Origin: Hericium rajendrae
Taxonomy: Eukaryota > Basidiomycota > Agaricomycetes > Russulales > Hericiaceae
NCBI GenBank assembly: GCA_033439255.1
Contig: CM065885.1
Span: 1,488,001 to 1,552,000, forward strand
DNA length: 64,000 nt
Reading direction: 5' to 3'
The notes beneath the pieces were generated by a model, which made no database searches, had not been told where the DNA came from, and worked only from the letters and a program-made list of their open reading frames with translations. This document shows positions 1 to 64,000 of this stretch, one piece after another (position 1 is the first letter of the stretch; each line of letters begins with the position of its first letter). Made by a program: the position numbers and the translations under genes.

Positions 1-504
1 GTCTCGACAACAGACTGCCACCATCCCATCCACCATCAAGAATCTTCTGTGAAGATCTTTAGGGTCTACTCCACATACCGGAGTCACCCCCCTTACCAAA
101 CACCACCATTGCTCCCCTCATTCCCCTATACCTTCCCCTCAAGGCATTAGAAGATGAATTAACAGACAAACAAAGGGCACATCGTCACTACCTAGAGGAG
201 GATCAAGCAACCCCTTACCGAATTTGTAGAATCAAGGTATGGCCAAAACTCTACACTTACAATGAAGCAGCAGACCTCCTTTACTACAACAAGGAATTGA
301 CATACCATGACGAAGACGGCAAACTCATAAGGATCTGGAGGAAAGGAAAGAAAATCACTTCGACCAAGGAAAATGCCCCAGCAGAGTTCTTCAGAACAAA
401 CTATCTACATGAAGGAGAACAACACAAGCAGATAGTCCAACAATCTGGGTGTGTACTCCTCTCTACTCTGACATTTCCTAGGACTGAATCGTCTGGCTAC
501 CTCT

Positions 505-1554
505 ATGACGATATCAACAAAATCCACTACCGGTTCGACCTCGGGACATGCCAATTCTATATCCTATATGGAACAACTAGAGATGGCTCGATCCAGGAAG
601 AACAGATCGACCTTGTCAGACCTGTCACCCTCTACGACTCCCACACCACCTTTTCCTATGCTGATCCTAGGATCAGTGAAACCCCGGCCGGTGAACTTGA
701 GGAACTCCAGAGTTCTAGAGCAGCAACTCCCATCGACCCCTCCATCTCCCTACCTTCCATCCCAGACCCCATCACCAAAACACCGGTTCCTCTACCCAGG
801 ACATCCAATCCTAAAGAAGACCCAGACAGCAACTCAGAACCCTCTGATAGCTCTCCCCTCACAGCAAGAACCATTAACATTGGAGCAGGTAGCGAAAGCT
901 GACACTCACATTGCTGGGCAGCAAACTCCGGAGTATTCATGGGATGCAGATTCAACGTCTGAGGCATCAACATGCAACTCAGGGTTTGCATCACTATCTC
1001 TGCCCTCCCCTTGTGTAAACAATGCAGCGACAGAGCAAAAGGAAGGTTCCAACTATGATACCCTGCGAAACGACCATATTGCCACCCAGGATACCATACA
1101 GGACCAGAACGATGATCAGGAGACACAGCAATGTAACGACATTCATCTAGGTGAAGCGAAGAGGACATGGAGATTGAAGACCTTCCAAAGGCACAGGCGC
1201 ACACCTCTTGTACCTACTCGGAGGATCCGAAAAATGCGAATTCAAAACACCACATGGTTATCATCGGTACATCGCCCAGATTTCACAGAAGATGCCGATG
1301 AATCCATCATGCCAATCCCCACAGATTGGTCCATCAAGGGTCTTGGCATCTCCAACCCTGATGATGATTTCAATTGTATTCTTGATCCATCACTACCCGA
1401 TGACATGGTATTCTGCATTAATCGCACTGTGACCAATGCCCAAGAACTTGCTGCTGCCTTTGCTAGTAAGCAGAAGACCCGGACTTTAGACCAAATGATC
1501 CCACAGGAATACCGGGAATTTCGCGATGTCTTTGAGGAAAAAGCATCAGAATGA
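505..1554 (+). CDS. leader coding region of LTR element 1, no recognised domain
   Basis: Open frame rich in Pro, Ser and Thr. Its last hundred residues resemble the linker in front of the reverse transcriptase of element 2: both have an N-A-Q-(E/K)-L motif and a P-Q-(E/Q)-Y-(R/Q)-(E/D)-F motif. The upstream half matches nothing I know. A second overlapping frame (about 297-902) is also open and charged, so I cannot say which part of the leader was translated. It belongs to a fossil retroelement, not to a host gene. Confidence 0.45.
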   Translation: MTISTKSTTGSTSGHANSISYMEQLEMARSRKNRSTLSDLSPSTTPTPPFPMLILGSVKPRPVNLRNSRVLEQQLPSTPPSPYLPSQTPSPKHRFLYPGHPILKKTQTATQNPLIALPSQQEPLTLEQVAKADTHIAGQQTPEYSWDADSTSEASTCNSGFASLSLPSPCVNNAATEQKEGSNYDTLRNDHIATQDTIQDQNDDQETQQCNDIHLGEAKRTWRLKTFQRHRRTPLVPTRRIRKMRIQNTTWLSSVHRPDFTEDADESIMPIPTDWSIKGLGISNPDDDFNCILDPSLPDDMVFCINRTVTNAQELAAAFASKQKTRTLDQMIPQEYREFRDVFEEKASE

Positions 1555-1632
1555 CTGCCCACCAGAAGACCATGGGACCATGCCATCGACCTCAAACCAG
1601 AGGTCGAGCCACATTCTGCCAAGGCCTACCCA

Positions 1633-2748
1633 ATGGCTCCACATAAGCTCAAGGAACTTGACAAGTTTCTAGAAGAAAGTCTCCACAAGGGGTACATTCG
1701 AGAATCTAAATCTCCTTGGGCAGCCCCATTCTTTTTCATATCCAAGAAAGATGGCAAACTCCGACCGGTTCAAGACTACCGAGAGCTCAACAAAAGGACC
1801 ATACGCAATGAATACCCTTTACCGCTTATCGGTGAACTTGTTGATAAACTCAAAGGAGCCAAAGTATTCTCCAAGTTCGACCTACGATGGGGGTACAACA
1901 ATGTTCACATTAAAGAAGGCGACAAACACAAGGCTGCCTTTCGTTGCAGCCGAGGACTATTTGAACCCACAGTCATGTTCTTCGGACTGACCAACTCCCC
2001 AGCCACATTCCAGGCCATGATGAATGCTCTGTTCAAAGACCTGATCGATGATGGCAAGGTTGTTATCTACATGGACGACATCCTGGTCTTCACTGAAACA
2101 CTGGAAGAACATCGCCAGATTGTACGCCAAGTTCTCACCAGATTGCGTGACAATGATCTGTTCCTCAAACCGGAAAAATGCACATTTGAAAAAGCAGAAG
2201 TCAAATACCTTGGCCTGATCGTCTCTCACAACCAGCTCCACATGGACCCCGTCAAAGTGGATGGCATTATTCAATGGCCGGAACCCCATACGGTCAAACA
2301 GACCCAGTCATTCCTGGGTTTTGGCAACTTCTATTGCCGGTTCATACAAGATTTTTCTAAAGTCGCCAAACCACTCTTCGAGCTCACAAAGAAGACTCAT
2401 ACCTGGCAATGGACCACTGAATGTCAAAAGGCCTTTGATGCACTCAAAACAGCCTTTACCACCTCTCCAGTACTTGTCATGCCAGACTATGACAAACCCT
2501 TTCATGTTGAATGTGATGCATCAGATTTTGCAACAGGCGCAATACTGTCTCAACAGGGCTCAGACAACCAATGGCACCCCATTGCATATTACAGCAAGTC
2601 TCTCAATGATGCCGAGTGTAACTATGACATCTATGACAAAGAGCTCCTTGCCATCATCCGTGCCCTGGAAACCTGGCACCATTATCTAGAAGGCCATCCC
2701 CATCCGATTGAGATCTGGACGGATCACAAAAACCTTGAATACTTTTGA
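1633..2748 (+). CDS. reverse transcriptase and RNase H region of LTR element 1
   Basis: The reverse transcriptase core is clear: YPLPLI, a [10 protein letters not shown] block, the [12 protein letters not shown] block and the catalytic YMDDIL. The connection follows ([15 protein letters not shown]), then RNase H with ECDASD, the [11 protein letters not shown] block and [10 protein letters not shown]. The order RT then RNase H, with integrase downstream, is diagnostic of Ty3/Gypsy (Metaviridae). It is closely related in layout to the pol of element 2 but clearly diverged in sequence. Confidence 0.9.
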
Positions 2749-3169
2749 ACAGCCCGAAAACTCAACCGTCGTCAGGCCCGCTGGAGTCTCTTCCTTACCA
2801 GATTTGAATTCACTATCATGCATAAACCTGGCTCCTCCAACAAATCTGACAGTCTGTCCCAGCATCCAGACCATAAAGCAGGGGTGGAAAATGACAACTC
2901 CGACCATGTCCTGCTGGAACCTCAATTTTTCCAAATTCGAGCTACAGGATGCAGAAGTGTAACCAGTCTTGGAGACAAAACACTCTTGAAGTGAATCAGA
3001 GACTGCACAGAACATGATGACATTGTAACTACAGCAATGGAAACTATTCTGAACACAGGCCCTCGATCCATTGCCAAAGGACTACAGGAATGGAACCTAG
3101 AAGATGGCCTTATCCTGTTTAGAGGAAAAGTCTACATTCCTAAAAACCTTCAACTGCGCCGTGACATCG

Positions 3170-4000
3170 TCAAATCACACCATGATTCACTAGCTACAGG
3201 TCATCCTGGATGATGAAAAACCTATAAACTGGTTCAGCACAACTATTGGTGGCCAGGAATGTCTAACTTCGTCAAAAGCTATGTTACAGGTTGTGCCATC
3301 TGCCAGTCGACCAAAAATGACACCCATCCCACCTATGTTCCCGTACAACCCACCGAGAGACCATCACAACCTTGGGAATACACCACCACAGACTTCGTAA
3401 CAGATCTACCAGAAGTCCGTGGATTCGACTCCATCAATGTAGTGGTAGACCAATTCTCTAAAGCCATCATCATCTCACCCTGTCGGAAAGACATTGATGC
3501 AGATGGAACAGCTAAACTCTTTATGGACAATGTCTGGAAACACTTTGGACTCCCTGACAAGATGATCTCAGATAGAGGACCCCAATTTGCATCTAAAGTC
3601 CTTCAAAGCATCTACAAAGGACTGGGAATCCGATCAGCACTCAGTACAGCATATCACCCCCAGACCGATGGAAGCACAGAGCATGTCAATCGAGAAATTG
3701 AGCAATACCTCCGTGCCTTCTGTAATGCTCACATGGACAATTGGGCAGATCTCCTCCCCTTCGCTGAATTCTCACATAATATCAAGGTACATTCGGCCAC
3801 ACGGAAGACACCCTTTGAATTACTCTACGGGTTTCAACCCCGCTTCCAACCAAAGATCCACCTAAACCCTGCTGTTCCTACAGCAGAACAAAGATTGATG
3901 ATGATGCAGAAGGTCCAAGATGAAGCCAAAGCAAGCCAGACAATAGCCACCGAGGACATGCGCTGACAAGAAGACAAATATGGAAAAGATGGACCTACCT
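3170..4000 (+). CDS. integrase region of LTR element 1
   Basis: The HHCC zinc-binding end is visible near 3250-3310 (YWWPGM then CAICQSTK). The catalytic core follows: DFVTDLPE, VVVDQFSK, a D in SDRGPQF, and the YHPQTDGSTEHVNREIEQYLR block holding the last acidic residue. This set is the Ty3/Gypsy integrase core. It lies directly after RNase H, as expected for the family. Confidence 0.85.
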
Positions 4001-4249
4001 TCAAACAAGGCAATAAAGTCTGGCTGGACGGCAAGAATCTCAGGCTCCAGTATCCCAAAGCTAAGTTTGGACTTAAACGACAAGGACTCTTCAAAATCAT
4101 CCAAGTCATTAGTCCAGTCAACTATAAACTGAAACTACCACTGACCTGGAAGATCCACCCAGTTTTCCATGCTGGACTTCTCATACCATATCATGAAACA
4201 CCAGAACATGGCTCGAACTACACATCCCCTCCCCTGGAGGTTATAGATG

Positions 4250-4440
4250 GAGAACAAGAATGGGAAGTCAAAGGTGTGGTCAAATCTCATATCTATGGCA
4301 AAAACTGATGTCTCCAATACCTCATCAAATGGAAGGGATTCCCTGATGCAGAAATGTCATGGGAACCAGCTGGAAATGTTGCAAATGCCAAAGACAAGAT
4401 TGCAGAGTATCATCGGAAGCACCCGGGTGCTCCAAGGCCC
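4250..4440 (+). CDS. chromodomain at the integrase C-terminus of LTR element 1
   Basis: Residues read QYLIKWKGFP followed by a W-E-P motif, then an acidic/basic helix (AEYHRKHPG). This is the aromatic-cage chromodomain pattern (Y..KW.G....W) seen in chromoviruses. It follows the R-I-H-P-V-F-H motif of the integrase C-terminal module about 100 nt upstream. By family knowledge it would steer integration to modified chromatin. Confidence 0.75.
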
Positions 4441-4637
4441 ATCAGAAGCCTTGGAATTGAGGCTGAGGCCTTCCATCAATCACTGCGAGAACCCTTTACT
4501 GCCAGCACATAAAAAGGGGCCTCACGAGTCCTTTCCAAACCAGCATCCAAACTGGATACTACCATCACCACACTCCTCGCTCTCAACTTCGTCCTCAGCC
4601 TCCTCACTCTCACCCTCACCTTTCTCATCTATTCTCA

Positions 4638-5411
4638 ATGATGCCTGCCCTTACCTTCCCTGCCATCCTCTCTGCTGCAGGCCTCTTGGCCCCTAGCCTT
4701 CCATCCCCAGCGGCTGCTTCTCAGAACTCCCTCCCTGACCTCGTTACACCGGACGACTCTGAACCCGCTGCTTTGCCCAGTCCTTCGGCAGCCCTCACCC
4801 TCAGTGACACCGAGTCTAGCAACGGAGTCTACAGCCTGGGGGCCCATTCCTGGGCTGCATCTGAATGGCGCACAGATGAGCGACAGGGAAGATTTGACCC
4901 TGTCATCGTCAACGTCGTCACAACCATCAGTGATGACCGCCCCATCACCCCACACCCTGTACCCTCCTCCAATGCCACATCCGATGCACCCCCCACCACC
5001 TCGGCCTTTCATGCCAAGAAACCCTTCTGCTTCTGCTGCCACAGGCTGGGGCACATTGTGAGGGACTGCAGAAGGCAACATCGTCGAGACACCCAGAGAG
5101 CCTAGCACTCAGAGGGACCACCACCTGCTCCTGCCCAACCAACTGTCCACTGGGACACCCACCACGAGGCTTGGGATTCAATCCCCCCCATCGACCAATG
5201 CCTCGATCCCATGGCCAGAGTCTTCCGCAAGCACTGTGAGCTTCTCTGCAACCGCCTTCGTGGCACCGACACTGCCATCGACAAGTTGCTTGAGGAGCAG
5301 AAGTACTGGTCAGATCGGCTGTGGGAGGTGGTGGAAGAACCCACCTCGCCCCTCGAAGGAGAAGGTCCGTGGAACTCGACATGGCTAGAGGGACAAGGAA
5401 GACCGGTGTGA
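4638..5411 (+). CDS. extra 3' coding region with CCHC zinc knuckle, LTR element 1
   Basis: Downstream of the chromodomain and upstream of the 3' LTR are two short open stretches (about 4638-5105 and 5211-5411). The first is Pro/Ser-rich and ends in a zinc knuckle, CFCCHRLGHIVRDC (C-x2-C-x4-H-x4-C), typical of Gag nucleocapsid proteins. The second is charged and helical (EEQKYWSDRLWEVVEE). A nucleocapsid-like motif after pol is unusual, because Ty3/Gypsy elements normally carry it in Gag before pol. It could be a real additional ORF of this lineage, or the remnant of another element. The strand and the run into the LTR favour the first. Confidence 0.55.
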
Positions 5412-5481
5412 CCCAAGCTGGGGCCTCCCTGGGTGGGACTTCTAGGACACGTCGGGTCGACGTGTCATAGAAAGGGGGTGG

Positions 5482-6435
5482 TGTTAAGAACCATACGTTT
5501 CATTTCTTAACTTGACATCACTCCCTTCGACATCCCCACCATGGTCAATGTCCCATTGCTCTATTCCCTTTATTTAACCATATCTACATGCACGCATGGA
5601 CGCTATTGCACTGCCTCGATCCACTATCCATTTCCATCATGATCGTTGCAGTGCTACCCTATCTATTCCTCCATCATGTTTCATCCCCATCATGCACAGT
5701 ATGATGCTGCGCAATGCACAGTTACTACATCAGGAACCTTCAAAACTTTCTGATGGATCCTGCAGAGTCTGATCAACTGCAAGACCTGATCCAGCTGCAG
5801 GCTCTAATTAGAGGTCAATTTTTGATCAGAGATTTTATATTTTGAAGTCAATAACTATTGGCAGATATAGTAGTCATCCAACTCTAATCATTAGATGCAA
5901 CAAAGTTTTCAATATCTAAAATTTACATAAATCTGAGCAGTTCTGATCAGTCTGTGAGCATTCTGCATTGATACTTTTTTGAATCTTAAGGTCAAATATT
6001 CTGCAGCTAGCTGAGAGTAGCTGATGTTGTCTGAGAGTATCTGATGTGTCTGATGCAACTGCTGCAGGTCATGCAGACACTGTCAGATGCCTTGCAGGTC
6101 AAACAGAAAGTTTTGAAGGTTCCTGATGTACCATCACCTTAGATACAACTCGTAGCTGTGCATCCTCCTGTATTTAACCAGTTGAGCTGAGTCCCTTAGA
6201 CCTCAGCTTAACCACTTTGCAACTCTATAGGATTTACCTCCTGTCAGTCGCCAGTACCCTTTAAGTCCCTCTGCCTTGCACTTCCCTCTCTCAATCACTC
6301 TTGACTCTCTTCATCGTCGATCGCCTCTTGAGCAGGTCAGCCTTTGTTGTTTGTGTGTAGCCTGAGCCCCTACTCGGTCACTACAGGACGTCGGTCCTTA
6401 GCAGCTTCACTGTTCCCCTAAACCCAGTCTTGATA
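5482..6435 (+). repeat. 3' LTR of element 1, interrupted by a MITE
   Basis: Begins TGTTAAGAACC directly after a purine tract and ends near ...AGTCTTGATA, resembling the AGTCTTGACA end of the element 2 LTR. Without the 401-bp MITE at 5728-6128 and its duplication it is about 550 bp. The partner LTR lies outside the window, so both ends are inferred from family resemblance. Confidence 0.6.
5728..6128. mobile_element. 401-bp foldback MITE, type alpha, copy 1
   Basis: Long inverted-repeat element with ends CATCAGGAACCTTC and GAAGGTTCCTGATG, flanked by TA on both sides. The whole body is close to a palindrome built of TCTGA/TCAGA words. No coding potential. It sits inside the LTR of element 1, so it is younger than that element. 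A second copy of identical length lies at 9063-9463. Confidence 0.85.
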
Positions 6436-7433
6436 GCCATGCACAAGGGCCTGATGTATGCAGTATTGGAGGAGCAGAGAGAGAGGGTGGTAGAGGTATA
6501 CAGCAGGTAATAAGGATGAGAGAACAAATAAAAATGAGAGTATCACTCGATAACCAAGGGATACTCTCATAGTTAGTGCAGAAATGACAAACATATGTTG
6601 TTCTTACTCATCTGTCAGCCCTCTCTTGCTTCTAAGCCCTCTGGACCTTTGAACTTGATAGCCTCAGATGAGTGAGCAATGAGAAAAGAGGTAGAAGGCA
6701 GGACAGCACAGTGAGGAGGGATGACAGAGTGAGAAAGTGAGTCAGAGTCAGATAACACATTTATAGACATGGCAAGGCAGAGCCCCAAAAGTGGCTGCCA
6801 GGACACTACTGGTAACTACAACAGAGGCTAAAAGACAGATCTCACTAGATTCTCGTCATAGCTCAGGAGCTTACAGTATAGTAGCTAGAATAATTTCTTA
6901 TTGAGTTCAATGTTGTAGATATACTGTACTTGTAATCTTTTTCTCTGAATTTTCAATGTTTTATCTGATTTGCTATCATAAAGCAATGTAGGCTTACACA
7001 TTTGGTGACTAAAGTTGACTTCATCTGTTTACTATAGTGTACATCCTCTTCGACTTCTTACTCTCCTCTTTTCTTGTCATTCATTGACTCAAATCAAAGG
7101 CTGAAAGGGTCTGATAGGGGCTCAAAAGGCACAAGGTGAGTAAGGTTATTATCTCGTGGTTGGTTCCAATGTACTAATCTCAAGGGTACTGCTCATTATC
7201 AAGTGATACTCTCATTTTTCTTCATTTGTTCTCTACTCCTCGTGATAGTCCACCATACTCAACACCTCATTGCTCCTCTTGCATACCATTTGTGCCTATT
7301 TGTCATTACCTATGCCTTCGACAACCCTGCCCATGCTGCTGACATGACTCAGCATCCTGTGCCTCAGCTCCTGCAGCTCATACTGACTCATGTGCAGATC
7401 ATCCACCACCTCCGATGCCTTTGCATTTTCATC
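6436..7433. mobile_element. LU-0, relic two-armed LU element
   Basis: A decayed LU centre. A TATA-like TTATAGACATGG (about 6761) is followed by the GTGGCTGCC block seen in other LUs. On the plus side a GTGAGT donor near 7134 leads to a CTAAT branch site and a degenerate HP1 at about 7187-7217. On the minus side a GTAAGA donor leads to CACTAAC and a second HP1 at 6534-6571 (arms GAGAGTATC and GATACTCTC). So both directions carry intron plus hairpin. A C-rich stretch (7230-7430) is the start of its body, cut by LU-A1. Its left edge abuts the LTR of element 1. Confidence 0.6.
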
Positions 7434-8397
7434 CATCTGAAAAACTTACAAGTGGTACATAGCTCTATAAAGTTTACATAGATTTCATAATTCCATAGCA
7501 CTGCCCTTTTCTCTGTAGCCCATATAGCTAAAGGGAGATGCTATATAGTGCTATAGAGCTCAAGAGTGATGCTATGGAGTGCTATCATAGCTATAAGAGC
7601 TGACTATGTAGCTATGATAGTATGACTAGCTATGAAAGCTATAAGTGTTTATCAAAGCTATAAGGCTTATATATCTTACATATTCTATATTCGATATGTA
7701 TCTCATATATCCTATACTTAATATATATCTTACATATCTTATATTCAATATGTAGACCTGATATATATTTTGAAGCAATAAGATCTATTGAAACTATAAA
7801 TCTTTTCCACAGTCATATCAGAATCAAGAATATATAATCACACAAATATAAACTCTTTCAATGCATCAAAATTATATTGATATCATTAACATTACTATTA
7901 ACTAAAAAGCAAAGATATAAGTAAAACAATATAAGATAAGATAAGATATATAAGATAAGATAAGATAGACATATAAGATAAGATACAATAAGATATATGA
8001 GATAAGATATGATATGTAAGATAAGATATGATAAGTAAGAGAATGTAAGTAAATATAAGTAAGTAAAGATAAGAAAACATTAGTCTTAAAAGATAAAGAT
8101 AATATATATAAACTTACCCCAAAGTAAGAAAAAGTAAAATCTAAAAAAAAAAAAAAACTAACTTGAAGACATTAGTACTATTACTTTGAGCAATAAGAAA
8201 CCAACAAAAGATTACCTTAAAGTTAGCAACAATGAGCAAGAAAAAAATGATAACAAACAAGCAAGGAATAATAACGAGCAAGCAAAATGATGAGCAAGCA
8301 AGAAGCAACAACGAATGAGCAAAGGATGTCAATGAAGACATCAATGTGGCAAGAGACAGTAAAGGTTAAAGAGTAAGAGGCAACACACATTGCACGA

Positions 8398-8409
8398 GCC
8401 TTATATATG
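8398..8409 (+). promoter_or_regulatory. LU-A1 conserved promoter TATA box
   Basis: GCCTTATATATG, preceded by a GCACGAGC remnant of the CGTCGCGCAAGC motif found at this place in other LUs. About 410 nt upstream of the leader intron. Confidence 0.65.
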
Positions 8410-8817
8410 AATCTTAGGCAGAGCTGGGATCCGTGACTGTCAGGCACTTGCTGAGCGTCACGTCAAGACTGGGCACCAGACTTCACTAGATGGACTTGGC
8501 TCCTTGTGAGTTTCATATATAGTAGGTACTTATAATGCTCATTTGTTCGAATTGTATATACAATCTATAGCTCTACTGTTTTTCTCTGAATTTATATGAT
8601 TTTTCTTGATTTGTAGTGGCCCGAGAAATGTAGCTTCACTCGTTCGGTGGCTGAAGCACCAAATGCATGTCGAGACTTGTCTCTGTCTCTGTCTCTATCT
8701 CTCTCTCTATGTTTCTCATCTCTCCCCTCCTTCTCCTCCTCTTTCTCCCTGTTCCTTTATCTCTCTTGCTGATTCAAACATTTTAGTGAGTCTAGAAGCA
8801 ATGCAAAGGAACTTACA

Positions 8818-8885
8818 GTGAGTAAAAAAGCTTTTCATATATCTTTTCAAACTAATCAAGTGTCGCTCGTTTTCAAGTGACACTC
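8818..8885 (+). other. LU-A1 leader intron plus HP1 stem-loop
   Basis: Donor GTGAGT at 8818, branch ACTAAT at 8851, acceptor CAAG ending 8860 (43 nt). HP1 begins at the acceptor: arm AGTGTCGCTCG, loop TTTT, arm CAAGTGACACT, with the GTGT/ACAC version of the stem. The opening phase of the C-rich body follows. Confidence 0.6.
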
Positions 8886-9062
8886 ATTGTTTCGACACCC
8901 CCACACCCTTCATCACCTATCTAACATCTCCATCCCCTCCAATGATGTCAACAATCCTCCTGCTGCCTGTGCATGCAACCCCAATACTCCATGCCCAAAC
9001 TATCATGTCACCCGGTACCCCCTTTTGCATGCATGCATGCAGACTGCACAGGCACATTACTG

Positions 9063-9463
9063 CATCAGGAACCTTCAAAACTTTCTGATGGACCCTGCAG
9101 AGTCTGATCAACTGCAAGACCTGATCCAGCTGCAGGCTCTAATTAGAGATCAATTTCTGATCAGAGCTTTTATATTTTGAAATCAATAACTATTGGCAGA
9201 TATAGTAGTCATCCAACTCTAATCATTAGATGCAACAAACTTTTCAATATCTAAAATTTACATAAATCTGATCAGTTCTGATCAATCTGTGAGCATTCTG
9301 CATTGATACTTTTTTGAATCTTGAGGTCAAATATTCTGCAGCTAGCTGAGAGTAGCTGATGTTGTCTGAGAGTATCTGATGTGTCTGATGCAACTGCTGC
9401 AGATCATGCAGACACTGTCAGATGTCTCGCAGGTCAAACAGAAAGTTTTGAAGGTTCCTGATG
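9063..9463. mobile_element. 401-bp foldback MITE, type alpha, copy 2
   Basis: Same ends and same length as the copy at 5728. Here the flanking duplication is TG (9061-9062 and 9464-9465) rather than TA. This shows that the target duplication is two bases of free sequence and not part of the element. Inserted in the C-rich body of LU-A1. Confidence 0.88.
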
Positions 9464-10655
9464 TGCCCGTGCCCTCAATGTCTACGTGTCTGAGTGCTGT
9501 TGCATCTCATTGCTATGGCAACAAGACTCGGCTGTCCTTCCTTCGCCCTCGCTTGCCACACCTCAAGCAACCTGACTGGACCCTCTTCACCTCCCTACCG
9601 TTCACCAGTTTCATGAATGGCTCAAGTGTGCACGTTCCGTACACGTGCCAATGCTCCGCAATGCCCTGTGCTCAACACCCTGCACCTTACTTGCCTGCAC
9701 ATTGCCTTGGACACACATGCAATACCCTCAACATGTGTACAATGCTCTGACCGGCCACACGATGTCCTGCACTTGTGCACCATGGCCAGCCACATGTGCA
9801 GAATGCCTCAGACATGCATGCCATACTCAGCTCATGCATGCAACATCCTGCACACATACCCTTAACATCCCGCTCACCAGCTCCATCAGGAAAAACCGTA
9901 TGTACTATCGCAAACTACCGCTGGCTACAGTAGCTATAGTAGCCAGAGTAGTTGCGGTAGTGTCTATAGGACTCTTCTTATTTTCTGTAGCTACTGTAGA
10001 TAGATATTGTCTACTGTAGATAGATATTGTCTACTGTAGATAGATATTGTCTACTGTAGTTCACTGTAGTACAGATTTGCTACTGTAGACAAGTCAAGTT
10101 TCCACAATGTGCAATCTTCTACAGATGCTATAATGTGCTACCACAACTACAGTAGTCCATCCATGCTACAATAGATTTATTGCACATATGCAGCCTGTTA
10201 TATTTGCAGGTCTTCAAATTTGACTAACTCAATATAACATCTAAGTCAACAAAAAATTCTTATGCAGTTCATAAGGGTTCAAACAAACAACAATCAAATT
10301 TATTTACTAGCAAATACAAATACATGGTACTATATGAGACTACACTATAAGAGGATTCAAAAGCATAGACTGTAAAAAAGAACAAACATTACAAACATCA
10401 CAAAAAAAGCAATATTATATCTAACAAGTACTAGTAAAAGCTAGTTAGTGAGGTATCAAAGGCTATAAGCAAAGACTTACCAAAAAATAAAATAAAAAAA
10501 GAAACGAAAATGTACATACCCATAGTAAGGTAAGAACAGACATAAGCATAAAGATTACTAATAAGAAAAAGGAAGACACACCATGCACAAAGCTTGAGTC
10601 AATGACAGAAGAGATGATGGGGGTTGAAAAGAAAGAGAGGTTGCACGTCGTGCAT

Positions 10656-10666
10656 GCCTTATATAG
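10656..10666 (+). promoter_or_regulatory. LU-A2 conserved promoter TATA box
   Basis: GCCTTATATAG after TTGCACGTCGTGCAT. LU-B is inserted about 20 bp downstream. The GCAGCTGCCGTGACTTGG block that should follow resumes at 20653, on the far side of LU-B. Confidence 0.65.
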
Positions 10667-10706
10667 ACATGGCGAGCGGAGCCCAACATCTGAGAAATTT
10701 ACTACT

Positions 10707-11131
10707 TGTCACGGATCGCTCCATTTCTCTCCGCCTTCTTCTCTGCCATCAAGGCATCGCGTCGGTCATGTGCTCCAGCAGCCCCATCACATGTTCACTT
10801 CCTCACATGACCTGGGGCTATCCTTCACCCATGCCCTTGTTCCCCTTTGGGACATCCTATTGTTCTCCCTCCCATTGTTCTCCTTTTGGCCACCATCATG
10901 TTCTCACTCTATTGTTCGACCCGTTATGGTGTCCATTGTTCTTTTCCCATTGTCGTCCCAGTACTTATAGGCTTCCTGTCGCTCGCCTATTTCCCTAGAT
11001 TGTCCATTTCGTCTGTACCGTACTGTACCTCCAATACAGGTCACTGCGCTGCTAGTCGCTCTCTGCTCTCTCGCTCCCATCATCGCTGGTGACTTGGGTG
11101 GTTCTCTGCTGTCTACGACCGAGTCTTGACA
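10707..11131 (+). repeat. 5' LTR of element 2
   Basis: Starts TGTCACGGATCG and ends GAGTCTTGACA, preceded by the duplication CTACT. A TATA-like ACTTATAG lies near 10963. About 30 nt downstream, AGATTGTCCA at 10997 is the likely transcript start. Matches the 3' LTR apart from a 2-bp length difference. Confidence 0.97.
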
Positions 11132-11133
11132 CC

Positions 11134-11143
11134 TGGACAATCT
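11134..11143 (+). promoter_or_regulatory. putative self-priming primer-binding site, element 2
   Basis: TGGACAATCT begins two bases after the 5' LTR and is the exact complement of AGATTGTCCA at 10997-11006. That segment lies about 30 nt after the LTR TATA box, where the transcript should start. Tf1-type elements prime reverse transcription from the 5' end of their own transcript in this way. No tRNA 3'-end complement was evident. Confidence 0.6.
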
Positions 11144-11318
11144 CTCATACACCCACCTCACCTCCCTACTATCGCCCATCATACCTTTCTTCTTTGAACC
11201 CTTCACCGCCGACATCTTCACCGAATCTCGACATCCATTCCATCAACCTCATCTCCCCTTTCCCATCGCCAACACTATCGAGGGCAGTGCACTCATCCCC
11301 CTCCTCCGCTATTGTGCT

Positions 11319-12367
11319 GTGAAGCGTTGGGAAGCCGAAGGAGTTTGGTTTCGATTGAGGTCGTGGAAACCACGTGCAGGTGCTATCTCCATTGCCTTAT
11401 ACGTTCGAATTCGAGTTTCCTTTGACGTCGACTTGCAAGAATTCACGTTCGGTGCCTCGGACATCGCTTACCACTGTCGCCAACCCAACCGAGGATCCCC
11501 TGCAAGTATCCTACCATCGACCTCGTTCCCCTTTTGCACACTAGGTCTCTTCACCCCCGAACCCTCGCCTGAGCCTGTGTGGGCCAGAGAACGCCTCGGC
11601 CACCGATTCCTCAGAACCCCGTACTCGGACCCCCTGTACCCTCGTGCTCTTGGTCGTCGCCCAGTCGCGGCTGACTTCCTCTAGACCTCACCATTGATCC
11701 CACCGACCCCCGTTTCCAGACCACAGAACCATACCCACTTGGCGTCTTCGCCTCGCTCGACGAATACTTCATCTACACCCTTTCTGGCATCGTTCGAATA
11801 GACTTCGTCACTCCGGACGAGGACGACGACGGTCCCGCACAGTGGTACTTCGCCGATCGTGACGACCAGGCAGACCTCGAGCTTAACGACTTCGACGTCG
11901 CAGCTACAGAACACCATCGCCAACACCCCGCTACCCCGCCGCTTCCCACCGTCGCCCTTCCTAGTGCAGATTCTCCCCCTGCTCGCACCACCCCACTTGT
12001 TGTTCCCCCAGGTATTACCTTCAACCCGGTAACCAACAACTACTACGCATACCGCTCCGACACCAATCGGCTTGTAGTCAGTTGGAGACCCAGCCTCGTA
12101 GAAGAAAGTGACCTGTGGTTTTGGCAGGCCAGTACCCTCTTCTTAACCACTGCAGAACTCGCACTCTCTCAAGCAGTTATAGAGAATCTCGCTCAGCAAC
12201 AAGCTACCCGCCTCGATACCCTTCGGGCACCACCACCACCTGTTTCGACGCCTACCCCAGTACCAGTCCCCTCACCTGCTCCACCCGTTGCCGCTGTTGC
12301 ATCGACATCCACCGTCAACGTCAAACCAATCATTACCACAGCCCCCCCTGTTCAGCCATCCATCGAC
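11319..12367 (+). other. leader region of element 2 before gag, unrecognised coding character
   Basis: About 1 kb between LTR and gag, GC-rich in the third position and with long open stretches (for example 11319-11684). It ends in a Pro/Thr/Ala-rich segment just before the gag start. No known domain. A comparable unrecognised leader lies before the pol of element 1, so it may be a regular part of the lineage, such as an N-terminal Gag extension. Confidence 0.4.
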
Positions 12368-13360
12368 ATGTCCAACCCTGAGATCGGCGTCAAACCTGCT
12401 CCCTTTGAGGGAGATCGTTCCAAGTCCAAGGAATTCCAGCTGCGTATTCGCTTATTCCTTCGCGCCAACTCTACCCGGTATAAAGATGATACCGCCCAGA
12501 TCTCCCTCTTCCTCGACCTCTGCCAGGGCCCTATCGCCGGCCAGTGGGCCACCCAGCGCGTCGAGGAGATCCTTGAGGATGACGATCTCGTGGCTGCAAA
12601 CACGTCTCCAGCTCATGTTCCCCGTTACGCCAACCTCACCACCCTTCAAACTCGCTTCAACTTGGACTTCTCTCCCCTTGATGACTCCAAGGATGCCTCC
12701 CATGCTATCCAGACCCTCCAGATGGGTACGCGCCCGGTAGTCGACTACATCACCGAGTTTGAGTCCTTCGCCCCTCGCACCGGCTACAATGACGTGGCCC
12801 TGATCGACTGGTTCCTGCATGGCCTCAACAGCACCCTGTGCGATGATTGCCAGCGCAGCTACCCCACGCCCACCACCCTGGCTGAGTGGAAGGCGAGGGC
12901 CCGTGACAGGAATGCTGCCTACCTCATGCGCACCCGGTTCCAGAGTCCCCGCCCTACAACTGGGCGCACCCCGGTGAGCACTCGCTCCCCTCAGTCCACA
13001 TCTACTGGCCGATCCCGCACAGTCGCTGCTACAGGTGCCCCACTGCCCAAACTCTCGGAGCCTGACCGTGAGCGCCTCAGGCGTGAGGGCGGTTGCTTCC
13101 GCCGCTGCCGCCAGAAGGGCCATGGCTTCCGCGACTGCCCCCTCAATGCCGACTCCAACCCCCGTGCCCCAACCCCTCGTGTCCGAGCGCTAGAAACCGG
13201 CTCTGCCCCGGGAGTAGCTCCAGAAGATGCAGCCGCCGCCCTCGCTGTCCCCGCCATCAACAGGTCCATCGCCGACTTATTGTCGCAGTTGAAGGACTTG
13301 AGCGAGGAAGAAAGGGAAGAGGCAAAGGCTGCATTAAAGGATATGGTTGAGGGTTTTTAA
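12368..13360 (+). CDS. gag of LTR element 2 (capsid and zinc knuckle)
   Basis: About 330 codons. A capsid-like helical region (roughly residues 5-175) includes KEFQLRIRLFLRAN, a block reading QTRFNLDFSPLDDSKDA and a WFLHGL motif, as in retrotransposon Gag (UBN2/RVT-Gag type). A basic Ser/Pro-rich linker follows, then a CCHC-type knuckle near residues 238-255. A short acidic helical tail (SEEEREEAKAALKDMV) closes it. It packages the RNA in virus-like particles in this family. The start was chosen at the ATG that opens MSNPEIGVKPAPF. Confidence 0.85.
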   Translation: MSNPEIGVKPAPFEGDRSKSKEFQLRIRLFLRANSTRYKDDTAQISLFLDLCQGPIAGQWATQRVEEILEDDDLVAANTSPAHVPRYANLTTLQTRFNLDFSPLDDSKDASHAIQTLQMGTRPVVDYITEFESFAPRTGYNDVALIDWFLHGLNSTLCDDCQRSYPTPTTLAEWKARARDRNAAYLMRTRFQSPRPTTGRTPVSTRSPQSTSTGRSRTVAATGAPLPKLSEPDRERLRREGGCFRRCRQKGHGFRDCPLNADSNPRAPTPRVRALETGSAPGVAPEDAAAALAVPAINRSIADLLSQLKDLSEEEREEAKAALKDMVEGF

Positions 13361-13383
13361 AGCGCCCCCCGGTCACGTCGTCC

Positions 13384-16300
13384 GTGGGTGGCAAGAAACA
13401 TTTCTTTGATCCGTCGAATCGCTTCTCTGTACTATCCGACCCCTGTGAGCAATTGTATCCATCGTCTTTGCGCATGTCCGCTATCACACCCAACCGTCAG
13501 ACACCGTCCATTACGCTCCAGGCCAAGATTATCACTGCCCCGATCAAGAAACAAATCGACGCTGAGGCACTTCTCAATAGTGGTGCAGAAGGCATCATTA
13601 TGCACCCCGAGTTTGCCAAGAAACACCAGTTCCCCCTCAAGAAACTCCCTAAACCCTTTCCCGTTCGCAACGTGGACAACTCCGAAAACATCATGGGCTG
13701 GGTCCGCTATTCAGTCAACCAGAACATCCACATTTACGCCAAGGACTCGACGTCCTTCCATGAGGAGACAGCTGAGTTCTATCTCGTTGATATTGGCGAC
13801 TATGACATTATCCTTGGGACCGATTGGTTACAGGAACACAACCCTGAAATTGATTGGGTCTCTCGTTGTGTTGACATGACTCGCTGCCCTCCCTCTTGCA
13901 CCCTGAATAAACCCCCGGTCAAAAACCTGTCCACTCGCTCAGAACGCCGCCAATCAGCCCCTCGTCCACCAGTCCTCAGTACCGCTGCTGTACTGCTCCC
14001 CCCACCTTGCCCCCCTCCATTGCTCCCACTGCCCCCGCCATTTGTTCCTGCCCCACTTCCCAAATACATGATCCCTGCTCGCCAAGTCCAAGGTGTCCGT
14101 CTTCGCCGCATCCACCTGTCCAAAGTCCCTGCACGTCTGTTTACCGAGGATGATGACCCACGACCTAACGTCGATGATGACTGGGTTGAAGAGGGTCTTC
14201 GCCTAGCTGGTGTTCTCCCTGACTGGAACACACCACCCCCTCCAGATGACGACCCAGACTACCAACATACCATCCGTATCCGTCGCTCTTTCACCAATGC
14301 TCAGAAACTGGCTGAGCGTGTGGCCGCCCATGTCGCGGAGAAGTCCTTTGCTGAGATGGTTCCCCCTCAGTACCAGGATTTCCAACCCGTCTTCGATGAG
14401 GAATCCTCCCATCGCCTTCCTGAACGTCGCCCTTGGGATCACGCCATCGACCTGAAAGATGGTTTTGAACCCCGTTCATGCAAGGTCTATCCCATGGCTC
14501 CCACTGAGCAGGAGGACCTCAATTCGTTCCTTGATGACCAGGTCAAAAAAGGCTACATCTGTCCTTCCAAATCCCCTATGGCGAGTCCCTTCTTCTTTAT
14601 CAAGAAAAAAGATGGAAAACTACGCCCCGTCCAGGACTATCGCACCTTCAACAAGGGCACCATCAAGAATGAATATCCCCTGCCCCTCATCTCTGAACTC
14701 GTTGACAAGCTCAAGGGTGCCAAGGTCTTCTCCAAGATGGACGTTCGTTGGGGTTACAACAACGTTCGCATCAAGGAGGGTGACGAATGGAAAGCCGCCT
14801 TCAAAACCAACCGTGGTCTCTTTGAACCCCTGGTGATGTTTTTTGGTCTTACAAACTCCCCTGCCACGTTCCAAGGAATGATGAATGAACTTTTCAAGGA
14901 TCTCATCGACATGGGCAAAGTCGTCATCTACATGGACGATATCCTCATTTTCACCGAAACCCTCGAAGAACATCGCGACCTTGTGCGCAAGGTCCTCCAA
15001 CGCCTCCAGGACAATGACCTCTTCCTCAAGCCAGAGAAGTGCTCTTTCGAGCAGCCCTCCGTTGAGTTCCTCGGTCTCATCGTCTCCCATAACACGCTTG
15101 CCATGGACCCCGTCAAGGTTGCAGGCATCGCTGAATGGCCTGCCCCCCGTAACGTCAAGGACGTCCAGTCCTTTGTTGGCTTTGGCAACTTCTATCGACG
15201 CTTCATCCAGGACTTCTCCAAAGTCGCCCGTCCCATGTTTGACCTTACCAAGAAAGACCATCCTTGGGCCTGGTCTGCTGAATGTCAACATGCCTTTGAG
15301 GCTCTTAAAGCTGCGTTCACCTCGTCCCCAGTCCTTATCATGCCTGACCCGTCCAAACCCTACTTGGTTGAGGTCGATGCCTCAGACTATGCCACAGGAG
15401 GTATCCTATCCCAGCGCGGGGAGGACGAGCAATGGCACCCTGTTGCTTACATCTCCAAGGCCTTCACTGCCCCTGAACGCAACTACGACATTTATGACAA
15501 GGAACTCCTGGCTATCATCCGTGCCCTCGAAGCCTGGCGCCACTACCTGGAAGGCTCTCCCCATACTGTGGAGATCTGGACCGACCATAAGAACCTGGAA
15601 TACTTCAAGTCTGCCCAAAAGCTGAGTCGTCGTCAGGCTCGCTGGGCTCTCTTTCTCACTCATTTCGACTTCACCTTGATCCACAAACCCGGTATTCATC
15701 ACCGGCCAGATGCCATGTCGAGACGACCTGACCATAGAGAGGGGGTGGACGACGACAACTCAGATCGTGTCCTCCTCGACCCCAAGTACTTCCAGATTCG
15801 TGCTACACGTCCAGCTGCTGTCAAGTCCATTGGCAATGCTGATCTTCGCCAACGCATTTGCAATGCCAAGACCAAGGATATTGAGGTCGTTCAAGCCCTT
15901 GACGTGATCCTGAACAACGGTCCTCGCTCTCTCGTCAAGAACCTCCAAGAATGGAACTACGAGGATGGCCTCATCCTCTTTCGTGGCAAAGTCTACATCC
16001 CTGCTGACAAGGACCTTCGGTGAGATATCGTCAAGCTGCATCATGACACTCCCATGGCTGGTCACCCTGGACGCTACAAGACCTATGAGCTCCTCAGTCG
16101 CAACTACTGGTGGCCCGGTATGTCTGTCTTCGTTCGTGATTATGTCGATGGCTGTGCTACCTGCCAGGCCACCAAGGTTCAAAATCACCGCCCCCATGTT
16201 GAAACAATCCCCAATGCCATCCCTACCCGTCCCTTCCAAGACATTACCTCGGATTTCATCGTCAAACTCCCCGAATGCCAAGGCTATGACTCCATCAATG

Positions 16301-17490
16301 TGGTCGTCGACCGTTTTACAAAGCACGTCTCCTTCACTCCTTGTAATGAGACCATTACCAGTGATGGCACAGTCGACATCCTTTTTGACAGGATTTATCG
16401 GAACTACGGCCTCTGGGAGCGCCTCATCTCTGATCGTGGCCCACAGTACGCAGGCAAAGTCATGTGTGGCATCTTTGACAAACTTGGTATCAAGTCCTCC
16501 CTCAGCACCGCCTATCATCCACAGACCGATGGCGAGTCAGAACGCGTCAATCAAGAACTCGAGCAGTTCCTTCGTACCTTCTGCAACTACCGTCAGGATG
16601 ATTGGGTCCAATGGCTCCCTTACGCTGAGTTCTCACACAACCACCGTATCCACAGCGCCACTAACCGAGCTCCATTTGAAATGCTCCTCGGCTATATTCC
16701 CACTGCCATCCCCACTGTCAACCCCACATCGTCTACACCCGCCATCGAGGATCGTTTCCGTCACCTCGAACAACTTCGCACTGAGGTCCAGGCCAGCCTT
16801 CAAACAGCTGCTGATCTCATGAAGCGCAACAACCAGGACCATATGCACGACACCATCCACTTCCAGGTTGGCGACAAGGTCTGGCTCGATGGCAAGAACA
16901 TCAAGACCACACGACCCAAAGCTAAGCTTGCTGATCGACGCCTGGGACCTTTCGAAATCACTGACGTCCTGGGCCCAGTCTCTTATCGACTGAAGCTACC
17001 ACCCACCTGGCGTATCCACCCGGTGTTCCACACGTCCCTGTTGTCCCCTTACAAGGAAACCGATGCTCATGGTCCCAACTTCCCTGCACCACCACCTGAC
17101 CTTGTGGAGGGCGAGGAAGAGTACGAAGTTGAGTCTGTCCTCGATGCTCGTCTCACTCGGAACAAATGCGGCATTGAATATCTCGTCAAATGGGCAGGCT
17201 ACCCGGATTCAGAAAATCAGTGGCTTTCACGTACTTCCCTTTCCAATGCCCATGGTGCAATCACCGACTTCTACACCCGCCATCCGCATGCACTCAAGGC
17301 TCCCAATCTTCGTGGACTCATCTACCTCGATCCCGTCCATGCTCATCACGCACTCCAGGCGAAAGTGCGTCTTAGAGAGGGGGTGATGTCACGGATCGCT
17401 CCATTTCTCTCCGCCTTCTTCTCTGCCATCAAGGCATCGCGTCGGTCATGTGCTCCAGCAGCCCCATCACATGTTCACTTCCTCACATGA
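13384..17490 (+). CDS. pol region of LTR element 2 (PR-RT-RNase H-IN-chromodomain)
   Basis: Domains in order: retropepsin-like protease about 13560-13860 (SGAEG then ILGTDWL); reverse transcriptase about 14460-15300 ([24 protein letters not shown]); RNase H about 15340-15720 ([25 protein letters not shown]); integrase about 16040-16900 (YWWPGM, CATCQATK, DFIVKLPE, SDRGPQY, YHPQTDGESERVNQE); integrase C-terminal module near 16860-17040; chromodomain about 17110-17260 (YLVKWAGYP, then W at the cage position). Looks nearly whole, with about one interruption. Confidence 0.93.
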
Positions 17491-17809
17491 CCTGGGGCTA
17501 TCCTTCACCCATGCCCTTGTTCCCCTTTGGGACATCCTATTGTTCTCCCTCCCATTGTTCTCCTTTTGGCCACCATTGTTCTCACTCTATTGTTCGACCC
17601 GTTATGGTGTCCATTGTTCTTTTCCCATTGTCGTCCCAGTACTTATAGGCTTCCTGTCGCTCGCCTATTTCCCTAGATTGTCCATTTCGTCTGTACCGTA
17701 CTGTACCTCCAATACAGGTCACTGCGCTGCTAGTCGCTCTCTGCTCTCTCGCTCCCATCATCGCTGGTGACTTGGGTGGTTCTCTGCTGTCTACGACCGA
17801 GTCTTGACA
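17387..17809 (+). repeat. 3' LTR of element 2
   Basis: Directly follows the purine tract at about 17374-17386. Ends TTGACA and is followed by CTACT, the same five bases that precede the 5' LTR. Confidence 0.97.
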
Positions 17810-18725
17810 CTACTGGTATATAAGGCTATGTAGGCTATATAGCTTTCCTAGGTCCATAGCTGTCCTCTTTTCTACATAGCATTCTCATAGCAGTCAAGTA
17901 ATTTATGCATAGCTATCATAGCTTGCTATAGCTACCATAGCATAGAGTATAAGGTATCATAGCTATCATAGCTACTATAGCATAAGGTATAAAGTATCAT
18001 AGCTGTCATAGCTATCATAGTATAAAATAGCTATACAAGCTATACCAACTATATACTATATCACTACTATCATATTATATCTAGCTAATAAGATTTGTAT
18101 CTCCTTTATATCACTTATATGAAATATGTAGTTCTAGTATATTTTAAAAAGTATTAGCTCAACAATCCTATACATCTTAATCATAAACATTAAAAGCTTC
18201 AAATCATTATATTTTCAAATAATTTTATTATAGAACATTACTAAAACTACACAGGTCACTACATAACTACAAAAGATAACAAACATACAACATCTATCAA
18301 AAGCGAAAATATAAACAAGACAAAACATTAGTATTAGAAAATAATAAAGATAATATAGAAGCTTACCAAATTAACCAAAACAAAAAAAGTAAAAAAAGCG
18401 AAAACTTACAAAAGTGTTAAGACATGACACTGCTTACCTAGTAAGCATACAACTGTATAACAAGTACGAAGGCATTAGTATCAGGGATGAGAGACTAAGA
18501 ATAAAAACTTACCTTAACAGAGAGAACAACAATAAGAAAGAGGAACAATAACAACGAGGAATAAAGACCGACGATGACAAGAGAGGTAGCGACAACGACA
18601 AAAGAGGTAGCGACGACGATGAAAGAGATAGCAACAATGACAAGGGAAGAAGCGACGACGTCGAGGATGACGTGGCAAGAGGAATAGTGGGGGTTTAGAA
18701 ACAAGAGGCAATGCGCGTCGCGCAA

Positions 18726-18736
18726 GCCTTATATAC
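18726..18736 (+). promoter_or_regulatory. LU-B conserved promoter TATA box
   Basis: GCCTTATATAC preceded by GCGCGTCGCGCAA, the least decayed form of the motif. The imperfect dyad TCCCGGGCGAAGCCGGGA lies just downstream. Confidence 0.75.
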
Positions 18737-19153
18737 GAATCCCGGGCGAAGCCGGGAATCGTGGCTGCCGAGTGCTGCCGAGCGACACGTCAGGGACTGG
18801 GCCCGCAGAGTTGACTAAGTTGATTTTGTTACCCAGACATATACAGTATAGTAGATGCATAATGTCCTCATATATTTCGATACACTGTAGTAATTGTACT
18901 TGTAGTTGTTTTTTCGGAATTTATGCGATTTTAAACGATTCGTTGGAGGTCGAACAACGTAGCTTCGCTCGTTCGGTGGCTTCAGCACCGAACGCGCGTC
19001 GAGACTTCTCACTTGCTCAGTACTCTGTACTCTTCACCTCCTCCCTCACTCTATCTGTCCCTCTCCGGCTCCCCTCATTCCCCTCGCTCCAATCCTCCTT
19101 TTATCGACAGTCAAGATGGATCGGGCTGGGATTTAGTAAGCTGGGGGACTGAG

Positions 19154-19223
19154 GTAAGTAAAAAGTGATTCTTTCGTGTTCACTCGTACTAACGCAGAGT
19201 GTCGCTCGTCTTCGAGCGACACT
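19154..19223 (+). other. LU-B leader intron plus HP1 stem-loop
   Basis: Donor GAG then GTAAGT at 19154, canonical branch TACTAAC at 19187-19193, acceptor GCAG ending 19197 (44 nt). HP1 follows at once: AGTGTCGCTCG, loop TCTT, CGAGCGACACT, all 11 pairs intact. Compared with LU-F, one A-T pair is replaced by G-C on both arms. Confidence 0.72.
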
Positions 19224-19229
19224 CGTTCT

Positions 19230-20290
19230 TTCGACACCCCCATGCCTCCCATCTCGTGTCCTGCATCCCCATCGCCCCTTCGCCTTCAACTGCCCCCCTC
19301 CGTGCTCCCAATGATGCCAATGCCGCCCTCTGCTGCCCGCACGCGCAACCTCAACACCCCGCACCCAAACCACCATGTCACCCGCACCCCGATCCTCCAT
19401 TTTACGTGCACGACCACGGACGACGCACACACGACCACAGATGACGTGCGGACGTCGTTCCGCACCGTCTGTGTGCTGTCAACGACGTGCGCGCACTGCC
19501 ACGTCACCGCCCACTGCGCGCCGTAGAGTCTTGTTGCCGCGGCAATGGGACTCGGGCATCCTCCCTTCGGTCTCGCCACGCCTCAAGCCATGCCTCAACA
19601 CCCCCGATGTGTCACCAGCAGGCGGGCTCTGCACCTCGCACCCCCGCATCTCTCCCGCGTGCGGCCACTGCGCCTCGTGCGCAGGCTTGCCACATCGTGC
19701 ACGGGCCCGCGGCAGCGCAACGACACTCCTCGCGTGCCTTGTGCCTTCGGTGCGCAAGCCTGCTGCGTCGCGCGCGGGTCTGCCGTATCGTGCACGTCTG
19801 GGCCTCCTATGCCTCGCGCGCGCATGCCCCTCAACGTGTCGTGCACGGATCCGTTGCCCAGCGCTGCCTACTGCATGCCACCTGCGCCTCAAGCATATCT
19901 GCTGCGCCCCACACACGCCCCCCGTGCTCCTCGCGCCCGTCCCTCGTGCCTCACGCATGGGCCCGCCGCCCACCACCTCTTTGCGCACACCCTTCGCGCC
20001 TCGCGCACGGTCCCCCCCAGCGCGACATCCCTCCGCATGCCGCGACATGTGTTGCATCCAGCCGCCGCCTCGTGCACCTTGTGCATCTCCCTCGCCCTTC
20101 GCGCACGGGCCCGTTGCGGTCTAGTGCCCTATGCATGGGCCCGCTGCAGCCCGGCGACTTGCGCACAGGCCCCTCATCCCCGCGTCTTCCGCGCGCAGGT
20201 ACGCCACGTCACGTAGGCGCGCCGCGTCTCGTGCGCGCATGTTTTTCGTGCCCCACCAGGGGCACATGGCCCTGCCTGCCGACTGCATGT
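19230..20290 (+). other. LU-B hypervariable C-rich body
   Basis: CpG-rich, C-rich on the plus strand, low complexity, with long open frames in several phases on both strands. These frames have no matching product in other LUs, so I do not call a gene. Bounded on the right by the AT block GTAGTATATTTAATTG at 20322. Confidence 0.6.
19528..19551 (+). other. LU-B HP2 stem-loop
   Basis: GTCTTGTTGCC and GGCAATGGGAC around a CG centre. Closed by Watson-Crick and G-U pairs. Same place, within the first 350 nt of the body, as HP2 of LU-E, LU-G and LU-H. Confidence 0.55.
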
Positions 20291-20755
20291 AACTAGGTAC
20301 CTCCATTACAAGCACTTGTAGTATATTTAATTGTAGTAGTAATCTCATCGAATATGATTAATTTTGACCTAAAATTTTTCGTACCTAGTTGACTTGACAT
20401 AGTACTAGTAGTGCTTATAGTAGTTATAGCTCACCTTATAAATATGATAGTGTATGATAGTGCTATATATTTCAAACTGCTAGCTATGGAAACTATGATA
20501 ACACTATATGACTGAGACTACTAGCTATGGAAGCTATGAAAGCTCTTATAGCTCTACATAGCTGGATAGGCAAGCTACATAGCCTTTATAGCTCAATGAT
20601 AGCACTTATAATATAACCTGCAGCTATATAAAATTCAGTTTTCTCAGATGAAAATGCAGCTGCCGTGACTTGGCCCGGATGCTGCCAGGTGCTGTGTCAG
20701 AGACTAAGGCAACAGATTTCACTAAGTTCGTGTTGCTGTCCAGTAGCTTATAGTA

Positions 20756-21336
20756 CATCAGGAAGGTTGACAACTTTCTGATTGACCTGACAATTTCTAA
20801 CCCTACTGACAGCTTCTGATTGACCTGATCCACCTGAAAGCAATCTTGAGAAGCAAATATCTGATCAGACTTTTACATTCAAGAAAAGACATTTATTGTC
20901 AGATATATAAGTTTTTAATCTCTAACTAATAGATATATCAAAATCTTTGATATCTGAAATTTTTGAAAATCTGAGAGTGTCTGATTTCAAATCTGGAGGT
21001 CAAATATCAGTCAGATGGATCAGACAGTGCCAGACACCATCAGATGCTCTCAGACAGTTGCAGATAATTTTCAGATATTTGACCTCCAGATTTGAAAAAA
21101 TTCTCAGATCAGACACTCTCAGATTTAGAAAATTTTAGATATCAGAGATTTTGTTATATCTATTAGTTAGAGATTACAAACTTATATATCTGACAATAAA
21201 TGTCTTTACTTAAATGTAAAAGTTTGATCAGATATTTGCCTGTTAAGATTGCTTTCAAATGGATCAGGTCAATCAGGAGCTGTCAGTAGGGTTAGAAATT
21301 GTCAGGTCAATCAGAAAGTTGTTAACCTTCCTGATG
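20756..21336. mobile_element. 581-bp foldback MITE, type beta, copy 1
   Basis: Ends CATCAGGAAGGTTGACAACT and its complement, TA on both sides. The two halves form an almost continuous inverted repeat built of TCTGA words, with the axis near 21045. Inserted in the LU-A2 leader. Confidence 0.9.
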
Positions 21337-21622
21337 TACAGTAGCTATATAGTTCTGTGATTCAAATAAATTAAATCAATGAAATATAGCTACTGGTGTT
21401 TTTTCAGATTTATCCTGATTTTATTTGATTTACTACATTAGAAACATTCCAACTTGCACATGTTTGGTGGTGAATGACTTGACGCACATCAAAGTTCATC
21501 AATAACATTCATCTTGCAGCTGCTACCCTCAACTCCCCTCCTTCTCTCCTCTCCTCCTCCCTCCCCCTTTCATGTGGAATCAAACGCCGGCAGATGGTTA
21601 TAGCATGATGAGGACCCGGCAG

Positions 21623-21666
21623 GTGAGTGAAAAAAAATCTTTTCATTTATTCATGCTAACACTGAG
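21623..21666 (+). other. LU-A2 leader intron
   Basis: Donor CAG then GTGAGT at 21623, branch GCTAAC, acceptor GAG at 21664-21666. The following AGTATCGC is the left arm of HP1. The right arm has decayed in this copy. Confidence 0.55.
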
Positions 21667-22017
21667 AGTATCGCACATCCGCTGCACTATGCCATGCCTG
21701 CACACCTGTCCACTGCGCCACACCTCACCCATGCACACGTCACTGCATCATGCATGTGTGCACATCCACTGTGTGCACCACCTTGCACCCACTCCCGCAC
21801 CCGTACCCCATGCATCTGATGCATGCGTGCACCTGCCCGCTGTGCTGTGCCTCACCTGCATGCCTGTCCACCATGCTGTGCCTCACCTGCATGCCCATCT
21901 ACCGCGCCGTACCTGTAGCCACATCCACACCACACTGTGCCGCATGCCCCCCCTAGTGTGCCCCCTCCCCACCTGCACTGCACTGCACCTCACCCACACC
22001 GTGCCCTGCCACCCTGG

Positions 22018-23170
22018 GAGGACGAAGAATCATGCCCAAATTTGGGCATGATTCTTCGTCCTGCTCTGTGCCGCTCTGCCGAGGGCGTGGGAACGTCCCA
22101 GGTGACACCTAAGAAATCAGAGGTATCAATATTGCAGTACCACACGTCTAGTACTTACCTGATTAATATAATAAAATGAAAGCCCTGCATTGTGTGAGCA
22201 AAATAAGCCTAAGATCATAGAAAATGATGGAGATTTGAGAAAGTGAAAAAAACTCGCCTAGGAGGAGGGATGATAGGACAAGTTTGTCCCTTGCGCGATG
22301 AAATGTCCACCAATATGGACGCATGAGGGCTTGTTCGAAAGTTACGAATCAGAGCTTTCAGTCGAGCCTAAGAGAGCTGTGATACGTACAATATATCCCA
22401 AGATATGGCAAAAACAGGTTTTGCCACATCATCCAGGAGATCTTGCTATTTCGTGGCGCTACCTGGTCCTATCGATGTGTATGTAGGCTTATTGGAAAGG
22501 TATGGATTAGCCCTTTCCAAAACTGTTAAAACGTCGTCGATACGTACTGTATTGACCGAGATATGACAAATTCGCTAAAAGGCGAATTTTGCCTTACCAG
22601 GAGGAGAGAATGTCTTGCTGCGGAGCAACGGCTGGTTGGATCGACTCGTATGTAGGCTTGTTCGAAAGCTATGAATCATAGCGTTCGAACAAGCCTATAC
22701 ACGAGCCGATCCATGCTCTGCTCGTTGCGCTATGCCAAGATCCTGCTATCAGTAAGTACCTATCAGAATAAGGCAGGTAACTCACCTAATACTTATCCAA
22801 ACGCCTCGCATGTGGGCTCGTTCGAAAGCTACGATCAGCACGATTCGAACGACGCCAAGATCGTGCAAATCGACAAAGGTTTGAGGTCTGGAGAGACACA
22901 TTTGTGCTATGATTCAGAAGATTATTTGACGTACCTATTAGAACCTTTTTTTTGGAGCCAAGGCCCAGATATTCCATATGCATTAGTATCAATACACACT
23001 GTGAATATACCTTGAGACAGGACTTCAATGTTTCGACTTGTTGAGTCGCGGCGCTCCAGTACAGCCAGCTTAAGACGACAAATCATGCCTATATTTGGGC
23101 AACATTCTTCGTCCTGCTGCTCATACAATGCGGCAACACTCAACTCTATACAGTCTTAAGTAAACTTATA
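22018..23170. repeat. module with 42-bp palindrome and TTCGAAAGCT repeats
   Basis: A near-perfect palindrome (arms GGACGAAGAATCATGCCCAAA and complement, about 22021-22062) opens the module. Its right half recurs in decayed form at 23080-23118, in the same orientation. In between, the motif GTTCGAAAGCT or a close variant recurs at about 22333, 22660 and 22830, each near an 'aagatatggca'-type phrase, like a badly decayed tandem repeat. The same motif family appears at 38700-39340 in LU-I. No coding sequence seen. Confidence 0.5.
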
Positions 23171-23517
23171 AGAGTTGATCATATATATCATATTTATGTT
23201 GCTAACTAATGGTATATGTACATAAGAATCATAGAATAGTTAAAGTCAATGATATAATGCATGTTAATACGTTGTCTACCACAGCTACAGCAGGCGCATC
23301 ATAGCTACAGCAGGTAGATGACGTCTACAGATTCCTTGATCAAAATGTGCCTTGCATAATTACGTGCTACAGAAGCTACGGCTAAATTACAGTGGTCATG
23401 ATTCTTCTATTACATCACTAAGTCTAGATCAGTAGCGCTAATCTGACATCAGTAGTGCCCATCAAACTTCTGATGATCGGTAAGCGTGTTTGATGGATTT
23501 GCGGTTTTTCCTGATGT

Positions 23518-24050
23518 CAATGCCTTGTACGCGTGCACGGTCCCCTCGTGCATGCAGAACCCCTCATGTGTGCACAAATCTCATGCATGCACCACACACA
23601 ACATCTAATATGTCCACACGACCATCCCACATGCGCAACAACACCCCATGTGCACACGACAAGGCCTTGCATGCTTGCACGATGCTCTGCATCCATGCTC
23701 AACACCCCACATCTGCATGCATGCACATATCATATCTGACATCAGCACACGTCCACTAAACGCCCATGTAGTGTGCCCCCATGCACATGCACAATGCTCG
23801 TCACACATGCAGAACCTCTCGCATGTTTGCACAATGCCCTGCATCCTGCCTCATTGGTGTGCCCTTCGTAGTATATTTGATTGTAGTAGTAAAAGAATAT
23901 AATCAACTTTAACCTCTTTTGAATATAGCATGCTCAAGATTATAGACTCTATATCAACTGCAGATGTTATAGCAGTCTGAGAGTCCATAGCAACCTTATG
24001 AAGCTCTGTAGTGAACATAGTATCTATAGTATACATAGAAGAAAACTAAG
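23518..24050 (+). other. LU-A1 body and right half, resumed after LU-A2
   Basis: C-rich, CA/TG-rich body with TGCATGC words up to 23860, then the AT-rich right-half block starting GTAGTATATTTGATTG, which matches LU-B at 20322. No gene. Confidence 0.6.
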
Positions 24051-24052
24051 AA

Positions 24053-24235
24053 CTAGGGACTGACACGAGTCAGAGTCACCTGCAGGTCAATACAGGTATA
24101 CCTGTGAGATTTACCCACAGGTTTCTGACCTGCAGATCCGGATCACCTGGTGGCTGAGACCCATCTGGATCCAGGTCAAGCTGTTACTAAAATGCATAAA
24201 CCCATGAGTGACCTGCGAGTAACTTGCAATCCAGT
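24053..24235 (+). repeat. TAGGG-ended repeat, copy 1 (possible hAT-type end)
   Basis: Starts TAGGGACTGACACGAGTCAG and contains dyads around GGTCAATACAGGTATACC. A second copy at 37435-37605 starts TAGGGTTTGACATGATTCAG and runs parallel for about 170 bp. TAGGG is a common hAT terminus, but no right end or 8-bp duplication was found, so the class is a guess. Confidence 0.4.
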
Positions 24236-24640
24236 ATTTATTTATCAACTGTACATTAAAGCATCATTCATCATTGCTATACCATGTAAACTACATACAT
24301 GGACTTTTAAAATCTACATTACATGACACTACTTCCATTGAATTGCTGCCATCCTCCTCACTCAAATACTGTCCCCTGCTATCAATGTTTCTGCATGTAC
24401 TCACTGAGGCCCTCCCTTGGGTGCACTGCATCTTTCATGCAGCTCACGTACAGTGTCTCAGAGGTGTTCCAGTCACTGAAATACATTATATACAGCAACT
24501 TGCCTAAACTGTATTACAAAAACCCTAGCAGTTGCTGTCCAGGGCCTTGCCATGCACATTATAATTCACACCTATAAGGTGGCACCCAGGGTACCACGAA
24601 AACATATGATATTCTGAGAAAAACATATTGGCCAAGATCT
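24236..24640. other. no feature recognised
   Basis: AT-moderate sequence without long frames, strong repeats or motifs that I can name. Confidence 0.4.
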
Positions 24641-24644
24641 TAAG

Positions 24645-24705
24645 GATCTTAGCCACTTGGGAGAAGAGGGCCGATGCTCTGCACAGCAATACGATTCCTT
24701 TTGAA
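24645..24705 (+). repeat. 60-nt conserved module, copy 1
   Basis: Reads CACTTGGG, AGAGGGCCGATGCT, GCACAGCAATACGATTCC, then T-rich. Same module at 37238-37300, at 44168-44238, and inverted at 54408-54470 at the start of the hAT gene. This makes it a likely piece of hAT-related DNA. Confidence 0.55.
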
Positions 24706-24877
24706 TTGTTCTAACTTTGTAGTGTTATTCTCACAGAATTAATAAGATAACAGAGAATTGAATATACTAGTATTGTAATGCTGCAAAGATCTCCATCTTC
24801 AAAGTATATTGTTTTACACTTATCTCTTATTTTTAAACTTTGTTACTAGCAAGAGTTGAACTAATGACAAAATAATG

Positions 24878-24923
24878 GTCACATGCAACAGTGAGCCTGA
24901 TTGGGCTCACTGTTGCATGTGAC
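24878..24923. repeat. perfect 20-bp-arm palindrome
   Basis: Arm GTCACATGCAACAGTGAGCC, a 6-nt loop, then the exact complement. No link to a gene seen. Confidence 0.9.
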
Positions 24924-24929
24924 TTCTCA

Positions 24930-25840
24930 AAAATTGTGTTTGCATTTATGAAGTACATGAGTGTGGCCTCTAAAAGTCTCTCAACTGTTGCATGTTGCCT
25001 AGATTGATTTTATTTTTGCCTTCTAGAGGTCTGAATCAGTAATTTGACTATATCTCTGTCAATTCTGTAGCTATAAACATAAACTCAAGTGTTTCTGAAT
25101 AGTACTATCAATGGCCATATTGACACGATTTTTACTGACTTTTTATGCTACTCAGTATGTGCCTATTCTCTGATGATTTGATGATTTCCCCCTAGACTTG
25201 AATGATTTTTTTGATTTTTTCCTGTTTATAAATTGCTGATGTAATCCTCGGAACGGGCTCGATGACGTCTTTTGGTACGGCCATACAAGAAGATGTCATC
25301 AAGCCTGTTGGTTTGATTATGTAAAACCTCAAAAAACTTCGAAAATAGTCAAATAGGAGGTTTTCTGATAATTTGAGTATACCTCCTTAAGTACTGGTTC
25401 CATTGTTTCTCCCTTGATTGCATCAGAAAGGTCTTTGGTACAGCTTTCCAATGACACTAGGTACATTACTCTCAGATGAGTCAATAAAAAGATATGGCCT
25501 CAACAAGTTTGCCCCTGTCTCTAACACTGATCCTTCAGTGATTGCCACTGCGTTTTCTCAATACTTGACCGATGGTCTTGTGCAATATATTGTTAGAAAG
25601 CTATAAATCAGACCTTTCCAACGGTATCTTGAGCATTCAATAGCACCACTGGTTGCACCGATCAGATGTGATTAAGTTGACCTTCTCCTCAAGGGTATCT
25701 TTTAAAGTGATTTGCTCATATCTCAGTCATTTCTGGACCTATTCTCATCAAAAACAAATGTTCTGAGGAGGTAAGATATGCCTTTATTATATTATCATAA
25801 ACTACATCTATATACATCAATAAATTGTAAATTGATGAGC
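24930..25840. other. degenerate repeat tract, no gene
   Basis: Contains phrases such as GAAAGCTATAAATCAG and an inverted pair around GATGACGTCTTTTGG (25260-25310). Frames are short and not convincing. Confidence 0.4.
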
Positions 25841-25849
25841 TCATATGAG

Positions 25850-26328
25850 TCACATCCTAGGAGAAAACACAGGAACACTTTGTGTTCTGTTAGTTCTGCA
25901 CAGATCTTAATGCATGAGGTAAGGCTGAAAAGCTATAACTTTGTAAATTCTGATTCAATTGAGAACAAGTGAATCAGTCAAGAACTAACAGAGCTAGCTT
26001 GAGATCATATTAGGGAGAAGAATACAAGAATGCTTTGCATTCTATAAGTTCTACATGAATCACGACACATAAAATAAAATACAATGTGATGAATGAGTAG
26101 CATTTGTTCCACTTGAGAGCAAGTAAATTGATGAAGAGTTGATTGAGATACCTTCAGATCAAGCATGCTAGAGGCAAAATGCAGAAGTGCTTTGTGTTTT
26201 GCAAGTTCTGCACAGATCAAGATGCATGAAATATGGCTATAAAGTGATGAATGAGTAGATTCCGATGCATTTAAGAACAAAGAAATCGGTCAAGAACTCA
26301 CCAAGTTATGATAAATAAAGTGTAAAAG
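25850..26328. repeat. degenerate tandem array, about 140-bp unit
   Basis: Three to four units with shared phrases: TTTGTGTTCTG, GTTCTGCACAGATC, ATGCATGA, then TGAATGAGTAGATTC and GAATCAGTCAAGAACT. It leads directly into a tRNA-like head at 26329. The same array-plus-head arrangement occurs at 49040-49570. Confidence 0.7.
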
Positions 26329-26416
26329 AAAAAGTCAGGCTAGAGCTGGAATTGAACCTGCAAACTCATCAGATTGATGATCTTGCAATTATATAAGCCA
26401 ACTGCCAAATGGAGAT
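26329..26416 (-). repeat. tRNA-derived SINE head, copy 1
   Basis: On the minus strand: an A-box-like GGCAGTTGGCTTATAT, a B box GGTTCAATTCC (26348-26358), then a T-rich run CTTTTTCTTTTACAC as a Pol III-type terminator. The cloverleaf is too decayed for a tRNA gene. The array at 25850-26328 is its 3' body on the minus strand. Confidence 0.6.
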
Positions 26417-26499
26417 GGTCATTGTTTTGGTGTCATTTTTGATAGGAAAAGCCAGTATAGAGTAAACAATTCTAAGGAATCGTAATCATTGCTAATGCG

Positions 26500-26709
26500 C
26501 GCTCATCGGCACTTCTCCATGCACTCACTGTCATTTCCCATGTGCTCGCCAGTGCTTCCCCATGTGCTTGCCAGTGCTTCCCTGTGCATTTGCTGGCACT
26601 TCTCCATGCACTCACCAGCACTTTCTCATGTGCTCACTGACACTTTCCCGTGCACTTGCTGGCGGCTTCCTCATGTGCTCACCAGCAGTTCCCCATGCAC
26701 TTGCTGGCA
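26500..26709 (+). repeat. 22-bp minisatellite, about nine units
   Basis: Units of the type CTTCCCCATGTGCTCGCCAG with a 22-bp period, about 15-25% divergent. The right edge is where the MITE at 26714 inserted. Confidence 0.85.
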
Positions 26710-26713
26710 CCTA

Positions 26714-27294
26714 CATCAGGAAGGTTGACAACTTTCTGATTGACCTGACAATTTCTAACCCTACTGACAGCTTCTGATTGACCTGATCCACCTGAAAGCA
26801 ATCTTGGGAAGCAAATATCTGATCAGACTTTTACATTCAAGAAAAGACATTTATTGTCAGATATATAAGTTTTTAATCTCTAACTAATAGATATATCAAA
26901 ATCTTTGATATCTGAAATTTTTGAAAATCTGAGAGTGTCTGATTTCAAATCTGGAGGTCAAATATCAGTCAGATGGATCAGACAGTGTCAGACACCATCA
27001 GATGCTCTCAGACAGTTGCAGATAATTTTCAGATATTTGACCTCCAGATTTGAAAAAATTCTCAGATCAGACACTCTCAGATTTAGAAAATTTTAGATAT
27101 CAGAGATTTTGTTATATCTATTAGTTAGAGATTACAAACTTATATATCTGACAATAAATGTCTTTACTTAAATGTAAAAGTTTGATCAGATATTTGCCTG
27201 TTAAGATTGCTTTCAGGTGGATCAGGTCAATCAGGAGCTGTCAGTAGGGTTAGAAATTATCAGGTCAATCAGAAAGTTGTCAACCTTCCTGATG
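26714..27294. mobile_element. 581-bp foldback MITE, type beta, copy 2
   Basis: Almost identical to the copy at 20756, same length and same orientation, TA on both sides. The high identity of two long foldbacks suggests recent amplification. Confidence 0.9.
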
Positions 27295-27296
27295 TA

Positions 27297-27775
27297 CCAT
27301 CCCATCTCGTCCTGCTGATGCCGCCCCATGCCCACTCACACTACACCATCCCTACACCACAGCTATGCATGCACTGCACATATGCACCACATGCTACTCT
27401 GGCTGCAGAGCATATGTGCTGCAGTCCAGTTGGTGTAGGTGCTTGTTCCACTCTGCATGCACCAGCCACTGCACTGGCCACTCACCTCACTGACTGGCTG
27501 CACATGAGCAGAGCACGCTGCTACGTGTGGAGGTTGCAGGTGCTTGATTGCCATTGGCCATGGTGATGGGATGTGCAGGCATGGTGATGGGATGCATGGG
27601 CACAGTGCTGGTCTGCACAGGCATGGTGCTGATGCATATGGGCACAGCGCTGGTGCATGCGGGTCCAGTACTGAAGTGGGCACAGGTGCTGTGGCATGGT
27701 CATGGTCGTGTGAGCATGTGGACTTGGTGCTGGGGTGGGCAGGCTGGAGGGCAGGGGCATGAAGGTGGGGGTATA
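27297..27775 (-). other. body of LU-J arm (minus strand), distal part
   Basis: G-rich on the plus strand (TGCTGGGGTGGG, GGCATGGTGATGGG), so C-rich on the minus strand like LU bodies. It continues at 30635-31149 on the other side of LU-D. No conserved frame. Confidence 0.45.
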
Positions 27776-28632
27776 CATCTGAGAAAAGGACCACTAGTAT
27801 ATGGCACTATGTAGTCTACATAGCTCTGATAGGGCCATAGGAGTTCTCTTTTCTACATAGCTACTCCATAGTAGTGAAGTAATCTATATAGAGCTATCAT
27901 AGCTCTCATAGCTCTCATAGCATAGAGTATAAGCTATCATAGTTATCATAGCTGCTATAGCATATAATGACTATCATAGCTATGTTAGCTATGTGGTATA
28001 TCTCTGTTATCATATCATGTCTAGCTAGTAAGGCTGCTATCTACTCTATATCACCTCTGCCTTGTATGCTTCTCAAGAGTGTTAAAATTTTATTCAAATA
28101 TAAAAATATATGATAAATTTCAGTTTTGTTGCATTTAAAACATTTAAAACATCGAAATTTAAAAGCATTATATTTCAAACAATATTCAATTACAACACCT
28201 TAAGTACAAATCTACAAAGATTACTACAATATGATATACTACAAAATAAAATAAGACTGAAAGATAAGATAATACTAAAGATAAAAGATAAGATAAAATG
28301 ATACTATAAAAGATAAAAGATAAGATAATTCTCTTAGAGATAAGAGATAAGATAAGACTTACTTCAAAGATAAGAAAAAGCAAAAATAGTCTACAAGACA
28401 AAGTCAACAGATTAGTATACTAAAGATATATATACAACATAAGACTTACTTAAGAAAAAAAAAGCGAAGATGTAAAGTCTACAAATAACATTAGGGTTAA
28501 TGAACAATGAAACATCATAAGAACAACATAACAACGTACCGAACATAACAGAGTTGAAGCAAAAGATAAGACACTGATGAAAGACGAGGGATGGTAGTGG
28601 TAGGGAAGAGAGAGAGACAGCACATCGTGCAC

Positions 28633-28643
28633 GCCTTATATAG
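28633..28643 (+). promoter_or_regulatory. LU-D conserved promoter TATA box
   Basis: GCCTTATATAG preceded by CATCGTGCAC. Just upstream on the minus strand lies a pyrimidine-rich stretch (CTCTCTCTCTTCCC) that would be the start of a divergent minus transcript. Confidence 0.65.
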
Positions 28644-29051
28644 ACGTGGTGATCGGAGCGTCAAACGTAGCTTGCCAAGACTGGGCCGATCGTTGCCGGG
28701 CACCGCATCAGAGGCTGGTTATTAGATTCCATTAAGTGGACTGTGAAACCAATGAGCATATTGCATAGTAAGTACACAAATAGCTCATTCATTGTATTCA
28801 TACTGACTCTTTGTACCTTCTCACTTTTCTTGGGAATTTACACGATTTTATTTGGTTTGTTAGAGTTGAATCTGGGAGGCGTGAGAGTGGAGTGCTGTGG
28901 CTGAAGCACTAGTCACATCGACTTGTGCTTGTTAATCTGCCTTCATCTCCTCTCCCCTCGTTGTCTTCGTCTTCGTCTCCCTCGCTCTCCCCGTACCCTC
29001 AAGACCTTCGATAAGTTGGGAGGGTTTGTCAGGTGCTCCGAGGACCAACAG

Positions 29052-29127
29052 GTAAGCAAAAAAAATCTCTTCTATTGTCTTCTCATACTAACCACGTGAG
29101 TATCGCTCGTTCGACGAGCAATACTCG
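29052..29127 (+). other. LU-D leader intron plus HP1 stem-loop
   Basis: Donor CAG then GTAAGC, branch ATACTAAC, acceptor GAG at 29100 (49 nt). HP1 arms GAGTATCGCTCG and CGAGCAATACTC around TTCGA, with 11 of 12 pairs. Confidence 0.68.
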
Positions 29128-30634
29128 TGTTTGCTTTCTCGCAACCCACGCGCGCTACATCCCTCCCCCTCGACCTCGCGCCCACATTCGTGAGCCCGCA
29201 GCGGTCCCATCCCCCTGATGATGCCATCTGCGTTCACGTCGTCGCACCTCGTTGCTGTGACAATGGGGCGGGACATGTCATTTGCCCGGCCTCTCGTGCC
29301 TCGCAGCCCCTCAACAACTTGCGCATGCCCTCAGCACACCAGCACATCCCCGCCGGACAACGAACGCGTGGTCACGATGCGTGGCTAGGTGCGCACGGCC
29401 ATGCACACCTGCGACGGCCTAGCCAGCGCATGCACGCATCTGCCGTGCCCTCTCCCCTTCGCACGCCCACGCTGTCGACAACACACCCACGGCGACGATA
29501 TGTGGCTGTCCACACATGGCTATGCATGCTCGCAGATGGCCTCGCCAGCGTGTACGCTCCTGAACACGAGCGCATGGCCATGCACATCCACGCAAGCGTG
29601 GGCATGGCCATGCATGGCGTGCAAGCCCACGCACAGCGCACAAGCCTGCGCGAGGTCCTGGCTGCATGCACACACCTCGGACAGCATATGCTCGGATATG
29701 CCAGCATGTGCAGGTATTCCCGCATGCATTCACAAGGTCCTGTCCGTGCACATGGCCGTCAGACAACCGCGTGCACATCGTGCGCGCACCTGCCAGGCCC
29801 CGCCCGTGCCTATCCGCAGACGACGGCACCAGTGCACGCAAATCCTCGCAGGCCCCGGATGGCATGCCATGTGCGTGTATCTGACGACACACACCTGGCA
29901 CACTCATGCAGGGTCCCGCCAATGCGTGCCTACCCCCGCAGGTGGCGCGCATCTCCCGGACAGCGTGCCACAGCAACGCCAGTGTGTGCCTGCGCCGTCG
30001 CACGCTCGATAGCATGCACTCGCCCATGCACGGCAACGAGAGAGAGTGCCTGCGCGTGCACTCCCTCATATGCCTTGGACAGTGCGGGCCTGCCTGCAGG
30101 CCTCTGACAGTGCACGCCTGGCCCTGCACATGTGCATGCCCTCCGACTGCTATAACAGCTGTCTGCGCCGTGCACTCCCCGACATGGTATGCCTGCCCCT
30201 GTGCGGTGGTGACCACCATGTGCCTCCGCTGTGCCATTGCCATAATGTTGCTGCACAGGATGCAAGGTCTCTTCGAGGCCTTTACTTACTAAGTATTTAG
30301 TATTAGATTTTGTAGTTTTTATGCCTATAGTAGTCTACAACCAAATATAAGAAAAATTTGATGTAATGTCTTGATTGCCTAGATGAGTTATCATAAGGTT
30401 TGTAGTAGTCAAAGCAAGCATAGTTTCCCTTAGTAAGTATCATAGTCCTATGTATATGATACCCCTGGCTATAGAGGCTATGACACCCTATGTATTTAAC
30501 ACTTCATGCTATGGAGGCTATCATAGCCCCCATAGCTCTTCATAGCTATGCTACTCAGCCTCATAGCCTCTGTAGCTCACCAATAGGAGTCATAATGGGA
30601 CTTGTTGCTATATAAATTTCTGTTTTCTCAGATG

Positions 30635-31213
30635 TAGTGCATCAGTGGCATGGGGCTGATGGTGCTAAGATGCATGGGGCATGGCATTGGAGCACATAGG
30701 ACATGGGGTGCTGACACGTGGTGTGGAGCTGTTACGTACAAGCATGGGACTGGGTGTGTGGGCATGGTGCTGGGTGCATCACAAGGCTGTGCATGTGGAT
30801 TGAGGGCTCTTATGTGTGGGCTGGGGCTGAGTGAGCAGGCTGGGGCTGGGCAAGTGGGCTGGGGACTGGGCGAGCAGGTGAGGGTGCTGGAGCACCAGCA
30901 TAGTGCGGTTACATGTGCGTGGGGTGCTGGCATGCCATTGTGGTTCCAGAATATGCAGGCGCAACACTGGAACATGCAGAGGTATGCATGCAGGGAATGG
31001 CGAGGCTGAGTGTGCAGCATGTGTCATTATGCACGAGTGTGATGGGGACGTCGGATGTGCATTTGCAAGCACGGAGAAGGGAGACAGAAGGAAATGCGAG
31101 ATGGAGTGTCGTGGTGTGGCCCGTCATGCCATGTCAGTGTGCAAAAGAGCTAGAATAAGCAGGAAATAGTTAGTGACATGAGTATATAGCAGATTGAAAA
31201 ATGAAAAACTTAC
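30635..31213 (-). other. LU-J arm: C-rich body and leader intron (minus strand)
   Basis: On the minus strand, an exon ends at 31214. A GTAAGT donor (31208-31213) leads to CACTAAC and an acceptor CTAG at 31150-31151 (about 64 nt), and then C-rich body DNA runs to 30635. Further upstream on the minus strand (about 31280-31300) is a small stem, GCCACAA with TTGTGGC. The layout equals an LU arm, but its TIRs were not found. LU-D sits in its body. Confidence 0.45.
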
Positions 31214-33235
31214 AAATTTGTAGGCTGTTGAGCCCTACATCATCCCTGCTTGATGGGAGGAGGAGGAAGAGGACAGGCCCCTCAGCCACAAGCATTGTGG
31301 CACCAATCAGCATTTGCCAAACAGAGCACCAAACGGGGCTGGCAGGACTTCGAAGACCACTTTCAAAACAAATAAATTTCCTTAAATTGTAACAATAATA
31401 CCGTAGATGTAGATACAATCAATGAGTGTAAATATCAAGTTTTGTATGAATCGAATTGACTATATGCATACTATGTGTGAGGCACTGTTAATCTAGTCTA
31501 AAACAGATGGCACCTGTCAATAGTGCTCAACATATCAAGCTTGAATTGAGCTCTCGGGCATGCCAGGCACTGACAATTGTGCAGCATGTCTCCCTCACAT
31601 ATTGTATCGGCATTTTTCAATACATTGTGGAATATGCGAGGAATGTAATACAACTTTATTGTAATATATAGGCAGCTCTATCTCTAGGATCAAGTCAAAT
31701 AAATGATTTTTCATTTTATGGACTGTGTTTTTAGATGTATTTTGGATCTTAAGCTCTCAAATCAAGTCCAAAAAATTTGATACTTTGTACATACATTGAT
31801 TACTAAATGAATAAACATTTCACTTAGCAAGATAAGTACCATTCTTTGTGAGCAACTCTGCACCCCACAAAATATGGTCTAGGGTTACTGTAGGGTTAGT
31901 ATAATTCTGTGATTCTGGCTTGAAAAGTCTTATAATTTGTGAGAAATTTTGTATGCACATCATATATCATTGTAGCTATACATTGAGACCTCAAGGTCTG
32001 GCCAGAATGGCCCCAAACTTGTGCGCATGTGCCTCTCTCCTCGAACAGTAGTCATCTCAGACTTCAGCCACCGATGTTCGGCAATTGCCATGTCACATCA
32101 CAGCTGGTACATGGCTTGTCCTCTCCCTCTGCAGTACACCCTCCTCCCTGTCCTGCTCATCCTTCTCCCTCTTCATGCTCATGTGCACATCCATGCTCTT
32201 TGCACCCCTCGCCTCTCTTCTGCTGGTCCTACTCATCCCACATGCCAACTGTGCATGCACTGTGCTCCATGCCCCTCGATCATGCCCTCCACGGCCCACC
32301 ACAGCCATCTACCTGCCTTCACACCTGCTGGACATGTGCACAAGATGTTCCAGATACATACACATCTGTGCACATCGAGGAGGTGCACCTGGCCCCTGTG
32401 CATACAGCACCAGTGCTCATGCTTACCACAACATCCAGCATGCATGCCAACCCATCATGTCCACTGCACCACGCATCATCCCCACAGTCCATGTTGGTCC
32501 TCTAGCAATGGTACAACCCCCTAGTGCCCATGTCCCATGTGCAATGCCCCCGTGCAACACAACAGCAATGGTGTGTAATGCAATATTGACAGCGCATGAC
32601 ACAGCAACAGAGCAGACTCAGCAATGGTGCACAAGCCTAGCAATGGTGCAATACAGTTCAGGCAATTTGCTGGTGCACAATATAGTTTCATAGCTAGGAC
32701 TGGTGTGTCTCAGCCACACATGCATGCACTATTCATGCACACTGCCATAGCCTGGTGGAGCATTGGGACTGCCAATGGGTGGGCAGAGCGTTAAGGGCAA
32801 GAGGTGAGTGATATGCTGAGGGTGTGTGTGTGGAGTCGAAGGACCATGCAGCTTGCTGTGGCCAGACATGAAAAGGGGAGTGGCAGGCTGTGGTTTGACA
32901 CATTGGCATGTCGCTCATGGCAGACATGGTCGGGTCATTGAGTGACGCAAGGACTGAGGGATGGGATGTTGACAGCAGCAGCGCAATGTGCATATGCCAC
33001 TGTGAGCTCCTTTCTGCAAGCTGGGCAACATGAGCAGACACAGCATGTCAAGCTTCATGAGGATGCAGAAGATGAGCATCTCAAAGAGTGCAATGACATC
33101 ACTGTGAGCCAGTATATATCTTTGTCATCTGCATCAAGACTGTGTGTGAGCAGCTGATGATGTGGCAGCATGCAAAAGGGTTGGCGCAGATGCAAGAAGG
33201 GAGAGAAGATCATGTGCAGGGCAGGTAGAGCATAG
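31214..33235. other. unresolved region, probable LU-J remainder
   Basis: 31400-31990 is plain AT-rich DNA in which I see nothing. 32000-32700 is C-rich with a short AGCAATGGTGCA repeat (32505-32660). 32720-33230 is G-rich. None has a recognised product. It resembles decayed LU body DNA but lacks a clear promoter or ends. Confidence 0.35.
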
Positions 33236-34293
33236 CATCAGTAAATCTGAAAATTTCTGATTGATATCTGATTGTATCTGATTGGTCTGATTCAGATCAT
33301 TCAGACAGTCAGATGAGTCAGGTAGGTCCTTATCGTCCAGTGTCTTTCAGACAAAAGTGTCTGATTTCAGACAGTCAGATAAAAGTCAGACCAGCTATCT
33401 AGATGTCAGACAATTGTCTGAGAGCTAGATCTTGTCTAGGGGTCAGATTCTGTCTGAGAGTCAAATCCTATCTGAGAGTCACATCTGAAAAATGTACCAG
33501 TGCTATATTGCTCTATATAAGCTATATAGAAGCCATAGCTCTATAGCAATCCCCTTTTATACATAGAGCTTCATAGTTAAAGGGCAGTCTATGATAAGCT
33601 ATGTAGTCAGATAGGATTGCTATGCTCTATTATCATAGCTATCCTAGCTGCCAGAGCATAAGGCATAGCTATGGTAGCTATAAAAGCTATGTCACTTATG
33701 CTATGTATGTCCATTATTATATCATATCTAGCTTGATAGGATTGCTATCTACTCTATATCATCTCTAAGTAATATATTGCCTAACAATGCTATTAAAATA
33801 TTTCAATTATCTGAATTGTTTCATAGGCTTAAAAGCAATTACATCCTAAACTAACAAAACATCGAAAATTTAAAACACTTCATTTTATCAAACACACTAA
33901 TATACAAAGACACTAATATATGATAAGACTACATGATACTATTAAGTAAGTAAGCCTATATATATCTACAAATATGAGTTAGACTAGATTAGATTAAAGA
34001 TATAACAAAGACTTACTCTTCAAAGACAATAAAAAGCAAAAATGAAACCTTAAAGTCAACAACTTATTATAAGTAAACAACAGAAAGAAAAAACAAGTTA
34101 TAAGACTTACTAAAGTGAAGAAAAACTGAAAATATTCAAGTCTACAAAGATAATACATAAGCATAAGTATTAATCAACATCATAACAACATGAGGACTTA
34201 CCGAACATAAAGAGTTGAAGAGAGAAAAGAGAGAAGAGCAAAAGACGAGAGATGGTAGTGGTAAAGAAGAAAGAGAGGATGCACATCGCGCAT

Positions 34294-34305
34294 GCCTTAT
34301 ATAGG
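34294..34305 (+). promoter_or_regulatory. LU-E conserved promoter TATA box
   Basis: GCCTTATATAGG preceded by GCACATCGCGCAT. Confidence 0.65.
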
Positions 34306-34757
34306 TGAGCACATCAGAGCTCGAATCGCAGCTGGTCAGTGGTTGCCAGGTGCCGTGACAGAGACTACTGCTTTAGATCTCACTAAGGTAGATAGGTTGC
34401 TCAAGAACGTATGGTAGAGTATACATGTATCTGGCTCATTCATAGTCTAGATACAACAATTTTATATATGCTATGTTGTTTTTGGATTTTGTAACATTTG
34501 ATTTGATTTGTTGGACTTGAAACTGCTTGCCGCATGAGCCGAGTGCTGTGGCACTCGACACGCGACTTGTACGTTTCTTCGTTCACTACTGCCTCCACCT
34601 GTCCCTTTGTCTCCCTCATCTTCCCTCAATTCCTGCCTCACTTTCCCTTTACACACAATATGTGGCATCACTTAACGGTTGGGAGGACTTGTAGGGGTGC
34701 TGGGGCCCTGAGATAAGCAAACAAATGTCTTTTTTTTGCCTTCTTGTGCTAATCAAA

Positions 34758-34792
34758 CGAATATCGCTCGTTTGCAAGGAGCAATATTCATG
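34758..34792 (+). other. LU-E HP1 stem-loop
   Basis: Arms GAATATCGCTC and GAGCAATATTC. The third pair is A-T here but G-C in LU-D, LU-F and LU-H, a compensatory change on both arms. Confidence 0.65.
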
Positions 34793-34858
34793 TTTTATTG
34801 CGATCACGCACCTCGCCCACACCAACGGGCCTGCTGCATTCCGTCCCATCGTTGCTGG

Positions 34859-34882
34859 GTCTTGTTGCCATGGCAACAAGAC
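34859..34882 (+). other. LU-E HP2 stem-loop
   Basis: GTCTTGTTGCCA and its exact complement: a 24-nt perfect palindrome. LU-H has C-G where this copy has T-A at the fifth pair. Confidence 0.7.
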
Positions 34883-36639
34883 TCAACGTGCACTCGCCCT
34901 CCACCACCCCCATGCAACATCCCTGCTTCAACACCTGAGCCCCACCACGTCTGCATCCCTGTGCGACCCCATCTACATGTGGCATGGCCACGCACAGTCC
35001 CGCTTGCAGCAGTGGGTTCACGTATGCCAGCAACTGCATGCACACAGCTGCAGCAACTTGTGAACGGTCACCCTGCCCACCTGCTCTCAGCCCCACCCTG
35101 CCTTCTTTCGACCCCACCCCACCTTCTTTTGGCCCCATCTTGCCTGCCCACGGCCATCCATGGCCGTGCCAATGCAACCATGCATGCCGACGGATGACTG
35201 TGCCAGCGCATGCACACATGCGCAGGCTATCGTGGACGATCCCACCAGTACACAGCCCTGCCATTGCACGGGCTGTGACACATGGGTCCACCCTGCCTGC
35301 ACACGGCTGCAGACAACCCCAGCGTGAGTACGTGCATGCATGGCAAGGCAGCCGCGTGCAGCCCTGCTGGCATGCAGGCTGCCATGCATGGCCCTGTCAC
35401 CATGGGGCTGCCACGTACGGCCCCATCTGCCAATGCAGAGCCATGCAGGCTGGTGACTGAGCACACGCAGCTGCATCAGTGCATATACATGCCTGTGCAT
35501 GGTGTGTGCAGCTCCGCATGGCCCCATCTGTGAGCGCGAGGTGCATGGCCCTGTCTGCATGCATGAAGCCACGCGTGCCGGCCACAATGTGCGCATAACC
35601 GCAACGCACGCAACGACGGTGCCAACAGCCAAGTACGGCACCATCTATGCACATGAGGCCATGCACACTGGCCATGACATGCGCATGGCCATGACAGTGC
35701 CGTTGCACATGCACACGTGCTCGAGCAGCGGCTGGACTGCTCTATTTGTGCGCACCGGGCCATGCACACTGGCAACGCTGTGCAAACGTGGGTGACTGGG
35801 TGTGCACATTGTTGACTACGGATGATTGGCTGCGATGATTGGTGCCACGTCATATGCCATTGGGTGCACGCAAGGTCCATGTAGAGTCTATGTATTGTAC
35901 TTAGCTACTTGTATAATGTAATAGATTTATTGTGTAATGAATTTATCAAATTCAAAAAATTTGACTTGAAAAATTTGATGTTTATCTGACTTAGCATAGT
36001 TAGTATAGTACTCATAGGAGCCATAGTCCCTCTTACTAAATATAATAGTTCTATGTATCTGACAATACTAGCTACGTAGGCTATATACTTTACACAGTTT
36101 ACTATGGAGGCTATGATAGCTCTCATAGCTCTATATAGCTGGACTGGTCAAAGTCATAGACTCTATAGCTTCCCTATAGGATCCATAGCTTGACCCTTTG
36201 CTATATAAAAATTAGATTTTTCAGATGCAGATCTTATCTGATATTTTTCTTATTTGTATCTGAAGTCAGATTTTGTCTGAAGTTAAAGTTTAGTCTGACA
36301 GTCAGACATAAATCAGATTATCACTTCTAAATTAGACTCAAATCAAGTGTCCAAACTATTCAGATTGGATCAGATCAGATATCAATATTATTTCATTTAG
36401 AACATTAAATTTAGACAGGCTAAACCAAGAGCATACTACATCATACTAAGTGGCTACAACATGTGTGCTGCAGGCAGTGTGAGTGCTAGCACAAGCCAAA
36501 GATGAGCCCTTACATAGTAACATAAAGACTACATCTAGGAATTATTAAGAAAAATTAGAATTATCACATGTGCCTCACATATTGGTCATGAACAAGCTGT
36601 CACAGGCACACGCAGCTTGCTGCTATCATGCCTAACAGA

Positions 36640-37070
36640 GTAGCAATGCAAGATATGCTGCAGTGAGATGGAACAGTTGCCCAAGGATGTGAAAGTCAGT
36701 TGGGATGCAGCAGCAATGAGAGGAGCAGCAATGAGACGGCAGAGAAGAGAATGAACAGAAAAGAGTCTATTAGTACATAAGATTAATGAAGTTGACTCGT
36801 ACTCACCTTGATAACCTACTAGCAGAATTTTGTGAATCCTGGCAGTGCTGGCTTCAATGGCACAAAGGAAGGATGAGGTGAAGCGACACGATACGCATAG
36901 CTCTAGGACACGAAACACAAGTGTTTCAGGCCCTACAGCCTGCGCAAAGTCAGAAGACTGAAAAGCAAATGAACATACCTTCAAGTTTGTGGCTGCAGCA
37001 ATAAACACGATGGGCAGAGATATGGTAGTAGAGCAGGTATAAGGAGTGGCAGTGAGGGAGGGCAAGAATG
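36640..37070 (-). pseudogene. possible spliced gene fragment, function unknown
   Basis: The minus strand shows an open stretch with two well-formed introns. One is 36940-36978 (donor GTATGT, acceptor GCAG). The other is 36767-36806 (donor GTGAGT, CTAAT branch, acceptor TAG). The middle exon reads AVGPETLVFRVLELCVSCRF and on to RIHKILLVGYQ. The last exon would be strongly hydrophobic (SLLLLSLLL) before a stop. I recognise no family, and no ATG is evident. It may be a transposon-borne gene rather than a host one. Confidence 0.35.
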
Positions 37071-37237
37071 TATTGAGATTTTATCAGTACATGAGAACAA
37101 TGAGAATGAATACCTAATACTCACCATTGGCTATTGAGTTTGAGGAGTGCAGCAGGACAAAAGGCACAAGGAGAGGACAAGGACTGTGAGAGCAATGCTC
37201 GAAAACAAATGTTATTTTCTTTGTCAGTATGAGTTGC

Positions 37238-37300
37238 TACTTGGTGAAAGAGGGCCGATGCTTTGCACGGCAATATGATTCCTTTTTTATTGTTAGCTAG
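37238..37300 (+). repeat. 60-nt conserved module, copy 2
   Basis: CTACTTGGTGAAAGAGGGCC, then GCACGGCAATATGATTCC and a T-run. The similarity to the copy at 44168 continues about 40 nt further (GTGCATAAAT). Confidence 0.6.
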
Positions 37301-37434
37301 TATATTTTATGAAGGTGCATAAATAAGTAAACTTGCTTCTTGTTCTTTTGCATAATGCAAATTGCTAAAACCTGATAGCATACCTTCAAACTCACATTGT
37401 CTACCAGTGGTTGCTCCATCATAGGGTTTGACAT

Positions 37435-37605
37435 GATTCAGAGTCACCCATGGGTCAATATGAGTAAACCTGTGAAATTTACCCATGGGTTCCTGACCTG
37501 CAGATCCAGATCACCTGGTGGCTAAAACCTGTCCAGATCCAGGTCAAGACTTTGCTAAACTTCATTGACCCACAGGTAACCCATGGTGACCTGTAACTTG
37601 AACTT
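37435..37605 (+). repeat. TAGGG-ended repeat, copy 2
   Basis: TAGGGTTTGACATGATTCAG at the left. It shares TTTACCCATGGG and CCTGACCTGCAGATCC blocks with the copy at 24053. No right end seen. Confidence 0.4.
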
Positions 37606-37979
37606 CAATTGTCAAAGTGTTACGATTATTTAGAATACGAGCTCTAATTTACAGTAGTAACTACATATAATTGTAGAGCTAATACTGCTGCACTACACCC
37701 TCTGCTGCTACCCATCACACTCTGAAAGTGACATGGTTCAATGGTGCAGGTTGCTACAGGGCTTGCAGGGGCCATGTATAAGCAGGTACACATGCAGTAG
37801 GGGGTCATGTGCAGATAAACACGAGGGCATGTGGCAGTATGTGCACCATCTGTGCCATGCATGGACATGCAGTCCAAGAATTGCAAGGACAGCAGGTGCA
37901 TGTGCATGCATGCACTGCTGTGGTGTATGCTATCCTAGGCATGCAAAGACAATTGCACACTGTCAGGTGCAAGCAGAAG

Positions 37980-38132
37980 TTGCAAAGAAATGGGGTGCCA
38001 CTCACCAGAGACAGCTAAAGGGATGACATGCTTGCTGAGAAAGTTGAGAATGTCCTCACAGATCTTGGTGAGCTTGAGCTCACTTCTGATCCTCTCCCAG
38101 TTGCCCTTGATCATGGAGATCTGCATCTCATT
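37980..38132 (-). pseudogene. helical protein gene fragment split by LU-I (3' part)
   Basis: Minus-strand codons read NEMQISMIKGNWERIRSEL, then KLTKICEDILNFLSKHVIPL, then AVSG, an even helical pattern unlike the low-complexity frames nearby. An intron follows (donor GTGAGT, acceptor ACAG, about 45 nt, roughly 37960-38010). The 5' part lies at 49877-49964 beyond LU-I. The TT duplication restores the codons QLKDNEM across the join. I do not recognise the family. Further left the strand turns into C-rich LU-body-like DNA (37640-37950), so this may be a gene carried by another element. Confidence 0.5.
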
Positions 38133-38639
38133 CATCAGGAAAAACCGGAGTTTCACTAAATCAGATGATGTGCCTATAGAAGCATTGATGTAGATATAGA
38201 AGCACTGATGGTAGCTACCGGTATTTTCCGGCTGATCCTGTAGCTCTTCTATTACATACTGTATGACTGCATTTAGGTCCCATAGCTTGTCTTGTCCTAC
38301 CATAGTCTCCTGTAGTTTTCTGTAGTAACACTGTCTTTTTAATCCATTATATTGCTCAAAAGTCTTTCAAAAGTGATCTGAGACTTGTATTTCATCATAT
38401 GATCTGCCAGTTTTGATTACTAATGTGCTATCACCACTAGTGACATGTTACGCACACATATGTGCCTCTAAGCAAGTCCTGCTCATACTGTGTGTCTGCA
38501 TTTTTTTGTGGTTCCAAGGCAAGCAGGAAATAACTCAGAACAAATGTGAGTGTATTAAAATACTCTTGACTAACACTTTTTAACAAGTCTAGGATAACAC
38601 CCTTGTATAGACGACTTCAAGTTTCAAAAGGTATGTGTG

Positions 38640-39360
38640 GCTGAAGCTTTGACACCATAGATTTTGATGTTGTGCACCAAGCACTACACCGATTTGCATG
38701 TATGTATATGCATTCGAAAGCTACTGATTGCCACTTTCTGGAACACCAGAAATGTTGCCGGTGCGTTCACTCATTGTAAAGATATCCTCAAAACATGTTC
38801 TTGCTGACAGGTTTTAGAGATTCTATTGTAGTGCCTCGAGTTTTTCACCCATCAGGGCGCACAATAACTCGTTCGAAAGCTCTTGATGAGCTCCTTTTAA
38901 TGAGATAAAGTTTTTCATGGTATGTCTAATATTCGTCATGATATATCCAATTTTCGCTCATAGGGACGATTTTTAAATCTTCTCGGATCAGGTTGTGTAG
39001 GGCACCGTTCAAAAGCTACGCTCAACTCATTTAGGAATGTCTGAAACGTCAGCGGTGCGTGTTCTCGTTGTGAAGATATGCCAAAACTGCTGTTTGACCC
39101 CCCATTTTCAGAGATTTTGCCACTGGTGCACGAGTTCTGCACCTAACGTAGCATATGAGGGCTTGTTTGGATGCTACAAATAAGAACATTCAGATGAGCC
39201 AAGAAGATATGTGGTGCATGCAATATTTATAAAGTTATATCACTTTTTGTATCTACTAAATGTTACTTATAGCATTCTGGCCATAGCACCTTTAATATCC
39301 AACAGATCATGGCGTACAAGGCATCGTTCGAAAGCGACGATTCGTCCAGCTCGGCCTGTA
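38640..39360. repeat. TTCGAAAGCT degenerate repeats in LU-I
   Basis: TTCGAAAGCT or near variants at about 38713, 38871, 39006 and 39325, spaced roughly 135-320 bp. Each is followed by an 'aagatat' phrase. Related to the LU-A2 module at 22330-22840. Confidence 0.5.
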
Positions 39361-39572
39361 CTAGGTACGTGTTAATCAGATGAAAACTGATGTTTGTAGC
39401 AGAGAAATGCAGAACTCTCCAGGGGACCCGGATACTCTCCCACGCTCCTTGCAGCTAAGGTGCACAATAGGGTAGAACACAGATGGCCATATCTGGCAAT
39501 CTGATTTCTGCCAGCATTGGACAAGTGTAAGTCAGTGTAGAGTTCATATTTATAAACACTGAAGGAAATTTT

Positions 39573-39889
39573 GTAAGTAATGTAACTTGCAATGTTTTCA
39601 TTTTTCGTGCAGGAGCCAGAAACCAGATTGCCAAATATAGCAATCTGGTTTCTGCCTTTGGTGTTGTTTGGCCTCAGGATTTGCCAGCAGCGCGTCGTCT
39701 TTGCCACTCTTTCTAAGTCTCTTCTCTCTCACTCTCTCACTCTCTCACTTCTCACTCTCTTGTTTTATTGTAAGTCTGGTATTCTTTTGTTCTCATCTCT
39801 TTTCAGGTTAGAAGGGTGTAAGAGAAGGCTACAAGAGTGATACTGGTACATTGTATGTATGTTTGTTTTTATTTTATTGGTTGTTTCAG
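39573..39889 (+). other. LU-I spliced leader with post-intron hairpin
   Basis: Three possible short introns: 39573-39612 (GTAAGT to GCAG), 39770-39806 (GTAAGT to TCAG) and 39853-39889 (GTATGT to TCAG). Six bases after the first acceptor lies a 14-bp stem, AGAAACCAGATTGC with its exact complement (39618-39653). The sequence differs from HP1 but sits at the same place relative to the splice site. After the last acceptor the TGCTTGCC array begins, in the position of a body. Confidence 0.5.
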
Positions 39890-39894
39890 CGCTG

Positions 39895-40050
39895 ACATGC
39901 TTGCTCATCTGTCCCCTACCTGCCCGCTTGCCCATGCAACCATCCACATGCATGCCTGCCTGCTTGCCTGCTTGCCTGCTCACTTGCCTGATGGCTTGCC
40001 CACTTGCCCGATGGCTTGCTCGCTTGCCCGATGGCTTGCCCGCTTGCCCG
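39895..40050 (+). repeat. TGCTTGCC-type repeat array, left part
   Basis: Degenerate array of CTTGCCCGATGG units. LU-F inserted in it with CG duplications. The array resumes at 43822. Confidence 0.75.
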
Positions 40051-40403
40051 CATCTGGAAAAATGGTTTTTTGGGTGATAGCCGAGGTATGGCTATGGTAG
40101 CCGAGCCTTGGCTATAGTAACCGAGCCTTGGCTACTGTAAGCCACCGGTTTGATATCCGGAGGCCCGGCAATCTTACAATGCCAGAACTACAGCTACCGT
40201 ACGTCCTGTAGCACTGATAGATCACAAAAATAAAATGTTCCCTCTGAGCTATTCTGCACTCTCAAAGGCATGCTTAAATGCCCAAATCATCCTTTGATTT
40301 CACTTTAGATGTTCACAATGATTCTCATTGGACCTACAGTAGTTACAAATATGATCTAATTTACAAGATTCTAATATATCTTCTTCGAAGGATCTGAGCG
40401 TGC

Positions 40404-40431
40404 GAACTGTTTTGCTGCAGCAAAACAGTTC
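40404..40431. repeat. closing palindrome of LU-F minus arm
   Basis: GAACTGTTTTGCTG and its exact complement. The same core recurs at the outer end of the other arm (43372). It may be a 3' end signal or an insulator, but the function is unknown. Confidence 0.75.
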
Positions 40432-40479
40432 CCACACTCCACATCCATGGGGGTCAGCGGCAGTGCTTGCAAGTTGGCA

Positions 40480-41620
40480 CATGTGCGGTGCAGGAGTGAG
40501 GGAGATGGCGCGGGCACAGACTAGGCGAGGAAGGCGTGCACGAGGTAGCATGGGGGAGGCGATGCAGGTGCGAGGGAGGTGGTAGCGGCATGCGTGAGGC
40601 GGCGCACACGACTCGGCGCGAATGTGTGCGAGGCGGCACGAGTGTGCGTGAGGCGGCGCGGGCGTGCACGAGGGGCGCGGATGCGGGGGAGACGGTGCGG
40701 GCGTGCACGAGGGGCGCGGACGCAGGGGAGACGGCGCGGACGCGAGGGAGGCGGCGCGGACACGGGGGATGCGGCACGGACGTGAGGAATGCGGTGCGGA
40801 CGCGAGGGATGCAGCGCGGGCCTGCAGGAGGCGGCGCGGGCGTGCGCGAGGCAGCACGGACCTGCAGGAGGCAGCGCAGCCGTGCGCAAGGTGGCGCGGG
40901 CTTGCAGGAGGCGGCGCAGGCATGCAGGAGGCGGCACGGCATGTGCGAGGTGGCGCGGGCGTGCACGAGGTGGCACGATGTGTGCGAGGTGGTGCGGGCG
41001 TGCGCGAGGCGGCACGGACGCGATGGAGATGGCGCGGACGCGATGGAGACAGCGCGAACACGGGGGAGATGGTGTGAACGTGGGGGAGGCGGCGCGGACG
41101 CGGGGGAGACAGCGCAGACGCGAGGGAGGCGGCGCGGACGCGAGGGATCTGGCGCGGACGCGAGGGATGCAGTGCGGGCCTGCAGGAGGGGGGCGGCCAT
41201 GCGCGAGGCGGCGCGGGCATGGGCGAGGTGGCACGGGCATGGGTGAGACGACGCGGACGTGTGCGAGGTGGCGTGGACGTGTGCGAGGCGGCGCAGGTGT
41301 GCGCGACGGCACAGCGGCGGCACTGGGAAGGCGGCGGCAGGTGGCAGCGCAGGTGTGCGTGTGACAACGCAAGCATGCACGAGGAGGTGCAGGCACAGGG
41401 GAGGCGGCGCGAATGTGCACGAGGCGGTGCGGGCGCGAGTGACTCGATGCGGGCGCGAGCGAGGCGGCAGGGGTGAGGGGAGGGCGGCACAGATGCGGGG
41501 GAGTCAGCACAGGCAGGCGCGAGTCGGTGCAGGTGTGCACGACTCGGCGGGGATGTGAGGGAGTCGGTGGTGGTGCACGTGAGTCGGAGAGGCCATGCGC
41601 GAGTGGTGGGGCATCGAGAA
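40480..41620 (-). repeat. LU-F minus-arm minisatellite body
   Basis: About 50 units of a 21-bp repeat, G-rich on plus (GGAGGCGGCGCGGACGCGAG). Since 21 is divisible by three, all three frames of the minus strand stay open for 300-460 codons. They would give Pro/Arg/Ala-rich heptads. Open frames here are a by-product of the period and do not show a protein. Confidence 0.75.
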
Positions 41621-41623
41621 TAC

Positions 41624-41667
41624 CTGCAAAACCATACGAGTGAGCAGGAAATCAAGAACTGACGTAC
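41624..41667 (-). other. LU-F minus-arm intron
   Basis: On the minus strand: AAG then GTACGT, acceptor TTTTGCAG, 44 nt. It opens into the minus-arm body. Confidence 0.55.
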
Positions 41668-41721
41668 CTTGCATAGTTGATGCACCAAGGCATACAGTAG
41701 ATTTCAAGACGCAAAAAGCCT

Positions 41722-41875
41722 GCGTGGGAAGCGTTTGGCTGTAGCCAAACACTTCCCATGCGCCCCCCACATTTTTTTTGTTCAAAGTCGACGCGCGTTG
41801 CACGAGCGGCACAAGCACGGCCCGCTGCGCACCGATTCATTTGAATGACCATATATGGTCATTCAAACGAATCGG
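41722..41875. promoter_or_regulatory. LU-F central promoter region with dyads and a CArG-like box
   Basis: A 17-bp-arm hairpin (41722-41762, TGGGAAGCGTTTGGCT with its near complement) is followed by a 44-nt dyad (41832-41875) centred on CCATATATGG. That centre fits the MADS-box CArG consensus CC(A/T)6GG and could serve as TATA for both directions. The motif CGACGCGCGTTGCACGAGC between them resembles the CGTCGCGCAAGC motif of other LU promoters. Confidence 0.5.
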
Positions 41876-42025
41876 GCCACGCGGCTCCATGTGCAACAAC
41901 TTTGTGCTCGACTTCACTTCATTTGCCACGTCGTCTTCCACCCTCTTCCACCCCTTCCTCGCTGTGGAAATTTTATTGTAAGTTTCTTCCATTCTTTTCT
42001 GATTCTTGTTGGGCTGGGAAGAAAG

Positions 42026-42108
42026 GTGAGTAGCTACAGTTTTGACTGTAGCTTCGTTTTACTTATCAAGAGAGTATCGCTCGACAACGCATTGTCGAGC
42101 GATACTCT
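42026..42108 (+). other. LU-F plus-arm intron plus perfect HP1
   Basis: AAG then GTGAGT at 42026, acceptor CAAG ending 42070 (45 nt). HP1 at 42071-42108: arm AGAGTATCGCTCGACAA, loop CGCA, and the exact 17-nt complement. The best-preserved HP1 in the window. Confidence 0.75.
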
Positions 42109-42109
42109 C

Positions 42110-43370
42110 ATCTTTGTACCCTTCGCACGCCCACGGACTCCTGCGTGCCCGAGCTGCCTCATGCATGCCCGCACTGACTCCTGCATGCCCACGCCGAGTC
42201 ACTCGCCCCCACATCGACTCCCGCACACCCCCATCGCCTCACTTGCACCCCCACCGAGTCACGCACACCTGCGCCACGTCGCGCAAGCCTGCGCCGACTC
42301 GCTCGCACCCGCGCCGCCTTGCTCACGCCCCCCATCGAGTCGTTCACACCCCCACCGAGTCGCACTTGCCCGCACCGACTCGCTCGCACCCGTACCGACT
42401 CCTGCGCACCCGCGCTGTCTCCTGTGTGCCCACGTCGACTCCCGTGCACCTGTGCCACCGCCCGTGCGTCTCCACCGACTCCCGCACACCCCTTGCCAAC
42501 TCCCGCGCACCCCCCGCTGATGCCCCCGCACTCCCATGCCCCCGCACTGACTCCCGTGCACCCGCGCCGACTCGATCACTGGCGCCGCCTCCCGTGCCCC
42601 CCCCCTGCCGCCTCCCGTGTCCCCCCCCGCGCAGACTCGCCCGTGCCCGCGCCGATGGCAGCATGCCCGCGCTGCCGTCCATGCGCCCATGCCACTGTCC
42701 GCGCGCCCCTGCGCAGACTCTCAAGCCCCCGCGCCATGTCCAGCACGTCCATGCCGCCTCCAGCGGACTCGCGCCGATGCCTGCGCACCGACGTCAACTC
42801 CCGCGCGCCCCCACTGACTCCCGTGTGCCCATCACCGACTCGATCACCGGCGCCGCCTCTAGCGCACCCCGGCCACTTCCCGCATGCCCTTGCCTCTCCC
42901 GTGCCCCCGCGCGGACTCGCACGCCCCCGCGCCATGTCCAGCGTGCCCATGCGGCCTGCAACGCGCCCATGTGGTCTGCAGCGCGCCCATGTGGCCTGCA
43001 GTGTGGCCGTGCCGACTCGCACCTGCCCGCGCGGACTCGCACATGCCCCCCTGCCGACTCCCGTGCCCCCGCGCCAATTCCTGCGCCCCCGCGCCGCCTC
43101 CCGCCCCTCTCGTGCCGACTCGCATGTGCCCGTGCAGACTCGTCGCGCCCGTGCCGCCTCACACGTGTCTGCGCTGCCTCCTGTGTGCCCATGCCGCTGC
43201 TTGCATGCCCGCACTGGCTCCAGTGTGCCCGTACCGACTCCCGCGTGCCCGCACCGACTCCCGCATGCCCGCACCGACCCCTGCGCGCCCTGCCACCTCC
43301 CGCACACACCCGCCAACTTCTGCATGCCCTCCGCTGACCCCCACATGCCCATGTTGCCTCCCGTAGTGCA
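42110..43370 (+). repeat. LU-F plus-arm minisatellite body
   Basis: A 21-bp repeat, C-rich on plus (CCGCACCGACTCCCGCGTGC), the reverse-oriented counterpart of the minus-arm body. Long Pro/Ala/Arg frames in all phases, not called as genes. Confidence 0.75.
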
Positions 43371-43371
43371 T

Positions 43372-43403
43372 GGGAACTGTTTTGCTGCAGCAAAACATTT
43401 CCC
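43372..43403. repeat. closing palindrome of LU-F plus arm
   Basis: GGGAACTGTTTTGCTG and near-complement (one mispair). Mirrors 40404-40431. Confidence 0.75.
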
Positions 43404-43821
43404 ACGAGGCATTGGGTGCTGTAGGTGCAGAAGAATATGGACTGAAAGATGTACTACTAGTGTACAAGATGTAATGAGTCAGAAATATAGTACTTTCTGT
43501 GGTATACTGCTGGAGATCTGATATAAGAGATAATCATGCATGATAACAAACTATACATGGCTATAGGTAGAATGAAGCTACCAAAGTGTATAGACTCTAT
43601 TGTAGGTGCACTGTAGATACTGTAGCTTTGAGCAGCTATGGTAGATTTGGCCATCTACAGACTGCTATGGACTGCTACAGACTGCTACAGATCAGCTACA
43701 GGTAGCAAATATAGGGACCCACTTGTCACCAAGAGCTACACAATCTATGGGACCTTTTTCAGCTACTGTAGATTAATATTGCTACTGTAGATCCCTGTAG
43801 AATCTACGCCTTTTCCAGATG

Positions 43822-44000
43822 CGATGGCTTGCCTGCAATCTGCTTGCCTGCCTGCTCATCTGCACACCTGCCTGCTCACCTCTGTACCTTTCCACTTGTT
43901 CACATGCTCATCTGCTCACCTGCTTGTTTGCATGCTCATCCACTTACCTGCTTGCCTACATGCCCACCTGCTCACTCACATGCCCACCTGCTCACTCGCA
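43822..44000 (+). repeat. TGCTTGCC-type repeat array, right part
   Basis: Continuation of the array at 39895, with GCTCACCTGCTTG variants further out. From 44000 to 44160 I see no feature. Confidence 0.7.
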
Positions 44001-44167
44001 TGTCTGTCTGACCTATGTATGTACTACAGTAGAGGGGGCTAGTGTTTATATATCTGTGAGATGACAGCACAAGTGGCCTAATGTAGTATGGAGTAGTGAT
44101 TAGCTAGCTCATGTTATGTAGTTATTCTTAAATAAAGTTTTTGAATGTTCTGATATATTGCAATTGA

Positions 44168-44238
44168 GTGAAATACTTGGTGGAAGAGGGCCAATGCTTC
44201 GCACGGCAATACGATTCCTTTTTCATTGTTAGTTATAT
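44168..44238 (+). repeat. 60-nt conserved module, copy 3
   Basis: TACTTGGTGGAAGAGGGCC, then CGCACGGCAATACGATTCC, then CTTTTTCATTGTTAG. The most conserved of the four copies. Confidence 0.6.
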
Positions 44239-45217
44239 TTAGAAACAGTGCATAAATGATGTAAAGTCTCACTTGTCAGATTGATTATAAATCTCTATAA
44301 AATCTATAGCTACCTCAAGGTCAACATCTGAGAAATATGTTACTGGTATATAACACTATATTAGCTACATAGCTTTTCTAGGTCCATAGCTATCCTCTTT
44401 TATACATAGCAGTCAAGTAAACTATGCAAAGCTATCATAGCTTGTCATAGCTGTCATAGCATAAGGCATAAGCTATCATAGCTACCATAGCTACCATAGC
44501 ATAGGGCATAAGCTATCATAGCTGTCATAGTTATTCTAGTATAAGATAACTATAGAAGCTATATTAACTATATAATATATCTCTATCATTATATTATATC
44601 TAGCTAGTAAGATTTCTATCTACTCTATATTACTTCTATCAAATATGCTAAAATAGCATATAAAATAAATATATTATAGATTCAATAGTCTGATGTCTTA
44701 CAGTCACAAACATCGAAAATTGGATAAATTATATTACTCAAACAATTTCATTACAAAACATTACTATAGCTACAGAGACTACTACAGAACTACAAAAGGT
44801 AACAAACTTACAATGACTACAAAAAGCAAAAGATACAAATAAGAAAAGACATGAGTATTAGAAGATAACAAAGATAATATATGAAGACTTACCAGATTAA
44901 CAAAAAAGTGAAAATCTACAAGACAATTTGAAGACATCAGTATAAGAAACAATCAAGCTTACCTAGTAGGACTACATGGTAGTGTAATAAGTATGAAGAC
45001 ATTAGTATAAGTTATAAGATAATTAAGAATAACAGCGTACCTTTAACAACAAAGAGAACAATAATAATAAAATGAGCAAACAACAACGACAAGTGAGCAA
45101 ATGATGACGATGAGTGAGCAAACTCGGATGACAAGTGAGCAAATGATGACAACAAATGTGTTGACGTGGCAAGGGATGGTGGGGGTTAAAGAGCAAGAGG
45201 TAAAGCGCATCGTGCCA

Positions 45218-45229
45218 GCCTTATATAGG
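45218..45229 (+). promoter_or_regulatory. LU-G conserved promoter TATA box
   Basis: GCCTTATATAGG preceded by AAAGCGCATCGTGCCA. Confidence 0.65.
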
Positions 45230-45638
45230 AATCCCAGACAGAACCGGAATTTGTGGTTGCTGGGTGCTTGCCAAGTGTTGTGGCAGAGACTGGATGCCAG
45301 ACTTTACTACGTTGATGCTGCTGCTCACAGATTCACAGTCCAGTAGATATACAGTGTTCTCATACATTCTAATTAAATGTATAATCTATCACTGTCCCTT
45401 TTTTCATTGAATTTATACAAGTTTATTTGATTTGCTGAGGCTCGAGCAACAAAGCTTTGCTCATTCGGTGGCTGAAGCACCGAGTTTAACATGTCGAGAC
45501 TTCACTCCTTTTTACCAGTCTCCCTTCCCCTCCTTCGTGTTTCCTCCTCCAGCCTCCTTCCTTCTATTTCTTTCATTCTCTATTGGCTTTCAATACAGCT
45601 GGGATGGTTTTTTTTAGCAGATACTTAGAGGGCCTTAG

Positions 45639-45715
45639 GTGAGTAAAAAAAAAAGCCTCTTATCATTTTTTCGTACTAATCAAGAGAGTGTTAATCGTTT
45701 TTCGAGCGACACTCT
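45639..45715 (+). other. LU-G leader intron plus HP1 stem-loop
   Basis: TTAG then GTGAGT, branch GTACTAAT, acceptor CAAG ending 45684 (46 nt). HP1 has outer arms GAGAGTGT and ACACTCTC intact. The inner left arm is altered (TAATCG opposite CGAGCG), so the upper stem is weak in this copy. Confidence 0.65.
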
Positions 45716-46046
45716 CGATATCTTTTATTCTGTTAACCCCACATCCCCACGCTACCATCCTACGATCCTGCTGCCTTTTTTGCACTCTCATCGCCCCTTC
45801 CTCGGCCTGTCTACGCCACATCCACGCCCTGTGCACAGCTCGTACACCCCATGCCTGACTCCAACAGGCTGCGACCCCTGCGCATGCCTCCGACCACCAT
45901 CTCCTTCCACGTGCACCAGCATGCACAAGGCTACAGCATGCGTGCATGTGTGTACCACGTGACATCATCTGCACGACGTCAACAACATGTGCACACGGGC
46001 CACGTCATCGCCCATGCCCCACGTCCGTGCATGTGCATGCACCATA

Positions 46047-46070
46047 GTCCCGTTGCCATGGCAATGGGAC
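46047..46070 (+). other. LU-G HP2 stem-loop
   Basis: GTCCCGTTGCCA and TGGCAATGGGAC: 11 Watson-Crick pairs and one G-U. The fourth and fifth pairs are C-G, against T-A in LU-E. Confidence 0.65.
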
Positions 46071-47269
46071 TCGGACGTCGTTCATGCCTATCGGCCATGA
46101 CCCCGCATGCTCGCCTCAATCCCCGCAAGGCCTTGTGCTCATGTTCAACACCGTGCACGCTTGCAACGTCCTGTCCATGCACTCAAGCCCCCACACCCAC
46201 TCACAACACCCTGCACTTGCTCACAATGCCTCGGACATGCATGCTATGCCTGGTTGCATGTATGCTCCTGCACCTGCTCAACTCAACATGCCCTGCGTGT
46301 GTGCACAACGATCTGCACAGGTGCACAACAATCACACATGCGTGACGTGCCATACAGTGCCTCTTCGTGCATGCAGAATGTTCTGCAGGCCCGCTCCAGG
46401 CCTCTTGCACATGCTCGACACCTGCGCATGCCCGACATCCCCTGCACGTGTCCAGCTCCACCTCCGCATGTGCACAGATGCCAGTGCATAGTGGTGCTGC
46501 AAGACCCCATCTCACAACAACGCATGCACGACACCCAGCATTCGCACTCAATGCCACTTGCCTACAACGCCCTGCATGTGCGCATGCTCCCGCGTGCCTG
46601 CTCAACACCCCGCACCCTCCAGATGCTCTGCATACATGTGCAACGTCCCACACGCATGTACGCAACCTGCGCGCATGCACGGCAGCCCTAACCCCCATTT
46701 GTGGGCATGGCCACCCGCACGCAGCTACACATGGTCTGGCTTGCCATGCATGGACCATGTATGCTGTGCACAGCCCACGCCTACCCCTGTGCCCTCTGTG
46801 CCGGCATTCGTGCATGCTGCACCACCTTTTGTATGTACGTACTGTCTTTTGTGTGCCCACACTGTCTTTGCACCTGTACCTGCACCCTCCACAGTGACTT
46901 GCATGCCCTCCGCATCCTGTGCCCTATGCAGTAGCTCGACTAGCTTACATATGTATGGTAGTAGATTTATTACAATTTATTATGATAAATTCTGACTTGT
47001 AATATCTGGTGCTTATCTGACTTGTGGTAGTAATCATAGGCATCATAGTAGCCATAGCACACCTTGTTAATCATGATAGCCCTATGTATATCAGACTACA
47101 GGCTATGGAGGCTATGATAACCCTATCAATGTCACACTGTCTGCTATGTAGGCTATGATAGCTCTGATAGCTCTACATAGCTGGATAAGCAAACTTCATA
47201 GCTCTGATAGCTCAATGATAGCACCTATAATGTAACCTGCAGCTATGTCAAATTCAAATTTCTCAGATG

Positions 47270-48385
47270 AAGATCTTGAAAGGAAGATCTCAGTTTCGAG
47301 TTTTGATTTTCGAGTTCTGGGCAGATTGGGGTCTATGTAGCATGGCTGGAGAGCGATTAATCAGTACATTCCAGCGCATTTTAGAACAATTAAATCGGTG
47401 GAGAACTGCCAGACTTACCTTAAGGTCAAGATCTTGGGGGGGAGATCTCAGTTTCGAGTTTTGATTTTTGAGTTCTGGATGGCATGGGGTCTATGTAGCA
47501 TGTCTGGAAAGCGATTAATCAGTACATTTCAATGCAATTTAGAACAATTAAATCGGTGAAGAACTGCCAGACTTACCTCAAGGTCAAAATCTTGGGGGGA
47601 GATCTCAGTTTCGAGTTTTGATTTTCGAGTTCTGGGCAGATTGGGGTCTATGTAGCATGGCTGGAGAGCAATTAATCAGTACATTCCAGCGCATTTTAGA
47701 ACAATTAAATTGGTGGAGAACTGCCAGACTTACCTCAAGGTCAAGATCTTGGGGGAGAGATCTCAGTTTCGAGTTTTGATTTTCGAGTTCTGGATGGCAT
47801 GGGGGCTATGTAGCATGGCTGAAAAGCAATTAATTAGTACATTCCAGCCCAATTTAGAACGAGTGAATCGGTGGAGAACTGAGTGACTTACCTCAAAGTC
47901 AAGATCTTGGGGGGGGAGATCTCAGTTTCGAGTTTTGATTTTTGAGTTCTGGATGGCATGGGATGTATGTAGCATGTCTGGAAAGCGATTAATTAGTACA
48001 CTCTAGTGCATTTTAGAACAATTAAATTGGTGGAGAACTGCTAGACTTATCTCAAGGTCAAGATCTTGGAGAGGAGATCTTAGTTTCGAGTTTTGATTTT
48101 TGAGTTCTGGATGGTTTGGGGGCTATGTAGCATGGCTGGAAAGCGATTAATCAGTAGAGTTGAACACATTTTAGAACGAGTGAATCGGTAGAGAATTGAA
48201 GGACTTACCTCAAGATCAAGGTTTCTAGGGGGTAATCCCAATTTTGAGTCTTGATTTTCGAGTTCTGGATGGTTTGGGAGCTATGTAGTATGGCTGGAAA
48301 GCGATTAATCAGTAGAGTCGAACACATTTTAGAACAAGAGAATTGGCAGAGAATTGATGGACTTACCTCAAGATCATTAGAATAA
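47270..48385 (+). repeat. 158-bp tandem array, seven units
   Basis: Units start AAGATCTTGGGGGG, then AGATCTCAGTTTCGAG, GAGTTCTGGATGGCATGGGG, TGGCTGGAAAGCGATTAATC and end GACTTACCTCAAGGTC. Period about 158 bp. A piece of the first unit lies left of LU-G (44314-44324). Unit ends contain ACTTACC, a splice donor in reverse, so a minus-strand series of exons is conceivable, but frames are poor. Confidence 0.88.
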
Positions 48386-48850
48386 TGATAATTGGTTGAT
48401 TTTCAACTAGGCAGATAGGCTAGCATAGCTCAGAAGGCCTCATCTGGAAGCAGCTATCAATATCATTTTGATAAGCTCTAATATACCTTAGTTGGTATCA
48501 GATTTAAAGACTTATAAGTAAATTAGTCTGCCAGCTCAGCAAGTTAGATACATACAAGACGACCAAGGTGAGCCGCCGAGTCAAGTACCTCCTGGTTCCA
48601 AACCGTCAACCACTCAGCGGATGACTTGGAGATACCCGTCGAGCCTTGCAGCCAACATGACAAGCATGCAGGATGTAAAGCTCATGAGAAAGCAAGACTT
48701 TACTGCTGGTGCTTCAAAACTGAAATTTTGATTATATAATCAGTCTTCAAAATCATAGATTTCTAGGCATTTCTGTACTTATAATATACTATAAGAGTAG
48801 ACATTGTACTAATGCTAATTGCTCATTGATTATATTATTCTTAGTATTAA
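48386..48850. other. unassigned, with tRNA-like traces
   Basis: A stretch near 48560-48640 on the minus strand has GCTGAGTGGTTGACGG (A-box-like) followed by GGTTTGGAACC (weak B box). This may be a decayed tRNA-derived repeat. Nothing else is recognised. Confidence 0.3.
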
Positions 48851-48854
48851 AAAA

Positions 48855-48925
48855 TATTAAAAAAGTCTGGCATGAACTGGAATTGAACTTGCAAACTCAA
48901 GAGAACTCACACTTCACCACCGAGT
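48855..48925 (-). repeat. tRNA-derived SINE head, partial copy
   Basis: The minus strand has a B-box-like AAGTTCAATTCC and a T-rich run, as at 26329 and 49483. The A-box half is replaced by unrelated sequence. Confidence 0.45.
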
Positions 48926-48949
48926 TTTGATTATGTAATCATCACATGA

Positions 48950-49025
48950 TCACCACCATGGTACGGCCGTACCATGGTGAAGTGCTCATGTGATCACAAC
49001 CATGGTACAGCTGTACCATGATGAA
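48950..49025. repeat. paired palindromes around CCATGGTAC
   Basis: CACCATGGTACGG with its complement, followed 24 bp later by ACCATGGTACAG with its near complement. The two share flanking CATGTGATCAC words, like a small duplicated dyad. Confidence 0.75.
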
Positions 49026-49039
49026 GTGCTTCACATTCT

Positions 49040-49482
49040 ATGAGTTCTGCATGGATCAAAATGCAAAAAATATGGTTTGAAAGCTATAAATGAGTAGTAT
49101 TCGATCCACTTGAGAACGAGTGAATCGGTGGAAAATTGATTGAGATAACTAAGAATCAAGCATACTAGGAGGAAAAATACAGAAGTACTTCGTGTTCTAC
49201 GAGTTCTGCACAGATCAAAATGCATAAAATATGGCTAGAAAGCAATGAATGAGTAAATTCTGATACATCTAAGAATGAGTGAATCAGTCAAGAACTGACT
49301 GAGCTAGCTGAGGATCAAGCATACTAGGGGGAAAATACAGGAATGCTTTGCATTCTGCAAGATTTGCATGGATCAAGATGCATAATATATGGCTAGAAAG
49401 CGATAAATGAGTAGATTCTGGTGCATTTGAGAATGTGTGAATTGGTCAAGAACTGACCAAGTTACAGTAAACAAAGTGTAAA
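49040..49482. repeat. degenerate tandem array, about 140-bp unit, second locus
   Basis: Three units with GTTCTGCACAGATC, ATGCATAAAATATGGCTAG, AAAGCAATGAATGAGTA and GTGAATCAGTCAAGAACTGA phrases. Homologous to 25850-26328. Confidence 0.7.
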
Positions 49483-49570
49483 AGAAAAAGTCTGGCCAGA
49501 GCTGGAATTGAACCTGCAAACTCATTAGATTGAAGATGTGTGATTATATAAGCCAACTGCCTAATGGGCA
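49483..49570 (-). repeat. tRNA-derived SINE head, copy 2
   Basis: On the minus strand: GGCAGTTGGCTTATAT, B box GGTTCAATTCC (49504-49514), T-run near 49485. The upstream flank on the minus strand also matches copy 1 (GCGATTCCTTAGAATC type), so the repeat unit is longer than the tRNA-like part. Confidence 0.6.
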
Positions 49571-49876
49571 TAGTCATCGTTTTGGTGTCATTTTCACTAT
49601 GAAAAGGCGGTATAGAGTAAATGATTCTAAGGAATCGTAATAAGGATATCAACAGTTGTTTATACATTGAATTGTATAACTACTATAAAGAGATTCATTA
49701 CTACAGTAGAGACATATTCACTACAGGTCACTATGGCTCACTATCAGAGCCACGGTAGTAGGGGGGGTCCTACGAGTACTACAGGAGCTACGAGAGCTAC
49801 AGGTCACTACAGTAGGATTCTGATCACTACTGTAGCTCATGGTAGCCCACTGTAGCTCTTCCTGTTTTTCCAGATG

Positions 49877-50010
49877 TTGTCCTTCAACTGATCATTCTGT
49901 CCAATCAAAGACACAATCCATCATGATGTGCATCGGGAGCCAATGATGTCCTTGCACGAGGCATCTGTGGGGAAAACAGTCAACTAAACATGCAAATGAC
50001 TGCACTTACT
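49877..50010 (-). pseudogene. helical protein gene fragment split by LU-I (5' part)
   Basis: On the minus strand an intron (donor GTAAGT at 50004-50009, acceptor CACAG at 49965) is followed by ATG and codons MPRARTSLAPDAHHDGLCL. The frame then must shift to continue as LIGQNDQLKD into the 3' part at 38132, so the gene is probably broken. A 5' exon lies right of 50010. Function unknown. Confidence 0.4.
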
Positions 50011-50125
50011 ACAGTGCAGAGGGATAAGAGTGATGTAAGCACAAGCCTGATGCTGAAGTCTGTAGATGCAACTTGCACAATTCATCAACAAATGAGAATC
50101 AAGTCTCATTGCTGTACAGCATGTT

Positions 50126-50645
50126 CATGTCTGAGAACATCTGGACGATAAAGACCTATCTGACTCTATCTGAAAAGTAACAATGATCTGACTTTTATTC
50201 AATGTCTGACAAGATAACCTTCATCTGACAGATACATAAGAATCTGACATGTCTGAAAACATCTGGACAATAAAGACCTATCTGACTTCATCTGAAAAGT
50301 AGCAATGGTCTGACATTTATTAAGTGTCTGGCAAAATAATATTTATCTGACAGATACATGAGTATCTGACATGTCTGAAAACATCTGGACGATAGAGACC
50401 TACCTGACTTCATCTGAAAAGTAGCAATAATCTGACTTTTATTGAATGTCTGATAAGATAACCTTCATCTGACAGATGTTTAAGAATCTGACATGTCTGA
50501 AAACATCTGGACGATAGAGACCTACCTGACTCTATCTGAAAAGTAACAATAATCTGACTTTTATTGAATATCTGACAAAATTACCTTCATCTGACAGATT
50601 TTTAAGAATCTGATAGGTCTGCTTATATCTGATATTCTTCTGATT
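50126..50645. repeat. 119-bp TCTGA-rich tandem repeat, four and a half units
   Basis: Units begin CATGTCTGAAAACATCTGGAC and carry AAAAGTAACAAT, CTGACTTTTATTGAATGTC and ACCTTCATCTGACAGAT. Same word composition as the foldback MITEs but arranged head to tail. 50645-50763 is further TCTGA-rich DNA ending TTCCTGATG. Confidence 0.85.
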
Positions 50646-50763
50646 ATAAAATGATCTACACACTATTTTATTCATATGTGAGTCAGACAAATGGATCTGT
50701 TCAGAACTCTCAGACAAAAGTCAGACAATCAGACTAATCAGAAGATTCCTCATTTCCTGATGC

Positions 50764-50825
50764 AGGAGCTGTCAGTAGGGTTAGAAATTGTCAGGTCAAT
50801 CAGAAAGTTGTCAACCTTCCTGATG
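50764..50825. mobile_element. foldback MITE type beta, terminal fragment
   Basis: The last 62 bp of the type-beta MITE, ending AACCTTCCTGATG. The rest is absent. Confidence 0.8.
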
Positions 50826-51690
50826 TTCATACACAAGGCATGACAAGCATCATGACTGTGCAGGAGGTCCAGTGCATCAGGAAAATGTAGAGGTACTATA
50901 TAGTCCTATCAGAGTTATATAGAGTTCCTAGGGCCATAGCATTGCCCTTTACTCCATAGCCTATATAGCTAAGGAGAGATGCTATATAGTGCTATAGAGC
51001 TCAAGAGGGATGCTATGAAGTGCTATCATAGTTATCATAGCTTACTATGCAACTATCATAAGACATATAGCTATGAATGCTATGAATGCTATATCACTGA
51101 TACAAGCTATGTCTATAAGATAGACTTGATATATTTATATAAGCTATGTTCATAAGGTAGACTTGACAGATCTATAAAAGCAATGAAAGCTATTTATATT
51201 ATCTAATCTACAATCAGACTACAAACAAATTTTCACAAGTTTCAAATTAACAAAAACATCGAAATTTTAGAAAACATCATTATTCATCAGATAGACTAAT
51301 ACATGAAAGAGTATTACATTGTACTAAAAAGTAAACAAGCCTATATATATTTACAAGTGTTAAGTTAAACTATATAAAATAAAATAAAACATAACAAAAC
51401 ATAAAACTTATCTCAAAGACAATAAAAAGCGAAAATGAAACCTTAAAGTCAACAACTTATTGTAAGTAAACAATAAAAAGAAAGAGCACAAAAGACAAGT
51501 CTTACCAAAGAGAAGAAAAAGCGAAAATATTCATGTCTACAAAGATAATATATGAGCATAAAGATTAGTTAACAATGTAACAACATAAGAACTTACCGAA
51601 CAAAGAAAGTTGAAGAGAGAAAGAGAAGCGAACGACGGAAGACGGGAGATGGTAGTGGTAGGGAAGAGAGAGAGGACGCGCGTCGCGCGA

Positions 51691-51702
51691 GCCTTATATA
51701 GC
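51691..51702 (+). promoter_or_regulatory. LU-H conserved promoter TATA box
   Basis: GCCTTATATAGC preceded by GACGCGCGTCGCGCGA. The CpG-rich dyad downstream is also well kept (GGCTGCCGGGCGC). Confidence 0.75.
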
Positions 51703-52114
51703 TGAGCCCGGACGTGCCCGGTCGGAGCCACAAACGTGGCTGCCGGGCGCTGCTGGGCGCCGCGCCAGAGGCTAAGTGATAGATTTTGTTAACTTCTGTT
51801 TGATGCTCAGTAGCGTACAGTATGTTAGTTAGACAAATAGCTCATACGATCGAATGGTATGAGAAATTTATACATGCCGTCTTTTTTCCTGAATTGTAAC
51901 GATTTGATTCGATTAATGAAGTTCGAAACGTTTGAACGCGCGCTTATGATCGCTCAAGCAGTGAGGCACGTCGTTCGACTTGTCCTTGTTCTCACTCACT
52001 GTCAGTTCCTCGACAGCTCCCCCTCGTCTCTGCATCCCATTCTCCTCCTCGTTGCCCTTATTTTTCATTAACGCGAAGGTCGGCAGGGTCGGTTGGAGGT
52101 TTAGAGGGCCCAAG

Positions 52115-52191
52115 GTAAGTGAAGAAACACTTCTTTTCGTGCTTCTCGTACTAATTCCGAGAGTATCGCTCGGATAACGAGTGATATTCTC
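52115..52191 (+). other. LU-H leader intron plus HP1 stem-loop
   Basis: AAG then GTAAGT, branch GTACTAAT, acceptor GAG near 52161 (47 nt). HP1 arms GAGAGTATCGCTCG and CGAGTGATATTCTC, with two G-U pairs and no mismatch. Confidence 0.72.
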
Positions 52192-52437
52192 GTTCTTTCG
52201 TGCCTCCGCCCCCTCCGTCGCCCTCTCCTCCCCTTCGCCGTCCTCTTCGCATCCTCGCCGCGTCAATATCGCTGCCACGTCGCACACGCGACATCCTCTG
52301 CGCGTGGTTCCGATGCCCCATCGCATACGGTTTCATTAGCCCGTGCGTGCCGTCGCGCCTGCCATCCAGGTCGTGCACGCCCCGCCCACCTCAACATCCT
52401 CATACGGCCACGACCACGACACAAGCACGACTATTGG

Positions 52438-52461
52438 GTCTCGTTGCCACGGCAACGAGAC
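52438..52461 (+). other. LU-H HP2 stem-loop
   Basis: GTCTCGTTGCC and GGCAACGAGAC, all pairs intact. Confidence 0.7.
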
Positions 52462-53698
52462 TCGATATCTCGTACTGCGCCCCTGCGTCCGCTTCCTGCA
52501 CCCCCGACTGCGCGCACACGACCTCAACAGCACGTTCCCGGGTATGTACGCCCGCGACAGCGTGTGCGTGGGCCCACGTTTGGCCCCGGCTGCGCGCGCC
52601 TGTGCCCAACCGCCCACTCCCCCCCGGACGGTGCGCCTGCACGCCCCAGACTGCGCGCGGTCGACCGTGCGCGGTCGTGACAGTGCAAGCACGAGTGCGA
52701 GGGCGCGAGCAGGCCTCCACGCCCTTTGTGCCCTCTGCACGGCCCGCCGCCCTCTGTGCCACGTCCGCCACCTCAAAACCGAGTCCAGGCCCTCAGCGCC
52801 GCGTCAACGCCCTCAGCAGCCTACCTGCACCCTCCGCGTCGAGCCTGCGCACTTCGCGCCGTGTCTGCACCCTCCACGTCGTGCCTGCGCCCTCTGCGCT
52901 GTCATGTCGCCCTCTTCGCCACCTCCCAGCTCTCCGCGCCGTGTCAGCGCCCTCTGCACCTCACCTGCGTACTCCCCGCCATCTCCGCGCCATCCGCACC
53001 GCCTCCACGCCATCCGCGCCACCTCCGTGCCATCCGCGCCACCTCTCTGCCCTCCGCGCCACCTCCCCACCTTTCGCACTGCCTCCCCGCCTTTCGCGCC
53101 GCCTCCCCGCCTTTCGCGCCGCCTCCATGCCCTCCGCATCGCTTCCGCACCATCCGGGCTGTCGCCCCGCCCTATTCGCCACCTCTCACTCTGCGCCGCG
53201 TCCACACGCTCCGCGCCCCATCCGCGCTGTCCGTGCCGCCGCTCCGCACTCCGCGTACCTCGCGTGACATCAACATCCCCGCACGACATAATCCCATGCG
53301 CACGGACCCCCGACATCTGCGGGCTGTTCGCAATGCTGCCCGAGTAGTATCTATAATTACAACTAGTTTTGTAGCTATGTTCCTTATAGCAATGAAAAAA
53401 AAATTTGAAGTCAGAAGTTCTTCATATAATAAAATCAGAAAATCTGACTTGTGATTATGGAGTCTACCATACCTGACATAGGGCTTATAGAATCCATAGC
53501 AAGGCTATGATGGTACATAGCTCTGATAGTAATGACTTACAGGTACATAGACCTACATACCTTCTGCCTGCTGCTATGAAGACTATCATAATGTTCATAG
53601 CTCTACATAGGTGCAAGGGTGGCTATATAGACCTCATAGCACTATGCTAGGACACATACTTTAATACTGAGCTATATAGATTTCTAATTTTTCAGATG

Positions 53699-54370
53699 TG
53701 GCTATGCTCACCAATTTTAAGCTGTAGTGGGCCTATATGTAAGATGCAATGGGCAGCGAGGATGTGTGAGATATTGAGAGCCATACATGAGGCATAGAGG
53801 GTGAGCATAAGGCATGCAGGTCCATATGTAGGGCTGCTACTAGCCTGTACAGGAGATCAACAGGGTGTGGTGGCCATGCACAGGGTGCTGCAAGCATGTG
53901 CAGGGTGTCAAGATGCTGTGGGCCTGTACATGAAGTATAGTAAGCATCTATGAGATGGTGGCTTGTATGCAAGATGTAGTGTAGCATGGTGAACATGCAT
54001 AAGGCACTAAGCCTATGCATGGCTCGGTATGTCTGTGTATGAGGCATGAGGCACAAGGTACAGGCAGGTGACACACCTGCACATAGCAACACACAATGCA
54101 TGTATATAGTTGTGCTGGCTGACATGCTCACATTCAGCTGTAGCCATCTCTAAGCTGTCACTGGCCCATCCACAAGGTACATCGAGATGTGGTAGACCAG
54201 TATAGAGTGTGACCAGTGAACATGAGGTATAGTGGGCTGGCATGAGGTGTAGCAGGCATGCACGAGGTGTAGCAGGCATACACGAGGCACTGGCCCCAGC
54301 ACAATGCTACATGCCAAGTATAAGGCATGAGGTACAGGCCTGCATGCAAGATGTCAGTGTACCTGTACAT
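53699..54370. other. G-rich degenerate repeat tract
   Basis: Words CATGAGGCA, AAGGTACAGGC and GGTGTAGCAGGCA recur. It continues 50826-50874 on the other side of LU-H. Looks like decayed LU body DNA on the minus strand. No gene. Confidence 0.45.
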
Positions 54371-54407
54371 GGCCATACATGACAGTAATTTATATACCTT
54401 CATTGAT

Positions 54408-54470
54408 GATAAAAAAAAGGAATCGTTTTGCCATGCACAGCATTGGCCCTCTTCCCCCAAGTGAAGATGG
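54408..54470 (-). repeat. 60-nt conserved module, copy 4 (inverted)
   Basis: Reverse complement of the modules at 24645, 37238 and 44168. It overlaps the first codons of the hAT gene, which suggests the other three come from hAT-related elements. Confidence 0.6.
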
Positions 54471-55460
54471 TGATAGAAAAGGTGACTCGGATGCCAGCAG
54501 TGACATAGGAACTGATGCTGCTAGTGATGTTGCTGAGTCATCCAAGGCAACAACGACGAAGCTCAACTGAGCACAGGCTCGAAAGCTGCAAAGGGACCTT
54601 AAGAAATCTGCAAAGGCTGGGATGAAAGCAAAAGGTACTCATTTATTTTAACAATCTGTACGCTTGACTAAATCCTGCATCGACAGTCAGTAGGCAGAAG
54701 AAGTTAGCTCAGGAGGGGAGTGCTACAGATGAACTCGATCCTGCTGGCATGTTGAAGGACCTCACACACATGATCGAGCTTAGCAATAACTCTGATGCTG
54801 ACAAACCCAAGAAGCTGTCTGCTAGTGCAGACGTTTATTATTTCTTTAACAATGCCCATGATCAGCATGATGGCAAGGGAAAATCCTGAAAGCTACATGA
54901 CTGCAGAATTTGCAAGTAAGTCAGTTTTTGCATGTGAGCAATGGAGTAATGTACTGATATTATATTAATGTTCAGAGAGCACAAAAAGGCAAAGTACGAG
55001 TTTGTGATTGATCTCACCACCTATTGCTATCATCTGCAGAGTGAACATAAAGTCAGTACCATTCAACACTATTGAAGGGATTTTGCTCACCATGCTATCC
55101 CTGGTCTGATAGGGCACATATCATGCATGGGCAAAGACAAATAGCTTCGCTTTGATGCTTCCTGAAGATACCCAAGAGCGTCGCAATGCTCAAGCTTCAA
55201 CCACCATTCAGTCATCCCTCGATGACTACACGAAGCCAATTGAATGACCAGTGCCATATTTCGATGAGATCTTCAAGCGAGCAGCGATCGAGTGGCTGGT
55301 TGCTTCTGACCAAGTATGTTATCAGCATTTTATTGTAGCTCATTATAGTACTGATGAGATGAACCTCAGTCCTCAATCGCAGCCTCTGAATGCCTTTGAA
55401 CATGAAAAGTTTAAAGCTATGATTGAGATCACATCATGTGCAAAAAATGGGGTGAACATA

Positions 55461-55670
55461 CATCAGGAAGGTTGACAACTTTCTGCTAGACCTGCGAGCA
55501 ATCTGAGAGCATCTGAGAGCATCTGATTGACCTGCAGATTTTCTGATCTTGTCTGACAAATAAATCAGACACTCTCAGATAAGATCAGAAAATTTGCAGG
55601 TCAATCAGATGCTCTCAGATGCTCTCAGATTGCTCGCAGGTCTAGCAGAAAGTTGTCAACCTTCCTGATG
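55461..55670. mobile_element. 210-bp foldback MITE, type gamma
   Basis: CATCAGGAAGGTTGACAACT ends, near-perfect palindrome, TA on both sides. Removing it with one TA restores the hAT codons for VNILSEK, which confirms the 2-bp duplication. Confidence 0.92.
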
Positions 55671-56327
55671 TACTGAGCGAAAAGGTAACGCATGCTGAGA
55701 TCATAAAAATTTGGTACAAGCACCTTCGGGATCTTAAGAAGCACTTGAACGTGAGCTCTCTATGTTCAATGGTTGCGTGGAGGGCTAAATCAGGTTACAG
55801 AGCGATGTGGTCAAAGGCTGTGTCTCCTTGACATGTGACTGCTGGCAAGCCAGCAATGTTGATGCATATTTTGCTGTCACTGCGCACTGGATCGAGGAAG
55901 ACATCCATGGCACCTGGCAGCTTCGAGCTGGTATTATTGGGTTCACACACTTGAATAGCACTCACACTGGACTGTGTCTCGGTCAAGCACTCTTCAAGAT
56001 TGTCTTGCATGTTGGTATTGTTCACAAGGTAAGTAGATGTGTTTGATCTGCTCTATATCACTGCTCTGATTCATTATATAGGTCGGGCATGTTTCTTGCA
56101 ACAATGCAAGTAATAATGGTTCCATGATGACTGAGTTTGCTTGGCTCATTTGCAAAGAAATGGGAAAGCCATTTGATGCAAAAGACCATCATATACGGTG
56201 TGTCCAATATTTTGCTAGCAATGTAATATTCTAACTAGGTTTACTTTAGATGCCTTGCTCATGTCATGAACCTCACTACTCAAGCACTCATTCGAATGCA
56301 CAGCGCATCAAAACACTATGATCCCCA

Positions 56328-56907
56328 CATCAGGAAGGTTGACAACTTTCTGATTGACCTGACAATTTCTAACCCTACTGATAGCTCCTGATTGACCTGA
56401 TCCACCTGAAAGCAATCTTAACAGGCAAATATCTGATCAAACTTTTACATTTAAGTGAAGACATTTATTGTCAGATATATAAGTTTGTAATCTCTAACTA
56501 ATAGATATAACAAAATTTCTGATATCTGAAATTTTCTAAATCTGAGAGTGTCTGATCTGAGAATTTTTTCAAATCTGGAGGTCAAATATCTGAAAATTAT
56601 CTGCAACTGTCTGAGAGCATCTGATGGTGTCTGACACTGTCTGATCCTCTGACTGATATTTGACCTCCAGATTTGAAATCAGACACTCTCAGATTTTCAA
56701 AAATTTTAGATATCAAAGATTTTGATATATCTATTAGTTAGAGATTAAAAACTTATATATCTGACAATAAATGTCTTTTCTTGAATGTAAAAGTCTGATC
56801 AGATATTTGCTTCTCAAGATTGCTTTCAGGTGGATCAGGTCAATCAGAAGCTGTCAGTAGGGTTAAAAATTGTCAGGTCAATCAGAAAGTTGTCAACCTT
56901 CCTGATG
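56328..56907. mobile_element. 580-bp foldback MITE, type beta, copy 3 (inverted)
   Basis: Same element as 20756 and 26714 but in the opposite orientation. CA on both sides. Removing it with one CA restores hAT codons YDPHNPEDH. Confidence 0.93.
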
Positions 56908-57826
56908 CATAACCCCGAGGACCACATCCCACCTGCAGGTGACCGTGATGAGATTGGTTTGGTATGCGCTATCTGCATCAAGGTATGTCATCATTATACT
57001 TACTATGAGTTGTAATTACACGATTTCGTTACATCTAGGAGTGCTCCTCGGCAAAATGGAAGGAGCTTTTCATCAAGATACAAGATGACTTGAACACCAG
57101 GTTGTGGGACACGCACTGCCTGCTTGGTTTGCTCCTCGATATGCCAGTCTGGTGGTCCTCAACATACACAATGCTTGTGCGGGCATACAAGCTTTGCCAC
57201 ATAAGTTCTTTGTTTCAGATACATGGTCATACATAGTTGATAGATTATGTCTGTAGTTTGTTGATGAGTTCATACTCAAGATGTTCTGGGCTGAGAAGAA
57301 TAATGCTGCAAAAGCAAAACTCGAACAGCTCTAGCTGTCGCCCAAAGAATGAAAGCATGTGAAGCTTTTTACCACGCTGCTCTCAGTACATTGCTTCTTG
57401 CTCTATCATCCTCAGCCATAATGATAACTGACACTGCTTGTTTAGTTCACAGATAATGCACAGCAAGAATTCTCATCAGATCAATACCTGTCTCTTACCC
57501 TCGCCCTACCTGCGCTCGAGGGCCTGCACCATACATGGAGTGAGTGCTATGATGATGAAAAATATGTAGCCTTTCATCCTGCTCTTGCTGCTGCCATCAA
57601 TACCATCAAATCCTACTATGATCTCACCTCCAAGAATAGTGCTTATATGATCTCTATGGGTACAGTGCCTCGTGTTTGTTTCATTCTGATTAAGCTCATC
57701 TTCCTTCAACACAGTTCTAGACCCTTGCGAAAAGATGCAACATTTTGCAAAAAATTAGACTGATGATAAACAGAGATCAGTCTCAGAACGAACAAAGAAT
57801 ATTGTACATCTCGAGGATTGTCTTTA

Positions 57827-58190
57827 CATCAGAAAACTTACAAACTTTCTGCTCAGTCTGATTTTATCTTTTTCTGTCTGATCACCTTATAAATCTGAAA
57901 ATTTAGTATTTTCTGACTACAATGACCTGCAGACAAGTCAGACAGAGTCAGATTTCATCAGATATAGAATCATACTCAGATACTGTCAGATTTTTAATTG
58001 TCAGACAGATCAGACAGGTGTAATTTTCTCAGATACAATCAGATTTTGTATATTCTTCAGATTTTCTACTGTCAGACAAGTCAGACAGGTGTAATCTCTT
58101 CAGGTCAATCATATATATCTGTACTTCTCAGATCTATACTTATGGTCAGATCTTACCTGAATATCAGATCAAACAGAATTACTAGTATGG
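57827..58190. repeat. TCTGA-rich repeat element, type delta
   Basis: Starts CATCAGAAAACTTAC and is dense in TCAGACAGGTGTAAT and TCTGA words. It takes the place of the hAT 3' end. A right end is not clear. 58190-58447 holds nothing I recognise. Confidence 0.45.
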
Positions 58191-58447
58191 ATAATCATAA
58201 GTTAGTTTACTACTGTGGACACTATAAAAATGATAATCAGTAACAAAATATTAAATACAGAAAGTTGTATCTTACTAGTATAAAAAGATCAGAAAGCAAT
58301 TTCAAAAGCATGATAATCAGAATATTTGTTAACATAAAAAGAAGCAAAGGCATCAAGAGAGTAGATATGTTTAAATTTAGAAGGAAGAAACTCTTCACCA
58401 GAAATACCAATCAAATAAGCACTTCTTAGAATACAGTCAGTATGTAT

Positions 58448-58870
58448 TGTCAAGACTCGGTCGTAGACAGCAGAGAACCACCCAAGTCACCAGCGATGAT
58501 GGGAGCGAGAGAGCAGAGAGCGACTAGCAGCGCAGTGACCTGTATTGGAGGTACAGTACGGTACAGACGAAATGGACAATCTAGGGAAATAGGCGAGCGA
58601 CAGGGAGCCTATAAGTACTGGGACGACAATGGGAAAAGAACAATGGACACCATAACGGGTCGAACAATAGAGTGAGAACAATGGTGGCCAAAAGGAGAAC
58701 AATGGGAGGGAGAACAATAGGATGTCCCAAAGGGGAACAAGGGCATGGGTGAAGGATAGCCCCAGGTCATGTGAGGAAGTGAACATGTGATGGGGCTGCT
58801 GGAGCACATGACCGACGCGATGCCTTGATGGCAGAGAAGAAGGCGGAGAGAAATGGAGCGATCCGTGACA
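58448..58870 (-). repeat. 3' LTR of element 3
   Basis: 423 bp, reads TGTCAAGACTC to ATCCGTGACA on the plus strand. It has the same length as the 3' LTR of element 2, with the purine tract immediately to its right. Confidence 0.96.
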
Positions 58871-58899
58871 TCACCCCCTCTCTAAGACGCACTTTCGCC

Positions 58900-61800
58900 T
58901 GGAGTGCGTGATGAGCATGGACGGGATCGAGGTAGATGAGTCCACGAAGATTGGGAGCCTTGAGTGCATGCGGATGGCGGGTGTAGAAGTCGGTGATTGC
59001 ACCATGGGCATTGGAAAGGGAAGTACGTGAAAGCCACTGATTTTCTGAATCCGGGTAGCCTGCCCATTTGACGAGATATTCAATGCCGCATTTGTTCCGA
59101 GTGAGACGAGCATCGAGGACAGACTCAACTTCGTACTCTTCCTCGCCCTCCACAAGGTCAGGTGGTGGTGCAGGGAAGTTGGGACCATGAGCATCGGTTT
59201 CCTTGTAAGGGGACAACAGGGACGTGTGGAACACCGGGTGGATACGCCAGGTGGGTGGTAGCTTCAGTCGATAAGAGACTGGGCCCAGGACGTCAGTGAT
59301 TTCGAAAGGTCCCAGGCGTCGATCAGCAAGCTTAGCTTTGGGTCGTGTGGTTTTGATGTTCTTGCCATCGAGCCAGACCTTGTTGCCAACCTGGAAGTGG
59401 ATGGTGTCGTGCATATGGTCCTGGTTGTTGCGCTTCATAAGATCAGCAGCTGTTTGAAGGCTGGCCTGGACCTCAGTGCGAAGTTGTTCGAGGTGACGGA
59501 AACGATCCTCGACGGCGGGTGTAGACGATGTGGGGTTGACAGTGGGGATGGCAGTGGGAATATAGCCGAGGAGCATTTCAAATGGAGCTCGGTTAGTGGC
59601 GCTGTGGATACGGTGGTTGTGTGAGAACTCAGCGTAAGGGAGCCATTGGACCCAATCATCCTGACGGTAGTTGCAGAAGGTACGAAGAAACTGCTTGAGT
59701 TCTTGATTGATGCGTTCTGACTCGCCATCGGTCTGTGGATGATAGGCGGTGCTGAGGGAGGACTTGATACCAAGTTTGTCAAAGACGCCACACATGACTT
59801 TGCCTGCGTACTGTGGGCCACGATCAGAGATGAGGCGCTCCCAGAGGCCGTAGTTCCGATAAATCCTGTCAAAAAGGATGTCGACTGTGCCATCACTGGT
59901 AATGGTCTCATTACAAGGAGTGAAGGAGACGTGCTTTGTAAAACGGTCGACGACCACATTGATGGAGTCATAGCCTTGGCATTCGGGGAGTTTGACGATG
60001 AAATCTGAGGTAATGTCTTGGAAGGGATGGGTAGGGATGGCATTGGGGATTGTTTCAACATGGGGGCGGTGATTTTGAACCTTGGTGGCCTGGCAGGTAG
60101 CACAGCCATCGACATAATCACGAACGAAGACAGACATACCGGGCCACCAGTAGTTGCGACTGAGGAGCTCATAGGTCTTGTAGCATCCAGGGTGACCAGC
60201 CATGGGAGTGTCGTGATGCAGCTTGACGATATCTCACCGAAGGTCCTTGTCAGCAGGGATGTAGACTTTGCCACGAAAGAGGATGAGGCCATCCTCGTAG
60301 TTCCATTCTTGGAGGTTCTTGACGAGAGAGCGAGGACCGTTGTTCAGGATCACGTCAAGGGCTTGAACGACCTCAATATCCTTGGTCTTGGCATTGCGAA
60401 TGCGTTGGCGAAGATCAGCATTGCCAATGGACTTGACAGCAGCTGGACGTGTAGCACGAATCTGGAAGTACTTGGGGTCGAGGAGGACACGATCTGAGTT
60501 GTCGTCGTCCACCCCCTCTCTATGGTCAGGTCGTCTCGACATGGCATCTGGCCGGTGATGAATACCGGGTTTGTGGATCAAGGTGAAGTCGAAACGAGTG
60601 AGGAAGAGAGCCCAGCGAGCCTGACGACGACTCAGCTTTTGGGCAGACTTGAAGTATTCCAGGTTCTTATGGTCGGTCCAGATCTCCACAGTATGGGGAG
60701 AGCCTTCCAGGTAGTGGCGCCAGGCTTCGAGGGCACGGATGATAGCCAGGAGTTCCTTGTCATAAATGTCGTAGTTGCGTTCAGGGGCAGTGAAGGCCTT
60801 GGAGATGTAAGCAACAGGGTGCCATTGCTCGTCCTCCCCGCGCTGGGATAGGATACCTCCTGTGGCATAGTCTGAGGCATCGACCTCAACCAAGTAGGGT
60901 TTGGACGGGTCAGGCATGATAAGGACTGGGGACGAGGTGAACGCAGCTTTAAGAGCCTCAAAGGCATGTTGACATTCAGCAGACCAGGCCCAAGGATGGT
61001 CTTTCTTGGTAAGGTCAAACATGGGACGGGCGACTTTGGAGAAGTCCTGGATGAAGCGTCGATAGAAGTTGCCAAAGCCAACAAAGGACTGGACGTCCTT
61101 GATGTTACGGGGGGCAGGCCATTCAGCGATGCCTGCAACCTTGACGGGGTCCATGGCAAGCGTGTTATGGGAGATGATGAGACCGAGGAACTCAACGGAG
61201 GGCTGCTCGAAAGAGCACTTCTCTGGCTTGAGGAAGAGGTCATTGTCCTGGAGGCGTTGGAGGACCTTGCGCACAAGGTCGCGATGTTCTTCGAGGGTTT
61301 CGGTGAAAATGAGGATATCGTCCATGTAGATGACGACTTTGCCCGTGTCGATGAGATCCTTGAAAAGTTCATTCATCATTCCTTGGAACGTGGCAGGGGA
61401 GTTTGTAAGACCAAAAAACATCACCAGGGGTTCAAAGAGACCGCGGTTGGTTTTGAAGGCGGCTTTCCATTCGTCACCCTCCTTGATGCGAACGTTGTTG
61501 TAACCCCAACGAATGTCCATCTTGGAGAAGACCTTGGCACCCTTGAGCTTGTCAACGAGTTCAGAGATGAGGGGCAGGGGATATTCATTCTTGATGGTGC
61601 CCTTGTTGAGGGTGCGATAGTCCTAGACGGGGCGTAGTTTTCCATCTTTTTTCTTGATAAAGAAGAAGGGACTCGCCATAGGGGATTTGGAAGGACGGAT
61701 GTAGCCTTTTTTGACCTGGTCATCAAGGAACGAATCGAGGTCCTCCTGCTCAGTGGGAGCCATGGGATAGACCTTGCATGAACGGGGTTCAAAACCATCT

Positions 61801-61970
61801 TTCAGGTCGATGGCATGATCCCAAGGGCGACGTTCAGGAAGGCGATGGGAGGATTCCTCATCGAAGACGGGTTGGAAATCCTGGTACTGAGGGGGAACCA
61901 TCTCAGCAAAGGACTTCTCCGCGACATGGGCGGCCACACGCTCAGCCAGTTTCTGAGCATTGGTGAAAGA
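58900..61970 (-). CDS. pol region of LTR element 3 (RT-RNase H-IN-chromodomain)
   Basis: Chromodomain about 58997-59147, integrase about 59357-60217, RNase H about 60537-60917, reverse transcriptase about 60957-61797 ([18 protein letters not shown]). Domain content and order are those of element 2. Only a handful of residues differ in the parts that I compared. Confidence 0.93.
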
Positions 61971-62002
61971 GCGACAGATACGGATGGTATGTTGGTAGTC
62001 TG

Positions 62003-62489
62003 TGTAACGGATGGTTTATAAGTTACTACTATAGTCTTCTACTTTCTTACTCTTTTCTACCTGGCTTACTTTTCGAGTTTTGCAGAGTTTCCTTATTAGG
62101 ATAGCTGAGTTTGAATCATGTACTTAGAGCGGATTTCCTTATTGGGAATAAGCATCTATCTTGCCAACTCACCACCATCTGTCTGCTTTTGTCTCAGTCT
62201 CTGCTTGTTCTCCTCATATCTGAAAGGTTCTCTTGGGATCCAACCCTCAAAGGAAGGTGTGTGGCCCCCAATACCCTCATCAGGAGGTCTATATCTGCTG
62301 CTGGCCCTCAGAGGAGGTGCCAGCTCATCACTCATCTGCTTGGCTGCAGGACTGAGGCATCCTCGGTTCTGTTAGCTCTAGCTCGTGGACTCTCTCTAGG
62401 AGGTCTACGACACCTTTATACCCTCCTCACTCGCTCGCCCACCTTGGACTTCCCGGACAGTAGCGGCTCGACCTCTATCGTCCGTTACA
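62003..62489 (+). repeat. 5' LTR of element 4
   Basis: 487 bp, TG to CA, 8-bp terminal inverted repeat, TATA-like CTTTATACC near 62413. Directly after its end, AAGGTGG complements CCACCTT at 62439 inside the LTR. A little further on, GGAAGTCCA (62505) complements TGGACTTCC (62445). Both suggest self-priming, as in element 2. Confidence 0.65.
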
Positions 62490-62544
62490 AAGGTGGACAT
62501 ATCCGGAAGTCCACTTGTCTCTGGCTGGCTGGTGAGGACTTCAC

Positions 62545-63330
62545 ATGTCTCATTCAGTTCCCCTCTCCCTGGACGTGGCATCCATGTCCAGGTTCCTTAT
62601 CTCAAGCGACGATGTCAAGTCGTCTTATCGCCATTCGCTGGAGAGCCGCGTTCTTGCTCTCCGGTCTCATTCCCTTGTCGACAGTGATCTTGTCGACAAT
62701 GGGCTTGGTATCCGAGCCCATCAGTTTCGGATCAGGGAGCCCTTGCTCCACTTTGCCTTAGAGGTCATCGAGCGACTTCAATCGTTGCTCGATCAAGTTG
62801 GGTTTTGCCTGCCATACCCCCCGAGTTCTGTCTTTATGGTCGACAGGGATCTCGTTCTCTGTTCCTGTCTCCATGGGTCACCATCTCCCTGGGACGTTCG
62901 TTGGGCCTGGCGCACTTTGCAGGCACGAGTCGCTGAAGGTGTCGATATCCTATTCCAGTATGCAGGTGCTCTTCCTCCTGCCATCAAGACTCCTCCTCCT
63001 CCTCGAGTTGAGGACCTCAGGGACGTGGAATCCATGTCCCTGGCAGTCCCAGGAGCTCTCTACCTTCGCACAGAACATGTCCCATGTGTTCTCCGGCCAC
63101 TGTCTGTCGACGCAAGACTCGCTCGGCCATTCCAGGCCTCCTCCTCCTCTGGGCAGCTCCCTGCCTCCAGCTCCTCCTTCGGCCCAATTCTGGCTGCTTG
63201 GAGGGCTCTATATGCATCTCTAGTCCTCATAGAGATGCTTTGCTTCATCGCCCTATCAACAGGGCCTCGCCTCGAGAACTCCCATGCCGAGGAGAGGGTC
63301 AGGGAGCCTGGTAGTTCACCCCCTCTCTAA
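62545..63330 (+). CDS. leader or gag-like coding region of element 4, unrecognised
   Basis: 261 codons from an ATG 55 nt after the LTR. Acidic/helical segments (LEVIERLQSLLDQVG; TLQARVAEGVDILFQYAG) and a Ser/Pro-rich C-terminal part. The place suggests a Gag or leader protein, but I recognise no capsid fold or knuckle. It may equal the unrecognised leader of elements 1 and 2 in role. Confidence 0.4.
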   Translation: MSHSVPLSLDVASMSRFLISSDDVKSSYRHSLESRVLALRSHSLVDSDLVDNGLGIRAHQFRIREPLLHFALEVIERLQSLLDQVGFCLPYPPSSVFMVDRDLVLCSCLHGSPSPWDVRWAWRTLQARVAEGVDILFQYAGALPPAIKTPPPPRVEDLRDVESMSLAVPGALYLRTEHVPCVLRPLSVDARLARPFQASSSSGQLPASSSSFGPILAAWRALYASLVLIEMLCFIALSTGPRLENSHAEERVREPGSSPPL

Positions 63331-63694
63331 CTCTCTCATTTCTGGACGGATTCCCTCGGTTTCTTTTGTATCCTATTCGCTTTTCAAACACTTTCCACCT
63401 CGCTTCAAGTCCAGGAGGCTGGGGGGGCTGTAGATCGCTGAGATCAGGCTCTGTCAGGCGATGTAGGGAGGTTTTGGATGCAAATCGTGCTTTGTACGTT
63501 GCCCCTGCTCCTTAAACCACTCCACCATCATCTTCGCCTTTTCAAACGCTTTCGAACGAGCCCAAGAACGTCTCAAGCGCTCCAGCAGTTGTCAAGATAT
63601 CTTCATGCTCTCCTCATCCTCCCTCTGAAGCGAAATTTCACTGTATTTCCTTCAAATTTTCTTCTATTCCTTCAAAACTTGCTCCGTGGAATCC

Positions 63695-64000
63695 ATGGAG
63701 CATTTGATACACCTTCGCATAACCGCTTTCACCCTGGGAGAAGACCCAACCTGTCAAATCTTCGCCCTAGTCCATCTCCTATGGCCGGACTATCCTGGGG
63801 CTCATGAAGTCAGTTCTGCACGGATCCTTATACGGACAGGACGCCTCGATTCGGACCATCCACACAAATCCAACGAGCCCTTGCACGAGCTGATTGGAGC
63901 CCTAGTTCCCATTTCATCGGTGATCTTGCTCTGCCTGGAGGAGAGATCATATTGCACTGCTGTATCTCTCCTTTCCCTCTATCGATTTGGAACTGGGTTT
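63695..64000 (+). CDS. partial open reading frame running off the window, unrecognised
   Basis: ATG at 63695, MEHLIHLRITAFTLGEDPTC onwards, open for 102 codons to the window edge. The frame is open back to about 63629. GC-balanced codons and no repeats favour real coding DNA, probably of element 4. Between 63331 and 63690 I see nothing. Confidence 0.4.
   Translation, partial: MEHLIHLRITAFTLGEDPTCQIFALVHLLWPDYPGAHEVSSARILIRTGRLDSDHPHKSNEPLHELIGALVPISSVILLCLEERSYCTAVSLLSLYRFGTGF

Follow-up and report, generated by a model that had tools for sequence, protein, structure and literature searches.

Non-autonomous transposons, probably mobilised by Plavaka, in a mushroom-forming fungus that seem to carry a spliced, structured non-coding RNA

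The common view of non-autonomous DNA transposons is that they are passive passengers with decaying interiors. Those of the CACTA/EnSpm and Pack-type groups have conserved ends and subterminal repeats around an interior unrelated to the transposase gene. The elements described here, which we call LU, differ from them in keeping splice signals and RNA hairpins, and a search with the body of one element (H) recognised no captured gene.

The closest described elements are Plavaka of the PlavakaB lineage (Kojima 2025, PMC12730594), with which LU share 5'-CATC.. ends, 2-bp duplications and an occurrence in mushroom-forming fungi. Element F and its relative X also share end sequence with a Plavaka element of this genome. 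In contrast to PlavakaB, LU are without transposase, have mostly CATCT and not CATCA ends, and possess their own TATA unit with an intron and covarying hairpins, a unit not mentioned in the consulted part of the PlavakaB description (PMC12730594). Likewise, no spliced structured RNA in Plavaka-type elements was found described in the literature at the level of titles and abstract openings. Two further systems are partly comparable. Introners (PMC9860276) resemble the LU unit in that a short intron occurs at many places and is tied to transposable elements, but in LU only the splice signals and an adjoining stem are conserved and not the interior of the intron, the stem reaches into the exon and the carrier is a TIR transposon. 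A minisatellite-bearing MITE of Porphyromonas gingivalis (PMC4596501) also has a short tandem repeat in a TIR element; it is bacterial and miniature, whereas LU have many unrelated bodies with a common 20-bp period.

The best explanation for LU, to which we assign a probability of roughly 70%, is that they are moved in trans by a Plavaka (CMCT clade) transposase and carry a unit for an RNA that is spliced, structured and non-coding.

Ends, duplications and relation to Plavaka

The window, meaning the whole 64,000-nt stretch of DNA analysed, holds eight nested elements with matched CATCWG ends and exact 2-bp target site duplications (TSD). All eight duplications listed in the preliminary description were present exactly as given, and none of them extends to 3 bp. 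The elements and their inner parts are as follows.

7434..9051, +, LU copy with only its 5' end seen and no 3' end; TATA 8398, intron-HP1 unit 8811-8895
9884..23516, +, element A, CATCAGG ends, TSD TC; the interval holds B
21615-21703, decayed intron-HP1 unit of A
10687..20650, +, element B, TSD AA, split by a Gypsy insertion; TATA 18726, unit 19146-19235 (both HP1 arms changed), HP2 19519-19560
10707..17809, +, Gypsy LTR retrotransposon within B, 5-bp duplication CTACT
27776..30634, +, element D, TSD TA, 2859 bp
33482..36227, +, element E, TSD CA; TATA 34294, unit 34705-34799 (donor GT lost), HP2 34850-34891
38133..49876, strand not assigned, element I, TSD TT; the interval holds F and G
40051..43821, +, element F, CATCTGG ends related to Plavaka, TSD CG; unit 42018-42119, two C-rich arms on opposite strands
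44325..47269, +, element G, TSD AA; TATA 45218, unit 45631-45724
50875..53698, +, element H, TSD TG; TATA 51691, unit 52107-52200, HP2 52429-52470, 20-bp periodic body 52480-53280

Allowing at most one mismatch, the end motifs CATCTGAGAAAT and CATCAGGAAAA matched 9 and 8 times (0.59 and 1.77 expected), and the motif GCCTTATATA 11 times (3.41 expected). CATCA stands at both ends in element A only and at one end in H and I, and CATCT at both ends in B, D, E, F and G. One empty site was exact at its junction and had one CA. Genome-wide, the LU terminus pattern gave 279 + 290 = 569 matches and its reversed control 0. Both ends with equal 2-bp flanks were present in 14 of the 20 fetched LU regions (L036-L055); two regions (L045, L049) had two ends with differing flanks, and in four (L040, L043, L050, L051) a complete pair was absent within the stretch fetched. 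The large TIR family with 2-bp duplications first proposed from the window is confirmed.

A full-length Plavaka transposon of 12.4 kb lies at C4:1119862-1132277. It has CATCTGG ends and a TSD of TG, sits in a Gypsy gag and contains a frame matching PF18759 (E 1e-85). Its 5' end is 83% identical to X over 220 columns, and its 3' end is 86% identical to F over 36 columns. Because of the end sequence that this element has in common with F and X, the class of LU, which had been called open, is narrowed and no longer fully so. The early guess at a CMC/CACTA-like affinity pointed in the right direction, as Plavaka is grouped with EnSpm/CACTA in the CMCT clade by Kojima 2025 (PMC12730594). The same paper gives PlavakaB termini as CATCA..TGATG. 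LU as a group depart from this, a point against the favoured explanation: most LU ends are CATCT, and so are those of the full-length Plavaka here. LU are most likely non-autonomous elements mobilised by Plavaka, and we infer that transposase of this kind also moves the CATCTGARAAA-ended copies.

Among the matches listed for the PF18759 transposase, none fell within the window interval. An autonomous Plavaka with the exact CATCTGARAAA end was not found among one Plavaka delimited in full, one further 3' end of CATCTGG type and two candidate loci. Both candidates were rejected as autonomous LU: the terminus at C4:356657 is of CATCTGG type, and at C7:2558710 the LU 3' terminus is absent in the stretch fetched. 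A second hairpin lineage was found near Plavaka loci (9 of 31 clusters within 12 kb, among the first 100 matches listed). Among the same matches, this co-location was reached in 3 of 5000 whole-contig rotations and in 443 of 5000 local shifts; as it is not above local clustering, it was not used as evidence.

The intron-HP1 unit and its hairpins

The internal plan consists of a TATA motif, a leader, an intron of about 45 nt, the hairpin HP1 and often a second hairpin, HP2. Elements B, D, E, F, G and H contain the intron-HP1 unit, as does the copy that begins at 7434; the unit is met with three types of ends and also in tandem arrays. The layout in D is listed here, together with two more units that lie outside the named elements.

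28633..28642, +, TATA motif GCCTTATATA of D
29052..29100, +, predicted intron of D; donor GTAAGC, branch TACTAAC, acceptor AG in the HP1 5' arm
29098..29126, +, hairpin HP1 of D
29237..29278, +, hairpin HP2 region of D
29180..29925, +, C-rich body of D with 20-bp period
6528..6619, -, further unit
7128..7221, +, further, weaker unit (34.8 bits)

The preliminary description had claimed this plan, often with HP2, for most copies. In general it holds, with these corrections: the donor GT is lost in E, and in F, which has other ends, the unit is present and a TATATA/TATAAA match is absent. HP2 was detected in B, D, E and H and, by the search used, not in F or G. A D-type relative elsewhere in the genome (L046) is without the CTTATATA motif. 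HP1 is also conserved beyond the window: its stem pattern (at most one mismatch) gave 97 + 101 strand hits genome-wide, corresponding to fewer places because the pattern is nearly palindromic, and 0 in the control. With exact HP1 patterns, viral contigs and contigs of prokaryote genomes gave 0 matches.

Signals of spliceosomal type are present in the form of a GT donor, a TACTAAY-like branch and an AG acceptor. Across 23 units, identity was high at the donor (88%), the branch (89%) and the two HP1 arms (90 and 92%), and low in the exon (57%), the intron interior (57%) and the loop (53%). Donor GT occurs in 39 of 42 aligned units, and in 38 of the 42 the putative acceptor AG falls within the stem of HP1; an earlier AG, 5 nt after the branch A and outside the stem, is present in 14 of 38 units. 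The AG within the stem is likely the one used for splicing. LU copies seem to specify a short spliced RNA and to encode no protein.

The core, originally described as structured RNA-like, contains covarying hairpins. In 42 HP1 units the double-changed cells numbered 56 (22.0 in shuffles, 0/500), while the 8 covarying pairs were not clearly above the 6.2 in shuffles (55/500). In these units 95.0% of cells were paired, a percentage that is conditional because sequences were chosen by pairing (regular expression; HP2 search) or by a covariance model. The 23 units chosen without the model gave a weaker signal, with 3 double-changed cells (0.8 in shuffles, 14/500) and 2 covarying pairs (0.7, 70/500). 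HP2 showed 5 pairs changed on both sides in 15 sequences (1.7 in shuffles, 0/500). Predicted folds in six stretches had z values of -3.7 to -7.1. Rfam gave 0 matches above the gathering score for the whole window and, for the D unit, one sub-threshold hit on the minus strand (18.8 bits vs 40).

HP1 and HP2 could be DNA palindromes, such as protein-binding or transposase sites, and not RNA structures. Symmetrical changes in inverted repeats would be kept in a DNA site as well, and in many copies the arms of HP1 hardly vary. We nevertheless hold this to be unlikely, since G·U outnumbers A·C in the sense orientation (53 to 21 in the 42 HP1 units, p 2.6e-4; 32 to 12 in HP2), a strand bias not expected of DNA sites, and HP1 always lies at the 3' end of the conserved intron in aligned units. 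HP1 seems to be an RNA hairpin whose shape was kept while its letters changed.

Less probable still is a mobile intron resembling introners, in which the intron-HP1 stretch would insert alone and be present in LU only secondarily. In favour of this reading, the unit recurs in differing surroundings and in tandem arrays, and of 14 HP1 places on C1 plus the initial 4.15 Mb of C2 only 5 have an LU terminus of suitable orientation within 3.5 kb. The unit is, however, also found under the other transposon ends of F and A type, which accounts for HP1 places without LU termini. Introners are generally copies alike over the whole intron, whereas here the intron interior is not conserved (57%) and HP1 reaches into the exon.

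The C-rich bodies

A 20-bp period was present in all seven window bodies tested and is weaker in some relatives. Between subfamilies with about 82% identity in their flanks the bodies cannot be aligned, as would be expected if Pack-type ends had captured pieces of host genes, the bodies being different fragments and the leader a borrowed promoter. Against this, bodies are alike in close copies, look non-coding and share the period. In addition, searching with the body of H returned 77 matches (40 candidates scored); at least 15 of the matched loci are about 0.6 kb or less from HP1 places and are thus LU relatives. We consider capture very improbable, slightly more so than an independently mobile intron. 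That the bodies encode fast-evolving proteins is hardly credible: long open frames do exist in them, but several are open simultaneously, as expected from GC-rich 20-bp repeats, every frame contains stops, 4 of 14 body indels are multiples of three, and in six pairs of copies nonsynonymous exceeded synonymous changes in each of the six frames, the closest being 19 to 25 (L044/L046, frame +2). The absence of a conserved protein, noted at the outset, is borne out by these comparisons.

Whole-body exchange was considered as a generator of diversity and is not supported, because bodies stay alike in close relatives; it is the leaders that differ between copies with similar bodies. Like the tandem arrays of the unit and the common body period, this difference adds to what was first described.

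A proposed role for the RNA

In the explanation that we favour, LU would be mobilised in trans by the Plavaka transposase, each carrying its own transcription unit with a TATA box, a leader of about 400 nt, an intron of about 45 nt, HP1 and often HP2; the body would be a C-rich exon of about 1 kb made of decayed 20-bp repeats. As the best acceptor AG lies in the HP1 5' arm, the hairpin probably acts as a gate to the 3' splice site, hiding the AG when closed and exposing it when open. With an acceptor within a conserved stem, control of splicing by structure could be tested directly in a transposon. Selection would retain the splice signals and stems and not the letters of the body. Many LU copies keep the promoter motif, splice signals and covarying hairpins although the remainder drifts, a pattern suggesting that the RNA itself matters to the element. 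The likeliest beneficiary would be the element itself, as cleanly or controllably spliced transcripts may escape recognition as transposon RNA. In a basidiomycete yeast, stalled splicing reportedly triggers transposon silencing, and LU may help to show how transposons respond to such a defence.

A broader idea, which is tentative, is that Plavaka-type transposons carry an undescribed modular RNA composed of repeated units, each with a short intron, a splice-gating hairpin and a 20-nt-periodic C-rich exon. The hairpin would switch the 3' splice site, the RNA would act for the element, and elements would be selected as RNA producers and not as passive passengers. For example, the RNA might shield element transcripts from RNA-based silencing or help mobilisation.

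Protein similarity places the DNA no more precisely than in a mushroom of the Dentipellis neighbourhood: the closest named relative of the Plavaka protein is a Dentipellis protein (67%), and that of the Gypsy element within B is also a Dentipellis protein (79% over 65% of the query).

Ends, flanks and copies of the LU elements

The window (G000:C8:1488001-1552000) belongs to a genome of 46.8 Mb in 19 contigs. The closest named entries to its Gypsy protein and to the Plavaka protein of the genome are mushroom proteins, Dentipellis first. Matched CATCWG ends with exact 2-bp flanks were found in 8 of 8 window intervals of the LU family, and in none of the eight elements did the flank duplication extend to 3 bp.

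Two-bp flanks of the window elements
A: TC
B: AA
D: TA
E: CA
F: CG
G: AA
H: TG
I: TT

The elements are nested, with B inside A, a Gypsy element (5-bp duplication) inside B, and F and G inside I. Part of the Gypsy element in B (window 14252-17813) is 99.2% identical over 3562 bp to a stretch in opposite orientation at 58444-62005.

The LU end pattern had 279 + 290 matches in the genome; the reversed pattern, used as a control, had 0. The 20 LU regions fetched were those that match element D best, and the sample is therefore mainly of D-type copies. Both ends with equal 2-bp flanks were present in 14 of these, two had unequal flanks at two ends, and four had no complete end pair. Length was 2.66-3.18 kb in 14 of 15 oriented copies and 4.9 kb in the other (L037). 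For an LU copy inside a Gypsy element on C4, comparison with the related Gypsy in the window gave an empty site with a precise junction and only one CA.

Conservation and spread of the intron-HP1 unit

The CTTATATA motif was present in 11 of 11 aligned D-type copies, and the donor, branch and hairpin HP1 were conspicuous in the same alignment; L046, a further D-type copy, is without the motif. Units were found using a pattern that presupposes the donor, the branch and pairing at 10 or more of 12 positions, and 23 of 26 distinct units were then aligned. Identity was 88% at the donor, 89% at the branch and 90 and 92% in the HP1 arms; elsewhere it was 57% in the exon and intron interior, 51% from branch to stem, 53% within the loop and 58% downstream of the stem.

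The 14-pair HP1 stem was assessed in 42 sequences, 23 picked by the pattern and 19 with a covariance model, which favours structure. Nine model matches whose stem is incomplete (window 21615; L051:5216 and 4902; L043:1163 and 1859; L044:4438; L045:3262; L046:2994; L061:2257), reverse-strand partial matches and near-duplicate copies were excluded. In this set 95.0% of cells were paired, and shifting the partner by 1 to 3 columns lowered this to 27-48%. There were 56 cells in which both partners had changed, against 22.0 in shuffles (0/500), and 8 pairs with such double changes, against 6.2 (55/500). One pair takes four forms: A-U (37), G-C (3), C-G (1) and U-A (1). On the sense strand G·U outnumbered A·C by 53 to 21 (p 2.6e-4, shared descent ignored). 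The signal was weaker on the 23 pattern-picked rows, with 3 double-changed cells against 0.8 (14/500) and 2 pairs against 0.7 (70/500). HP2, in 15 sense sequences selected by pairing, was 93.8% paired, with double changes in 5 pairs, against 1.7 in shuffles (0/500), and G·U over A·C by 32 to 12. Folded one sequence at a time, five HP1 units and one HP2 gave z-scores of -3.7 to -7.1. An Rfam search of the window gave 0 matches at gathering score; the D unit had a single sub-threshold match, on the minus strand.

An AG stands at stem columns 59-60 in 38 of the 42 aligned units, and 39 have a GT donor. Gating of the acceptor by HP1 would be the best guess only, since, counting from the branch, the first AG falls within the HP1 5' arm in 22 of 38 units and ahead of the stem in 14 (later in 2). 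The pre-stem AG is invariably 5 nt past the branch A, a short distance for the spliceosome.

The unit was found under three end types (CATCTGARAAA, CATCTGGAAAA and CATCAGGAAAAACCG) and in tandem arrays. Across 41 sequence sources the covariance model had 86 matches, of which about half are weak or mirror the palindrome on the reverse strand. The matches include one in an A-type element (L057:6162-6248), others at window 6528, 7128 and 8811, and tandem units such as the three at L038:4930-5724. A second stem lineage, GAGTACTGCTYR, had 62 + 71 genome matches (control 0) and stands in arrays with spacings of, for example, 321, 340 and 798 bp. Three tandem units and one opposite lie downstream of a Plavaka gene on C11; among the matches listed, proximity of the second lineage to Plavaka loci did not exceed local clustering (443 of 5000 local shifts). 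At C12:1031129-1037386 an array of four hairpins is repeated in mirror image about 3.3 kb away, both arrays having the spacings 798, 340 and 321 bp.

Probable relationship to Plavaka

Judged from sequence, the LU elements are most likely non-autonomous elements mobilised by Plavaka. The Plavaka domain PF18759 had at least 132 genome matches among the best candidates scored; none of the matches listed fell in the window interval. One full-length Plavaka was delimited (C4:1119862-1132277, 12.4 kb, ends CATCTGGAAAAAGTGT, duplication TG), with one frame matching Plavaka at E 1e-85; its host is a Gypsy gag, whose uninterrupted relative lies at window 12879-12880. For F and for X, its relative nested in L057, the reading follows from end homology: X is 83% alike to the Plavaka 5' end over 220 columns, and F is 86% alike at the 3' end over 36 columns and 68% at the 5' end over 195. 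An internal hairpin stretch is common to all three. CATCTGARAAA-ended LU copies are read in the same way because their ends are similar, their duplications are 2 bp long and they have the internal unit in common. Among the Plavaka loci examined, none was an autonomous element with the CATCTGARAAA end, and two candidate loci failed. In passages of Kojima 2025 (PMC12730594), PlavakaB termini are given as CATCA..TGATG with duplications of 2 or 3 bp, and Plavaka is grouped with EnSpm in the CMCT clade.

Element I may itself be a Plavaka remnant, because window 47287-48799 is 81% alike to L060:1-1527, downstream of a Plavaka gene on C7. Two Plavaka-bearing stretches in opposite orientation, L033 (C13:97133-100990) and L034 (C13:122624-126481), are 99.97% identical over 3858 bp, a likeness that points to recent duplication or movement.

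The C-rich body and a proposed role for the RNA

Among six copy pairs, synonymous change was favoured in no frame (closest 19 to 25), stops occurred in every frame, and 4 of 14 body indels were multiples of three. Bodies can be aligned between close copies; where flank identity is down to about 82%, most no longer align. In 7 of 7 bodies of six window elements (F contributes two) a 20-bp period was stronger than in any of 500 Markov simulations, lag 20 ranking first of 60 lags in six bodies and second in E; the same test gave no such period in four Gypsy coding stretches. Lag-20 scores were lower in nine D-type relatives (1.7 to 4.7), with lag 20 on top in three (L036, L048 and L049).

Plavaka transposase, supplied in trans, would most likely move the LU copies, and each copy's own TATA unit is predicted to yield a spliced non-coding RNA. 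The splice signals and stems are conserved and the body is not, a pattern suggesting that the way this RNA is processed matters. Piwi-domain matches lie at four loci of the genome, so RNA-based silencing would be available to be avoided, and evading it may be the role of the LU RNA. In a basidiomycete yeast, stalled splicing triggers transposon silencing.

Leaders appear to have been exchanged between elements, since L049 and L054, 95-97% alike in the body and at both ends, have leaders that are 60% alike. F (window 40051-43821) and X (L057:2082-6075) each have a central region from which two C-rich arms point outwards on opposite strands, and both arms of F have a strong 20-bp period. The window also holds a tandem repeat of 158 bp in 7 copies (47270-48376), another of 122 bp in 4.1 copies (50126-50621), and three copies of a near-palindromic element of about 585 bp (20755-21339, 26712-27297 and 56327-56907), whose arms are about 86% alike and whose copies are 98-99% alike.
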